The position numbers and the translations under genes are program-made. DNA of 64,000 nucleotides from Mytilus galloprovincialis. Taxonomy: Eukaryota > Mollusca > Bivalvia > Mytilida > Mytilidae. The notes under the pieces are model-generated. The model worked only from the letters and a program-made list of their open reading frames with translations, ran no database searches and had not been told where the DNA came from. This document shows positions 1-64,000 of the stretch, in pieces (positions within the stretch are counted from its first letter, which is position 1; the number at the start of each line of letters is the position of its first letter). The stretch lies in contig NC_134850.1 of the NCBI RefSeq assembly GCF_965363235.1, positions 45,194,602 to 45,258,601 on the forward strand. Reading direction: 5' to 3'.

Positions 1-290
1 TAACCATTTTGGTCAAGTTGACTTAATTGTAAATCTTACTTTGATGAACATTATTGCTATTTACAGTTTTACGATTTGTCTGAAAATTTCAGGACCGATA
101 GATCTTGACCTGATAAACAATTACCTTTACATGCTTTGGTTGCAGAAATATAGATTTTAAACTAAATACCCAAATGTTGATTGTGGCCAAAATTGGTTAA
201 ATTTGGCCCAGTTGTTTCAGAGGACGACAGACTACGGACGCTTAGTGATGAGAAAAGCTCACTCGACCCCTTGGGCAAGGTGAGTTGAAA
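1..290 (-). repeat. dispersed mussel repeat, cut by the window start
   Basis: This is the tail of a long dispersed repeat whose other copies here are 5216-5740 (same orientation) and 27925-29115 (opposite strand). Shared landmarks are the 'ccattttggtcaagttgac' segment and the 'gctcact..gggcaaggtgag' end near 255-285. It lies in the intron before the last exon of the leftmost gene copy. No coding capacity is visible. Confidence 0.7.
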
Positions 291-456
291 AGGGGATACA
301 TTTTTTTGGTAATGGTCTATTAAGAACATGCTTTGAAATTTAGTCATTATTCTCAGTTTATTTTTATTGTTACTTGCCATAAGTTACATTATTCCAGTGT
401 TTCAAATTATATTAAGTATCATAAATATTACTAATTTAGTTCTTATTACTTTATAG

Positions 457-610
457 GGATGGCTATCAAAAGCGGTTCTGTCAAAAAACGAGAGATCGAC
501 TGATATCGGATAAGAAAAGAGTCCAATCTGAATTACAAAGAATTGATATGGAAATTGAGGAAGTTGAAAAAGAATTACAAAAGATGAATTCTTTTTCAGA
601 CCATAAATAA
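457..610 (+). CDS. terminal coiled-coil exon of an upstream family member (partial gene)
   Basis: An acceptor 'ttatag' at 451-456 is followed by an open frame in phase 2 that reads DGYQKRFCQ..., then a highly charged heptad-like stretch (RIDMEIEEVEKELQKM) and a TAA at 608-610. An AATAAA lies at 715-720. The second copy at 5906-6059 is nearly identical, and the last exon of the complete gene (42108-42276) has the same phase and the same D-G start followed by a coiled coil. The earlier exons of this gene lie left of the window. The exon assignment rests on splice phase and paralogy and is not backed by transcript data. Confidence 0.65.
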
Positions 611-1792
611 TGTCTAAAAATGAAAAAGGAAGAATTGAACATAACTCACATGTTTGTAACTATATATGTGAATAATCAATTTATTTGAATAATCATTTTA
701 GATCTCTAGAACTTAATAAAATGACAACAGAAGATAAGAATGTGGCAATTGATTATAATTATTTCAATTGTCATATATAGAACAGTATGCTTGATATTGA
801 AACTGCAACATGTCCTGCTTACTGTTATACTATTACGTTTGATGTCATTATAATAATTACGTTTTCATTATATATGTTGCATTTGGTGTCATTATAACAA
901 TTAAAATGTCAGGATAATTAATTGTAATATTTGATGTCATTATAACAACTTCAATATAAAATTGAAGGTAATATTTAATAACATTATAATAATTGCAATG
1001 TTAAGATACATGTAAATAAGATGACTTTATAATAATTGCTATTGTAAGGACTCAAGCACCACAGATGAGTCTTATGTAGACGAGAAAGACGCCTGTCGTT
1101 CACAATTTCGATATGAAGATAGTACGAATTTTTCATAAGTGGGGGCCCACTGACTTCCTAAGAAGGGGCCCGCTCCATTCAAGGTTCAGTGATTCCCTTC
1201 CAAAAATCCGCCTCTGAATGTATCTGTTATGATGTTTTTTGATAAATTTACTGTTACGAAAAATGTTACATTTTATGGTCCAGAATTCAATCGTGTTTTA
1301 TTAAATAAAAGTTGTTGTAATAATATTTTCTCCATTGATAAAAAAATCATTCATTTCCTTTTGCAAACACATATACTTTTAGAATAATACACATATGTAT
1401 AGGGGAGGTAAGTAACACTCTGATAGTATGTCTCGTATTTCATAATTTCACAGGGGAGGGAATACAATTTGAAAGCAAGATCTAATTTGAATTTTACTCG
1501 TTTTTGGTCAAATGATAAGATATGAGGCACAAATCCTCATACATTTTAAAATAATCACTTCCATCTCTAAGGTCTATGACAGCGTCTAAGTGGTAAATAG
1601 CTGATAAATATGCGTATGCCTATTTTGATGATTTAAGAACAAAGATCTAAAACCAGTCATTCAAAGACCACATGAGAGTACCGTCACATGGAACTTGATT
1701 GATATGCTTCATCTGACGTAGGAACCGATCAAACAATGTTAACATTCTATAAAAAAAAATCAACCTGGTTCACTGATCACAGGAAGTACTAT

Positions 1793-1802
<10 letters not shown>
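611..1802. other. 3' flank with poly(A) signal and repeat remnants
   Basis: AATAAA at 715-720 suits the exon ending at 610. A degenerate run of 'gtcattataa' words fills about 840-1040. A decayed hammerhead-like core ('gatgagtcttatgtagacga') sits near 1075-1095. Short-repeat text with 'ggggcccactgac' occupies about 1140-1215. No open frame of note. The same content recurs in the right copy of the duplication (about 6060-7250). Confidence 0.5.
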
Positions 1803-1865
<63 letters not shown>

Positions 1866-2066
1866 TCTAAAGACTAACAATACTGATACATAATGTATGT
1901 ATGTATGTATAATACATCATACATTATGTATCAGTATTGTTAAAACTTGTGACACTTGAAGAAGGCCATTTGTTGAGCCGAAATATTTGTCAACACGATT
2001 TAATAACAACATTTTCGTATTATAACATCTTATATCAGTACCGTTGTGCAAATCTTTAGACTGATA
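1803..2066. repeat. (CA)(TA)n microsatellite plus small inverted-repeat element
   Basis: A pure (TA)n tract up to about 1860 abuts a hairpin. 'aacaatactgatacataatg' pairs with its complement near 1920-1941. The outer ends 'atcagtctaaaga' (1861) and 'tctttagactgat' (to 2065) are also inverted repeats. The copy at about 7255-7530 differs in (TA)n length. This looks like a small MITE beside a microsatellite. Confidence 0.6.
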
Positions 2067-2438
2067 TAATTTTTTCCTTATCTGCATAGTATCGCCTATT
2101 CTAGACGATCCGGTACATAGTTAATTTGCTGGTTGGTCGTTTTTATAGACTTTTAAATATGTATTATGCGGATGAATAACATTTTAATTGTATAAGATAT
2201 AAATGTGATACGACTCGTGTGAAACCAATGCCAGTCAATATGACACTTGTTTTTTAACTCTACTGTTGATTTGCATGTATACTTCTACCGACGGATCAAT
2301 GAAATTGAAAAGTTTGAGGGCATACAGAACAAGATGAACCCTGCTACATGATTATGAAAGTCATGTCTTAGGTCCAGAATATTAGCAGTGTCTCCTCAAC
2401 ATTTAATTTTTGTGTGTCGCAAGTTCATCAAAAACTGT

Positions 2439-3147
2439 GGAACACATGGAGTCTGTACATATGACTAGTACTCAGGCTATAGGTCCTGAGGTAAAACAAG
2501 TTCGTATGTTTTGCCCAGTGTTTAGTCCTGTTACCCATCGAAGTGGCATTATGTACATGGCACGTTCAATTTTTGATGATGAAAAGTTTCCTACTCTACT
2601 TGATGAAGCTATAAGGTTATTAGACAACATAGACAAAGGCATTGAAGGGAAGGGATTCACTGAATTCGGAGTTGTTAAACGCATTGGGGAATCGAGTCTT
2701 TTTCACTCAGTAATGACAGACACGCTAAAAATGGAATGCTATGAAAAATTAGCCAAAGCTGTTCAACCAGAAAAGAAGGAACTTTTACAGAAAGCTATTG
2801 CCATTGCAAAACGATTAGAATGTCAAATAAATGACATGACATCATGGAAAGCTCTGTCTGGAATCCATTTAAAGATTGCCAAACTTTTCATAAGAACCCA
2901 AACAGACGAAAATATAAAGAAAGCAAAATATCATTATAAAAAGGCATACGATCGCGAATTTGAAAGTAATAATACAAGATTCACTCGATTTCATCAAAGG
3001 GCTGTTATTCATTATGCTGAATGTTGCATACAATTTCCTAAGTCTGATGAATTGACAGATGCCAGGCAAATATTGTTCGATATAAAACGTCGGATAGGAG
3101 CTGATGCACTGTTTGAAGATGAAATTAAAAAGATAGACTATAGTTTG
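2439..3147 (+). CDS. 3' part of the large NB-ARC/TPR exon, 5'-truncated gene copy
   Basis: This open frame is clearly homologous to the end of the large exon of the complete gene (about 33470-34312). Shared blocks include CPVFSPVTHRSG, GFTEFGVVKRIG, SSLFHSVM, KMECYEKL, TSWKALSGIHLKIAK, HYKKAYDRE and HYAECCIQFP. It lacks an insert of about 45 residues present in the complete gene. The frame ends at a GTAAGT donor (3148), phase 0, at the same point as its paralog. The left limit is the duplication breakpoint at 2438/2439, so the DED, P-loop and most of the helical region are missing. The first in-frame ATG is at 2446. With the next two exons it could encode 317 residues. It is probably a truncated, perhaps unexpressed, duplicate. 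Confidence 0.75.
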
Positions 3148-4290
3148 GTAAGTTTATTAACACCTAATATTTAGCTGTGAAATCGTATTAACAAACACAT
3201 CTAACCATACACAAGCAACAAAAGGCAAAAAGGCATGAAATGTAAATAAATGTAAATAAACATAACATTTTCAGAATTTAGAGGTAGTTTCAGTTGTGAT
3301 AAAGTAGTGTCCTATACCTTAATTCAATTCCAATCCAGGTACATTTTTAATGAAATAGCTGACTATCTTGCAACTTTCAATTAAAAGAAAACAAGTTAAT
3401 TTCGTTAAATAACTTCTCTTGTACTAATTTTAAAATGTAATTAAAGGTAAAAATTTATATAAAGGGATCTAAAAGGTAAATATAGTTAACGGACAGTCAC
3501 TTCAAGCATCACATGTTGAACTTACCTACGCATTGACATTTGTTGCGAATTGATTGAATAAAACAGTACTATGACCTAAAATGGTTTACTTACAAATTGT
3601 GACTAGGATGGAGAGTTGTTTCATTGGCACACCATCTTCTTATATCTAAATAGTTTTGTCGTATACCAAACAGTATAGATATAAGAACATTTGGTTCGTC
3701 TGTTTGTAAAATTAAGAGTGATTGTTATATGTAATGCCGGTTTCGAGGAACTGCCTTTGCATTTCATGTTATATTTATTTCTAAATTTCAAATTTTGTAA
3801 GTACTAAATGATGTCTGTGTACTTTTAAATAACATTAATATATATAGGATGAATGAACTTTCGTCGGTTTATTAAACGACCTTCTTCCATGATCATCAGA
3901 TAGTTAGTAAACAAGTTTGTACGTATTTTTTTTCTTGAAATGAAAAGTATACCTTTCAGTTTTCTAATGAAAAACTTCGTTGGATAACAAAAATACATGT
4001 CGGATTCTGAAAATATATTCATGGGGTTGCTGAACATTTTGAAATACAATCAAATACTGTCAGTGTTATATATTTGTATATCTCTGTTAACAATGATTAA
4101 GTTGAAAACCTACTGTCATTATGCAAACAGACCATACGAATGTACCAATATCACTTTCTTATCGTTATATATTTTATGTGAAAAAAATTAGTTTAAAGCC
4201 AGTAACCACTATCTTTTTTCCTAGACTAAACTTTTGAGGGAAAATACTCATATACGTTTGATATGACAATTATTTCATTTTCTGTACCAG
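3148..4290. other. intron of the truncated gene copy
   Basis: AT-rich, bounded by a GTAAGT donor at 3148 and a 'tctgtaccag' acceptor ending at 4290. A short fragment of a common retroelement tail ('tttcattggcacaccatctt') lies near 3620-3645. Nothing else is recognised. Confidence 0.5.
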
Positions 4291-4388
4291 AAACAGCTGT
4301 TAAAGAATAAGAAGCCTGTTTCAACTTTTATTGGTGATGATGACACAATAACAAGGGAAGATAAAGGAGTTCAGACTGTATCTTCACA
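4291..4388 (+). CDS. small charged penultimate exon of the truncated gene copy
   Basis: The 98-nt exon starts in phase 0 after 'tctgtaccag' and reads KQLLKNKKPVSTFIG..., rich in Lys, Asp, Thr and Ser. It ends in phase 2 at a GTAAGT donor (4389). The split codon ca|g and the following D-G codons join in frame to the exon at 5906, as in the complete gene (36206-36288 to 42108). Sequence similarity to the paralogous exon is weak, so the case rests mainly on position, phase and composition. It forms a low-complexity linker ahead of the coiled coil. Confidence 0.6.
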
Positions 4389-5905
4389 GTAAGTAATTCA
4401 GAACCTCATTGATGAAGAGATTTTTTAAAATTGTTAAGAGACAATCCTTCAGAACCTATTGAAAAAGTCCCGTATGAGAAAATAAAATGTGAGTCTTTCA
4501 GAACCCGATTGTAATGTAACACGTTGAAGAATATGCCAAGAGACTTCATTCGAAACATATTGCATAAGTGTACGTTGAATGAAAAATTGAGAATCAAGAA
4601 TTATTTTCTTTGCCTTTAAAAACCAGTCGATAATATTCCAATATACACATCAGGTGTAATCGAGCGACCGTTTAAAAACTTTGATAAACATAAATGAATG
4701 AATACATGCATAAAGAATGTTCATTGCAATCATATCTTCAATAGTTTTTGTTTAGGACCTGAGAAATTTTCGCATTGAGATTAATTCCTATTTCTATCAA
4801 ATTCAATGTTTCGGCTTTAGGAAAAGAAGGGACGACCTGATAGATTCAGTGCACCAAATCTAATTACGAACTTGTCTAAATTAAAGACGAGTAAAGGAAC
4901 AAAGATTTCGTTGTTGTTCTTCATCGGACTTGCAAAATGGATAAAAAAAACTCTTTTCATTGCAACTTCAAGAAGCCCCAGAAGAGGATTTTTTCGAATT
5001 ATTTGCTAGATTTATGCCATTTTAAGTCTTAATTTTTCAGATTAACTCCATTATTTCCTTGTTAAATTCATAAAAGAGTTAAAGAATTTAGAGAAAAATA
5101 TTCAAAGGGAAATACAAGAAATCACCAGTGTATGAACGAACTAGTAATAGTGTATGAATTTGCTAAATAATTTTTATGGAAAGACAAAAAGCTACAGACA
5201 ACAATCCGACCGAAAGAAAAACTAAAGGCTCCAAGGAGTGTGTGTCGCTCACCTGATATTTATATTTACAATTGATGCATGAAATAATGGAATCGTAATA
5301 CTTTAGCTTTTGTTTCAGAGATATAAGTCAAAACTGCATGCCCCCCCCCCCCCAAGTTCAGATTAGAAGAGTTTTGTAAGATTACAAAAAATTACCAAAC
5401 AATTGTTAAAAATTTGCTATAAAGGACAATAAATCCTTCAGAGGTCAATTAACCATTTTGGTCAAGTTGACTTAATTGTAAATCTTACTTTGATGAACAT
5501 TATTGCTATTTACAGTTTTACGATTTGTCTGAAAATTTCAGGACCGATAGATCTTGACCTGATAAACAATTACCTTTACATGCTTTGGTTGCAGAAATAT
5601 AGATTTTAAACTAAATACCCAAATGTTGATTGTGGCCAAAATTGGTTAAATTTGGCCCAGTTGTTTCAGAGGACGACAGACTACGGACGCTTAGTGATGA
5701 GAAAAGCTCACTCGACCCCTTGGGCAAGGTGAGTTGAAAAGGGGATACATTTTTTTGGTAATGGTCTATTAAGAACATGCTTTGAAATTTAGTCATTATT
5801 CTCAGTTTATTTTTATTGTTACTTGCCATAAGTTACGTTATTCCAGTGTTTCAAATTATATTAAGTATCATAAATATTACTAATTTAGTTCTTATTACTT
5901 TATAG
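4389..5905. other. last intron of the truncated gene copy
   Basis: Bounded by donor 4389 and acceptor 'tatag' ending at 5905. It holds AT-rich sequence to about 5215, a run of C at 5341-5354, and the dispersed repeat at 5216-5740. A short open stretch near 4828-4890 was considered as an exon and rejected. Confidence 0.5.
5216..5740 (-). repeat. dispersed mussel repeat, full right end
   Basis: Same family as 1-290 and 27925-29115. It runs from 'ggctccaaggagtgtgtgtc' to 'ccttgggcaaggtgag', and the complementary ends 'gctcac' and 'gtgag' are typical of this bivalve family. No coding capacity. It lies inside the last intron. Confidence 0.65.
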
Positions 5906-6059
5906 GGATGGCTATCAAAAGCGGTTCTGTCAAAAAACGAGAGATCGACTGATATCGGATAAGAAAAGAGTCCAATCTGAATTACAAAGAATTGATATGG
6001 AAATTGAGGAAGTTGAAAAAGAATTACAAAAGATGAATTCTTTTTCAGACCATAAATAA
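5906..6059 (+). CDS. terminal coiled-coil exon of the truncated gene copy
   Basis: Near-identical duplicate of 457-610, with the same 'tatag' acceptor and the same TAA end (6057-6059). The phase fits the upstream exon 4291-4388 exactly (ca|g, then GAT GGC TAT). The product is a short Lys/Glu-rich helix with heptad-like spacing ending in SFSDHK, plausibly an oligomerisation segment. AATAAA occurs at 6166-6171. A 2-bp indel between the copies lies just before that signal and outside the coding part. Confidence 0.65.
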
Positions 6060-7242
6060 TGTCTAAAAATGAAAAAGGAAGAATTGAACATAACTCACAT
6101 GTTTGTAACTATATATGTGAATAATCAATTTATTTGAATAATCATTTTAGATCTCTAGAAGACTTAATAAAATGACAACAGAAGATAAGAATGTGGCAAT
6201 TGATTATAATTATTTCAATTGTCATATATAGAACAGTATGCTTGATATTGAAACTGCAACATGTCCTGCTTACTGTTATACTATTACGTTTGATGTCATT
6301 ATAATAATTACGTTTTCATTATATATGTTGCATTTGGTGTCATTATAACAATTAAAATGTCAGGATAATTAATTGTAATATTTGATGTCATTATAACAAC
6401 TTCAATATAAAATTTAAGGTAATATTTAATAACATTATAATAATTGCAATGTTAAGATACATGTAAATAAGATGACTTTATAATAATTGCTATTGTAAGG
6501 ACTCAAGCACCACAGATGAGTCTTATGTAGACGAGAAAGACGCCTGTCGTTCACAATTTCGATATGAAGATAGTACGAATTTTTCATAAGTGGGGGCCCA
6601 CTGACTTCCTAAGAAGGGGCCCGCTCCATTCAAGGTTCAGTGATTCCCTTCCAAAAATCCGCCTCTGAATGTATCTGTTATGATGTTTTTTGATAAATTT
6701 ACTGTTACGAAAAATGTTACATTTTATGGTCCAGAATTCAATCATGTTTTATTAAATAAAAGTTGTTGTAATAATATTTTCTCCATTGATAAAAAAATCA
6801 TTCATTTCCTATTGCAAAAACATATACTTTTAGAATAATACACATATGTATAGGGGAGGTAAGTAACACTCTGATAGTATGTCTCGTATTTCATAATTTC
6901 ACAGGGGAGGGAATACAATTTGAAAGCAAGATCTAATTTGAATTTTACTCGTTTTTGGTCAAATGATAAGATATGAGGCACAATCCTCATACATTTTAAA
7001 ATAATCACTTCCATCTCTAAGGTCTATGACAGCGTCTAAGTGGTAAATAGCTGATAAATATGCGTATGCCTATTTTGATGATTTAAGAACAAAGATCTAA
7101 AACCAGTCATTCAAAGACCACATGAGAGTACCGTCACAGGGAACTTGATTGATATGCTTCATCTGACGTAGGAACCGATCAAACAATGTTAACATTCTAT
7201 AAAAAAAAATCAACCTGGTTCACTGATCACAGGAAGTACTAT

Positions 7243-7254
<12 letters not shown>
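6060..7254. other. 3' flank of the truncated gene copy
   Basis: Same content as 611-1802: poly(A) signal at 6166-6171, 'gtcattataa' words and short repeat remnants. No gene seen. Confidence 0.5.
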
Positions 7255-7327
<73 letters not shown>

Positions 7328-7533
7328 TCTAAAGACTAACAATACTGATACATAATGTATGTATGTATGTATAATACATCATACATTATGTATCAGTATT
7401 GTTAAAACTTGTGACACTTGAAGAAGGCCATTTGTTGAGCCGAAATATTTGTCAACACGATTTAATAACAACATTTTCGTATTATAACATCTTATATCAG
7501 TACCGTTGTGCAAATCTTTAGACTGATATAATT
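7255..7533. repeat. (CA)(TA)n microsatellite plus inverted-repeat element, second copy
   Basis: Duplicate of 1803-2066 with a longer CA/TA tract. The outer inverted ends 'atcagtctaaaga' and 'tctttagactgat' and the inner hairpin are retained. Confidence 0.6.
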
Positions 7534-7904
7534 TTTTCCTTATCTGCATAGTATCGCCTATTCTAGACGATCCGGTACATAGTTAATTTGCTGGTTGGTC
7601 GTTTTTATAGACTTTTAAATATGTATTATGCGGATGAATAACATTTTAATTGTATAAGATATAAATGTGATACGACTCGTGTGAAACCAATGCCAGTCAA
7701 TATGACACTTGTTTTTTAACTCTACTGTTGATTTGCATGTATACTTCTACCGACGGATCAATGAAATTGAAAAGTTTGAGGGCATACAGAACAAGATGAA
7801 CCCTGCTACATGATTATGAAAGTCATGTCTTAGGTCCAGAATATTAGCAGTGTCTCCTCAACATTTAATTTTTGTGTGTCGCAAGTTCATCAAAAACTGT
7901 TTGT

Positions 7905-8650
7905 AGACATTTTTATACATAAAAAAACCAACATGTGGTATGACTGTCAATGAGACAACTCTCCACAAGAGACCTCATGACACAGAAAATAATAACTATA
8001 GTTCACCGTACGTCCTTCAACAATGAGCAAAGACTTTACCACATATTAAGCTATAAAAGTGCCCAAAATGACAAATGTAAAACAATTCAAACGAGTAAAC
8101 TAATGGCCTAATTTATGTTTCGATTTTTTTTTATACCGAAAACAAATATGTAACACATCAACAAATGGCAACCACAGAATTACAGTCTCTTGACTTTTTT
8201 CAGGCACATATATACAGAATTGGGAGGGGGGTGTATAAAACACGTTAGCAGGATTTCAACCCTCTCCTTAACCTGGGACAGTGGTGTAAGAGTACAACAT
8301 AAGATTCGAACTATAAAAATGGTTAAAAAAGCATTAACTCGTCAGATAGATACAAATAGAAACACATCTAACATAAACACATAGTGGACGTGACAGTGTA
8401 CTTGTATATCCCAACAACAACAAAAAACACTAAGTACTGATCTGAGACTACTCTCAGTTACTGCAAGCTAGTTCAAAGCCACAAACAACCAATGAAATAA
8501 AAAATCATGCATCTTTACATGTTATACTAAATTATCAATAAGTACACATCCAATTAATTTAGTGTAAAGACGTCATAAACAGCCGTAGAAAAACATGAAC
8601 TTGTTATGCATACTTGTGGTAACTTGTGATGTTAATAATCTGTCTCATTT
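7905..8650 (-). repeat. 3' tail of a non-LTR/Penelope-like retroelement (family 2)
   Basis: The - strand reading ends in the common mussel tail (here 'caatgagacaactctccac' on +). Further markers shared with the family-2 element at 36995-40100 are 'cttcaacaatgagc', 'agctataaaag', 'aattcaaacg', 'aaaaaatcatgcatc' and the 'actgcaagctagttcaaagc' region. It appears 5'-truncated with no RT. It starts directly at the right breakpoint of the duplication. Confidence 0.6.
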
Positions 8651-11600
8651 ACGCTATTTAAAATTCATATCGACTTTCAATTGGTTAACAACCATATAAC
8701 AAATATACGTTTCACACCCGCATTTGTTCAATTGAAATAAAAAGACACTGAATTAAACTTATTATCAGCTATCAAAATGAGAATACGATATTAACCGGAA
8801 CATTTTATTTGAATTTAATGTTTTCGTTTCCTGTATTATATATAGGCTATTTACATGTGACGAACAATTCTATTTTCTATACGTATAAATAATGACTGAA
8901 CGTAGAAAGGGTTAATGCAACGATTTTGTCTTTAAGGGCGCATTCACACGTTTTGTTTCATACCAAAGTTAGAACAATTGAAAACACATATTACAGAATA
9001 TGTTGTACATGTCTTACTGTAGTAACTGATTGTCAACTCACTAACTTCAGGGAATAATCTTGTGACTTAAATGCCTCCTATGAACAACAAATCATTATGG
9101 TTGCCATGAAAAAAGGCCGTGTGTGGAAACCTCGGCACCAAATGGATATCTAATTTGTTTTTCTTCGTCACTCTGGTCCACGAATTTCAACATGACTGTT
9201 GGCATTTGGCGTCAAATTTGATAGGAGGAAACTAGAGTAAAAACAAATCAAGGGACTAAAAAGGTTTATTTACGCGCTAATAAAAGGATAATTCATCGCA
9301 AATTTATATCACTTTTAAAAGCAATTAAACACTTCTTTAATAAAAATGATAATTTTCAAAAATTGTTCATACTGATACTGTACGGGTCTTTATTTTGTGG
9401 TGTTTATCCTCATTCAACAGACGGTTATCTATATTTATACTGCATTGGTTGGGTTTATTTCGTAAATATAGTAACATAGCTATATTTTGTGCAATATCAA
9501 TTTCATCATGGAACAATATGTCAGGGGTTAATTAAGGGATGGAAATAAGCTTAAAATTTGTGTTCCAATTTAAATAGCTAGCAATGCATTAACTAAAGTT
9601 GCAGTATAAAAACAAAATTAGGTCAATGTCATAAAAATATAAAGTTTTAGTACTCGGCACTAAACTGGGGAATTGCTCGGTAGAACCTCGCCCTTAACCA
9701 GTTTCCTAGCCCCATACAAAAAAGTTGACCTAATATTGTATGTCGATCATCTGTATTGGCCATCTAGCCAATACACCAAATTGCAAGCAAATAGACAATA
9801 CAGGATAATATGTCATGTAAACACCCATTTCAAAACATTTATAATAGTAAAAATTCGGTTTTAGTTCAGGCAGATATATACAGTCGCTAACTTCCTTAAT
9901 TTATTTATGTATAAATGACGTATATATCATTATGAATTTTGAAACGTTTCAGCTGAGTTTGCGTGTTAAAAGAACTTAAACAATGTTATCGTTATTCATA
10001 TTAAGCATGGTAGATCGTTATTTAGAAAATACAAAGCATATAATATTTAAATAGCTTTAGCAAAAAAATATAGGACAAATGACGTCCACAAATGAAAGAA
10101 ACGGCTACAGGAAGAATTCAAACGTTAAATTCGGTTAAGCCGCATTGACTTGAATGGTTCTAAGTATAAATATTTGGAAGAGAAAGGAAGATTATAACAA
10201 CATTCTAATTTTACAATAAGCATTTCAGGTTGCTGAATATATACTAAATACATAATTGTCTCCTGAACAAGGACATGTAACATGAACAAATAAAACAAAG
10301 ATACGCGTTTTTTTTTATATATATCGTCATGTTATGTTCAGGCATAAAAAGAAATTATTTTGAACATTTGCGATTCGAACAGATAAGAGAACGTGTACGT
10401 AATAGTGATATTTCATTAAGAATCGGAGCTTGAGCTCTGTATTAATTTATAAAAGCTAAACTTACTTGGTTGCTGTACAACTGGAAGTGCAAATAAAACA
10501 ATAAGGAAGCTACAAAAACATTCAAATCTTCCATACGCCATTGTTTTTGAAATAATAATGGCATTGTGATTAAGATTACGTTCTTTATAGTAATGCAGTA
10601 TCCCAAACATATTTCAATTATATAGCTTTCGTTAACCTTAAAAATTGAATCAATTTAAAATGGGTGTTTAGCAAGCTTAAAATGTATCTCATTTTGATAT
10701 ATTTTCAATTGTCAAATCGGTATGCGTGTTTGTTATATACCAATGTTCGTGGATAAAGAAAACCTGTATGTTAGTATTTGATATCGTGGTTTTACTGATG
10801 TCTGCATACAAGCCTATAGAAAATGTGTCATTCATTGAACATTTAATTTCGTGGTTTACCTATACCCAAGAAAGCCACGAAAATTGGTAGCCAAAGAATA
10901 ATAATGAATCCACTGAACAACAATTAACATTTTCTTCAATTTTAATAAACATAATTATAATTTGTTGCGGTGTTTGTGTGACTTGATAAACATCTGAAAG
11001 ACATGGAGATGTAAACTGTCAATCTATCGCTATTGTCACCCTAACTACATTTTGTACCATTTGTTTTACCAGTTTTTGAAATTTACTGTAAACACTGTAA
11101 TAGATAGACCAATACATCTGACCGGTAAAAAAAGTATGACAAGGTTTTGGTCTACGCCGTTAAAGTTCCACCCAAATAGTATTGTTACATAACATCAATG
11201 TCATCAAAAGGACAAGTATTAAATATGTAATCTATACAGTCTCATTAAAACAATAAGTTGATATAAACTCATCATAGATATCAGGACTAAATTTTTTATA
11301 TACGCCAGATGCGCGTTTCAATATTTTACAATCTACAATAAATAATGACAGAAAACGACACAAAAAAATAGAAAACAAATGGTTTATAAGAAATTTAACA
11401 ATTGATGAAGGGCGCGAAATGTCCCACAGGACAACATCATGCTGCACTGATAAGGTATTTAACATGAATCTTAAACAAATGTATACGGTTAAGGGATATT
11501 ACTAGACCCATTTATTAGATGTTGATAATTGTATGGAATGAGTCATGATACAAGTCAACACTATTAGTTACACTAAAAGGGGATACAATAGTATGCAAGG

Positions 11601-12724
11601 ATATATAATTTTTTGAGGGGATATTTAGAGAGTTGAGTAATTAAATTTAAAATGTCATGTTCAGAAGCCAAACATGGTACGTGACACATCATTCTGAAAT
11701 GATGCATTTATATCACCAATATCAAACGTCTATTGCAAATTATAAAAAGGTAAGGACCATGATAAGAAAAGAAAACTTTGGCTCAAAACTTAAAGCTTGA
11801 AGCGATATGTGATTTACAAAGTATACATTCATGTCAAATATCATAATAAGTTAATGTAAAATAGAATAAAATGATAAAACATTTTGACGGAAGAAGCTTG
11901 AATGCGAACTAAACTAGAAATTTTGTTTAAGATGAATAATGGTCTTTACAGTATATACTGATTTGCAACAAAAGAAACATAATTCTTTTGGTTATTTCTC
12001 AAGTTTGTTACAGGAGATTATATTAAAAGTTATTTGCTCCAGAACCAAAATAAAAGAATGGTCCATTTAGGTTTATAAACAATGAACCAGAACAGACTTT
12101 TAAAAACCTTATGGCGGCGATAAAAGTTCTAATTTCGGAAATAATTTTGCAGATCACAATGTCATCTTAACATTGACAATGCTTATTTAAAACGGTAGAT
12201 TTCAACTTTCAATTTTGAAAGCAAATTAACAACAAAAATGCTCCGAGGAAAAAGACAAATATAACAAAGGTGCGTTTGAGTCCATCAAATTCGTATCTTA
12301 GGAGCATAGCTTGTTTAGCATAAATTTTTGTAATCTAGAAACCAAACCGATTCACGTAAAAAAAAGAGATAATTTTATGCAAACTCCACTTGTAAAAATA
12401 ACAACAATCTTCGTGATCTGTTTATTTTTTTGAAGGCTTACCATGTCTATCTTATATCATCCTAGTGAGGTTAATCTTAAATTTACGTTGAGTATTATAT
12501 CAGTTGGTAGTTTTGAAATAACAGATGAGTGTTTTTCTATACTTCTAACATCATGCGGGACAAAGACGAATGTCTAGCTAACATTCTCTCAAAATCTTCT
12601 TGCATTTATATGCACAAATTATAGTAAATTGGACTGTTCTATATTATTTACAATTGGAAAATAAATTTAATATTTAAATTTAAACATAACTAACACTGAC
12701 AAATACGAAAATTCGTTTCCACGA
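8651..12724. other. unassigned AT-rich intergenic sequence
   Basis: I found no convincing exon, RNA gene or full repeat. A weak trace related to the hammerhead repeat ('acgccagatgcgcgtttc') occurs near 11303-11322. A short segment near 9680-9730 ('cccatacaaaaaagtt') recurs near 58250 upstream of the right gene and looks like a dispersed repeat. Confidence 0.4.
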
Positions 12725-13115
12725 GTTTCCACGAGTTGGTTGACCGTTATAGAATAACTGTTTCACAAATGATACCGGATATGTTCCTTACGTCGTAACT
12801 ACAATCCCCTTCCCTTTTATGAATGTGACCTACCGAATTAGACTATTTACCTGATTTGTTATCACATAAGCAACACGACGGGTGCCACATGTGGAGCAGG
12901 ATCTTCTTTCCATTCCGGAGTACCTGAGATCACGTAGTATTTGGTGGGTTTCGTGCTGTTTATTCTTTAGTTTTCTATGTTGTGTCATGTGTACTATTGT
13001 TTGTCTGTTTGTCTTTTTCATTTTTAGCCATGGCGTTGTCAGTATATTTTCGATTTATGAGTTTGACTGTCCCTTTGGTATCTTTCGTCCCTCTTTTCTT
13101 TTGCTTGTCTTAAAT
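12725..13115 (+). mobile_element. 5'-truncated retroelement tail (family 1)
   Basis: The first part ('acgagttggttgaccgttat') encodes the last residues of the same RT protein seen at 55503-55928 (VDRY..TVSQM..DMF). It continues through the same 3' tail: 'gccacatgtggagcagg', 'gttttctatgttgtgtcatg', 'gactgtccctttggtatc'. It is a truncated insertion of an element whose longer copy is at 55195-56400 on the other strand. Other tails are at 22258-22650, 29200-29242 and 36710-36935. Confidence 0.7.
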
Positions 13116-13995
13116 CAAATAGTGTTGGTGTGAAACTATATGTATTTTTGAAGTTATTATTTTATCATGTTTATGTTGGTATATCATTCTCTCAATTGTT
13201 TATATCTATTTGATATGCTCCAATTTTCACTAGAGCCATGATAAAGTGTTTTCTTTTATTAGAAAAGTCAATTATCTAAATCTGAAAATGTCATGTTTAA
13301 GTGAATTGTTTATAAAAATTCCAACATGACATTTTTTCTAATTTTGGAAATTGCAAAATAAAAGTAAATAATTAGGTAAGCATTGTTTGTTTTGAATAAT
13401 AAAGAATCTATATAATCTTTTGTTAGTACTACGTATTCATCTATTCGAATTCTTCCTTCTTCCTTACTTCGCGAAAGTTTTGTGATTTGATTTAATTCGA
13501 TGGATCAGCTCCAACATAGTACATCATTTTGGTGTACAGAAGAATTCCCAGGTATATATATATTATTGTTATATGTAACAAGAACCCAAGACAGCGCCAC
13601 AGGAAAGAACAGTTTGTACATTTTGTATTTAGCGAAAAAACCAACTACCTGTATTGAATTATTGGCGTATTAGTAGCCTATAAACTACTTTTGGTTTCAA
13701 CATGTTCAAGTAGATTTAAAACATAATCCGTTTCTTCATGTTCTTTGTCTCACGGTTCAGAACTTGTTTAAGAAACTGGTGCTATATTTGTTTCTTGATC
13801 CCTTAACTTATCAATCCTTCTATGTTTTTTTCTGCAATTTGATAAAGCAAACTGTTTTACATCTGTTGTTTTTAATAATTGATTAATTTTGGTTTCGTAT
13901 CGGGGTTTTCAGATAAGCCATTTTCAAATAAATTTTCCAGTTTGTTTTTATGTTGTGATATAATTTCACTCTTTCAAGTTCTCACAATAATGTTT
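13116..13995. other. unassigned AT-rich sequence
   Basis: Low-complexity AT-rich DNA without a recognisable gene or repeat border. Confidence 0.35.
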
Positions 13996-16900
13996 AAAGC
14001 TAGGTTCACACTGCCGGTCAGAACAACTGTATGATCCCGATTGTCCAAATTTCCACGATCAAACTCAACCAAATTCTTGGTCGGGTCTGGTTACGACTTC
14101 TACCCGACCGCCATCCGACTGTACACGATCTTAAATCGACCCTTCACGACTCATTACTGACTTCATCATGACTTCATCCCGACTACAAAATGAATACTTA
14201 TTCGATAATTCCGATTAATTCACGATCTTTACACGATCTTTACTCGACTATCTAGACCAAATCAACCATTCACGATCTCAGTCTGATCTCGACCAGACCA
14301 GATCGACTAGATCGTATATGTGTCGTAGGGATAATCGGGAATTGGTCGAGTATGTATAATTTTAGTATAAAAACGTCCGAAGTTTTTATTCCCCTCAGCT
14401 TCGGAGTAGTCATTAAGTTTAACCCTTGTCCGTACGTACGTCCAAACATTACAGTTTCCGTTCTCTAACTTTATTTTGCCTCAACCAAATTTTATGATAC
14501 GCCGTATACACAATGCCTATTACCATAAAACACAGATCAAATGCGAATTTGGGTGGCCGTTCTTGCGTAATGACCCTTTATAATGCTATGTGTGCTAGCT
14601 GGACACTTTCTCCAATTATTTGGTTATATTCTGTATAAGGTCCGAGTAAAATCATATATTTAAAATATCTACATAGAGATAAATCAGTTGGATTTGTGGG
14701 CAAGGTGGTAAGAGCTCAGAGAAACAGGTTAATAGTAATGACGGAGATTGAAGAGTGCATAGAAGATGGTTTGGACAGCAACGGGCGCCGAGAAATCTAG
14801 GTGAGGCAGTGGCTGACACGATGAACACTGTGTGGGCAGTATGCGAGACTTGCATTTACTCAACAAAGAGGAACCCAATGCTTATTAAAACTTCCTCATA
14901 GTGGACACTGATATGTAAGGGTAGTTTTATTGCTCTTTTTTGAAAATGACAAAATGAGATGTGTCTCTGGATTAGTACTTATAATAGACAGCAATATACA
15001 AAAACTTTACCACCCCTTGTCCTTGCTATCTTACAAATAAAGCGTAGCGTTTGTGTCATATATTGTGCATAAGTAGGTTATCAGTATTTTTCATAGATTT
15101 GATATCCAGTATTTAAAGGGTTAAAGATATTTATTTTCTTTTTGCTTTATGGCAACAATCTGCATGTATTTGCTAAGCAATATTGCACAAGAGAGCAAAT
15201 ATGTTACAAATTTCCTCAAAATTTTACCAATAGTAGAATTTCAATCCCCTGGAGTGATACCTTTTCTGAAATTGTTTACAACTTTACATTTATATCTATC
15301 AAGTGATCAAGAGTGCATTTCTTTCTAACCAAAGTCTGGTAAACGTTGTGTGCAGTTTGTTATAGTTTGTTAAACGTTACAGAAGTAGAAACAAATGCAT
15401 CGTTTAATCAGAGTTTGCTGACCCTGTTTAAACTGTTAAAAACGCATGCGCATTTTGTTGTTATTGGAACTTATTACGCGGGGAAAATAGCCTCCGTAGA
15501 AATAGACACAGATGACATCGCTCCTCTATGCATATTTAATTTTATTGGCAGTTCTTCATCTTAATCAGATGACTGTATGAAGATAGAGATGATTTTAAAA
15601 AGAGGTATGTTTTTGCTTGTCATAACTCAAAATATTGTCTAAAATTACTCAAATTGTCTTTCATAGCTGTTATTTTTTATGAAAAAAAAGGAGGGTGATA
15701 CCTAAATTTGAGTAATTTTATACATTGTGTTGAATTTTTTTATAAGCGAGAACACGTTTATATAATTAGATAATTGATTTAATGTTAAAGTTAGAAGACA
15801 ATTCATCGTTTTAACTAACAAACGACGAACGACAAACTGTAGACGCATTTGCAGCGAGTGTATAGTTTGCTTTCTCTCATTTTTGTGTGAAATTACGTCA
15901 AAAAGTTCGAATGAAGAAAAAAAATGATTGCTATGTGACCTATAGTTGTTATAAATAATTTCTGTGTTATTTGGTGTTCGGTGACGAGCTGTCTCATTGG
16001 CAATTGTACCACACTAGTCTCCTTTTTTATTTATACTACAACCATTTCTGGACAAACTCAAAATACGGACAGACAAAACAGAAACTAGTCCATAAAACAG
16101 GTAAACTATAATTCTGATGTTCTTAAAAACCAACTTTGAATGATAACTTAGTCATCAGCAGTCTAATAATGAATGTTATTGTACAATTTCTTTCATATTA
16201 GAAAAATCTGCCGGTGCCAAAATTGCATGATTTTCTTCCCTCCCGAAACACCTGAGTTCTTCTCAGGTTTCGTTGGGTTACGTGTAGCTAAGTTTTTAGT
16301 TTTCTATGTTATGCATGTGGACTGCTGTCTTTGTCCTTTGGTGTGTTTTGCCTCTCTTTTAAAATGTTACCTCTACGTGTAAAAGTTTAGACACGTACTG
16401 TACATGGAGGAATTTTTGTACAGTTAAAACAATGTTGCCATTTCCCTCGGTTTTAGTTTGTTATCCCGATTTTGTTTTTTTGTCCATGGATTTATGAGTT
16501 TTGAACAGCGGTATACTACTGTTGCCTTTATTTGCCAATATATTTTTCGGAAGCAGAGTTAGGAGAGTTAATCAGATCTGCACACACGTTTAGAGAATCG
16601 TGTAGCAGTCATGTGTTCTCGTGTATGGCCGAGTAGAGATCTAAGAGTGGTCGAATGTGGTCGCGAAGGGATCGCGTATTGGTCGAATTGGTCTGGGATA
16701 AAATAAATATAGAAGTCGAAGTGATCTGGAAGCGATCGGGCATTGGTCGAGTTAATCTGGAAATGATCGGACATTAGTCGAGCAAAGGTCGAAATGATCG
16801 AGTACTGATCGGTAAAATTTTGTATTCCGACCAAACTCGATCTCTACACGATCCTTTCCCGATCAATTCGACCGTTACACGACAAATTCTCGATCTCTTC

Positions 16901-17100
16901 TCGACTGAATTGCTTCTCGATTCTTACTCGAATGTGTTTTACATGTCAAAAACTCTCGGGTAGAAAGTCTGATCGATAAAGAGCAAGGTAGACTGTCCCG
17001 AGCATGCTTGTCGATTGAGTCAGACCAGTCTCCCGATCACGCAATTTGTCTTGATCGGGGTTGATCGAGTTGATCTGATCGGCAGTGTGAACCTAGCTTA
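13996..17100. mobile_element. long inverted-terminal element with GATCGA-word ends
   Basis: The left end 'agctaggttcacactgccg' (from 13998) is mirrored by 'cggcagtgtgaacctagct' (to 17098), an inverted terminal repeat of roughly 30 bp. The outer 350-540 bp at each side (to about 14360 and from about 16560) are made of permutations of words such as GATCG, TCGAC, CGATC and ACGATC. The middle is ordinary AT-rich DNA with other repeats nested in it: a fragment near 14375-14600, a retroelement tail near 15985-16030, and a tail near 16430-16540. It has no transposase. A short relative with one preserved end is at 41278-41812. Confidence 0.6.
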
Positions 17101-17439
17101 ACCCGTCACAATCTTAATGTGCCGATCTGTAATTCGTAAGCTTGCCTTTTAAGTTTATTATATTCGAAATGTGGTATTTTGTAGCGTATAAATTAGTCCA
17201 TTATCTTTCTTGTTAAAATGTTTCACTTTTTTTTTATGCCGAGGCCTTTTTATGCTGACTATATGACATGAATTGTACTCATTGTTGAAAATCGTAGGGT
17301 AATTGATTTTTTTATTCATCATTTAAACTCTAGAGAATAGTTGTCGAATTGACAATCCTTTCATATATCCTTTTTTATCACTATTTTGTGCATTTTTCAT
17401 TTGATCTTTTTTTTGTGATAAGTTTTTATATGATGCTAC

Positions 17440-17620
17440 TCGAAACCAAGGAGGCACGTGGCGTTGCTAATGAAATTGACAACGTCGTCAGAGGTAAAAT
17501 AGCGATTAACAGATTATCACTGGTTATCTCAACTCGATTGCTTTTCTCGCTTTCGCTGTACCGGCTCAAGCGAGAAAATCACTCTCGTTGAGATGATCAA
17601 CGATAATCTATAAATATTTA
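17440..17620. repeat. fold-back element with ~40-bp arms
   Basis: 'gattatcactggttatctca' near 17512 is complementary to the block around 17590-17608, and 'ttttctcgctt' near 17540 pairs with 'aagcgagaaaa' near 17569. A reverse-oriented relative is at 36387-36500. Non-coding, MITE-like. Confidence 0.55.
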
Positions 17621-17699
17621 CAAAAAAATAACCATCAATGCTGACAGAGCAAGGGTTTAACAGGCAGTCAAGGTCATAAGAAACAACATAGAGAGATAA

Positions 17700-18165
17700 T
17701 CTAAGGCCGTACGGTGATCTTAGAGTTTTTATGTCTATTTCATTTGACCTCCTGTGAAGAGTTATCGCATTGGCAACCATATCACGTATTCTTTTTCCTA
17801 CATATCCTGTACCACGTCAGTAGTATGGCAGTGGTTCAGTTTATATGTACTTTTTCTCTTTATTTGTTGCATGTCAGTGTTCCTGTTGTTCCTTTGTTTT
17901 ACTCTGTTGTGCTGTCCTACGTTTGTTATTTGTTCGTTTTTGTTCTGTGGTTAGTCAGCACTTCGGTGTTGAAATTAATATCAATTATATGGTCATTTTT
18001 CTTATAGTTCGTTTCTATGTGTGTTGCATTTTGTTTTTGTTGCGCTTCAGTGTTTCTGTTGTTTCGTTGTTTTCCTCTTATAATTGACGTGTTTCTCTCT
18101 GTTTTAATTGTATCCCGGATTTGTTTTCTCGCAATCGATTTCTGACTTTTGAACACTGGTATACT
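17700..18165 (+). repeat. nested retroelement tail fragments with a retrozyme fragment
   Basis: The order is: a family-2 tail ('ggccgtacggtg..' to 'catattctttttcc', about 17705-17810); another tail ('gttcctgttgttcctttgtt'..); a piece of the hammerhead repeat unit ('cagcacttcggtgttg', about 17955-18005); and then the end of that tail ('tttgaacactggtatac', about 18150). The tail type also occurs at 16430-16540. No coding function. Confidence 0.5.
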
Positions 18166-19057
18166 TATGTTGCTTTATTTATATAAACCGAAATCCCCAA
18201 AAGAACCTAGTTTCAATACAAAAAATGCGCTCTTAATATTTGAAGAATTGGCAAAAGTTATAGATTGATAAAAAGCAAAACATTTTTTTACCTTCTGTGA
18301 TGTAAATATGCTTTTAAATCTTCGTTTCAAATTTTTGATATATTTTAGCTTAATACTTCTGAACGAAAAAAAATTGATAGTACTAGACACTTTTCTTTAA
18401 ATCTTCTAATCCAGGAAAATTATGTTACCATTAAAATTTAGAAAGCGTTTTGGTATATCTCGCGAAAAAATCTTACGTTACAACTCTTAACAAACATATA
18501 AGCATCAACTTCTTAACAAAAATACCGAACTTCAAGATAAATTCAAAAGGGGGAAGTCCATGTACGCTGACAAATTCAAAATTTGACTATATTAACCAAC
18601 TGAACTTAGTCTAAAGGAAAACCCCAAAAAGCATCTTCACCGACATTTTAGTATTGATTTGCAATACCTTTTGAAACTAAGATTTTATCTACTAGTATAT
18701 ATATTTTGTATATGTTTTAAAAAACTTAACCGATATGAACCTTTAAATATAATAATAAAAATACTTTTTTCAACTTCCTTGTCAACATACAATACAATTG
18801 ACGAAATACAAACATAATATGTTTGAAAGAGGAGATTTAATGACATTTACATAGGTAAGTAAGTAATGTTGGTTTCTTTTTAGTTCATATTCCAAATTTC
18901 AAACATTTCCTTCTTCCTTTAAAAAATGAAAGAAGTAATTATCTTTTATAAGTATTTTCTCTTGAATTGACGCACTTAGTTGAAAAGGTCCTTCTCGTGA
19001 AATGTCGCATCTTATGTTTTTTATATAAGCTTTGGATTTCAAATATTTTGGCCACGA

Positions 19058-19101
19058 GCATCACTGAAGAGACATGTATTGTCGAAATGCGCATCTTGTG
19101 C
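19058..19101 (+). ncRNA. hammerhead ribozyme motif, nearly intact (second subfamily)
   Basis: The order fits a type I hammerhead: stem I strand 'gcatca', core CTGAAGA, stem II GACA/TGTC closing loop 'tgtat', GAAA, a very short stem III, then 'atc' with the predicted cleavage after 19095, and the second stem I strand 'ttgtgc'. One stem I position (t opposite c) is mismatched. Stem II differs from the 25-27 kb copies by paired changes (GTCT/AGAC there, GACA/TGTC here), which supports real structure. No tandem partner is seen, so it is a solo copy. Confidence 0.55.
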
Positions 19102-19489
19102 AAGAAAATTGGTACCGTTAATTTTATTATGGATTGTTTATTCTACAAGGTAGGTTTGTAATGAATATCATATAAACACATTATTCTATTTAAAACGCTC
19201 GTTAAATTGAATAATGATATAAAATAAAATCATATCAAGTGTGTAAAATAAATCCTGTTTTATATTTGATATTGTTCATGTTTAGTATATAGTTAGCTAC
19301 GTATTCCTAGCAGAGTTTACTTCTTATTTGATCTTTTTGCCTTATTTTAGCTCTTCAACATCAATTTTAAATACTCTCTTCTAATCAGCCAGTTGATTAA
19401 CCAGACCCTAAAATTTACATTAATTTAGCCGCACAAGTCAGTTAAAATATTTTAATGAATTAAGTGATTGACTTGTGACTGTATAAATA

Positions 19490-19580
19490 AACTCATCAGT
19501 CATCATAGATACAAGGATTGAAATTTTGCACACCAGGCGCGCGTTTTGACTGCAACAGACTCATTAGTGACGCTCGAATA
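19490..19580 (-). repeat. decayed hammerhead repeat copy
   Basis: The reverse complement retains 'gagcgtcac', an altered core (CTAATGA), a stem-II-like block and 'acgcgcgcctggtg'. Core changes make cleavage unlikely. Confidence 0.45.
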
Positions 19581-20004
19581 AAAAAAGCATTTATAAAGGT
19601 CAAATAATGTACAAAGTTTAGAAGCATTCAGGGTTGAACATTCTTAACCTTTTTGCCAAATACAACTAAAAAAACCCAGCTATATATTCACGCGGTATAA
19701 AAACGGTGTACAAATAAATGAAACGTGTGATGTTTTCTAAATGTGTCATCAAATAAGAATATACAGATAATGTCAAACATGCATACCTTTGACGCAGTAT
19801 TGTGATAGTTATTGCATAGAAAATACAACACATGCAGTTGCTTATAAAACCAAATATTTGTCGAGCATGCGCTTGAAAATTTATATAGGAATCAATTAAA
19901 TTGTCGTTAGTTTAACCGGGATTTTACATTAAAGGATCATTGACATCTTGAGTAGATTTCCTAGACATAATCTTCAAATTATAACATCATCTCAGAAACG
20001 TATC

Positions 20005-20071
20005 ATGGAATCGATTGTAATTGACAGTTATCGGAGTTTGACAACCGAAATAGCACTTGGATTATCTGCAG
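20005..20071 (+). CDS. exon 1: start of the death effector domain
   Basis: Encodes MESIVIDSYRSLTTEIALGL and two more residues, ending in phase 1 at the donor (g|gtaaat). The pattern Y-R-x-L-x-x-E-I-x-x-x-L matches helix 1 of DEDs. The paralogous exon at 58966-59032 has the same length (67 nt) and phase and reads MDSVVFDSYRILTKEVALGL. Selection for the same short N-terminus in two loci supports the start codon. Confidence 0.75.
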
Positions 20072-23000
20072 GTAAATGCATGACATCAGAACACATATGT
20101 ACATAATTATGTTGGCTTCAGTCTTTTCCGTCAATGAGTCTTAAAATTGTATGCTGAAATTTGAGATATAAACACTTTTTTTTCAAATTTGTATCAGTCG
20201 ACTTATAGATTTACTTCATTTTGACGAAGTTTATTGAATTAAATAATTTTTCATTTTTATATAACTAAACGATGATTTTTTATATATTACTTATATAATG
20301 AAAAATAACCGAATACCATGAAGTCTTTATACAGGAAAAAGACTTTATCCAGCCTTCCTTTACCTCATACATTGAACCTTATAGAATATTCCCCTACAAC
20401 CCTTTTCATATTAATCCTCGAAAGTGCAAAATCTTATTATGAAATTCAAACAAGAAAAGGTACTTTATTATCGATATTGAAATATATTATTAATTTGTAT
20501 ATTTTAACACAGAAAATAATGAATATCGTCGGTTTTGATATAACTACTTCTTGAACTCATATATCGGCCAATGAAGTTCTATATAGCTTTCAAGAAAGAA
20601 AGAGGATCGATATTATTGGAAATGAAGTGGAAATTATAAAAACAAGTCGACATTACTAACTTAAGATCATTTGTAATGGTATTAGCCAAAAGAAAGAGAG
20701 GCAAAAGATTCTAAAATACATTCAAACTCACAAGTAGAAGCCCATTGGAACGCTTGGTTTAATAGCTTCCTTGTGAGCAGAAACCCGCTATAAAGAAAAT
20801 TATGAAAGGAAACGCAAACCCTGGAATATTATAAAAGATGTACATTCCATATGCAGCCGCCGCTTGAATGCTGCTGTCTAGAATTTTGAAGTTTGCAAAA
20901 AAATTGCTATATACGAAGAATCTATCAACATTCCAAAATTTAAGATTCATAATTCCCATGTATGGTCTAAATTTTTACAGAAATAAAAATTCTTTGGCAT
21001 TTTAGTTGTGTAATGTCATGCATATTTTTTACACGTCTAGTAAATGCTCGCGATTGTTAAAAAGATATTATACGCAGCAATACAGTTACAAAAATATAGA
21101 AACCAAGGAGAACCATATAAATATTGCCTTCTAATTGATGAAACATTATCACTCTTTCATTACTAGTCATAAGTTTATCTGTTGTAGTATTGCCAATGTC
21201 ATAGTTTTCTTATATTTATAGAAAATACTAAGATCATTAAATTTCTAATAAGAAACGATATTGGAAAGGGTGTTCTAGAGAAAATTGTTACAGGAACAGA
21301 TCTTGTACAGCTGTTAGAAGAAAAATGCATACTGTCAGCCGACAACGTTGAACAACTGGTAAAATATCTGCAGACTGCAGGACGTAACGATCTCGGTAAA
21401 AAGGTTCAGCAATATATCGAGTCTGCAATATCCAGGAATCTGTCAAATCATGGCAAGTTTTATATATTTATATATTATATGTTTTATATATAATGTTCAA
21501 GTATTTATAATTTTAATTATGTTTAAGTCATGGAAAATCCAAATTACAGTTCTCAAATAAAATAAAAATGAAAATATGGAATCCTGAAGTTTAAGTGATC
21601 CTTTGTTTCTTTTATGAACGATTGTTTGGGCCTCAACATATTCAACTAAATCAACAAATGACTGACAATTGTAATAATTGTCTTAACAGTAGTGTGTTTA
21701 CAAAAAATATCATGTGCATGGTGATTAGAGTCATAACTTGTTTTATTTGCTTAGTTCACAATTAATATTGTAAAACGACTGGTTTTGCATATAATAAGGT
21801 GAACATTAAGTAATAGGTTCTATAAGTTGTTATATTCTTGTTCTGTTATCATCTTTCTTCTCCTCTTACCTTCATAACCTGAATAGAAAGTTTGGATATG
21901 AAATTTTCATTCGCATTCTAGTATTCTTTTAAAATTGAACAATATAAAAAGGATAACAATCTATTTCAGATTCATAACTGTATATTCTTGAAATTATGTG
22001 CAATAATAAGAAAATTGAGATTATAAATGACTAATTATAAGTAATTTCCACATACTGCGTCCTCATTATTCATATCAGTTATTTGTGTTTAGTTTGTAAG
22101 GAATTATTAAGTTACTAACATTAAGATTTAGTTTCTATATATCTCATGAAGAAAAACAGTTCGGCAATTCTAACTATTTAAAAGTAGGTGACTGTTAAAT
22201 TTCGAAGATGAGGCAAAGTGAAAAAGATAATATCAAAATGCACTAAGCATCCAATTTTACGGACGCCACCACGAGTTGGTTGTCCGTTATGGAATTTTTG
22301 TTTCAGAGATTATATCAGATATGTTCCTTGTGTCTTTACTACAATTCCGTTCACTTTTCACGATTGTCGATTAAAAACATTTTCAGGGTTTGTAATAACA
22401 TGAGCATTACGACGGATGCCACATGTAGAGCAGGGTCTACTTACCCTTTCGGAGCACCTGAGATCAACCATCATTGTTTGGTGGAGTTTGTGCTGCTTGT
22501 TCGTTAGTTTTCTATGTTGTGTCTTGCATGTGTCTTGTGTACTATAATTTGTCTATTTGTCTTTTTCTTTTTTAGCCATGGCGTAGTCAGTTTATTATCG
22601 ATCTATGAGTTTGAATGTCCCTCTGGTATCTTTGGTTTCTCTTTTTTATCCTCCTGTATCTTTGTAAAATCATCACACATCACTGGTATTTATTTAAATT
22701 GATACGCACATTGTAAAAAGTAGCAAAGTGAAAAATTTTGTTATCTTTTGTTGTAAACTCAATTATCGCAAAAGAAGAAAAATGTTCCTTAAATTTACCT
22801 CTATTGTGTGTTGCACATTTGTAGATTACTTGATAAAAGATTTGGTGACATTAGTTAGTTATCTGATAGAATGACAATTTTCTTCCAGTGACTGTGGGGA
22901 ATTCGATACCTTATATTTTTAGATCTGTAAATAAAACCAATTTGAATAAGTATTAAACAATATACGAATACATTACTTGTATCGCTTCCATTTACCAGTC

Positions 23001-26000
23001 GAACAGTAACTTGTCTTTTCGGTGTATAAGTAAACGAAAGACATAGTTTATTGATTTAAATATTTCTATAATTTGAATATCTACCGGCATTTCATTTTTT
23101 TTAAAGTGTATTAATGTCGTTGAAATGATTTTTTTTTTATTATATGTTACATGTGTTATTAAAATCCAAAATATTCATTCTGTTCTGTTGAATTCTTTAA
23201 GTAGCACTTCTGAATATAAACATAATCCAATGGCCCATGCCAACTCCTTCTACCGCTTAAAATGTGCATATTCTTCTATGATTGAATATCCTTGAAAGGA
23301 AATTTCAGAGGTACTACTGTATTGTCCAAACAAAGGGTTGTGCAGCATATTTTTAACCTTTTCTCTTTATATGTCTTGAATATCTACAAGTTTAAACTTA
23401 TACTTAAATATATACTTTCCGTAACTTTGCTTTGAGTCCTTCTGATAATTTGAAGTGTCCGATATGCAACAGTTTGATTTAAATGCAATATGTTTCAATG
23501 CGATGAAACATAGATATCGTATCTAGGAACGAGAAGGTAATCAAAAGAAAATATCTATGAATATCAAATATCTTCACAAAAGAGGCTTAGTTCGTGAATC
23601 AGCTGTATTTACAGATTGTGACCTTTTATTCTCAAGTATAGTATAATTTATACATTTAAATCAGTGAGTAAAAACGACACTTACGGAACCAAATCTACTG
23701 CACCAGATGGCTTTTTGACAATAAATGTATTTATTTTTTTGTGATTTTAGAGGCCAAAATATATTACAAATCCTTAATTCTAACAAAAAATGACAAACTT
23801 ATAAACCAAAAGTAACAAACAATTATAGCCAAAGTCAGGCAATGGGACCGAAGTTTTGCTTGACCGTTCCACAATCTGGTTTGATACACTGATCGGAGAT
23901 TTCAAAAATGCTCTTCATTTATCTTAATTGCCAAGTTGTGTTCAACTTTATCCTGTAATGTTTTTATCAATACCAATGAAAATAATTGTTTTCAATTTCT
24001 GAATTTGTTCTCGTGATGTCATTTAAGAAAGGCGCTTCGGTAGGATGAAATTTACCATGTGTTATTTTGATTTTTTGATTTTGAAGCAGTGTAATTAAAA
24101 TTTTAATTTAATTCTTAAATCTTGAATTTATGTGCGTCTAATTTGCTATTGTATTGGTTGACGTCTTCAAGTATTTAAAATTCTAAGCTACATTGAACAC
24201 CATATTTGATTCCTCACATACATTTATGCTAATTCTAATAACATTAAAGACAAATTAAATAATAGCTATTTCATCATTCATTTTCCAGTACTCCGTGGTG
24301 TCGTTACATATGCTTATGGTCTTTTTGCAATACATTTCAATAATAAGTCTAAAACGTCTGAAGACTTCAATCTCTCACATACTCTAAAATATCTCCAAAT
24401 TTATTGGTTCAAATATTGGTCAACTGACGCAATAACTCCTTTCTTGTATCAACATAATTTGGTGAAATGTTTGTGAAAATAAAATCAATAATCTAATAAT
24501 ATTTATAACGATTCATTTTTGTTTTAGATTACTATAGGTTGCATGGAATGCATGTAATTGAACAATATACTGAAACGTCAGAATACCGACAGTTATGTCA
24601 ACATATGAAAGCTAACAATGCAGTTATTTTGAAAGGTATGTAATCCACAGTTTACGCATCGTAAGGAATTCAATTGATATCTGAAATGATACTTATCAAG
24701 CACATATTTATCAACAATGGAATTGACCATCTAAGGAAACCGTGAATTATTCAGAATAACTGAAACAGATCTTGACATTTTTCATTGCAGTAATTTCAGG
24801 CATTTAAGAGTTGTTAAGTTTAAAATTACCGTTTCAGTAACAGTAACAGTTACTTAGTACTGGTGTTTTAAAGTTTATTATGTCTTTCCTCCATTCTGTA
24901 TTTATTCTGATTATTGTTTTTATTCCTCTGCCAAATTTCAAAACCTGGTTTGTGGTTTCGAAAGATGTCGCTTAGATATTTGGCATCTGACATCGAACAG
25001 CTATTGATTTTGCTTTTGAGACTGACCCTGCTCAGTCGAAGACTTTTTATTGTAAAAGCTATCTCCACAAGCACTGTTGTTTTGTGGTGAGATCTCCTCC
25101 GTAACTGTAAAAGAAAGCGACAAATTTATCTAACCAAATTGCTCGCTATATCATCAGGATGTTTTTCCAATTTTGACGGAGGAGATACGGAGACTACATA
25201 TGAGAGTTATTTCCCCAAATGCGTTTGAAATAAGTGATTTGTATTTGGAACTGGTTAACAATAAGTGATAGAGATCTAGGGTCTGTTGATTTGAAGTCCT
25301 TGGTCCGAATAAAGGAAAAGTAGGTCAAGGTCTAAGGTAAAGGTATAATTCTAAATTTTGACTGTTCCTTGTTTCAATATTTCCTCTGTCAACTTTAATT
25401 TCGGGTCCTCAATACTCTTCAATTTTGTATTTGTTTGGCTTTTTAACTGTTTTGATATAAGCGTCACTGATGAGTCTTATGTAGACGAAACGCGCGTCTG
25501 GCGTATTAGATTATAATCCTGGTACCCAGGGTTTCCCCTGGATCAATTATTTTTTTCGCGACCTCTTTCGCCAAAACAATATATTTTTCGCCACTTTATT
25601 AATTTTTTCGCCAAGTAACATAAATATATTTTTCCTGTTGTGCCCTTTTGTACTAAGAAGTAATTTTTACATCAAAACAAAAGCTTTTATCACATGAAAT
25701 TGATCCCTCATTTCATGTGTAGTCATTACATTGGAGGGTTACTCTCATTCGAGGGGTTGTTCCCAGCCTTTTGGATAGATTTTTTCATAACGACAGTTTT
25801 CTTTTCTTGACCATCGTAAATGAAAAAGTTGAGACGTACAACTATGCTTGAAACATGTACATGTGTCTCTCAAACGCCTTTATTAAAGTCAAAGGATAAA
25901 AGAGTTAAACTTTTAAATCGGAGATTTTTCTCGCTTTTGAACAATTTTCGTCACAACAACAGATTTCTTTTCAAAACTATCTTTAAAGGGAGAAATGTCA

Positions 26001-29000
26001 AAAGTTTGCTTCAAACACGTGCGTCGCAAAGATGTAAATAAATTCTGTATGTGACATTTATAGCGGAAGCCATTTGACCATATCATTTTGTGAAACAATT
26101 CAATCAACACCTTTATTAATTAGCCCTTTGTTGTCGATAGCTATAAAATGCAATCAGCTGATTATTGATTTTCTGTCTAAATCTTAATGAGGTCAAGGTG
26201 AATTCCGAGTATTGTTTGATCGGATAAAATCCGAGAAACTCGAAAAAAGTAAATAAACAAGATGGAGGAAAATAAATCGGTTTATATATTTCTTTCGCCA
26301 AATTCTTTCGCAAATGACGAATTTTTATCGCCACAATTATTATTTTTTCGCAAATTGCGAAAATGGCGACCGCCAGCGGAAACCCTGCTGGTACCTTTGA
26401 TAACTATTTTACACCAGTGGGTCGATGCCACTGCGGGTGGACATTTCGTCCCCGATGGTATCACCAGCCCAGAAGTCAGCACTTCGGTGTTGACATGAAT
26501 ATCAATTATATGGTCATTTTTATAAATTTTCTGTTTACAAAACTTTGAATTTAAAAAAGAAATAGGATTTTCTTATCCCAGGAAGAGATCACCTTAGCCG
26601 TATTTGGCACAACTTTTTGGAATTGCGGGTCCTCAATGCTCTTCAATTTTGTATATGTTTGGCTTTTAAACTGTTGATATGAGCGTCACTGATGAGGGTT
26701 ATGTAGTCGAAACGCGCGTCTGGTGTATTCAATTACAATCCTTGTACCTTTGATAACTATTTACACCACTGGGTCGATGACACTGCTGGTGGACGTTTCG
26801 TCCCTGAGGGTATCACCAGCCCAGTAGTCATCACTTTGGAGTCGACATGAATATCAATTATATGGTCAATTTTATAAATTTCCTGTTTACAAAACTTAGA
26901 TATTTTTTTTAAATTAAGGATTTTCTTATCCCAGGAATAGATAATTACCATAGCCGTGTTTGGCACAACTTTTTAAAAATTTTGGATCCTCACTGCACTT
27001 CAACTTTGTAATTGTTTGGCTTTAAAGTTTTTTTTATCTAAGCGTCACTGATGAGTCTTATGTAGACGAAACGCGCGTCTGGCGTATTAGATTATAATCC
27101 TGGTACCTTTGATAACTATTTTACACCACTGGGTCGTTGCCACTGCTGGTGGACGTTTCGTCTCCGGGGGTATCACCAGGCCAGTAGTCAGCACTTCGGT
27201 GTTGACATGAATATCGATTATATGGTCATTTTTTTTATAAGTTTCCTGTTTACATTACAAAACGTTGAATTGTTTGAAAAACTAAGGATTTTCTTATCCC
27301 AGGAATAGATAATAACCGGTTATCGTTTGTTTATGTGTTACATAATTGTTTTTCATTAATTCTTTTTATATAAATGAGGTCGTTAGTTTCCACGGTTGAA
27401 TTGTTTTACATTGTGTTATCGGGGCCTTTTATAGCTGACTATGCAGTATGGACTTTGCTCATTGTTAAAGGCCGTACGGTGACCTAAAGTTGTTTTAAAA
27501 TGTCTGTGTCCTTTTGGTCTCTTGTGAAAAGTTGTCTCATTGGCAATCATACCACATCTTCTTTTCTTATATTAGCCGTATTTGGCAAAACTTATTTGAA
27601 TTTTGGGTCCTCACTGCTCTTCAACTTTGTAATTGTTTGGCTTTAAACTTTTTTGATCTGAGCGTCACTAATGAGTTTTACGTAAACGTAACGCGCGTCT
27701 GGCGTATTGAATTATAATCCTGGTACCTTTGATAACTATTGGACCGAGAATGATTCTATCTCAGGTTAGTTGATACTTACCCCAATTTGCTACAATATTA
27801 AGCCATAGGGTCTTTTGCAAACTGTAAGTTACCATGTGACCGTGAGAAACATCAACCGAAAGTGACCTTGGGCAGCTATTTTGCACTGATTTCATAGAAG
27901 AGTACCTAGAAACTAATATTTTTAGCTCAGCTGGCCCAGAGGGCCAAGTGAGCTTTTCTCGTCACTTGGCGTCCGGCGTCCGTCGTCGTCCGTCGTCGTT
28001 AACTTTTACAAAAATCTTCTCTGAAAATACCTTCAAATTTTACCTTACTTGGCCACAATCATTATTAGGGTATCTAGTTAAAAAATTGTGTCCGATGATC
28101 CGCCAAACCAACCAAGATGGCCGCCATGGCTAAAAAAAGAACATAGGGTTAAATGTAAATTTTGGCTTATAACTCTGAAACAAAGCATTTAGAGCAAATC
28201 TGACGTGGGGAAAATTTGTTAATCATATCGGTTTTCGGTTATTATCTTGAATATTATTATAGATATAGATAAACTGTAAACAGCATTAATGTTTAGCAAA
28301 GTAAGATCTACGAATAAATCAACATGACCAAAATGGTCAGTTGACCCCTGAAGGAGTTATTGTCCTTTATAGTAATTTTTTACCAATTTTTCGTACATTT
28401 TTGTAATCTTTTACAAAAATCTTCTCCTCTGAAAGTTCTAGGATAAATTTAAGCAAACTTAGCCACACTCATTATTAGGGTATCTAGTTTAATAAGGTGT
28501 GCGGTGACCCAGCCATTCAACCGAGATGGCCCCCATGGCTAAAAATAGAACATATATGTAAAATGTAAATTTTGTCTTCTAACTCTGAAACCATAGCATT
28601 AAGAGCAAATCTTACAGTGGTTAAATTGGTTATCAAGTCAATATCTATCTACCCTGAAATTTCCAGATTAATTGGTTTTCGGGTTGCTGCCCCCCATTGG
28701 TATTTTTTATGGAAATTTTGCCGTTTTTGGTTATTATCTTGAATGCTATTATAGATAGAGATAAACTGTAAACAGCAATAATGTTCAGCTTAGTAAGATG
28801 TACAAATAAGTCAACATGACCAAAATGGTCAGTTGACGCCTTATGGAGTTATTGTCCTTTATAGTCAATTTTTAACAATTTTCATCAATTTGGTAAATTT
28901 TGGTAAGCTTTTATAAAATATTTTCATCTGTAACTAAAGGGCCAAGTTCATTCCAGATAGAAACAATTGTAAGTAGCAAGAATTTCAATAAAGTAGATCT

Positions 29001-32000
29001 AAAAACACATCATTATCACCAAAACACAATTTTGTCATGAATCCAACTGTGTCCTTTGTTTAATATGCACATAGACCAAGGTGAGCGACACAGGCTCTTT
29101 AGAGTCTCTAGTTTTAGATATGCATACATGAACCTATCATTTGAGACTGGAAGTGAATTTTACTAAACGGGAAGTACATTATATCTCTCATATTATTATG
29201 AGTTTGACTGTCCCTTTGGTATCTTTCGTCCCTCTTTTACAGGCAAAGTATATAGAACCTATATATTTTTGAAATCAGTGTGAATAAAGCTATCATGTAA
29301 GACCGGAAGTAAAAATTTTTTTACCGGAAATTGTCGAATATCTCCCTTATTACAGGCATAAATATATAGAAACATTTATTAATTGGTATAATGAAACCTA
29401 AGCTTGGACGTCAAAAGTAACTCTGAGTAAATCTAAAGTAGATTCTCATCAATAATTTATAAAATTGATGTGGACAGGTTTTCAATTTGTTTTTTAATTT
29501 CCTTTTGTTTATATCATTAGTTTAACAAAAAAAAATATACAAGTCATCATGTGATCTGTTTCAGAATTTTTGTGCGGATTAAATCAATCAACAACATTGG
29601 TCTTCTGTCTGGCACCTTTTATTTTAAACATCTTATACTGTCAAAATTCTCACAATTAAAGCTATTACATATATTATTTTGACTAAAAGAACAGTTCCAA
29701 AATGAATATGAAAATGAAATATTGATTAATTAATATTCATCCGTCGCTTTCAAATATTGTGACCTGAGCGTTCCTAATGAAGGTTAATCCAGAAAAGCGC
29801 GTCGAACGCATACTATTTATAACGTGCTGTTTTCATTTACACAGAACCGGTTCATTACCTCTGCTGATGGACTATCGTCAGCCCAGTATTCGGAAATTTA
29901 TTATTTATTCTAATTAATAAACAGTCTTTTTAAAATTATCCATTACTAAATTTATAATTGTTTGAAAAAAGGTTTCAACTCCATAAGGCAAAATTTGACT
30001 TTGGTTGATTTCGCAATTTTTATCAGGTCCTTATTGTCCTTTTTGGCACTATAGCTCTTCAACTGTTCCCGTTGTGGTAATCCTTGGCTTTCAAATATTC
30101 TGCTTTGAGCGTTCCTAAAGAAAGTAACTTCATAAAACAGTTTTGGACGCATTACATTATAACGTGCTGTTTTAATTTTTTTTGCTGCTTATTTGACAAT
30201 ATTTGTTAAAAGAAAGGCGAAGGTTACCAAAGGGGTATTTAATCTCATGAACCGGAAATAATTTTACAACGCCATGACTTGACTCGATCAATATTTAAGT
30301 TTGTCATAAGACTCTTCATTGTACCATGCTAATCATTGTGTACACAAGACGAAGCTTTCTTTTACAATGCTTTTAACTTGTGATGCGCAATATAGTTAAA
30401 GGCCCAATAAAAAACGAAACTGAAGAACATTGATAAACCAAAATTACGAAATGTTTTTCCAAATGCTAATGTTTTGTCATTCTTATTTGTCTTGATTTAT
30501 ATCTTTTGACCTTGGTTTTGTTTGTTTAATTGAACTTTTGATGTGATTTTCTTTTAATCTTAAATTTTATTTACCAATGAAAAATACGAAATGTCGAAAA
30601 CTGAATGAATAGAGACTGGGTTGACACACTTCACAGAACCACATATTTACATTCAGACATTTCAGATACTTGAAATCTAAAGACAGTTTAAGAAAGACGT
30701 CTCGTTTGTCTAGTGTTTACGACAACCAAAATAAAAGACAAATAAGTTTAATAAGTATTTGGTGTTTAGTATGGCGTTCATACTTGCTGAACTAGTATAT
30801 ATATATGTATTAAGGGGCCAGCTGAAGGACGCCTCCGAGTGCGGGAATTTCTCGCTGCATTGAAGACCTATTGGTGACTTTCTGCTGTTGTCTGTTCTAT
30901 GGTCGGGTTGTAGATCTTTGACACATTCCCGATTTCCATTCTCTTTATTATAATAACATATTTACGTGAAGTAGTTTCCAAAAAGGTTGAGAAATTAAGA
31001 TAAGATAAATCTACAAACTGGATATTTACAAATGAAGCAATAAAAAACAACAAATATCGATATAAAGGCTACTAGTTATTACATAGATATAGGAAGATGT
31101 GGTGTGCGTGCCAATGAGACAACTCTCGATCCAAATAACAATTGATAAAAGTAAACCATTATAGATCAATGTACGGCCTTTAGCACTGAGCCTTGGCTCA
31201 CACCGAACAACAAGGTATAAAGGGCCCCAAAATTACTAGTGTAAAACAATTCAAACGGGAAAACCAACGGTATAATCTATATAAAAAAACGAGAAACGAG
31301 AAACACGTATAAATTACATAAACAAACGACAACTCCTGTACATAAGATTCCTGACTTAGGACAGGTGCAAACATTGCAGCGGGATTAAACGTTTTAATGG
31401 TACCAAACATTCTCCCTTCTTCTGAAACAATAGCATAACATCACAATATAGACAATCACACGATAACATAACCATAAGTATAGTGAGACGGGAATATAGC
31501 AATTATCAACTTTATTAGGAATGAGATGTAATTTATCAAATAGACACTTTTAGAAAGCTCCAAATGATAGTGAAGATTATCAATAGACAAATATTTGTTT
31601 TCAAGAAATCCTGGGAATTTTGGGGAAAGATGTGGTTTAGATTTGTTGCGGCAAAATATACTTACAATACGGATTATTTTAATCTTTGCACATATTTTTT
31701 CATTAATTACAGGTCTACCAGGAACATGGAAGTCACGGCATGCTTTTAGATATGCACACGAATTTTCAAAATTGAGGGAAAAGGACAATAATTCATTAAT
31801 TTGGCGGATAGATTGTAATACTGAGTTAAATATCTATAATTCGCTTTCCCATTTAATGAATTTCTTAAAGATACAATGCATCAACTCAGAACTGCAGATA
31901 AAAGATACGATCAACATTATGTTATTGCGCGCAGTTGCAGTTTTGGAAAACGACAATTACAAGGATACAAGACATCTTTTTATTCTGCTTGGTTTCATAT

Positions 32001-35000
32001 CCCCACAGAAAATCCTTATCAAAACGTTCCTGGAGACGTTGAATCAGTATGACAACATATCTATCATTGTAGCTACGAGCGAATCTTTATCCAATGACTT
32101 CGACAACATTGTTCTTGAACTTCATGGAATGACAGAGGATGAGGCTGTAAACTATTTAGAAGTTGATGATTCGGTACAAGAGAAAGCAAAAGAATTGGCC
32201 AAAAAATTGAGCTACTTGCCAGATGGTCTTGCATTTGCCAAAACGTATATACACACAACAAAAATAAGCATAGGCAGTTACCTTGAACGACTTGAAAGCA
32301 GAGACGATTCTGCTTCTAAAAGTGCTTGTAAAATGCTTATTGTACAAGCGGAAAAGAATATGTCGGCCGACGAAAAAGATATTCTGCACCTCATGTCATA
32401 TTTGAACACAGATAATATACCTCTCTTCATTCTTAATTCTCTTTTGCCCAAGACATTAGAAAAAGATGAAAAGAAAATAATAATGGACAATTTTCTCCGA
32501 ACCTTAGAAAAATATTCTATGATTGTAATTAAGGGCAATGATGAGCAGCGAGTAATAACTGCTCATGGATTTACGTTCATGGTTATGAAAGCATCAAAGA
32601 CTAGTACCGAACGAAATTGTCATCTGAAGAAACTTCTGAATTTCTTTATGTGTTTTATAGATCTAGATGCAAGATTGTTAGAAGTTATTCACAGAAACGT
32701 TCTTTTATTAGAACATGCAGAGGCCTTTTTAGCACATTATGAAGGTGATTTCCCGTCTTTGTTACATGAAACGAAAGCAAAACTTTGCTATATATATTGT
32801 GCAGTAGGGATCACATATAGATTGTATGGAAATACTGAATTGTCCGCTAATACGTACCTAGAAAAGGCAAAACACGCTATGTATGACACATTCTTAAGTG
32901 GTCTGCAACACCAGTTTTCCGATATTAAGAATGAAGATCCTTACAAAACAATGAATGATTATCTAAATGGAAGCGAAGTACTTCAAGGTCGCTGTAAAAA
33001 CATGTTCACGTTGCTGGTTGAAAAAGGGAAAAATCTCCCTCGTGAATTCGTCAACACATTCATAAGAAACAAATATAGAAACTCAAGGATCATTGATCTT
33101 TTCCAAGAGTATGGCAATCTTTGTACAAACGAACTGCAAAATAATCAACTAACGAATGAGATAGTCAACACTCTAAGAGGTAAAAACCTGATCATGGAGA
33201 GTGAATATATTACAGAAACATTTTTAGTCGAACTAATGATTAGGATTCTTTATAATTCTAGTAAGAACAAATGGCTGATGGAAATTTCCAAAGACAGCTT
33301 CTCAAAACCGGAAACGGGGAAATTGCGTTCTAGACTTTCCAGCACATTCTTTCCGGTTACTACAGAAAGCTTAAGGGAACATCAGATAGCACACTGTCTT
33401 ACACAGCTATTACAACAGCATTTAAGTAGCTTCCATACCAGGAACACTGGAAAAACATCCACAACAGATACTGTCAGATCATTTTGTCCTGTTTTCAGTC
33501 CGGTAACACACCGAAGTGGTGTATTATATATGCTGAGATCGTTTTCCGATCCCAAACTGTTATCATCTTTACTTAAAGAAGCGATTGAACTATTGGACAG
33601 CCTCGATTCTGATATAGAAGGTATAGGTTTTACTGAGTTTGGAGTTGTAAAACGTATTGGAGATTCAAGTCTCTTTCATTCCGTAATGATAGAAAGAATT
33701 AAAATGGAATGTTATGAAAAACTATATAAACTAGAATGTATAGATCTGGACACACCTTTGAAAGAAGAAACAAAAAAGAGAATAATCGTCAACAAAACTA
33801 GTCTTTTACCAGAAGAAAATATTGCACAAAGTCAAAGATTGTGCGAAACGGATTTATCAAATATAAAAGGGTCAATGAAAAGCGAAAATGCAAAGAAGCA
33901 AAATATACCAGACATTGAAATTGGTCTTCAAAATGCAAACTTAAAGAAAGCATTGTCAATTGCAGAGGAGCTAGAGAAGAAAATTGACGACCTGACATCC
34001 TGGAAAGCTTTATCAGGAATCCATTTGAAAATTGCTAAAGTGTTTAAACTAATAGAAACAGAGGAGAACATTCGGAAAGCGAAACATCATTATAAAAAGG
34101 CCTACGATCGAGAATATGAAAGCAATAACACAAGAATTACCCGTTTTCATTTAAAGGCAATCATTCATTACGCTGAATGTTGTATTCAGTTTCCGAATGA
34201 GAAAGACTTGCTTAAAGCAAAGGAATTATCGGAAGAAATGAAACATCGATTTCGACTGGTAGAAACTGGTACTCTTTTTGACGAGGTGATAGGAGATATT
34301 GATAGAGCTTTGGTAAGTTAAGGATTTCATTTTTAAGCTCAATACTTTGATCCAATACGTAAGTACATTTAACAATTAGTAGGACGCAGATATTGTTATC
34401 AAAGGTACCAGGATTATAACTTAGTACGCCAGACGTGCGTTCCGTCTACACAAGACTCATCAGTGACGCTCATATCAAAATATTCATAAAGCCAAGTACA
34501 AAGTTTAAGAGCATTGAGGATCCAAAATTCTAAAAATGTTGTGCCAAATACAGCTAAGGTAATCTATGCCTGGAATAAAGAAATTCTTAGTTTTTCAAAA
34601 AATTCAAAGATTTATGAACAGGAAATTTATAAAAATGACCACATTATTGATATTCATGTCAACACCGAAGTGTTGACTACTAGGTGATACCCTCGGGGAC
34701 GAAACATAACAACACACTTCGCATATATGTAATTACAAACTTCAAGCATAGAAAGGCGGTTATATAAGGCAGGTGTTACTTGTGAAAAGGAACGAAGTCA
34801 TCAAACCTTTACCCGCTCACAGCAGACTTGTGTGTACAAAAAAAAATTGTAAAGGAAATCCAAGTAGAATGAATTGTGAAAAAAGAATAATGATTACGGA
34901 AACGTATCCGATGTTGATCCCATTGTTCTGAATTTTATGTATGGCATCATTTTAGATGGCACTGTAGTATTACCTGACCCATAACTGATAATGATAGCTT

Positions 35001-38000
35001 TTTGTTAGGACTTTCACCACTTTTTAGCACTGCCAAAAATTCTACATACACAGTTAACTGAAGAACTTTCATTATACTAATCAGAAATTAATTCGAATAT
35101 ATATCATAACCGTTTACGTTTTTTGCTATTTTTAAAAACCTAAGGCCACTAGTGCTTTTAGGTTTTTAATCATGCAGTTAATACAAAACTACAAACAAAT
35201 CTCAAAAATTCATTTTCACGTGTACGTAAAATTATTTCATATTTTTCTACACCTAATACATCCCTCAGTTTGAGAAAGTATGTTTAGTCGATACTGTATT
35301 TTTTGTCCAATTACACTGTTCAGATACATTGACTTCGATAGGTCACAAAAGAGCAACCTAAATTCTGGAATGCAAATACTACCGTGCTATCTTAAATGAA
35401 GTTGTCTCGTTAAAAGTTATATAATAATAATATTACATGTTATCATCAAAAGGGAAATGTTCTTAAGAATACAAAAATCTGATTTTAACAAAGTGCTTAA
35501 GGGTGTACTTAAGTGAGGTGTTGGAATTTGTGTCAAATGTTCGGATTCCTTGGTGTTTTTTCATACAATAAAATGTAAAATATTTTGCCCCATAACTCAT
35601 TTATTTTTTCATATAAGACTTAATAGCTCATGAAAGGTCAATTACCAAAATTTTAGAAGATTCTTAATTTTCGTTCTTTTGTTTTGAGACCTTATAATAC
35701 CAATGCAAATATAAGGTAAGAGTCCGAGTCAGCCTTTTACCGCCATATTTTAAATCTCAAATATCTCGAAAAGGAGGTCCATGACCTATCAATACTTTTA
35801 GCTTATTTTTACCTTAATTGATGCTCTACCAGCTTATGGTTTCAGTTTAAGCTTCTTAATTTATTAATTTTCACCTAACCTCACCTAAGTACATCCCTAA
35901 AACAAGTTGTTTTTCTTTCTTTCCCATGATTACCCGTTGAATATAAAAAAAAAAGCTGTACATTTTAAGTCATCTCCATATTATTATAGATTTAATCACA
36001 GTTTAATTGAAAGTATTTGAAGTAAAAATGATATTCACGAGGCGTTTATCGATCTTTAGTTGTAATCTTGCATTTATATGCATTACAATAAAATGCATGC
36101 AATCCTTCTGAATTGATAGTACCTTGGTTTGACAACTACTTTTAATTGATAGCAAGTTGTTTTAATTTTTTACAATAATTGCATTATTTAATTTCTATTT
36201 CACAGAAAAAACTCTCCGAGAAAAGGCAATCACGTGAAAAATCTGAAACAAAAGACAAACCAGAATTTGATACCAAATCAATAAAGGAGTACGTACACGC
36301 TTTTGTTAGAAATTTCATGCTATGAGAAATATTAACATGAGGCGCGAGTAATGTCTCGATGACTCTAAAGAAATGTTGCTATTTATATATTATCGCTGGT
36401 CATATCGACAAGACTGATTTTCTCGCTTGAGCCGGTACTTCGAAAGTGAGAAAACCATCCAGTTGAGATGACCAATGATAATCCTTTTACCGCTATTTTG
36501 CCGATGACGACGATGAAATTTATCTAAGGAAAATTTCGTAAAGAGCGAAAATATTTGTTATTTAATTTTCGTTAAATTTCTTTTCCATTGATTACCTTTT
36601 GAGAAACATTCAATAGTAAAAACTACTTCTTGTGTAACCTGAAGACGTGTATATTGTCTAACATGTCTGCAATTCTAGGTGTATTACGAATGAATTAAAC
36701 TTTGCGATAAAAGAGGGACGAAAGATACTGAAGGGACAGTCAAACTCATAATTCTAAATTAAACTGACAACGACATGGCTTAAAATGAAAAAGACAAACA
36801 GACAAACAATAGTACACATGACACAACATAGAAAACTAAAGAATAAACAACACGAATCCCACCAAAAACTAGGGGTAATCATAGGTGCTCCGAAAGGATA
36901 AGCAGATCCTGCTCCACATGTTGCACCCATCGTGTTATAACTTTCATTTATGTACTAAAGAAGTTCTATACATAAAATATTGTCAAGACAAATTTTACGT
37001 ACATATATATATAGGAAGATGTGATGTGAGTGCCAATGAGACAACTCTCCATATAAATAACAATTTAAAAAAGTAAACCATTATAAGTCAATGTACGGCC
37101 TTCAACACGGAGCCTTGGCCCACACCGAACAACAAGCTATAAAGGGCCCCAAAATTTCTAGTGTAAAACCATTCAAACGGGAAAACCAACGGTCTAATCT
37201 ATATAAAAAAACGAGAAACGAGAAACACTTATAAATTATATAAACAAACGATAACTATTGTACATCAAATTCCTGATTTAGGAACTGGGATTAAACGTTT
37301 TAATGGTATCAAACCTTCTTCCTTTTTCTGAAGCAATAGCATAACATCACAACATAGAAATACACACGATAAATTATCAATTGGCAGGCTTAACTCAATC
37401 AAAAAACGTAAATTACTACACTATGAACGAATAAATTTCGATATCTGCGATATCTGAATGCAAATACGCAGTTAATAAAATATTAGGGACAAACATTCAA
37501 GGCCAAAAAAGCAAACAAACAAACAAGTCCAAACAAAGCTAGACACCAGGGCAAAATATTTAACCCTTCATATAGAATAATAGGTAGTTTCGTTTTTGAT
37601 ACTGACTATATCATGTGGAATATCTAGACGAGCCCGTTAGGTATAGTCAGTATCAAAAACGAAACTACCTATCATTCTGTTTATCGGTAATTATGACGTC
37701 ACACAATGTATTGCCATATTTTCAAGGACTTGCTTTCCAACTGATACAGTCAGTACGTTGATACTCGAAAATATTAGGCAGTAAGATCAAAGGAAAAATA
37801 TACGAATTACCGATAAAGGTAAATCTTGACGTTTATACAAATGTAGTGAGTGAAAATTAAAAGATATTCCAAATAATCAAAGCAGGTATATAGACAAGTT
37901 CCATATTAACATAAAAAAAAGCATTATAAACAGTATCAACAGGTAGAATTATCAAGAAAATAGGATTTGAAAGTACTCGCAGCTACTGAAAGCTAGTTAA

Positions 38001-41000
38001 AAGCCAAAAGAAATTAGTAATAAAAAAATCATGCATCGGAGACTAAAATCAACTAAAACACATCCCAGGGATTTAGTATTTTAACGTCATGAACAGTCAG
38101 AGAAGACATGACTTGTGCAATGCCAAAAATAAATGTATCGACAGGTAGTAGGATAGTGAGGAGCGACTTCTATAGAGATAAAAATTAACGTGTCTGTGTC
38201 TATACATCCCGTCTCAAAAGAAGATACAATTTAGTTATGTTTTAATTTGCTAATGACAAAATCGATATTAGTGACAATGTAAACTATATTAAGAGATCTA
38301 ATTACAATATTGGTACGATAACCCTTACTTATAGATTTGTTTAAAAGTTCGATAAGTTTACACGGATCACATAGTGATTTCCTCGCTTTAAGTACAATAT
38401 TACCATGAAAGGAGTAGGTCCGGTAAGGACCGATTTTGGCCTCAAATTTCAGGTTCATCTTACGAAAGATTTTGACCACTTTTTAAACACTTAAGTGTCC
38501 ATTTTATTTGAATCAATTAGTTTATGTGAAAGATTTTAACTGATTTAGTCATAAAAAACGCACAGATTCAAGCTGAAATATGAAAAATCTACAAAATATG
38601 CTGAAAATTGTCACTTTTCAGATGGTTTTTGTCAAAACTGAAAGTGGCCGCATCCGTGTTCATCCTCAACCTTTATATATGTTATGTATTAACATAAAAT
38701 ACAACTTACATTTCAATATTAAGGATGAACACGAATGCGGCCACTTTCGTTTTACACGAAAACCGTCTAAAATTTAAGTAAAATGCTAGAATTGTGAAAT
38801 TTTTAGTAATTTAGAATGACTTAATGGTGCTAGTACCCGATATATGTGCATTGTATTGTCAAAAACAGCCCATATTTATGTAGCAGAAGCATTTTACTGT
38901 CCAATAAATAACTAAAAATTTACATTTTAACAATTTTGTAAAACTGCTATATTTTGGGGCCAAAAAGGGGTCTTACTGGACCTACTCCTTTAGGATGTGA
39001 AATACCATTTTTAAAAAGTTGTTTACAGGTGCAGCCAAATTTACTAATCAAATCTTTGTATCTATGAAAGAATTTAGTAAAAGTTTTAAGTTATTTATGG
39101 TATCGAAATCCCTGACACAACAATTTCCCAGTAATGCATTGATTACGTTCGTTAAAATCTATGACATCAGAACACACACGGTCAAACCGAACGAGTTGGG
39201 ATATATAAACAACGTATGATGGAGTCAAAGGCACATCGCCGTCTAAAAAAGGAAAATTAACAATAGGAAATGAAAAATCGTCTCTTTTGTCGTGAATTTT
39301 AGTATGAAGTTTCCCGTTTGAATTTGAAATGTCTAAATCTAGAAAAGGACAACTGCTGCTGTTTATGTTAGATTTAGTTAAAGTTAGTTATTTTGGGTAA
39401 ATTTCGGAAGTATATTTAGAGAACTCTGGATTATTCAACGAAAAAAATATCATCCAGATAACGGTAGGTATTTTTGAATGTATCAACCAAATATAACGAT
39501 GATGGGTCTTTACTGAGTTTGGTCATAAACTGAGATTCATAGCAATATATAAATAAATCTGCTATTAAAGGGGCATAGTTAGTGCCCATAGGAATACCTA
39601 CTACCTGACGATATACTTTATCGCCGAAACGTACATAAATGTCATCTAGCAGAACATTTAAAGCTTTAATCATATCCGCACATTTCCAGTAAGTGTATCT
39701 AGCTTACTTTCCTTTTTCGTTATAGAAAAGGCTTTAAACGAGTTACAGAAATAAAATTACAATGAGATTTTTCGAAAGACCATTTTATCAAATACAAAAA
39801 CTGTTTTTTATAAGATTGTGCGGAAGTGTAGTGTACAGAGTAGAAAAATCATAACTGTCAAAAGAATTATAAGGACCATTAAAAGCATGTATTTTATCTA
39901 AAACCTCTAAAGAATGTTTAACACTCCAAAAATAATTAATACCATTATTTTCATAAGCTTTATTACAAAAGTTAATAACCAGTTCTTTTCAATAGTAGTA
40001 AGGGAGGTAGTTTAAAGCACTCATAAATAAGTAGTAGCACACTTTCTACGAAGCGGAGATGAAACGGAATTGAAATGTTTGTTTGTGTAATTTCGGTACC
40101 CAGTACATGGTAGGGACTTTCAAATGTTTGGAAGATGCTTTAAGCTGGGTAGTGGCAGTGGTATGCTTGTTAACGATATGCACATTTGTTGTAATGTTGC
40201 AAGTCTATGTATCAACGTTTGGGATACATGTTCAAATTAATTCAGTGGAGAAAGAAAGATCTGATTGATAAATATCATTAAATCTCGTTTTATCATAACA
40301 GTTGAAAGATGTAATAGCAGTAAAAAGTAAAATCACAGAAATACTGAACTTAGAGGGAAATCTAATCAGAAAGTTCACAATCACAAGGCAAAATCAAATA
40401 ACAAAACACATCAAAAACGAATGGACAAGAACTGTCATATTCCTGACTTGGTACAGGCATTTTCAAATGTAGAAAATGGTGGATTTAACCTGGTTTTATA
40501 GCGCTAACCCTCTCACTTTGATTACAGTCTCATTAAATTCCGTTATATTTACAATGATACGTGAACTAAACAGACATAATAAAAAAAATAGTCAAAATAT
40601 TGTTACACCAGTTATTGGTTATATTGTTATAACGAAGAGGAAACTGGTTCAGAGTACCGAAGAACTTCAATTTTCTAATAAACATTTTTTTACAAGGAAA
40701 TAAATAAATGTTTATGTACTTATGTGATGAATTACTCTCATAAGTCAATTCATGACATAAAAACAACACACATATATATGATTTATAACCGCGTCTGGCG
40801 TATTAAATTATAAGTCTGGTACCTTTGATAACTATTTGCATGTAACCACGTGTGACGTTACCAAAACAACTCAGTGGCGGATCCAGAACTTTTGGTAAGA
40901 GGGGACCCACTGACTGACATAAGGTGGACCACTCCAGTCATGCTCCAAGGACTCCCTATAAAAACCAACCATTTTTTTACACCACGGGATCCGCCTATGC

Positions 41001-42276
41001 AACTGATATAATATGGCAATTTTTTTTTGGCATATACTGTACCGTAAAAAAGTCAATATCAAAAAACAAATAAAGCGTTAAAATTACAGATTAAATGTAT
41101 AATTATAAAATTTAAAATATAAAGACAGTACACAATCAAATTATTCTTACATAATGGTGGGTTGGCCCCCTCCGTAAACAAATCAATATGCTATCGGCAT
41201 TTACAAATATCAACACAGTCGTGCCAATAACGGTCGTGTACCAGTCTAACGTAATGGTCAATGAACAAGTTATCATACATCGAGTAAGGACCGAGAAGCA
41301 AGTCACTCGAGAACAGATCGAGAATTCGTCGAGTAGCGGTCGAATTGATCGGGAAAGGATTAACTCGACCAATGTCCGATCGCTTCCAGATCACTGCGAC
41401 TTCTATATTTATTTTACCACAGACCAACTCGACCAATACCCGATCCCTTTGCGACAACATTCGACCACTCTGAAATGATCAGACATTAGTCGAGCAAAGG
41501 TCGAAATGATCGAATACTGATCGGAAATTTTGTTGTATTCCGACCAATCTCGATCTCTACACGATCCTTTCCCAATCAATTCGACCGCTACTCGACGAAT
41601 TCTCGATCTCTACTCGAGTGACTTGCTTCTCGGTCCTTACTCGATTGTTTTTTACATGTCAAAAACTCTCGAGGAGATGGTCAGATCGATGACGAGGAGG
41701 GTAGACTATCCCGAACATCCTTGTCGATTGAGTCAGATCAGTCTCCCGATCACGTTATTTGTCTTGATCGTGCTTAAACGAGTTGATCTGATCGGCAGTG
41801 TGAACATAGATTATTTAATAGGTGGATGTCACATGGTCCAAATTTGATTGACTCCCTTTTATCAATACTATATGTGCGATATTCGTCATAAATAGGTAAT
41901 ATGTCGCTCAAGGTTTATATCTATAACCATGATAATAAAGCATTTAATAAATTCATTTCGGTGAATTGAATGTTGATAACAGGAACAAATTATATTTGGT
42001 TTACGTATCAATTTTCAAAAATTTTGGTTTATTCTATTCTTGTTTATTTGCTAGCTGTTGTATGATAACTGCATATAATGTTAAGTGGTCAAATATTTGT
42101 TTTACAGTGATGGTGAAAAAGGGTTTTTGGTTGATTTGAAACGAAAAAGAGATCGGCTCAAAAAGCGTCGGAGTATACTTATTGAGGAGTACAACGAATT
42201 GAAAGACGATATCGAGAGGCTTGATTTGGAAATAGACTCGGTAGAAAAAAAAATCGCTGACATAGAAATCGAATAA
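20005..42276 (+). CDS. DED / NB-ARC-like / TPR-like / coiled-coil protein, six-exon gene model
   Basis: Exons: 20005-20071, 21222-21452, 24528-24635, 31713-34312, 36206-36288, 42108-42276. All phases agree and the coding length is 3258 nt, giving 1085 residues plus stop. Domains in order: DED (about 6-88, with R-N-D-L); NB-ARC-like region (about 130-430) with an altered P-loop GLPGTWKS (136-143), no Walker B Asp, a GLPLA-like segment (about 303-312) and an MHD-position His (about 420); helical TPR-like region to about 1000; and a coiled coil at 1030-1085. DEDs link to FADD/caspase-8-type complexes and STAND proteins act as scaffolds, so an immune or death-signalling adaptor is a reasonable inference. 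Start chosen: ATG with G at +4 (tatcATGG), shared with the paralog at 58966. Not confirmed by transcripts. Confidence 0.75.
20072..21221. other. intron 1
   Basis: 1150 bp, GT...AG. It holds an old - strand fragment of the family-1 reverse transcriptase (20690-20960) and otherwise AT-rich sequence. Confidence 0.6.
20690..20960 (-). mobile_element. old retroelement RT fragment (family 1)
   Basis: The - strand reading contains QAAAAYGMYIF and nearby segments aligning with the PAAPAYGVYIS part of the RT at 55503-55928. Short, diverged, and without the tail. A non-LTR or Penelope-like origin is likely. Confidence 0.45.
21222..21452 (+). CDS. exon 2: core of the death effector domain
   Basis: 231 nt, phase 1 to phase 1. 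It encodes helices 2-6 of the DED, including GKGVLEKIVTGTDLVQLLEE, LSADNVEQL and the charge-triad element GRNDL. About four of five residues match the paralogous exon at 59269-59496, which is one codon shorter (N-D-I versus D-V before GKG). The donor is unusual: GCAAGT instead of GTAAGT, a GC-AG intron. The paralog has GTAAGT at the same place. Confidence 0.8.
21453..24527. other. intron 2 (GC donor)
   Basis: 3075 bp from GCAAGT to 'gttttag'. It holds a family-1 retroelement tail (22258-22650). The rest is AT-rich DNA without recognisable features. Confidence 0.55.
22258..22650 (+). mobile_element. 5'-truncated retroelement tail (family 1)
   Basis: Begins in the last codons of the RT frame ('cacgagttggttgtccgtta') and continues through the same tail as 12725-13115, ending near 'aatgtccctctggtatcttt'. 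Diverged from the other copies, so not recent. Confidence 0.65.
24528..24635 (+). CDS. exon 3: linker leading into the P-loop
   Basis: 108 nt, phase 1 to phase 1. It encodes DYYRLHGMHVIEQY... and ends with AVILK plus the first base of a Gly codon. That Gly opens the P-loop, so the intron splits the nucleotide-binding motif. The paralogous exon at 63518-63625 has the same length and ends SVILK plus g. Conserved landmarks are Y-Y-x-L-H-G-M-H-V and C-x-H-M. Confidence 0.75.
25461..25505 (+). ncRNA. type I hammerhead ribozyme, intact motif
   Basis: Stem I 'gcgtca' pairs with 'tggcgt' (two G-T wobbles). The core is CTGATGA. Stem II is GTCT/AGAC with loop 'tatgt', then GAAA, a two-base-pair stem III around 'gcgc', and GTC at the predicted cleavage point after 25498. 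Every core position required by the hammerhead consensus is present. A short stem III usually implies activity as a dimer. Confidence 0.75.
25527..26387. mobile_element. non-autonomous hAT-like DNA transposon
   Basis: The element starts 'cagggtttcccctgg' and ends 'ccagcggaaaccctg', imperfect terminal inverted repeats. It is flanked by a perfect 8-bp target duplication CTGGTACC (25519-25526 and 26388-26395). The undisturbed sequence CTGGTACCTTTGATAAC is seen in neighbouring array units, so the insertion point is certain. An 8-bp duplication and CAGGG-type ends point to the hAT superfamily. It is 861 bp long with 'tttcgccaa' words near both ends and no transposase frame. Confidence 0.8.
26683..26726 (+). 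ncRNA. hammerhead ribozyme, weakened stem II
   Basis: The CTGATGA core and GAAA are retained, with predicted cleavage after 26720. Stem II reads GGGT/AGTC and pairs poorly, and stem I has one more weak pair ('tggtgt'). Activity is doubtful. Confidence 0.55.
27042..27085 (+). ncRNA. type I hammerhead ribozyme, intact motif
   Basis: Same core and stems as the 25461 copy, with predicted cleavage after 27079. It lies 359 nt downstream of the previous cleavage site, so cleavage at both would release one monomer. Confidence 0.75.
27314..27572 (+). mobile_element. retroelement tail inserted in an array unit (family 2)
   Basis: It interrupts the unit between 'caggaatagataat' and 'tagccgtatttggc'. 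The insert ends in the family-2 tail 'ctcattggcaatcatacca'. It explains why the third unit is about 620 bp instead of about 355. Confidence 0.6.
27662..27705 (+). pseudogene. decayed hammerhead ribozyme
   Basis: The core is CTAATGA and the GAAA box is GTAA, so two catalytic positions are lost. Stem I is still intact. Confidence 0.6.
27925..29115 (+). repeat. long dispersed mussel repeat with internal duplication
   Basis: Starts at 'cagctggcccagagggccaa' and ends at 'aaggtgagcgacacaggct'. Two internal copies each carry 'cttttacaaaaatcttct', 'attattagggtatctagtt', 'aaccgagatggcc'-type text and 'ccaaaatggtcagttgac', at about 28005 and 28405. Same family as 1-290 and 5216-5740. 'cgtccgtcgtcgt' near 27975 is a characteristic landmark. 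No coding frame. Confidence 0.7.
29116..29759. other. AT-rich intronic sequence
   Basis: Contains one short family-1 tail fragment ('gagtttgactgtccctttgg', about 29201-29240) and otherwise nothing recognised. Confidence 0.4.
29760..30180 (+). repeat. decayed hammerhead-related repeats, two copies
   Basis: At 29768 'gcgttc' pairs perfectly with 'gaacgc' near 29803 around a CTAATGA core and a GAAAA box, which is a hammerhead-like layout with a changed core and poor stem II. A more eroded copy is near 30105-30150. Both are followed by 'ataacgtgctgtttt', a shared unit border. Probably a third, older subfamily. Confidence 0.45.
30815..30960 (+). repeat. dispersed repeat tail (family 4)
   Basis: 'gccagctgaaggacgcctcc', 'tgcgggaatttctcgctgca' and 'gacacattcccgatttccat' are also found, in diverged form, at 62165-62280. 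Probably the 3' part of another retroelement. Confidence 0.6.
31075..31440 (-). repeat. retroelement tail (family 2)
   Basis: Very similar to 37000-37370, where the same tail follows an RT-bearing element on the - strand. Landmarks: 'gtgccaatgagacaactctc', 'aatgtacggcc', 'tataaagggccccaaaat', 'ggattaaacgttttaatgg'. It is 5'-truncated and ends close to the acceptor of exon 4. Confidence 0.65.
31713..34312 (+). CDS. exon 4: NB-ARC-like domain and TPR-like helical region
   Basis: 2600 nt, phase 1 to phase 0, the bulk of the protein. It opens by completing Gly136 and reads GLPGTWKSRHAFRYAHEF, the layout of an NB-ARC P-loop with W in place of the invariant Gly. SLIWRIDCNTE resembles the 'WIDA' strand of the TPR-type NB-ARC family. 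RHLFILLGF stands where LLILDN is normal, so the Walker B Asp is absent. SIIVATSES replaces the ITSR strand. YLPDGLAFAKTYI matches GLPLA, and TAHGFTFMVMK matches the winged-helix His motif. The C-terminal third has the conserved blocks CPVFSPVTHRSG, FTEFGVVKRIG and HYKKAYDRE and TPR-like helical hairpins. The true exon start is the acceptor at 31711-31712, not an upstream ATG in the same frame. Confidence 0.8.
34394..34708 (-). mobile_element. solo retrozyme-like unit, antisense
   Basis: The reverse complement runs from the 'gtttcgtccccgagggtatc' side through 'caacacttcggtgttgac' and 'atgtggtcattttt' to the ribozyme and 'ggtacctttgataac'. The hammerhead (34426-34469) has core CTGATGA and stem II intact, but the GAAA box reads GGAA. 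One unit long, so probably a single insertion. Confidence 0.65.
35499..35900. mobile_element. MITE with ~22-bp terminal inverted repeats
   Basis: Left end 'aagggtgtacttaagtgagg', right end 'cctcacctaagtacatccct' complementary with two mismatches. About 400 bp, AT-rich inside, no frame. Target duplication unclear. Confidence 0.6.
36206..36288 (+). CDS. exon 5: charged linker exon
   Basis: 83 nt, phase 0 to phase 2, encoding KKLSEKRQSREKSETKDKPE and a few more residues, a Lys/Glu/Ser-rich disordered linker. Acceptor 'atttcacag', donor GTACGT at 36289. It matches 4291-4388 in phase and position. The split codon ga|t joins the terminal exon in frame. The donor is the least certain border. Confidence 0.6.
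36387..36500. repeat. fold-back element, relative of 17440-17620
   Basis: 'attttctcgcttgagccggt' is the reverse complement of the centre of the 17.5-kb element. The outer 'atcgctggtcat' and 'gaccaatgat' parts pair weakly. Confidence 0.5.
36710..36935 (-). mobile_element. truncated retroelement tail (family 1)
   Basis: The - strand copy of the tail contains 'agagggacgaaagatac', 'gacacaacatagaaaac' and 'gctccacatgttgcacc'. It lacks the RT part seen at 55503-56170. Confidence 0.65.
37574..37678. repeat. near-perfect hairpin, 37-bp arms
   Basis: Arm 37574-37610 ('taggtagtttcgtttttgat' inside) pairs with 37642-37678 over a 31-nt loop. MITE-like, nested in the family-2 retroelement. Confidence 0.7.
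38408..38991. mobile_element. MITE with 23-bp ends and central hairpin
   Basis: Left end 'aaaggagtaggtccggtaag', right end 'cttactggacctactccttt'. A central hairpin pairs 38621-38666 with 38722-38767 ('gtggccgcatccgtgttcat' against its complement). It sits inside the RT fossil, so it is the younger of the two. Target duplication not resolved. Confidence 0.7.
40315..40560 (+). repeat. dispersed mussel repeat (family 5)
   Basis: Landmarks 'aaaatactgaacttagagg', 'gaactgtcatattcctgact' and 'gtagaaaatggtggattta'. Copies at 47470-47715 (duplication) and, diverged, 56480-56680. Present at the duplication breakpoint. Confidence 0.6.
40790..40998. repeat. retrozyme fragment followed by GGATCCGCC-ended MITE
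   Basis: A fragment 'cgcgtctggcgtattaaatt' through 'tacctttgataactattt' (about 40790-40838) is the 3' part of a hammerhead unit. Next is a short element with ends 'ggcggatccag' (40876) and 'ggatccgcc' (to about 40995). Both recur at about 47947-48155. Confidence 0.55.
41278..41812. mobile_element. GATCGA-word fold-back element, one end preserved
   Basis: Arm about 41280-41360 pairs with about 41565-41644 ('gagtaaggaccgagaagcaa' against its complement, then 'gagaattcgtcgagtagcgg'). The right end 'gatcggcagtgtgaac' matches the terminal repeat of 13996-17100. The duplicate is at 48435-48969. Frames through it are by-products of the repeated words. Confidence 0.65.
42108..42276 (+). CDS. exon 6: terminal coiled coil of the complete gene
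   Basis: Acceptor 'tttacag' ends at 42107; the exon enters in phase 2 and stops at TAA 42274-42276. It reads DGEKGFLVDLKRKRDRLKKR, then an uninterrupted heptad helix (LKDDIERLDLEIDSVEKKI) of about 45 residues, a likely dimer or trimer segment. A poly(A) signal follows after 15 nt. Homologous in phase, start (D-G) and nature to 457-610 and 5906-6059. An almost identical second copy lies at 49265-49433, so either could serve as last exon. Confidence 0.7.
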
Positions 42277-42291
42277 CAAAAGTCACAGATT

Positions 42292-42297
42292 AATAAA
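42292..42297 (+). promoter_or_regulatory. poly(A) signal AATAAA
   Basis: Canonical hexamer just after the stop of exon 6. The duplicate copy has the same hexamer after 49433. Confidence 0.5.
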
Positions 42298-42333
42298 TAA
42301 CGCTGCAAATTGTGACATTTTTATATTTGCACA

Positions 42334-42522
42334 ATAGAACAGGGAAGATACCTTAAAATACCAAGAGAAGAAAGATTATGCAAAAACTGTAAGCAAATTG
42401 AAGATGAAATGCATTGCTTTTTATATTGTAATAGAAACCATAATAATAGAAAAGTTTATTTAGATTTTTTGAAAAATGAAAATATCCACTTTATTTTAAA
42501 TGTCATGGATAAAATAACATAA
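42334..42522 (+). mobile_element. LINE 3'-end fragment (C-terminal zinc-knuckle region)
   Basis: The frame IEQGRYLKIPREERLCKNC, then QIEDEMHCFLYC, ends at TAA. This is the Cys-Cys-His-Cys C-terminal segment typical of the ORF2 protein of jockey/CR1-like LINEs ('GRY..IPREER.C..C...IEDE.H.L..C'). It is 5'-truncated to about 60 codons and starts 57 bp after the stop of exon 6. Duplicate at 49491-49679. Confidence 0.7.
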
Positions 42523-43903
42523 AAATTATATACTCAACCCAATTTCACACGTGAAGGTAAATAAGCTAGGTGAATTGGCAATTGTATCCCCCCCCCCCAT
42601 ATTTGCAAATGGACGTTCCTGAAATGAATAGTTAAGCGCCTGTAGAAAGTCCAGTTGAATACATATTTTTTAACACGCTGTAAGGGCGTAAATATATAAG
42701 CTTGTTTTTTACTAATCATTAATGAAGTTTTCAATTTCAAAAAAAAAGAATTTAAAAAAATTGTGTTAATTTATTATAGCTCCTCATTGTGTGGTCTTTA
42801 CGTCTTGTAATACATGTAAATGACATGTATATCACGTTCTTCAGGGAGAAACAGAAAATGCCTATTAAACATTTGTTCTGCACTATAAGAGGCTGGAACC
42901 TTTAAAAGGGACCAGCAAGTTTGTTTAAAGAAGCCTCTTTGGAAACATAATGTAACAACAGTTGTATAGGAAAAGAGTATAATCAACAAGAGCATCCTTT
43001 TTTTTCTCGCAAAGTTGACCTTATTTTTCGTACACAAATTATAACTTTAATTTTAATACAGTGGTTGAAATGAGCAGAAACAGATTTACGGTACCAGGGA
43101 ACCGCCGCCGTATCAAGCTACATGTAAAATATTTAATGCATAGACTTTTACAAGTTCTACTGCTAACGTTATCTTGCTATGGCCCATTTGAAAGTGCCCG
43201 GGGCCATGCCAATGACAGTATTCTAGGATATCATTATTTAGAATGAAACTAGTACTTGTGAAATTCATGTTTAGTAATGTTCATGCCTTATATTTATTAA
43301 GAAAAATAAGTTAAATGTGTTCTAACCCGAAATTCAAATGATTTCAAGTTTTCATATACTGCTGAACCATTTTATCAGGTGCAAAAAGTGTTGCTAATTT
43401 TGACATATCTTTTAGCTTTGAAAGGGGACACGATTTATTTTAGACCAGCGTCACATATATTTTGTTATGTGAGAGCTTAGACGTATGTCCCTTTCGATTA
43501 TTTTGAACAGAGAAAAGCAATAATTTGAGTTCTAAACGTACTTAATCAAATGTGTCCTAAATATCTCAATTTATTTAGGTGCATCTCAGATTATTTTTTG
43601 AACAATCAAACAAAGTATAATTGATGTTCATTTTTTGTTTTCTCTCTCTCTTGACCTTTTTCATTTGTATATATATTTATTTCAAAGTCTGCCAGTATCT
43701 ATATTTATGTACAGTTCAATAACTGTATTATTTGATTTGTAAAAGGATATTTGCTTGTTTCTGAATACTAAATATTTATTTCAACTGTTTTATATTGTTA
43801 TGTTATGATTTATCTGTCGTGAATGATTATTGTTTAAATTAACTTATTGAAAGTACTTGTGATACGTTTTTGTTACAAAATTTAAAACTGAATATAAAGA
43901 TCT
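42523..43903. other. AT-rich sequence, no gene supported
   Basis: Contains a C-run near 42588-42598 and a 61-codon frame at 43061-43246 after a possible acceptor ('tttaatacag', ending at 43050-43060). The frame has no recognisable domain and is repeated unchanged at 50220-50405 only because of the duplication. Confidence 0.35.
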
Positions 43904-44335
43904 AGTTACACTGTCAAGTTTTACTACGTTTTTAAAATTCGACGTTTCAACTTTGTTTTGAACAAAAATGTCCCGTTATTTTGAAAACTAGGTTTTACTA
44001 GGTTTGTGAGCTAGTACGCTCTTACCACCTTTTGCTACGTATATAGTATATGTACGTAAAGACCCACTTTTTCACCGCGCATTGATACGTTTCGATACGT
44101 AGTAAGCACGTTTTGTTGCGTTCCACTAAGCTTTGATACGTATTTAGTAATACAAGGTTTCTACTTCGTTTCAATTTGCTCTACGTTTGTTGTTGAATTT
44201 TCAAACCAAACGGAACAGGTCCAGTTTTGAACTAATGATCATTACGTTTCGATACGCTTCGTTACGTATATTCCCGTTTCGCTACTCTTTCAAATCGTAG
44301 TAAAACGAAGTTCTTGAAACATGACAGTGTGGCTG
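43904..44335. mobile_element. TACGTTTCGA-word fold-back element
   Basis: Ends 'gttacactgtcaagttttac' and a complementary 'gaaacatgacagtgtggct'. The interior is built from TTTCGATACGTA, TACTACG and TTTGCTACGTAT words. Copy at about 51063-51492. Same design as the GATCG and CGATTG families but with different words. Confidence 0.5.
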
Positions 44336-44518
44336 GGGCTTTATAAAGGCTCAAACGCTCCTTGTTGATATATGGAAGTAGTGTACGGAACAATTTGTCT
44401 ACAATGCAAAAACAATGTTACAAAATTGAATCTTTATTGAAAAATTATATATTGTAAAATTATATTTTGTGAATGTTGATAACAGTAAATTTCTTATTCA
44501 TGTTGTAATATATGTATA

Positions 44519-45345
44519 TGTTCCAGACCATATGAGTATTTGGACCGTACGCGTACGGTCCGGACCGTATATGTATACTCGTACGGTCCGACCATACGCG
44601 TACGGTCGGACCGTATGAGTATACGCGTATGGTCCAGTACGAGCTGACCATACATGTGATTGGATCATATGGGTTATATTTAAACAATTTATCACAATCT
44701 TTAAACTTAGTTTTACAAATTTTTATTATTACAATTAGATGGATAAACTGAACAAACGAACAATTGAAATTAACCATTTGTTTAATTGTATTTCTGAATC
44801 TTATGTTGGTACACTCGCCCAAGGTGACACTTGCTACAACGAGTAACGTAATATTTTTTACAATTAAAAATTAGGGGCGGATCCAGCCATTTTAAAAAGG
44901 GGAATTCCAACGACCAGAGTAAAATGGGGGGGGGGGGGTTCCAACTATATGCTCCCATACAAATGCATTGATCGTCCAAAAAAAGGGGAGGGGTTCCAAC
45001 AATTATGTTTACTTAAGATATCTTCAATTTCAGTGATCATAATTCAGTTAATGTATAACTGATTGATATGCTAAATACAAGAGATCAACAGAGTTGATTA
45101 GCGTGATTTTTTAAAATAGTTAGAATATAAAGTTTTTATTCCAATCACAATTGAACTTTTTTATATTAATTTGAGAATTAAGTTATGTTGATCTGTAATA
45201 TTCATTTGAAATTAATAAACTTGACCAACTTCTTAATATTAATCAGACCGTACGCGTACGGTCCGACCGTATGAGTATTTTGAAAAAGTACGCATACGGT
45301 CCAGACCGTACGCGTACGGTCCAAATACTCATACGGTCTGGAACA
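44519..45345. mobile_element. 827-bp inverted-repeat element, absent from the duplicate copy
   Basis: Ends 'tgttccagaccatatgag' and 'ctcatacggtctggaaca' are inverted. Each end continues into tandem palindromes of GACCGTACGCGTACGGTC (44540-44640 and 45244-45325). It is flanked by TATA on both sides (44515-44518, 45346-45349). The unoccupied site, with a single TATA, is at about 51674 in copy B. It contains a nested 'ggggcggatccagcc' repeat and a G-run near 44927-44938. No transposase. Confidence 0.8.
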
Positions 45346-45349
45346 TATA

Positions 45350-46459
45350 TACTACAAGACCTTATTGTTAACTACTAGTTGAAAAAATGTTATCCTGTTG
45401 AATGAAAGAAAACAATTATTAATGAATTAATTATTGTTCTTGCATATTTGATTTGGCCAGCTGTCAAATGCGGCGACGAATAATAGCATGGAAAAGACAT
45501 GGAATAGTATCGACACAAATATGAATTCTTCAAATATCGACCTAAAATCAAATTGTGTTTTTTGTCGACGTAGGACATCGCAGGACTGCAATAAAACTAT
45601 CATAAGACACCTATTGGATATATATATATATATATTATATAAAAAATCACGAGACTAAATTAAAAACCGATGATCTTTTCACAAAAATGAATATCCTAAC
45701 TTAGGTATACTGAAATTGATTTTTTCTGGTAATATTTGTTTGAGAAATGAGTCACTGAGATGTATTATTGCAATATAAAAAAGCGAGATTTGGAATGATT
45801 GCAAATCTACAACTATCCGTTAGAGTCATAATGACATGTATTTGGTGATTGGCTTAAAATAATCATCGTGCGGCCTCTAACAATGAGCAAAAATTCATAC
45901 CGTATAGTCAGCTATAAAAGACCTCGACATGACAAATAATGCAAGTGAAATAACGGTTGGATTAATGATTAATAATAATATAATAAAACACATGACAGAC
46001 TCACCGTGTAGAACGCCACATGCGGGGTGTCGGCTTTGTTTGACATGGGGTGGCAATTTTGAAGCGACGAAAAAGTAACAAGGTAAGTTCAAGCATCAAA
46101 ATTTCTTATTTTTAGAACTCTCAGTACCATATAATGTATTGCACGGAAGGAATGGCAACATAATCTATTTCCTGAAAGCAGAAGCAATCGTTTCCAGTGC
46201 TCAGTTTTCTCCAACACCTCGCCCTAGTTTTCCGTGTTGCAGATTTTGAGGCTTTATATGCAAATTTCAATATAAAAAAAACTACTTTACACAGCTACCC
46301 TCCGTATCATTTATATAGAATTGTATTCCTCTCATTGACTTATACCAAATACCAGTTTCTTAGTTAAAATTAATTGGTTTTAAAACTGTTATTCATCAAA
46401 ATATAAAGTGTCGCTCGGGGTGTCAGATTTTGCGTCGCAAGGGGTAGAGGCTTGTCATA
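45350..46459. other. unassigned sequence of duplicated unit A
   Basis: AT-rich, with a short family-2-like segment near 45865-45950. A 72-codon frame seen only in copy B (51816-52034) is not kept in copy A, so it is not taken as a gene. Confidence 0.35.
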
Positions 46460-46700
46460 AAAAATACATATTTGCATGTAAATTAGTCTTCATATGATAC
46501 ATTTTATTTCAAACACATCTACTTTACCATGACGAAACAAGGATTTTTCATTTTGCCTATTTTTGGTCTTATAAGATATATGCTTTTGATTTCATTCACA
46601 TCTACTTTACCATGACAAAATAGGGGTTTTTCATTTTGCCTGTTTTTGGTCTTATAAAACATGTGCTTTTGATTTCATGGATTCATAGTAAAAAAGGGCA

Positions 46701-46839
46701 TCATATCATATCATATCATATCATAGTCAGAGTAGACCTTCAAAGTAGATATGATATGATTATTTTTTTTGGTTACACATCTATCATATCATATCTACTT
46801 TGAAGGTCTACTCTGACTATGGTATGATATGATATGATA
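46701..46839. repeat. large hairpin with (TCATA)n flanks
   Basis: 46701-46760 pairs with 46783-46839 over a 22-nt loop. The unique core is 'agtcagagtagaccttcaaa'. A second overlapping hairpin uses 'gttacacatct' (46772) and 'agatgtgtaac' (46844). It could extrude as a cruciform. Confidence 0.75.
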
Positions 46840-47363
46840 TAATAGATGTGTAACACAAAACGGATAGTTCTAGCTAGGCGATTACGAACGAAATAAATGT
46901 CTTGAATTATTTTTTCTTGTAAACCTGTTCCGTTGTATATTTGTGTACAAGTCGATGTTTTCTCATTGACAATTGTAGTATCATCGTTTTCGGGATTACT
47001 TGAAGTTGTGTTGTCATTCGCTGAAAAAGATGCCGGTGAGTGTTTCATTGGAGAGAGTGTTCTAATTATTTTAGGAGTGATGGATTTTTGCGGCGTGCAC
47101 GAGTGATTTTTAGATGAACCTGGTGATGAACTATGATGCATTTTGGCTGGTGGAGGCTTCGGGCATATCTTATATTGAGGACTATTTTGTGATTTTCTAC
47201 CATGTTTTGGTTTATTGAGCCATAGCCTTGACTTTTTTACCATGATAGCGACTGAAAAGGAAAAGAAATCGTTTACCAGCTTGAAAACTAAATATTTTGA
47301 GCCATTTTTTTTTACTATGAATGAAATCAAAAGCACATGTTTTATAAGACCAAAAACAGGCAA
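46773..47363 (-). CDS. unidentified 196-codon open frame inside the junction element
   Basis: The central part, from an internal Met near 47243 (MVKKSRLWLNKPKHGRKSQ), is Ser/Pro/Thr-rich with many Lys, and then reads IYNGTGLQEKIIQDIYFVRN. Both ends run into the inverted arms and the hairpin, so the true protein, if any, is shorter. 'cctttttcag' just before that Met on the - strand resembles a splice acceptor. I do not recognise a domain. It may be cargo or a fragment of the mobile element. Confidence 0.3.
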   Translation of the reverse strand: MPVFGLIKHVLLISFIVKKNGSKYLVFKLVNDFFSFSVAIMVKKSRLWLNKPKHGRKSQNSPQYKICPKPPPAKMHHSSSPGSSKNHSCTPQKSITPKIIRTLSPMKHSPASFSANDNTTSSNPENDDTTIVNEKTSTCTQIYNGTGLQEKIIQDIYFVRNRLARTIRFVLHIYYIISYHTIVRVDLQSRYDMIDV

Positions 47364-48434
47364 AATGAAAAATCCTTATTTTGTCATGGTTAAGTAGATG
47401 TGTTTGAAATAAAATGTATCATATGAAGACTAATTTACATGCAAATATGTATTTTTTTGAAAGATGTAATAGCAGTAAAAAGTAAAATCACAGAAATACT
47501 GAACTTAGAGGGAAATCTATTCAGAAAGTTCATAATCACAAGGCAAAATCAAATAACAAAACACATAAAAAACAAATGGACAAGAACTGTCATATTCCTA
47601 ACTTGGTACAGGCATTTTCAAATGTAGAAAATGGTGGATTTAATCTGGTTTTATAGCGCTAACCCTCTCACTTTGATTACAGTCTCATTAAATTCCGTTA
47701 TATTTACAATGATTCGTGAACTAAACAGACATAATAAAAAAAATAGTCAAAATATTGTTACACCAGTTATTGGTTATATTGTTATAACGAAGAGGAAACT
47801 GGTTCAGAGTACCGAAGAACTTCAATTTTCTAATAAACATTTTTTTACAAGGAAATAAATAAATGTTTATGTACTTATGTGATGAATTACTCTCATAAGT
47901 CAATTCATGACATAAAAACAACACACATATATATATGATTTATAACCGCGTCTGGCGTATTAAATTATAAGTCTGGTACCTTTGATAACTATTTGCATGT
48001 AACCACGTGTGACGTTTCCAAAACAACTCAGTGGCGGATCCAGAACTTTTGGTAAGAGGGGACCCACTGACTGACATAAGGTGGACCACTCCAGTCATGC
48101 TCCAAGGACTCCCTATAAAAACCAACCATTTTTTTACACCACGGGATCCGCCAATGCAACTGATATAATATGGCAATTTTTTTTTGGCATATACTGTACC
48201 GTAAAAAAGTCAATATCAAAAAACAAATAAAGCGTTAAAATTACAGATTAAATGTATAATTATAAAATTTAAAATATAAAGACAGTACACAATCAAATTA
48301 TTCTTACATAATGGTGGGTTGGCCCCCTCCGTAAAAAAATCAATATGCTATCGGCATTTACAAATATCAACACAGTCGTGCCAATAACGGTCGTGTACCA
48401 GTCTAACGTAATGGTCAATGAACAAGTTATCATA

Positions 48435-48969
48435 CATCGAGTAAGGACCGAGAAGCAAGTCACTCGAGAACAGATCGAGAATTCGTCGAGTAGCGGTCGA
48501 ATTGATCGGGAAAGGATTAACTCGACCAATGTCCGATCGCTTCCAGATCACTGCGACTTCTATATTTATTTTACCACAGACTAACTCGACCAATACCCGA
48601 TCCCTTTGCGACAACATTCGACCACTCTGAAATGATCAGACATTAGTCGAGCAAAGGTCGAAATGATCGAATACTGATCGGAAATTTTGTTGTATTCCGA
48701 CCAATCTCGATCTCTACACGATCCTTTCCCAATCAATTCGACCGCTACTCGACGAATTCTCGATCTCTACTCGAGTGACTTGCTTCTCGGTCCTTACTCG
48801 ATTGTTTTTTACATGTCAAAAACTCTCGAGGAGATGGTCAGATCGATGACGAGGAGGGTAGACTATCCCGAACATCCTTGTCGATTGAGTCAGATCAGTC
48901 TCCCGATCACGTTATTTGTCTTGATCGTGCTTAAACGAGTTGATCTGATCGGCAGTGTGAACATAGATT
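48435..48969. mobile_element. GATCGA-word fold-back element, duplicate copy
   Basis: Duplicate of 41278-41812 with the same arms and the same 'cggcagtgtgaac' right end. Confidence 0.65.
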
Positions 48970-49264
48970 ATTTAATAGGTGGATGTCACATGGTCCAAAT
49001 TTGATTGACTCCCTTTTATCAATACTATATGTGCGATATTCGTCATAAATAGGTAATATGTCGCTCAAGGTTTATATCTATAACCATGATAATAAAGCAT
49101 TTAATAAATTCATTTCGGTGAATTGAATGTTGATAACAGGAACAAATTATATTTGGTTTACGTATCAATTTTCAAAAATTTTGGTTTATTCTATTCTTGT
49201 TTATTTGCTAGCTGTTGTATGATAACTGCATATAATGTTAACTGGTCAAATATTTGTTTTACAG

Positions 49265-49433
49265 TGATGGTGAAAAAGGGTTTTTGGTTGATTTGAAACG
49301 AAAAAGAGATCGGCTCAAAAAGCGTCGGAGTATACTTATTGAGGAGTACAACGAATTGAAAGACGATATCGAGAGGCTTGATTTGGAAATAGACTCGGTA
49401 GAAAAAAAAATCGCTGACATAGAAATCGAATAA
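49265..49433 (+). CDS. second copy of terminal coiled-coil exon
   Basis: Same acceptor, phase and protein as 42108-42276, with the stop at 49431-49433. A transcript reading past the first copy could use it, giving the same C-terminus with a different 3' UTR context. More likely it is a passenger of the tandem duplication. Confidence 0.6.
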
Positions 49434-49490
49434 CAAAAGTCACAGATTAATAAATAACGCTGCAAATTGTGACATTTTTATATTTGTACA

Positions 49491-49679
49491 ATAGAACAGG
49501 GAGGATACCTTAAAATACCAAGAGAAGAAAGATTATGCAAAAACTGTAAGCAAATTGAAGATGAAATGCATTGCTTTTTATATTGTAATAGAAACCATAA
49601 TAATAGAAAAGTTTATTTAGATTTTTTGAAAAATGAAAATATCCACTTTATTTTAAATGTCATGGATAAAATAACATAA
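49491..49679 (+). mobile_element. LINE 3'-end fragment, duplicate copy
   Basis: Duplicate of 42334-42522 with one clear residue change (GRY to GGY) and the same Cys/His pattern. Confidence 0.65.
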
Positions 49680-51062
49680 AAATTATATACTCACCCAATT
49701 TCACACGTGAAGGTAAATAAGCTAGGTGAATTGGCAATTGTATCCCCCCCCCCCCCCATATTTGCAAATGGACGTTCCTGAAATGAATAGTTAAGCGCCT
49801 GTAGAAAGTCCAGTTGAATACATATTTTTTAACACGCTGTAAGGGCGTAAATATATAAGCTTTTTTTTTACTAATCATTAATGAAGTTTTCAATTTCAAA
49901 AAAAAAGAATTTAAAAAAATTGTGTTAATTTATTATAGCTCCTCATTGTGTGGTCTTTACGTCTTGTAATACATGTAAATGACATGTATATCACGTTCTT
50001 CAGGGAGAAACAGAAAATGCCTATTAAACATTTGTTCTGCACTATAAGAGGCTGGAACCTTTAAAAGGGACCAGCAAGTTTGTTTAAAGAAGCCTCTTTG
50101 GAAACATAATGTAACAACAGTTGTATAAGAAAAGAGTATAATCAACAAGAGCATCCTTTTTTTTCTCGCAAAGTTGACCTTATTTTTCGTACACAAATTA
50201 TAACTTTAATTTTAATACAGTGGTTGAAATGAGCAGAAACAGATTTACGGTACCAGGGAACCGCCGCCGTATCAAGCTACATGTAAAATATTTAATGCAT
50301 AGACTTTTACAAGTTCTACTGCTAACGTTATCTTGCTATGGCCCATTTGAAAGTGCCCGGGGCCATGCCAATGACAGTATTCTAGGATATCATTATTTAG
50401 AATGAAACTAGTACTTGTGAAATTCATGTTTAGTAATGTTCATGTCTTATATTTATTAAGAAAAATAAGTTAAATGTGTTCTAACCCGAAATTCAAATGA
50501 TTTCAAGTTTTCATATACTGCTGAACCATTTTATCAGGTGCAAAAAGTGTTGCTAATTTTGACATATCTTTTAGCTTTGAAAGGGGACACGATTTATTTT
50601 AGACCAGCGTCACATATATTTTGTTATGTGAGAGCTTAGACGTATGTCCCTTTCGATTATTTTGAACAGAGAAAAGCAATAATTTGAGTTCTAAACGTAC
50701 TTAATCAAATGTGTCCTAAATATCTCAATTTATTTAGGTGCATCTCAGATTATTTTTTGAACAATCAAACAAAGTATAATTGATGTTCATTTTTTGTTTT
50801 CTCTCTCTCTTGACCTTTTTCATTTGTATATATATTTATTTCAAAGTCTGCCAGTATCTATATTTATGTACAGTTCAATAACTGTATTATTTGATTTGTA
50901 AAAGGATATTTGCTTGTTTCTGAATACTAAATATTTATTTCAACTGTTTTATATTGTTATGTTATGATTTATCTGTCGTGAATGATTATTGTTTAAATTA
51001 ACTAATTGAAAGTACTTGTGATACGTTTTTGTTACAAAATTTAAAACTGAATATAAAGATCT

Positions 51063-51492
51063 AGTTACACTGTCAAGTTTTACTACGTTTTTAAAATTCG
51101 ACGTTTCAACTTTGTTTTGAACAAAAATGTCCCGTTATTTTGAAAACTAGGTTTTACTAGGTTTGTGAGCTAGTACGCTCTTACCACCTTTTGCTACGTA
51201 TATAGTATATGTACGTAAAGACCCACTTTTTCACCGCGCATTGATACGTTTCGATACGTAGTAAGCACGTTTTGTTGCGTTCCACTAAGCTTTGATACGT
51301 ATTTAGTAATACAAGGTTTCTACTTCGTTTCAATTTGCTCTACGTTTGTTGTTGAATTTTCAAACCAAACGGAACAGGTCCAGTTTTGAACTAATGATCA
51401 TTACGTTTCGATACGCTTCGTTACGTATATTCCCGTTTCGCTACTCTTTCAAATCGTAGTAAAACGAAGTTCTTGAAACATGACAGTGTGGC
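51063..51492. mobile_element. TACGTTTCGA-word fold-back element, duplicate copy
   Basis: Duplicate of 43904-44335, including the 'acactgtcaag' end and 'gacagtgtggct' end. Confidence 0.5.
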
Positions 51493-52874
51493 TGGGGCTT
51501 TATAAAGGCTCAAACGCTCCTTGTTGATATATGGAAGTAGTGTACGGAACAATTTGTCTACAATGCAAAAACAATGTTACAAAATTGAATCTTTATTGAA
51601 AAATTATATATTGTAAAATTATATTTTGTGAATGTTGATAACAGTAAATTTCTTATTCATGTTGTAATATATGTATATACTACAAGACCTTATTGTTAAC
51701 TACTAGTTGAAAAAATGTTATCCTGTTGAATGAAAGAAAACAATTATTAATGAATTAATTATTGTTCTTGCATATTTGATTTGGCCAGCTGTCAAATGCG
51801 GCGACGAATAATAGCATGGAAAAGACATGGAATAGTATCGACACAAATATGAATTCTTCAAATATCGACCTAAAATCAAATTGTGTTTTTTGTCGACGTA
51901 GGACATCGCAGGACTGCAATAAAACTATCATAAGACACCTATTGGATATATATATATATTATATAAAAAATCACGAGACTAAATTAAAAACCGATGATCT
52001 TTTCACAAAAATGAATATCCTAACTTACATGTAGGTATACTGAAATTGATTTTTTCTGGTAATATTTGTTTGAGAAATGAGTCACTGAGATGTATTATTG
52101 CAATATAAAAAAGCGAGATTTGGAATGATTGCAAATCTACAACTATCCGTTAGAGTCATAATGACATGTATTTGGTGATTGGCTTAAAATAATCATCGTG
52201 CGGCCTCTAACAATGAGCAAAAATTCATACCGTATAGTCAGCTATAAAAGACCTCGACATGACAAATAATGCAAGTGAAATAACGGTTGGATTAATGATT
52301 AATAATAATATAATAAAACACATGACAGACTCACCGTGTAGAACGCCACATGCGGGGTGTCGGCTTTGTTTGACATGGGGTGGCAATTTTGAAGCGACGA
52401 AAAAGTAACAAGGTAAGTTCAAGCATCAAAATTTCTTATTTTTAGAACTCTCAGTACCATATAATGTATTGCACGGAAGGAATGGCAACATAATCTATTT
52501 CCTGAAAGCAGAAGCAATCGTTTCCAGTGCTCAGTTTTCTCCAACACCTCGCCCTAGTTTTCCGTGTTGCAGATTTTGAGGCTTTATATGCAAATTTCAA
52601 TATAAAAAAAAATACTTTACACAGCTACCCTCCGTATCATTTATATAGAATTGTATTCCTCTCATTGACTTATACCAAATACCAGTTTCTTAGTTAAAAT
52701 TAATTGGTTTTAAAACTGTTATTCATCAAAATATAAAGTGTCGCTCGGGGTGTCAGATTTTGCGTCGCAAGGGGTAGAGGCTTGTCATAAAAAATACATA
52801 TTTGCATGTAAATTAGTCTTCATATGATACATTTTATTTCAAACACATCTACTTTACCATGACGAAACAAGGAT

Positions 52875-53436
52875 GCATAATTTTTCTCTCTCTCATAAAC
52901 CTGTTAAGTTAAACGACAAAGTATAGCCCGACAAACCATGATCTGTTTATGCAGCTGGTACCAAACAAAGATAACTATGTCCAACTACTGTCATCTTCAG
53001 AATCTTTGTAAAAATATGAATCCTGTGGCCATGCACACCTTCAGTATGTGTATGAACATCCTACAAAATATCAAAGCTGTGTCTCAAATACTGTAGGAGG
53101 AGATAACAGGACAACTAATGTATTCTTATCCAGACGGACGGACTGACGGCAAGGGTTAAATTAATAGACCTCCCGGCATTATATCGTGGGAGCATATAAA
53201 AGATCTAAACAGCATTCATAATATTATTTTGAATCTAGTGAAACCGTGTAGCTTCAAACATGCTTTCCCTGTCTACCAGATAAGTCAAAGGCAAAGTATA
53301 CACTAGTACTGTGCTTTGTGATCGCGAAGTCCATGATTTGTGAAAAAAATAGTTTTGATCGTATAAGATAATATACTAGGAAATGCACATTCACATTTCT
53401 TGGAAAGTTTCATGAATTCTGATCAGGAATTTAGCG
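52875..53436. other. unassigned sequence right of copy B
   Basis: 'ataaacctgttaagttaaac' through 'cagacggacggactgacggc' resembles common bivalve dispersed repeat text. No gene is seen. Confidence 0.35.
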
Positions 53437-54340
53437 TTAAGCTGGGGTCACACATTCACGATTTTTACTATCGTCCTTGACAGGACCATTCCCGATTAAA
53501 ATTTATTAAAAGTCTGATTAAGATCCTATGAATCGTGGATGGAAATTCAAACTTTAAATAAAATTCGTAAAAAAAAATAAATTTAATCACGACAATTATC
53601 AGATATTGTTCAGGAAGCGTCGATATTCAACCGTTTCCAAGCGAATTTATCCCGTTCTAAATCCGCTTCTAATCCGATTTGTATCTTTCGCCAGGTAAAA
53701 TTCGACCGAGTCTGTCACGACTGCGTCCCGATTCTACCGAATGTAATCCGACAGAGATCAGATAGTGACAAGACAGTGAACCAACGATGACGAAAGCTAT
53801 CCGTTCGAAAACTGTCGGCATACTCGGGATGGATAGGTACTGTCAGAACGTAATCCTATCACGGTCCGCTCTATCGCATTGCAAACGGCTTTGTCTGGTC
53901 TCAGTCGTATTGTATTCTGTAATTGTCGGGAATCTGACGTGGGTATCATTGACGAATTTATAATTAATAACGGGACTGTTTCGGAACGGTTTAGGCAAAA
54001 ACGGTTCGCAATCGACAAGATCTGGATGCAATCTTAATTCGATCGTTTACAGCAGAATCTGTCACGACATAGGCACGATTGTAATCCGACTAGACAAAAT
54101 CGGCTGAGTTTCCCCGAATGTTACGGGACGCCCCTAATTGTCGGGGTGATTTGCCGAACTATTCGGACCCTTCCTGACCAGTAGGAATCTGTCACGAACT
54201 AAAACGACTGCGTTCAGACAATAATGGGACATTCCAGATAATTGAGGATACTAATCCGACTTTTTCACTTTTCGAGTCGTATCGCTTTCTGATCTCAAAC
54301 GGGAGCAATATATAATCGGCAATGTGTGAACCCCGCATTA
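53437..54340. mobile_element. CGATTG-word MITE with inverted ends
   Basis: Left end 'ttaagctggggtcacacatt', right end 'aatgtgtgaaccccgcatta' (inverted, a few mismatches). The inside consists of permutations of TAATCCGA, TGTCACGA, CGATTGT and AATCTGTC. Same architecture and a similar outer motif (tcacac/gtgtga) as the 14-17 kb element. Non-coding; frames on the - strand are chance. Confidence 0.65.
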
Positions 54341-54380
54341 GAGTCGAACATAAAAGTATGCTGCAATTTGTGTAGGACTT

Positions 54381-54490
54381 ACGTCGACAATCTAATTAAA
54401 AACCAATCTCTCATTGCTCCCGTTTTCTGATATGTCGCAGAAAACGGGAGCAATGAGAGATCGGTTTTAATTAGATTGTTACGTCGACGT
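54381..54490. repeat. ~49-bp-arm hairpin
   Basis: 54381-54429 pairs with 54438-54490 over an 8-nt loop 'atatgtcg'. The arms contain 'tctcattgctcccgttttct' and its complement and end in ACGTCGAC. Only a few mismatches. Confidence 0.8.
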
Positions 54491-54791
54491 CGTGTTAAAG
54501 GGATCCCAAAAATCAATCGGATGTGGAAATAGTAAATAGAAGACAATAAAAGAACACCATATAATTATGATTCTGGAAAAAGTTTCACAAACAAATTTGC
54601 TTAGCGATTTAAGATTATAGCGCGAAATAAAAATATGAACGAAAGAAAGTTACTTCTGTTTATAGCTTTTGCAATTTATAAGATTTAGATTGATTATCAT
54701 TAAATGTTGGTTGTTAACCATGTTAGCACAACATTCATCACCACTAGCGTTTATCGTGGCAGTAAGTTTTTGTTTAATTTTGTAAAGGAAG

Positions 54792-54901
54792 CCAAAAAGA
54801 TTGTCAACCTTCGGCAGGAAAATTAACAATCCAAGTCAATTAAGATCGGAGTCGAACGCACCTGTGTCACGTGCGAGTTTTAATGATGACAGACTGAACA
54901 A
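54792..54901 (+). CDS. possible orphan linker exon (phase 0 to phase 2)
   Basis: An open stretch PKRLSTFGRKINNPSQLRSE and onward, Lys/Ser/Asn-rich, ends at a strong GTAAGT donor (54902) in phase 2, the same phases as exon 5 of the family. An 'aggaag' acceptor is possible at 54791 but the pyrimidine tract is poor. It lies between the duplicated terminal exon and the next gene, and no terminal exon follows before 58966. It could be a relic of a lost gene copy or a chance frame. Confidence 0.3.
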
Positions 54902-55194
54902 GTAAGTTCGTCTTTCAAAATATGAAGTGTGATTTCATGTGAAAGTTTTATGATAATATAAATGTTCAATTAACATGGGATTTTAAGGTGGTAAATGTTC
55001 TAGCGTTCACCAATTGTAAAATTGTTTACATCTGCATAGTTGGTTTTAATTGAGAACAATAATGATTCTAAAACTACATGTATTTAAATCATTAGCTTTA
55101 TTTGTATTTGTTGTTAAACTTTATTAACATTTAAAATGAACCCAACTTTAATTTGTATTATAATGATATTACCATATTTTAGCACAACGTTTAT

Positions 55195-56400
55195 TTATAA
55201 TGAAAGAGGGACGAAAGATACCAAAGGGACAGTCAAACTCATAAATCTAAAACAAACTGACAACGCCATGGCTAAAAATGAAAAAGACAAACAGAAAAAC
55301 AAAAGTACACATGACACAACATAGAAAACTAAAGAATAAACAACACGAACCCCACCAAAAACTAGGGGTGATCTCAGGTGCTCCGGAAGGGTAAGCAGAT
55401 CCTGCTCCACATGTGGCACCCGTCGTGTTGCTTATGTGATTACAAATCCGGTAAATTGTCTAATTCGGTAGGTCACATTCATGAAAGGGAAGGGGATTGT
55501 AGTTACGACGTAAGGAACATATCCGATATCATTTGTGAAACGGTTATTCCATAACGGTCAACCAACTCGTGATGGCGTCCGTAAAATTTACGAAGGGATG
55601 ATTTCAACTTCACCATTTGGAACTCTTGGTTTAATAGCTTCTTTATGAGCAGTAACCCTCTATCAAGAAAATCATGATAGGAAATGCAAGATAGGGAATA
55701 TCGTAACAATTGGGAGATATATACCCCGTATGCAGGTGCTGCTGGAATGTTGCTACTTAGAAATGGAAAGTTCACAATTGGAAAGTTGAAATCATCTCTT
55801 TTGTCGTAAAGTTTTGTTTTCAACCGACCCTCATTGTCAATTTCTAGATGTAAGTCAAGATAAGAAGCCAACTTAACTGTATCTGTAGTATCCTTTATCT
55901 CCAATTCGATGGGATAGATGCGTTCCACATAGTCACCAAATTTTGAATTGTTTAGTGAAAGAACGTCATCTATATAGAAGAGTTAAAGGATATTGCTAAC
56001 TTCTTATCTTTCTTCCTAAGAAGTTCCTGTATGAAGTCAGCCTCATAATAATAAAGAAACAAGTCGGCAAGTAGAGGGGCACAGTTTGTTCCCATTGTAA
56101 TGCCGACAGTCTGTTGAAAAACACGTCCTCCGAACGTTACAAATATGTTGTCAATCAAGAAATCAAGCATCTTGATATTATCTGTTTCAGAGAATTTTTT
56201 GTTTGAATCAGAGTGATTCTTTACAAAGTATGATTTATCCCTCCCTAAGACAAGATACTTGTATCTACGTTGGCCATTTTGTAAAGTTGAACGTAAAATT
56301 TATAATGAACTACAAATGTAATTTACGAAAGATGATGCAATGTCGTTCTATCTTGTGCAGACATCGTAGGTTAATCAATATTGTGAGGCATTTCAACCTT
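55195..56400 (-). mobile_element. RT-bearing retroelement 3' part (family 1)
   Basis: On the - strand, 55970-56170 has FVTFGGRVFQQTVGITMGTN, then CAPLLADLFLYYYE (RT palm), and 55503-55928 has SYLDLHLEIDNEGRLKTKLY and PAAPAYGVYIS, ending VSQMISDMF. The frame runs straight into the tail (55195-55500) that is scattered through the window at 12725, 22258, 29200 and 36710. It is broken and 5'-truncated. The RT is of the GIPMGTN type common in bivalves; Penelope-like or other non-LTR, not settled. Confidence 0.75.
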
Positions 56401-58965
56401 CTTTAAAGGGGCAATGCGAAAATTTGAAAATTCTTCAAAGATTTAAAAATTATTTAGATAGATACCATAAACCTTTCATATTTGGATCCACTAAACAGTA
56501 AAATCGCAAAAATACTGAACTCAGAGGAAAATTGCAAAAGGAAAGTCCAATTTCAAATGCCAAAATCAAAAGCTCAAACACATCAAACGAATAGATAACA
56601 GCTGTCATATTCCTGACTTGGTACAGACATTTTCTTAATATGTAGAAAATGGTGGATTGAACCTGGTTTTAAAGCTAGCTAAACTTCAGAATACACAAAT
56701 GTACGATAGTACAATAAAACAACGACGGGATGTACATTTATAAGTATAGAGCTAGAGCATATAATGTATAAAAAAAAAAAACAACATAAAAAGTCATATA
56801 GACAAAGCACATTAGCAAAAAATGAAAGACAATAATACAAAAAATGTTTTACAATAGACCACTGTGTACATAATTTCATATATGTAATATACATGACATA
56901 TACTATTTGATTTCTTTTTATATATTTTAATTCTAAAAGGATGTGGCAACTTTTATTGTTTTATCCTGTGAGTTACACAAGTAAGGGGGGAGTCCTTGTT
57001 GTTGTTATTAATTTCATGAGATTTCACCATTAATGTTTGCAGTATCATATTCGAGAAGCAACGGGTATACTGTCACCTTTATCATTTGTTAATAGAGACC
57101 CGGTGTCCTTTAACGAAAAACATGCTGATGTAAATATTCCTTAATTGATAGCTATATACTATATAGATTGCTTTTTTTATAATGCTTTTCGTTGTCTAAT
57201 ACATTACAGTTAACCAATACATAGGAGACTCGAAGAGTTGCTAGTGACATACAAACTTGTTAGTGCTTTGATAACAAAAGCCGTAAGTGAACGGCTTGTC
57301 CGTCCGTCCGTTCTTCTGATATCCGTCAACAAATATATAATAATTGGTGCAACTCGCTATCGTCAAAACCCAATGTTGTTCACACATGAAACATGGTAAT
57401 TCCCAACTACCAGAAGATGTGAGCAACGTCCATACTTTTATGCGTATATTACATTGGATAATGTAGCGCATTTTTAAAACCACATATTTAAATAAAGCCA
57501 TAAGAAAGAGGTACAGAAAATTTGATTGTTTATGTTTAACACATATAGACATTATTTTTACATTGTTATTTGTATGGAGAGTTGTCTCATTGGCACTCAC
57601 ACCACATCTTCCTATATCTATTAAGATAAAAAAAAAATGCATGATAAACGTCAATAGTGTAGCAATCCAACGGTATACCGGTAAATAACACAAGTCATAT
57701 ACAGAACAACATATAGCTATAGTTTTCAACAATAGAAAAGTGTATGCAGTATTTCAAACTCTAACAAGACTACGGAAGAATAGGAAAACGTATTTGAGAA
57801 ATTATTTCCTAATTACAGTTTAAAAACAGTTATTTATATATTTGCATTTGATACAGTGCATTAATAATGATGTATATTTTAAATTCCATTTGAGAAAATC
57901 TATAGAGCATAGGCTTTGGGTATTTTTACCATCAAATTTTATTCAAATATTTTTCACTTTAAATGATACCGTAGAATTTCTTCAAAATGTATGCATAGGA
58001 TGTATAGTTTAGTGACAGCAAACAAAAAATGAAAGCAAGATAAAGAAGGAACAGTCACCGTTATTTACTTTCAATTTATGCATTATTGTTACCGGACATC
58101 GAATCATGAAGTCAGAGGCATATTATTTTTTTTTATCTTTTTCTTTCTTTTTATCTTTGTTTTGGTCAATGTTAGAAAACTATCAACGTTTTGTATTGAA
58201 CACAACATATTTGAATAGCTCGGTAAACCTCGTCCTTCCCCAGCCTATTAGCCTCATACAAAAAAGTTTATTATTTCTAACATTCATGTAATATTGTCTA
58301 TGTATGCGCAGTTCTTTCGGCGATGAAAAAATCTAAGACCTTTTGGCATGGACCAGGGAATAAGTCCATGATTATGTACAATGTATACAACACAACACCT
58401 TCACAGTACGCTCTAGAAGTTGTACATGATTGAAAATGCAAAAGCATGTCAATATTCTTGTTGCACAACTGAGAGATCTAATATAAACAACACACACAAC
58501 AATATTTCTGGATTTTTGTTTATCTCCAGTCGCACTTAAATTTTCGTATGCATGCATACCGTGTACAATTGTAAATAATTAGAAATGGGGGAAAATCGAA
58601 TCGAATTCATCATATAAGCATTAATCAAATATCTAAGGCCGTTTTTTTCAGTAAATTTTATCAGTTTAAAACGAAAATGTCTGTGTTTTTTGTTAGATAT
58701 CGAAAGATATTTATACACATGTTAAACTCTGTTACATGTACACTATGTTGAATGTAATTCGGTCAACATAAACAATATTTTAATAAATGATACATCGTGC
58801 CCACTGGATAACATATCTGACAAATAGACGCTTGGCTAAGAGTCCAAAGTGCAAATATCAATATGTTTACTCGTTTACATTACAGATAAATCGCCAACTA
58901 TAATCGTTTTTTTTTAACCTTTTGGTGCCATCGTCTATGCATATTATCTCTACCCTATATACGCC
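56401..58965. other. intergenic region upstream of the right-hand gene
   Basis: Holds a diverged family-5 repeat (56480-56680), a fragment 'gtccgtccgtccgttcttct' repeat (57285-57440), a family-2 tail fragment (57545-57625) and the 'cctcatacaaaaaagttta' segment shared with 9710. No promoter element could be assigned. Confidence 0.45.
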
Positions 58966-59032
58966 ATGGATTCAGTTGTGTTTGACAGTTATCGGATTTT
59001 GACAAAGGAAGTAGCTCTAGGATTATCTCCAG
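58966..59032 (+). CDS. exon 1 of the right-hand gene
   Basis: 67 nt encoding MDSVVFDSYRILTKEVALGL and two more residues, ending in phase 1 at g|gtaaaa. Same length as 20005-20071. Confidence 0.75.
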
Positions 59033-62000
59033 GTAAAATTAGCTTTTGCATTAGGGTTAGTTCATACTTATCTTCCCAATAAATACATATAATTGTCACT
59101 TTTTTTGGCGAAAAACGATAAAAATTTAACCAATTTGACCTAATAGTAGCCGAAAATGATTGTTTGACGCAGGACGGTAAAAGACATTCCAACTATCTAG
59201 AAGTAGTAATAGAATTCACTGCGTAAAATTTTTATGGAATTTTATCAATTTTAATTTGAAATTTTCAGAAAATATCAAGGTCATTAAATTTCTTATAAGA
59301 GATGTTGGGAAAGGTGTTCTAGAGAAAATTATAACGGGAACAGATCTTGTACAACTATTAGAAGAAAGATGCATGTTGTCTGCGGGAAACGTGGAACAAC
59401 TTTCAAAGTTATTGCAGCTTGCAGGACGTAATGACCTTGATAAGAACGTTCAACAGTATGTTGAATCAGCCATTTCTAGGAATCTGTCAAATCATGGTAA
59501 GTTTTTAAAACTTTATAATAGCAGAAAATGTGAGTACACTAAGTAAAAGTATCCGTCCTTGGTCTTATTTAGAATTTAGAATTTTCATCATAAAAAACAA
59601 GATAGAGGTATTCTAGTAATATTGTGGACAACCGCAATATTTATGTTGGTTGTACTACTGAATCATTTAGCTTTTACTTATTTGTCATGGGCTATCGATA
59701 ACAACGATTCTATGCTCAGTCTGTCAGAGGTCTTCCAGTGGAGATTTAAATAGATTGATAGAGTTACGTTCATGCATGTGCACGAGAAGAAGAAAAGAAT
59801 GTTTAAGTATTCAACATTAAAATCACCGACAAGTTTTATTACTCTGCTACTTATTCGTATTATTTGACTTATGCGTTTAGAACCTTAAAGTTTGGCGACC
59901 ACATAGTTTAAATGTCTATAACGATGTGATACTTCAGCGTTACAGAGAAACTCGCAACTTTTCTAACCTAGTCAATTGAAATCATGAGACGTAAAGAAAT
60001 GGTCCCGTCAACATTATGAAAACGATTCAATATTCATAATTCAGCATATATTTCAATTGACAGACATATGGGTACCATATAATCGTTCAATCTGCAATAG
60101 AAAAAATACTATAGAATATCCTCATTATCAAAAACTTTTCAAATGTAGATTAAACTTGTTTTATTTGAGATCTCATAGACATAACTTTTGTTCATATACT
60201 TTATAGGGTTATCGAATTGTTTCATATTCTTCATATCGGGACCTTTTATAGATATACATGTATATCACTCCTAATCCGCGAAAATTGGAAGGACATCGAA
60301 AAATATTCTTAACTATCTAAGATCTTTCCCGAGCCACCTATACTGGCTTTCTGTAGTCCCAAAAGCCTTAAAAGACTACAAATGCTGTGTATCTGCTACA
60401 GTGTAAATGTCTTAAATTTAGCAAAATGGCGAGTCATATCAGTTATTTCATTTAAGAATTGAATGCTGCTTTTTGTAAATTTATTGGGATGTAAAAGCGT
60501 TGACCGAATTACATTTTGTATGAAGCGCGGAAGCGCTTCATACTAAAAATGTGCGCACGGTCAACGCTTTTATAACCCTATAAAGTTACAAAAAGAAGCA
60601 TTCAATACTTATAATTACATTTTTTTAGCTAGAATCATGAAAACACGATTTTTATCAAGTTTTCATTTAATTTATCTGTGCACTTTATTGTGGGACCTCG
60701 TGTCATCATGAATGATAAATGTTATTGTCTAATACAATTGTTTCAGGAATAGCACGAGATGTGCAGTTGGCCAATCAGAATAACGTATTATAATGAAACA
60801 TACATCTAATGTAACTATAAACGAATGAACGACCATCGTAGCGACTATAAATGCAAACTAGACCTTCATTCAGTCGATTTTCAAGATCCCCTTGCCACAT
60901 TAAGGCAGATCTCAATCAAATATACCTTTGTCAATCCCCCCCCCCCTAATCAGTACCAAATTGCGTTTAACTTAAGATGTTTAAATTTGCAGATTGTTGG
61001 ATGTTTGTTTCATTGACATTATACCACATCTCTGTGTTTCAATATTATGCAGTCAATGAACTTTGGTTCCTTCGCAGTAGGTCTTTACGAGTTGTGGCAG
61101 GTTTTGGACGATATCAATAATTGAATGTATGACGAAAGTCTGAAAACGTACTCGATCTTTAACCTAACATATGAAAAAATATCAATATGTCAACAAGATG
61201 AGTTACAAGTCTAACATACTTGAAGGTGATAAAGCGAACAAAACACTTATGTATTTGTTTTAAAAATAACCTTGAAACATTCCTGTTGTTAACGTTAACG
61301 ACCCCAATGATTTCCACAATGTCATGACGATTTTACAATATACTAGTATCATATAAATTGTTTGCCTTTACTTAAAAATCAACCGGATATTTGATTACAA
61401 GTAAGATTAGTATTGATTTAAGAATACTGTAAAACTTGTGATTTATTTTGGTCAATCACTAATGAAAGTGAAATAGTTAAATTATAATTCGCGTTTAACA
61501 GCCTGAGTGTGTCAAAACAAGCTAAGAAAAATCGATGAAGAATTTTCCACATGCAAGTGAATAATGCGACTACATCATATCTGTATTCATGTGACCTTCA
61601 ATTTAAGCCCTAGGCTAGAAATGGACAAGATGTGTTCAGTTATTAAATGATAAATAATGTCAACATTGAAAGTGAATCAAAAGTGCACACGCTGAAATGT
61701 CTCGCCTTCTGTACATTGATATTATGTTGATAGTCCTAAATATACAGCTTTATTACAACTGTCACATAAACTTAACTTTAACAAAAAAACTAAACATTGA
61801 CAAATGATCCATGAAAATGAGGCCAAGGTCAGATGAACCATGCCAGGCAGGCATGTACAACTAATAATTCTTCCATACAACAAATATAGTTGACCTATTG
61901 TTTATAGTTAAAGAAAAATCAGACCAAAAAACAAAAACTGAGCAATGAACTGTGAAAGTAAGTTCAAGGTCAAATAAAACCTGTGCGACTGACACATAGA

Positions 62001-63625
62001 TCTTAAAAGATTTCCATACACCAAATATAGTTGACCTATTGTATATAGTATTAGAAAAAAAGACCAAAACTCAAAAACTTTAACTTTAACCACTGAATCA
62101 TGAAAATGAGGCCAAGGTCAGATGACACCTGCCAGCTATACATGTACACCTTACAATCATTACATACACATGCGGGAATTTCTCGCTACATTGAAGACCT
62201 GTTGGTGACCTTCTGCTGTTGTTTTTTTTTTATGGTCGGGTTGTTGTCTCTTTGACACATTCCCCATTTCCATTCTCAATTTTATACCAAATATAGTAGA
62301 CCTATTGCATACAGTATACGAAAAACAGACCAAAACACACAATCTTACCTGTAATCACTGAACCATGAAAATGAGGTCTAGGTCAGATGACACCTGCTAG
62401 TTGGACAGGTACACCTTACAGTACTTCCAGACAACTAATATACTAGACCTATTGCATATAGTATCTGAGATATGGACTTGACTACCAAAACTTAACCTTG
62501 TTCACTAATCCATAAAATGAGGTCGAGGTCTAGTGAAAACAGTCTGACGGGCATGAGAACCTTGCAAGGTACCACATACCTAATATAGTTATCCTGTTCT
62601 ATATAATTAGAGAGTTAGAGAGAATCTAACACTTCAAACAAACTTACCTTTTTTCAAGTAGTCACTGAACCATGAAAATGAGGTCAAGGACATTATACAT
62701 GTGACTGCCGGAAACTTCGTAACATGAGGCATCCATTTGTCAAGTATGAAGCATTCAGGTCTTCCACCTTCTAAAATATAAAGCTTTTAAGAAGTTAGCT
62801 AGCGCCACCGCCAGTCAGTTCCCCTATGTCGAGCTTTCTGTGACAAAAGTCGCAGGCTCGACAAAAACTGTAAAACATTTGATTCGATCTACAAAAACAA
62901 TCTAAAAAATATATATAGTTTTGGTTTTCTTTTTGTGTGACTACATGAATACGAGCCATTTAAAAAGTTGTCCATCCTATACTTTAACACCTTATCTGCA
63001 TATGACTGTTTTTGTTTTTTTTTTTAATTTTAACAATCCAATGGTGGCGGCGGCGGAGTAACTATTTATTTGAAACTACGTATTTCTGAATAGTTATCAA
63101 AGGTACCAGGATTATAATTTAGTACGCCATCCGCGCGTTTCGTCTACATGAGACTAATCAGTGACTCTCATATCAAAATATTATAAAGCAAAAAAGTACA
63201 AAGTTGAAGAGCATTGAGGATCCAAAATTCCAAAAGGTTGTTCTTAATACGGCTATGGTAGAAGACCTACATGTAGATGTTTTAAACCTTTACGTGTTAT
63301 GAAGTTTCCGTTTCTCATATGTCCATTTTTTTTGGCTATAAAGTTCACTGACTGATACGATTCTGATAAATTCTTAACGTTTGTATATTATGCTTTGCGT
63401 ATTTCCGATTAAGTTAAATCAATGTGATTTAGCTTTTGAATATGCCTTTCGATAAGAGACTATCCGTTTTGAAATGTTCTCGGTGTTCGGTATTTTGTTA
63501 TTTGTATCATTTTTCAGGTTATTACGGGTTACATGGAATGCACGTTACTGCTAATTATGAAGAAACAAATGATTACCATTTATTGTGTGAACACATGTCA
63601 AGGAAAAATTCTGTTATTTTGAAAG
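58966..63625 (+). CDS. second DED gene of the family, exons 1-3 (continues beyond the window)
   Basis: Exons 58966-59032, 59269-59496 and 63518-63625, all with the same phases as the complete gene. They encode a DED (about residues 6-87, with GRNDL) and the linker ending SVILK|G, where the P-loop would follow. About four fifths of the DED residues match the first gene. The large NB-ARC/TPR exon must lie right of 64000. The start has a good context (gccATGG). The expected role is as for the paralog. Confidence 0.75.
59269..59496 (+). CDS. exon 2 of the right-hand gene: DED core
   Basis: 228 nt, phase 1 to 1, acceptor 'attttcag', donor GTAAGT. Encodes KFLIRDVGKGVLEKIITG, LVQLLEERCMLSAGNVEQL and AGRNDLDKNVQQYV. 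It lacks one residue relative to 21222-21452 and has a standard GT donor. Confidence 0.8.
60456..60609. mobile_element. hairpin MITE
   Basis: Outer arms 'attgaatgctgctttttgta' and 'acaaaaagaagcattcaata', inner 'aaagcgttgaccg'/'cggtcaacgcttt', and at the centre 'gtatgaagcgc'/'gcgcttcatac'. Almost the whole element folds on itself. Confidence 0.7.
61780..62700 (+). repeat. degenerate ~150-160-bp tandem repeat
   Basis: Six units carry 'catgaaaatgaggccaaggt'-type text (near 61812, 61945, 62099, 62363, 62510, 62669) followed by 'caaatatagttgacctattg'. One unit is interrupted at 62165-62280. Strongly diverged, so old. Confidence 0.65.
62165..62280 (+). repeat. family-4 repeat tail inserted in the tandem array
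   Basis: 'tgcgggaatttctcgctaca' to 'ccccatttccattctcaatt', homologous to 30838-30955. It splits the array unit just before 'accaaatatag'. Confidence 0.65.
63091..63258 (-). mobile_element. truncated antisense retrozyme copy
   Basis: The reverse complement contains the hammerhead block (63124-63167), with stem II and GAAA kept but core CTGATTA and the cleavage triplet altered, followed by 'ggtacctttgataac'. Only about half a unit. Confidence 0.55.
63518..63625 (+). CDS. exon 3 of the right-hand gene
   Basis: 108 nt, phase 1 to 1. Reads GYYGLHGMHVTANYEETNDY and onward, ending SVILK plus g at a GTATGT donor. Same length and borders as 24528-24635. Confidence 0.75.
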
Positions 63626-63796
63626 GTATGTGCAACTAAGATAGTCAGTAGATATACAAGTAATAAAGGATTGAAATGGAACGAAAATGTTATGGAAGTA
63701 AATTTTATGTTTTGTGGACTCGTGCATGGCATAGATAGTTTTGGTTATTAGTATAGAACGCCATGACTGCCTTATGTTTATGATCATCATTTTATG

Positions 63797-64000
63797 CAGT
63801 GGTCACAGCATATAATGCAGTGGTCACAACATTATATGCAGTTGTAACATTATATGCAGTGGTCACACCACTATATGCAGTGGTCACAACATTATATGCA
63901 GTGGTTAACTATATGCAGTGGTCACAACAATATATGCAGTAGTTACATAACTATATGCAGTGGTCACACCATTATAATAATATGCAGTGGTCATACCATT
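63797..64000 (+). repeat. minisatellite, ~20-28-bp unit
   Basis: About nine copies of 'atatgcagtggtcacaacat' with small changes. Runs off the window end, inside intron 3 of the right-hand gene. Confidence 0.8.

Follow-up and report, generated by a model that had tools for sequence, protein, structure and literature searches.

Selection-maintained loss of nucleotide motifs in a mussel DED-STAND cluster suggests a cell-death scaffold working without the usual ATP switch

When a death effector domain (DED) is joined directly to an NB-ARC-like STAND domain, does the resulting protein still work as an apoptosome-like platform switched by ATP? The question is raised by a window of 64,000 nucleotides from Mytilus galloprovincialis, which forms part of a ~200-kb tandem cluster with family relatives on six other chromosomes. 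Mussel origin is supported by 17 hits to the Myticin family (PF10690), which is not known outside mussels. An earlier note on this DNA had proposed four family loci, and all four are real: the last exon of copy A, a truncated copy B, a complete copy C and the start of copy D (positions are those of the window, and all features lie on the forward strand).

Copy C is predicted to have six exons. Exon 1 (20005-20071) carries the start codon and the DED helix 1 region, contributing positions 1-14 of the DED profile; exon 2 (21222-21452) holds the DED with its RNDL (RxDL) motif; exon 3 (24528-24635) encodes a linker and the first STAND strand, terminating VILK/G; exon 4 (31713-34312) encodes the ‘pseudo-STAND’, with GLPGTWKS at its start and FILLG at the Walker B place, followed by a winged-helix-like part and then a TPR-like C-terminal part; exon 5 (36206-36288; 83 nt) has counterparts 3' of copies D and H; and exon 6 (42108-42276) supplies a coiled-coil-like tail and the stop codon. 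Once joined, the exons give an uninterrupted reading frame of 1085 residues, with AG at all five acceptors and GT at four of five donors, the fifth being a GC at 21453; the six-exon model put forward earlier is exactly reproduced. Joining exon 1 to exon 2 extends the Pfam DED match from profile positions 15-80 (57.5 bits) to 1-80 (59.6 bits), and the nSTAND3 (PF20720) profile crosses the exon 3/4 join in all eight other members scanned (two from the cluster, six dispersed), both of which support the joins of copy C besides the open frames. An exon 3-like linker is present upstream of eight other loci at E<=0.013, weakly at three, and was not found upstream of three (C7, C1 and C10:43.35 Mb). 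A four-exon model of 1004 residues, ending at 34321, was abandoned in favour of six exons because exons resembling exons 5 and 6 lie 3' of other copies.

The upstream neighbour, copy A, is represented by its exon 6 (457-610), found by local alignment. Copy B is the product of a tandem duplication from copy A and no independent gene: its exon 4 is a 3' fragment (2438-3147) from a 5.45-kb duplication that starts within the big exon of A, with positions 3209-5025 of L013 corresponding to window 2441-4257 at 99.8%, and the flank at 1-2438 corresponding to 5450-7900 at 99.1%. Local alignment also located exon 6 of copy B (5906-6059), and its probable exon 5 (4291-4388; 98 nt, donor CA/GTAAGT) was picked by position, phase and splice sites, the similarity being weak (score 22, tied with other candidates). 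Copy D enters with exon 1 (58966-59032), exon 2 (59269-59496; a DED with RNDL, PF01335 50.4 bits) and exon 3 (63518-63625), and in this assembly its reading is interrupted past the window end. Across the eight cluster copies found, the main exon is intact in A, C, F and G; the others are damaged, B being a 3' fragment, D and H interrupted, and E strongly decayed. Tandem duplication of the family, as read in this assembly, is supported.

The DED of copy C scores well above the PF01335 cut-off of 35.9 bits and spans all but the last two of the 82 profile positions, and its nearest match in the PDB is cFLIP DED2 (E=3.8e-7), followed by FADD (E=6.9e-5); the N-terminal DED bearing RxDL that was first proposed is supported. 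RxDL occurs in four of the five cluster DEDs, as RNDL (C, D) or RHDL (A, F), copy G having CHDL and so missing the arginine. The Pfam scan of copy C gave a single DED stretch with no caspase match and no CARD, the place of which is occupied by the DED. In the wider family, 12 of 17 aligned members have a DED upstream on the same strand within 15 kb, 11 of the 12 reaching the Pfam cut-off, against a chance expectation of about 0.004 (43 DED matches in 1.385 Gb), although tandem copies are non-independent. No upstream Pfam DED was seen for the other five (C7, two at C10:12 Mb, C10:88 Mb and C1); a second look, which for the last four spanned about 6-8 kb upstream, gave a weak DED-like frame at C7 (E=1.3e-4). 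Copies H and E were excluded from this alignment and from the tree, with H used for the P-loop and Walker B only.

Judged by sequence comparison, the middle region of the cluster proteins belongs to the STAND/NB-ARC family, an assignment that comes mainly via relatives. The 12 dispersed relatives match an NB-ARC profile made from eight other genes of the same genome (98.8%, E=6e-17, a comparison run without an unrelated-profile control), and the cluster matches these relatives over 754 columns at E=9e-119. On its own the cluster matches the NB-ARC profile weakly (47.7%, E=0.00019) and the copy C protein has no Pfam NB-ARC match, so the fold of copy C rests on its relatives. In the eight other members scanned, NB-ARC exceeds the Pfam cut-off in two and nSTAND3 in three, copy C itself being weak for nSTAND3 (15.4 bits vs a cut-off of 27.2); the STAND ancestry claimed for this region is borne out through these matches. 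Likeness to nSTAND3 covers the linker strand and the P-loop, some 45 positions at the start of the profile, and mostly ends there, the match stopping by position 49 of 155 in seven of the eight and reaching 96 in the C2 gene, the dispersed relative nearest copy C (37%). The winged-helix histidine H285, which we take to be the MHD-like position of the STAND/NB-ARC winged helix, is invariant in all 17 members. Searched as a profile against the PDB, the alignment of 17 members found seven chains with E-values of 0.14-0.79, namely P-loops of helicases, part of NUP93, and AfsR, and a single-sequence AlphaFold2 model of the NB part had a pLDDT of 38, the submitted piece opening with about seven intron-derived residues. 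Neither NACHT nor LRR was found in the copy C Pfam scan up to E=1, which divergent repeats could escape. The big exon alone gave a sole Pfam match, RE_NgoFVII (E=0.004), which was below cut-off and judged spurious. Rfam at gathering cut-offs gave no matches.

The nucleotide motifs separate the cluster from its relatives. With P-loop frames chosen by a pattern accepting either G or W (all 18 loci yielded one), Walker A, GxxxxGK[S/T], is absent from all six readable cluster copies and retained in all 12 dispersed relatives extracted, the P-loop glycine position being W in the former (GTWKS) and G in the latter. The Walker B acid is likewise missing from the six cluster copies (L in five, Q in one) and present in the 12 relatives (D in 11, E in one). 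A GTWKS-x-HAF pattern searched at DNA level with at most one mismatch occurs six times in the genome, always inside the cluster, and its reversed control never. The remainder of the P-loop, including K and S, is invariant among the five aligned cluster copies. With Walker A and B both lost in the readable copies, the proposed apoptosome-like, ATP-switched platform is not supported.

In a tree with five cluster rows and the motif columns omitted, the cluster forms one clade with support of 100/100, while the fork among the C2 gene, the cluster and five others is left as a polytomy. Values of dN/dS are 0.24 (C-G), 0.16 (C-D) and 0.22 (G-D), with D taken up to its break; the remaining seven of ten pairs are synonymous-saturated (pS 0.76-0.83, pN 0.24-0.31). 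These substitution patterns show the cluster to be under purifying selection with its motif-lost state retained, which suggests a cell-death scaffold that would work without the usual ATP switch.

Given the Walker A/B loss, the cluster protein is probably a nucleotide-independent DED scaffold or modulator rather than an ATP-switched apoptosome. The model we favour, tentatively, is one in which the protein would not cycle between ADP and ATP; instead, a constitutive or ligand-gated scaffold may enter DED assemblies of the FADD/caspase-8 type or, alternatively, co-assemble with motif-intact DED-STAND paralogues and set their threshold. Such a scaffold might dampen, in the manner of FLIP, or might lower the threshold, and we lean slightly towards dampening. 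We count in favour of this model that Walker A/B-dead NLRP3 (six changes including G231A) is inefficient at triggering ASC specks, as excerpted from PMC9633759; counted against dampening are the link, in the abstract of the same paper, between reduced NLRP3 hydrolysis and more ASC specks, and plant executor NLRs, in which Walker B and MHD are often degenerate and mutations there often autoactivate (excerpt of PMC12405136). The RxDL arginine missing from copy G, the cluster's weak NB-ARC match and the poor single-sequence structure models weigh against the favoured model as a whole. A fuller version of the dampening idea, somewhat doubtful in our estimation, would make the clade an old, selection-maintained set of mussel DED-pseudo-STANDs, an animal equivalent of the inactive STANDs found in bacteria, acting in trans as nucleotide-independent, FLIP-like modulators of the DED assemblies that motif-intact paralogues and caspase-8 form.

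No more and no less doubtful than that version is a nucleotide-independent activator, in which a ligand at the TPR-like region, or oligomerisation through the tail, would align the DEDs and seed a caspase-8-type filament. The conserved DED, with RxDL in four of five copies, and the tail exons common to cluster copies would suit such a role, as would the autoactivating executor NLRs and the specks that increase as NLRP3 hydrolysis falls; the poor signalling of Walker A/B-dead NLRP3 argues against it, as does NARY, with degenerate Walker B and MHD but a retained P-loop, which triggers no cell death (excerpt of PMC12405136).

The favoured scaffold also has to be weighed against other readings. 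The W-bearing P-loop might form an altered yet working site, for example one of tight, non-hydrolysing binding, and the invariance of its other residues is what such a site would predict; we think this unlikely, as the Walker B acid is also lost and the W immediately precedes the P-loop lysine, where a bulky side chain would fill the phosphate pocket. A normal NB-ARC-type switch building an apoptosome-like wheel has homology to NB-ARC/STAND proteins behind it and is improbable with both the P-loop glycine and the Walker B acid gone from every readable cluster copy. Slightly less probable again is an inactive STAND serving as a nucleic-acid receptor, a role that Kaur et al. (2021, PMC8195603, in excerpt) propose for the inactive STANDs (iSTAND) of bacteria and to which no result of our analysis pointed. 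A decaying pseudogene cluster, for which the fragmentary B and the broken D, H and E would speak, is scarcely credible beside four intact main exons, a pN that is low against saturated pS and the C-G dN/dS.

The domain combination is less new than the earlier note suggested. Excerpts of Zmasek et al. (2007, PMC2246300) describe a DED in CARD's place beside NB-ARC in Nematostella, and TPR instead of WD40 in some Apaf-1/CED-4 homologues, and DED-NACHT receptors are described for amphioxus, sea urchin and Nematostella in an excerpt of PMC2575513. What appears to be new, with DED-NB-ARC and DED-NACHT proteins already in print, is a maintained pseudo-STAND clade; among the matches listed, from mostly non-subscription literature, none described a DED-NB-ARC family in mussels or an animal STAND that is inactive and carries a DED. 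The Apaf-1/CED-4 homologues resemble the cluster in placing a death-fold domain N-terminal to an NB-ARC-type STAND, but in the cluster the glycine of Walker A and the acid of Walker B are lost and the protein ends in a coiled-coil-like tail, and neither the CARD nor the WD40 of the Apaf-1 family has a matching domain in the copy C Pfam scan. DED-NACHT receptors share the direct joining of DED to STAND NTPase, yet carry NACHT where the cluster has an NB-ARC/nSTAND3-like domain, and the excerpt of PMC2575513 mentions no inactive clade. Another resemblance is to c-FLIP, in which DEDs likewise accompany a catalytically dead partner and which supplies the nearest DED in the PDB, with two DEDs and a dead caspase against one DED and a predicted dead STAND NTPase here. 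Bacterial iSTAND/iSTAND2 also show eroded NTP motifs in a death/immunity STAND protein, but sit in MoxR-vWA ternary systems (PMC8195603, in excerpt), whereas the cluster encodes an animal protein with a DED. One genome holds both motif-less DED-STANDs and 12 motif-keeping relatives, a natural set for asking by direct comparison what the nucleotide switch does in an animal death-fold scaffold.

As to the C-terminal region, the proposed TPR-like character holds weakly, while the fold comparison does not single out TPR, since 14-3-3, SNAP and designed helical proteins appeared alongside TPR proteins; the single-sequence AlphaFold2 model of this region had a pLDDT of 42 and was usable for its last ~120 residues only. 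WD40 gave no match up to E=1 in the copy C Pfam scan, and the region is without any firm identity. The coiled-coil-like tail is supported by the heptad pattern of exon 6, the excess of which was equalled by none of 5000 shuffles. A search with exon 6 found five places at E<=0.01, corresponding to its own duplicate and to exons 3' of D, G and H; the corresponding exons of A and B escaped this search and were recovered by local alignment in the window, so divergent tails are possible in the dispersed relatives. The shared-tail set excludes copy F, whose tail was not seen. The duplicate of exon 6 (49265-49433) lies within a tandem duplication with a period of about 7.16 kb and may serve as an alternative last exon.

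In all six readable copies of the tandem cluster on chromosome C13 (A, C, D, F, G and H, out of copies A-H), the P-loop residue before the lysine is a tryptophan, giving the motif GTWKS; in the 12 dispersed relatives extracted from other chromosomes it is a glycine in every case. P-loop frames were chosen with a pattern permitting either residue, which matched in 18/18 loci with none dropped. The acid position of Walker B differs likewise, being leucine (five) or glutamine (one) in the cluster, and aspartate (11) or glutamate (one) in the relatives. A DNA pattern for GTWKS-x-HAF, with up to one mismatch, picks out six sites in the genome, all of them the six cluster P-loops, and the reversed control pattern has no match in the whole genome.

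In a tree of the family (five cluster rows, motif columns excluded) the cluster forms one clade with support of 100/100; the most similar dispersed relative is the gene on C2, at 37% to copy C, and the fork joining this gene, the cluster and five others is unresolved. Values of dN/dS were computable in three of ten pairs and lie at 0.16-0.24 (two involve copy D, which is interrupted and entered as far as the break), with the synonymous sites of the remaining seven being saturated (pN 0.24-0.31). For the DED exon, five of ten pairs have a dN/dS of 0.09-0.28, dS being close to 2-3 in three of them, and the other five give no defined ratio. Across the five aligned copies the P-loop residues G, T, W, K and S show no variation, and this, together with the single clade and the low dN/dS, makes the motif loss look, from sequence, single, old and maintained.

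Searching the 1.385-Gb genome with the ‘big’ exon (exon 4, carrying the pseudo-STAND and TPR-like part) places copies A-H at 45.19-45.39 Mb of C13, where four copies are intact (A, C, F and G), one is a fragment (B), two carry interruptions (D and H) and E is strongly decayed, with relatives on C1, C2, C7, C8, C10 and C14. A same-strand Pfam DED match lies no more than 15 kb upstream in 12 of 17 aligned members (one slightly below cut-off, at 35.2 bits), with ~0.004 expected, tandem copies being non-independent; the DED-STAND order thus characterises the family and is no gene-model accident.

For copy C, the six-exon model of the earlier note was re-derived in full: exons at 20005-20071, 21222-21452, 24528-24635, 31713-34312, 36206-36288 and 42108-42276 (forward strand) join into an open frame of 1085 residues with no internal stops. 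One splice donor is GC, copy D having GT at that donor. We believe the joins because the DED match, which covers profile positions 15-80 at 57.5 bits without exon 1, covers 1-80 at 59.6 bits with it, because the nSTAND3 profile spans the exon 3/4 join in 8/8 other members (A, F and six dispersed), and because exons 5 and 6 have counterparts 3' of other copies: D and H have one for exon 5, and D, G and H have a same-strand one for exon 6. nSTAND3 exceeds its cut-off in three of the eight joined members scanned, and the match of copy C across the join is weak (15.4 bits vs 27.2); exon 6 also bears a weaker likeness to the tail exons of A and B, which the first tail-exon search had missed. The tail (exon 6) has hydrophobic residues at heptad spacing, and of 5000 shuffles, 0 reach the observed value for C, 2 for D, 15 for H, 114 for G and 153 for A.

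The DED itself, as that note had proposed, is borne out by the 1-80 match and by its closest PDB relatives, cFLIP DED2 (E=3.8e-7) and FADD (E=6.9e-5). The proposed STAND/NB-ARC identity holds by way of the dispersed relatives, which match an NB-ARC profile of eight other genes from the same genome at 98.8% (E=6e-17, without an unrelated control profile) and the cluster at E=9e-119 over 754 columns; the cluster against the NB-ARC profile alone reaches 47.7% (E=0.00019). Pfam finds AAA_22 in seven of 17 big exons, NB-ARC in one and TPR_19 in one; the TPR-like claim is weakly supported, and with the linker (exon 3) joined NB-ARC is above cut-off in 2/8 members. Structure prediction from single sequences was unsuccessful.

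With glycine and acid gone, the nucleotide switch should not operate, and the simplest reading would be an ATP-independent DED scaffold or modulator, which may dock into FADD/caspase-8-type assemblies or mix with motif-intact paralogues. The cluster retains its DED, with RxDL in four of five copies; the C2 relative has the motif too (RIDL), and none of the five other dispersed DEDs readable at that position does (C8, and four on C10). We lean slightly towards a dampening effect on DED assemblies. In one study, NLRP3 dead in Walker A and B (six changes, including G231A) triggers ASC specks inefficiently, but the abstract of that study has reduced hydrolysis accompanied by more ASC specks (PMC9633759). 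The plant evidence points both ways on dampening and activation: in one paper, NARY, whose Walker B and MHD motifs are degenerate, triggers no cell death, while degenerate motifs are said to be frequent in executor NLRs, where mutations at them often autoactivate (PMC12405136).

In kind, the order of domains is not new but varies on published arrangements, since earlier papers already describe DED replacing CARD beside NB-ARC and TPR replacing WD40 (PMC2246300), as well as DED-NACHT receptors (PMC2575513). Kaur et al. describe inactive STANDs in bacteria and state that the well-studied STAND systems of eukaryotes offer no functional precedents for them (PMC8195603). Among the literature matches listed, with subscription journals mostly outside coverage, no publication on this cluster was found.

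The window spans C13:45194602-45258601, and all four loci claimed for it were located: the last exon of copy A (457-610, forward strand; its body lies directly to the left), truncated copy B, complete copy C and the start of copy D at 58966, whose big exon, past the window end, is interrupted in the assembly. Copy B (2438-3147, 4291-4388 and 5906-6059, forward strand) stems from a 5.45-kb tandem duplication starting within the copy A big exon, with window 1-2438 equal to 5450-7900 at 99.1%, and 3209-5025 of L013, the piece holding that exon, equal to window 2441-4257 at 99.8%. For exon 5 of copy B the choice rests on position, phase and splice sites, the similarity score (22) being tied and not used. 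A second tandem duplication, of period ~7.16 kb, pairs 40302-44533 with 47457-51693 (99.3%) and 45346-46544 with 51674-52874 (99.1%), the later unit being shorter by ~0.8 kb; it leaves copy C with two last exons of identical protein sequence, and is either a recent event or an assembly artefact.

Reverse-transcriptase-like fragments (GTNYAPL, YLDDI / YIDDV) lie on the reverse strand at 39431-39703 (Pfam RVT_1, E=0.006) and 55503-56299 (no Pfam match up to E 0.01), and a short tandem array of ~21/42/60-base units (ATGCAGTGGTCACAACATATA-like) at 63788-63978 adjoins copy D exon 3. Elsewhere, nSTAND3 seems very abundant in the genome, with 682 first-look candidates and 22/22 of those scored above cut-off. 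Myticins are regarded as mussel-specific, and their precursor family has 17 genome matches, in keeping with a mussel; a cluster of these antimicrobial-peptide genes at C10:51.838-51.884 Mb is flanked on both sides (C10:51.66-51.91 Mb) by NB-ARC frames of 412-1436 aa, at C10:51662477, 51695802, 51766211 and 51909623.
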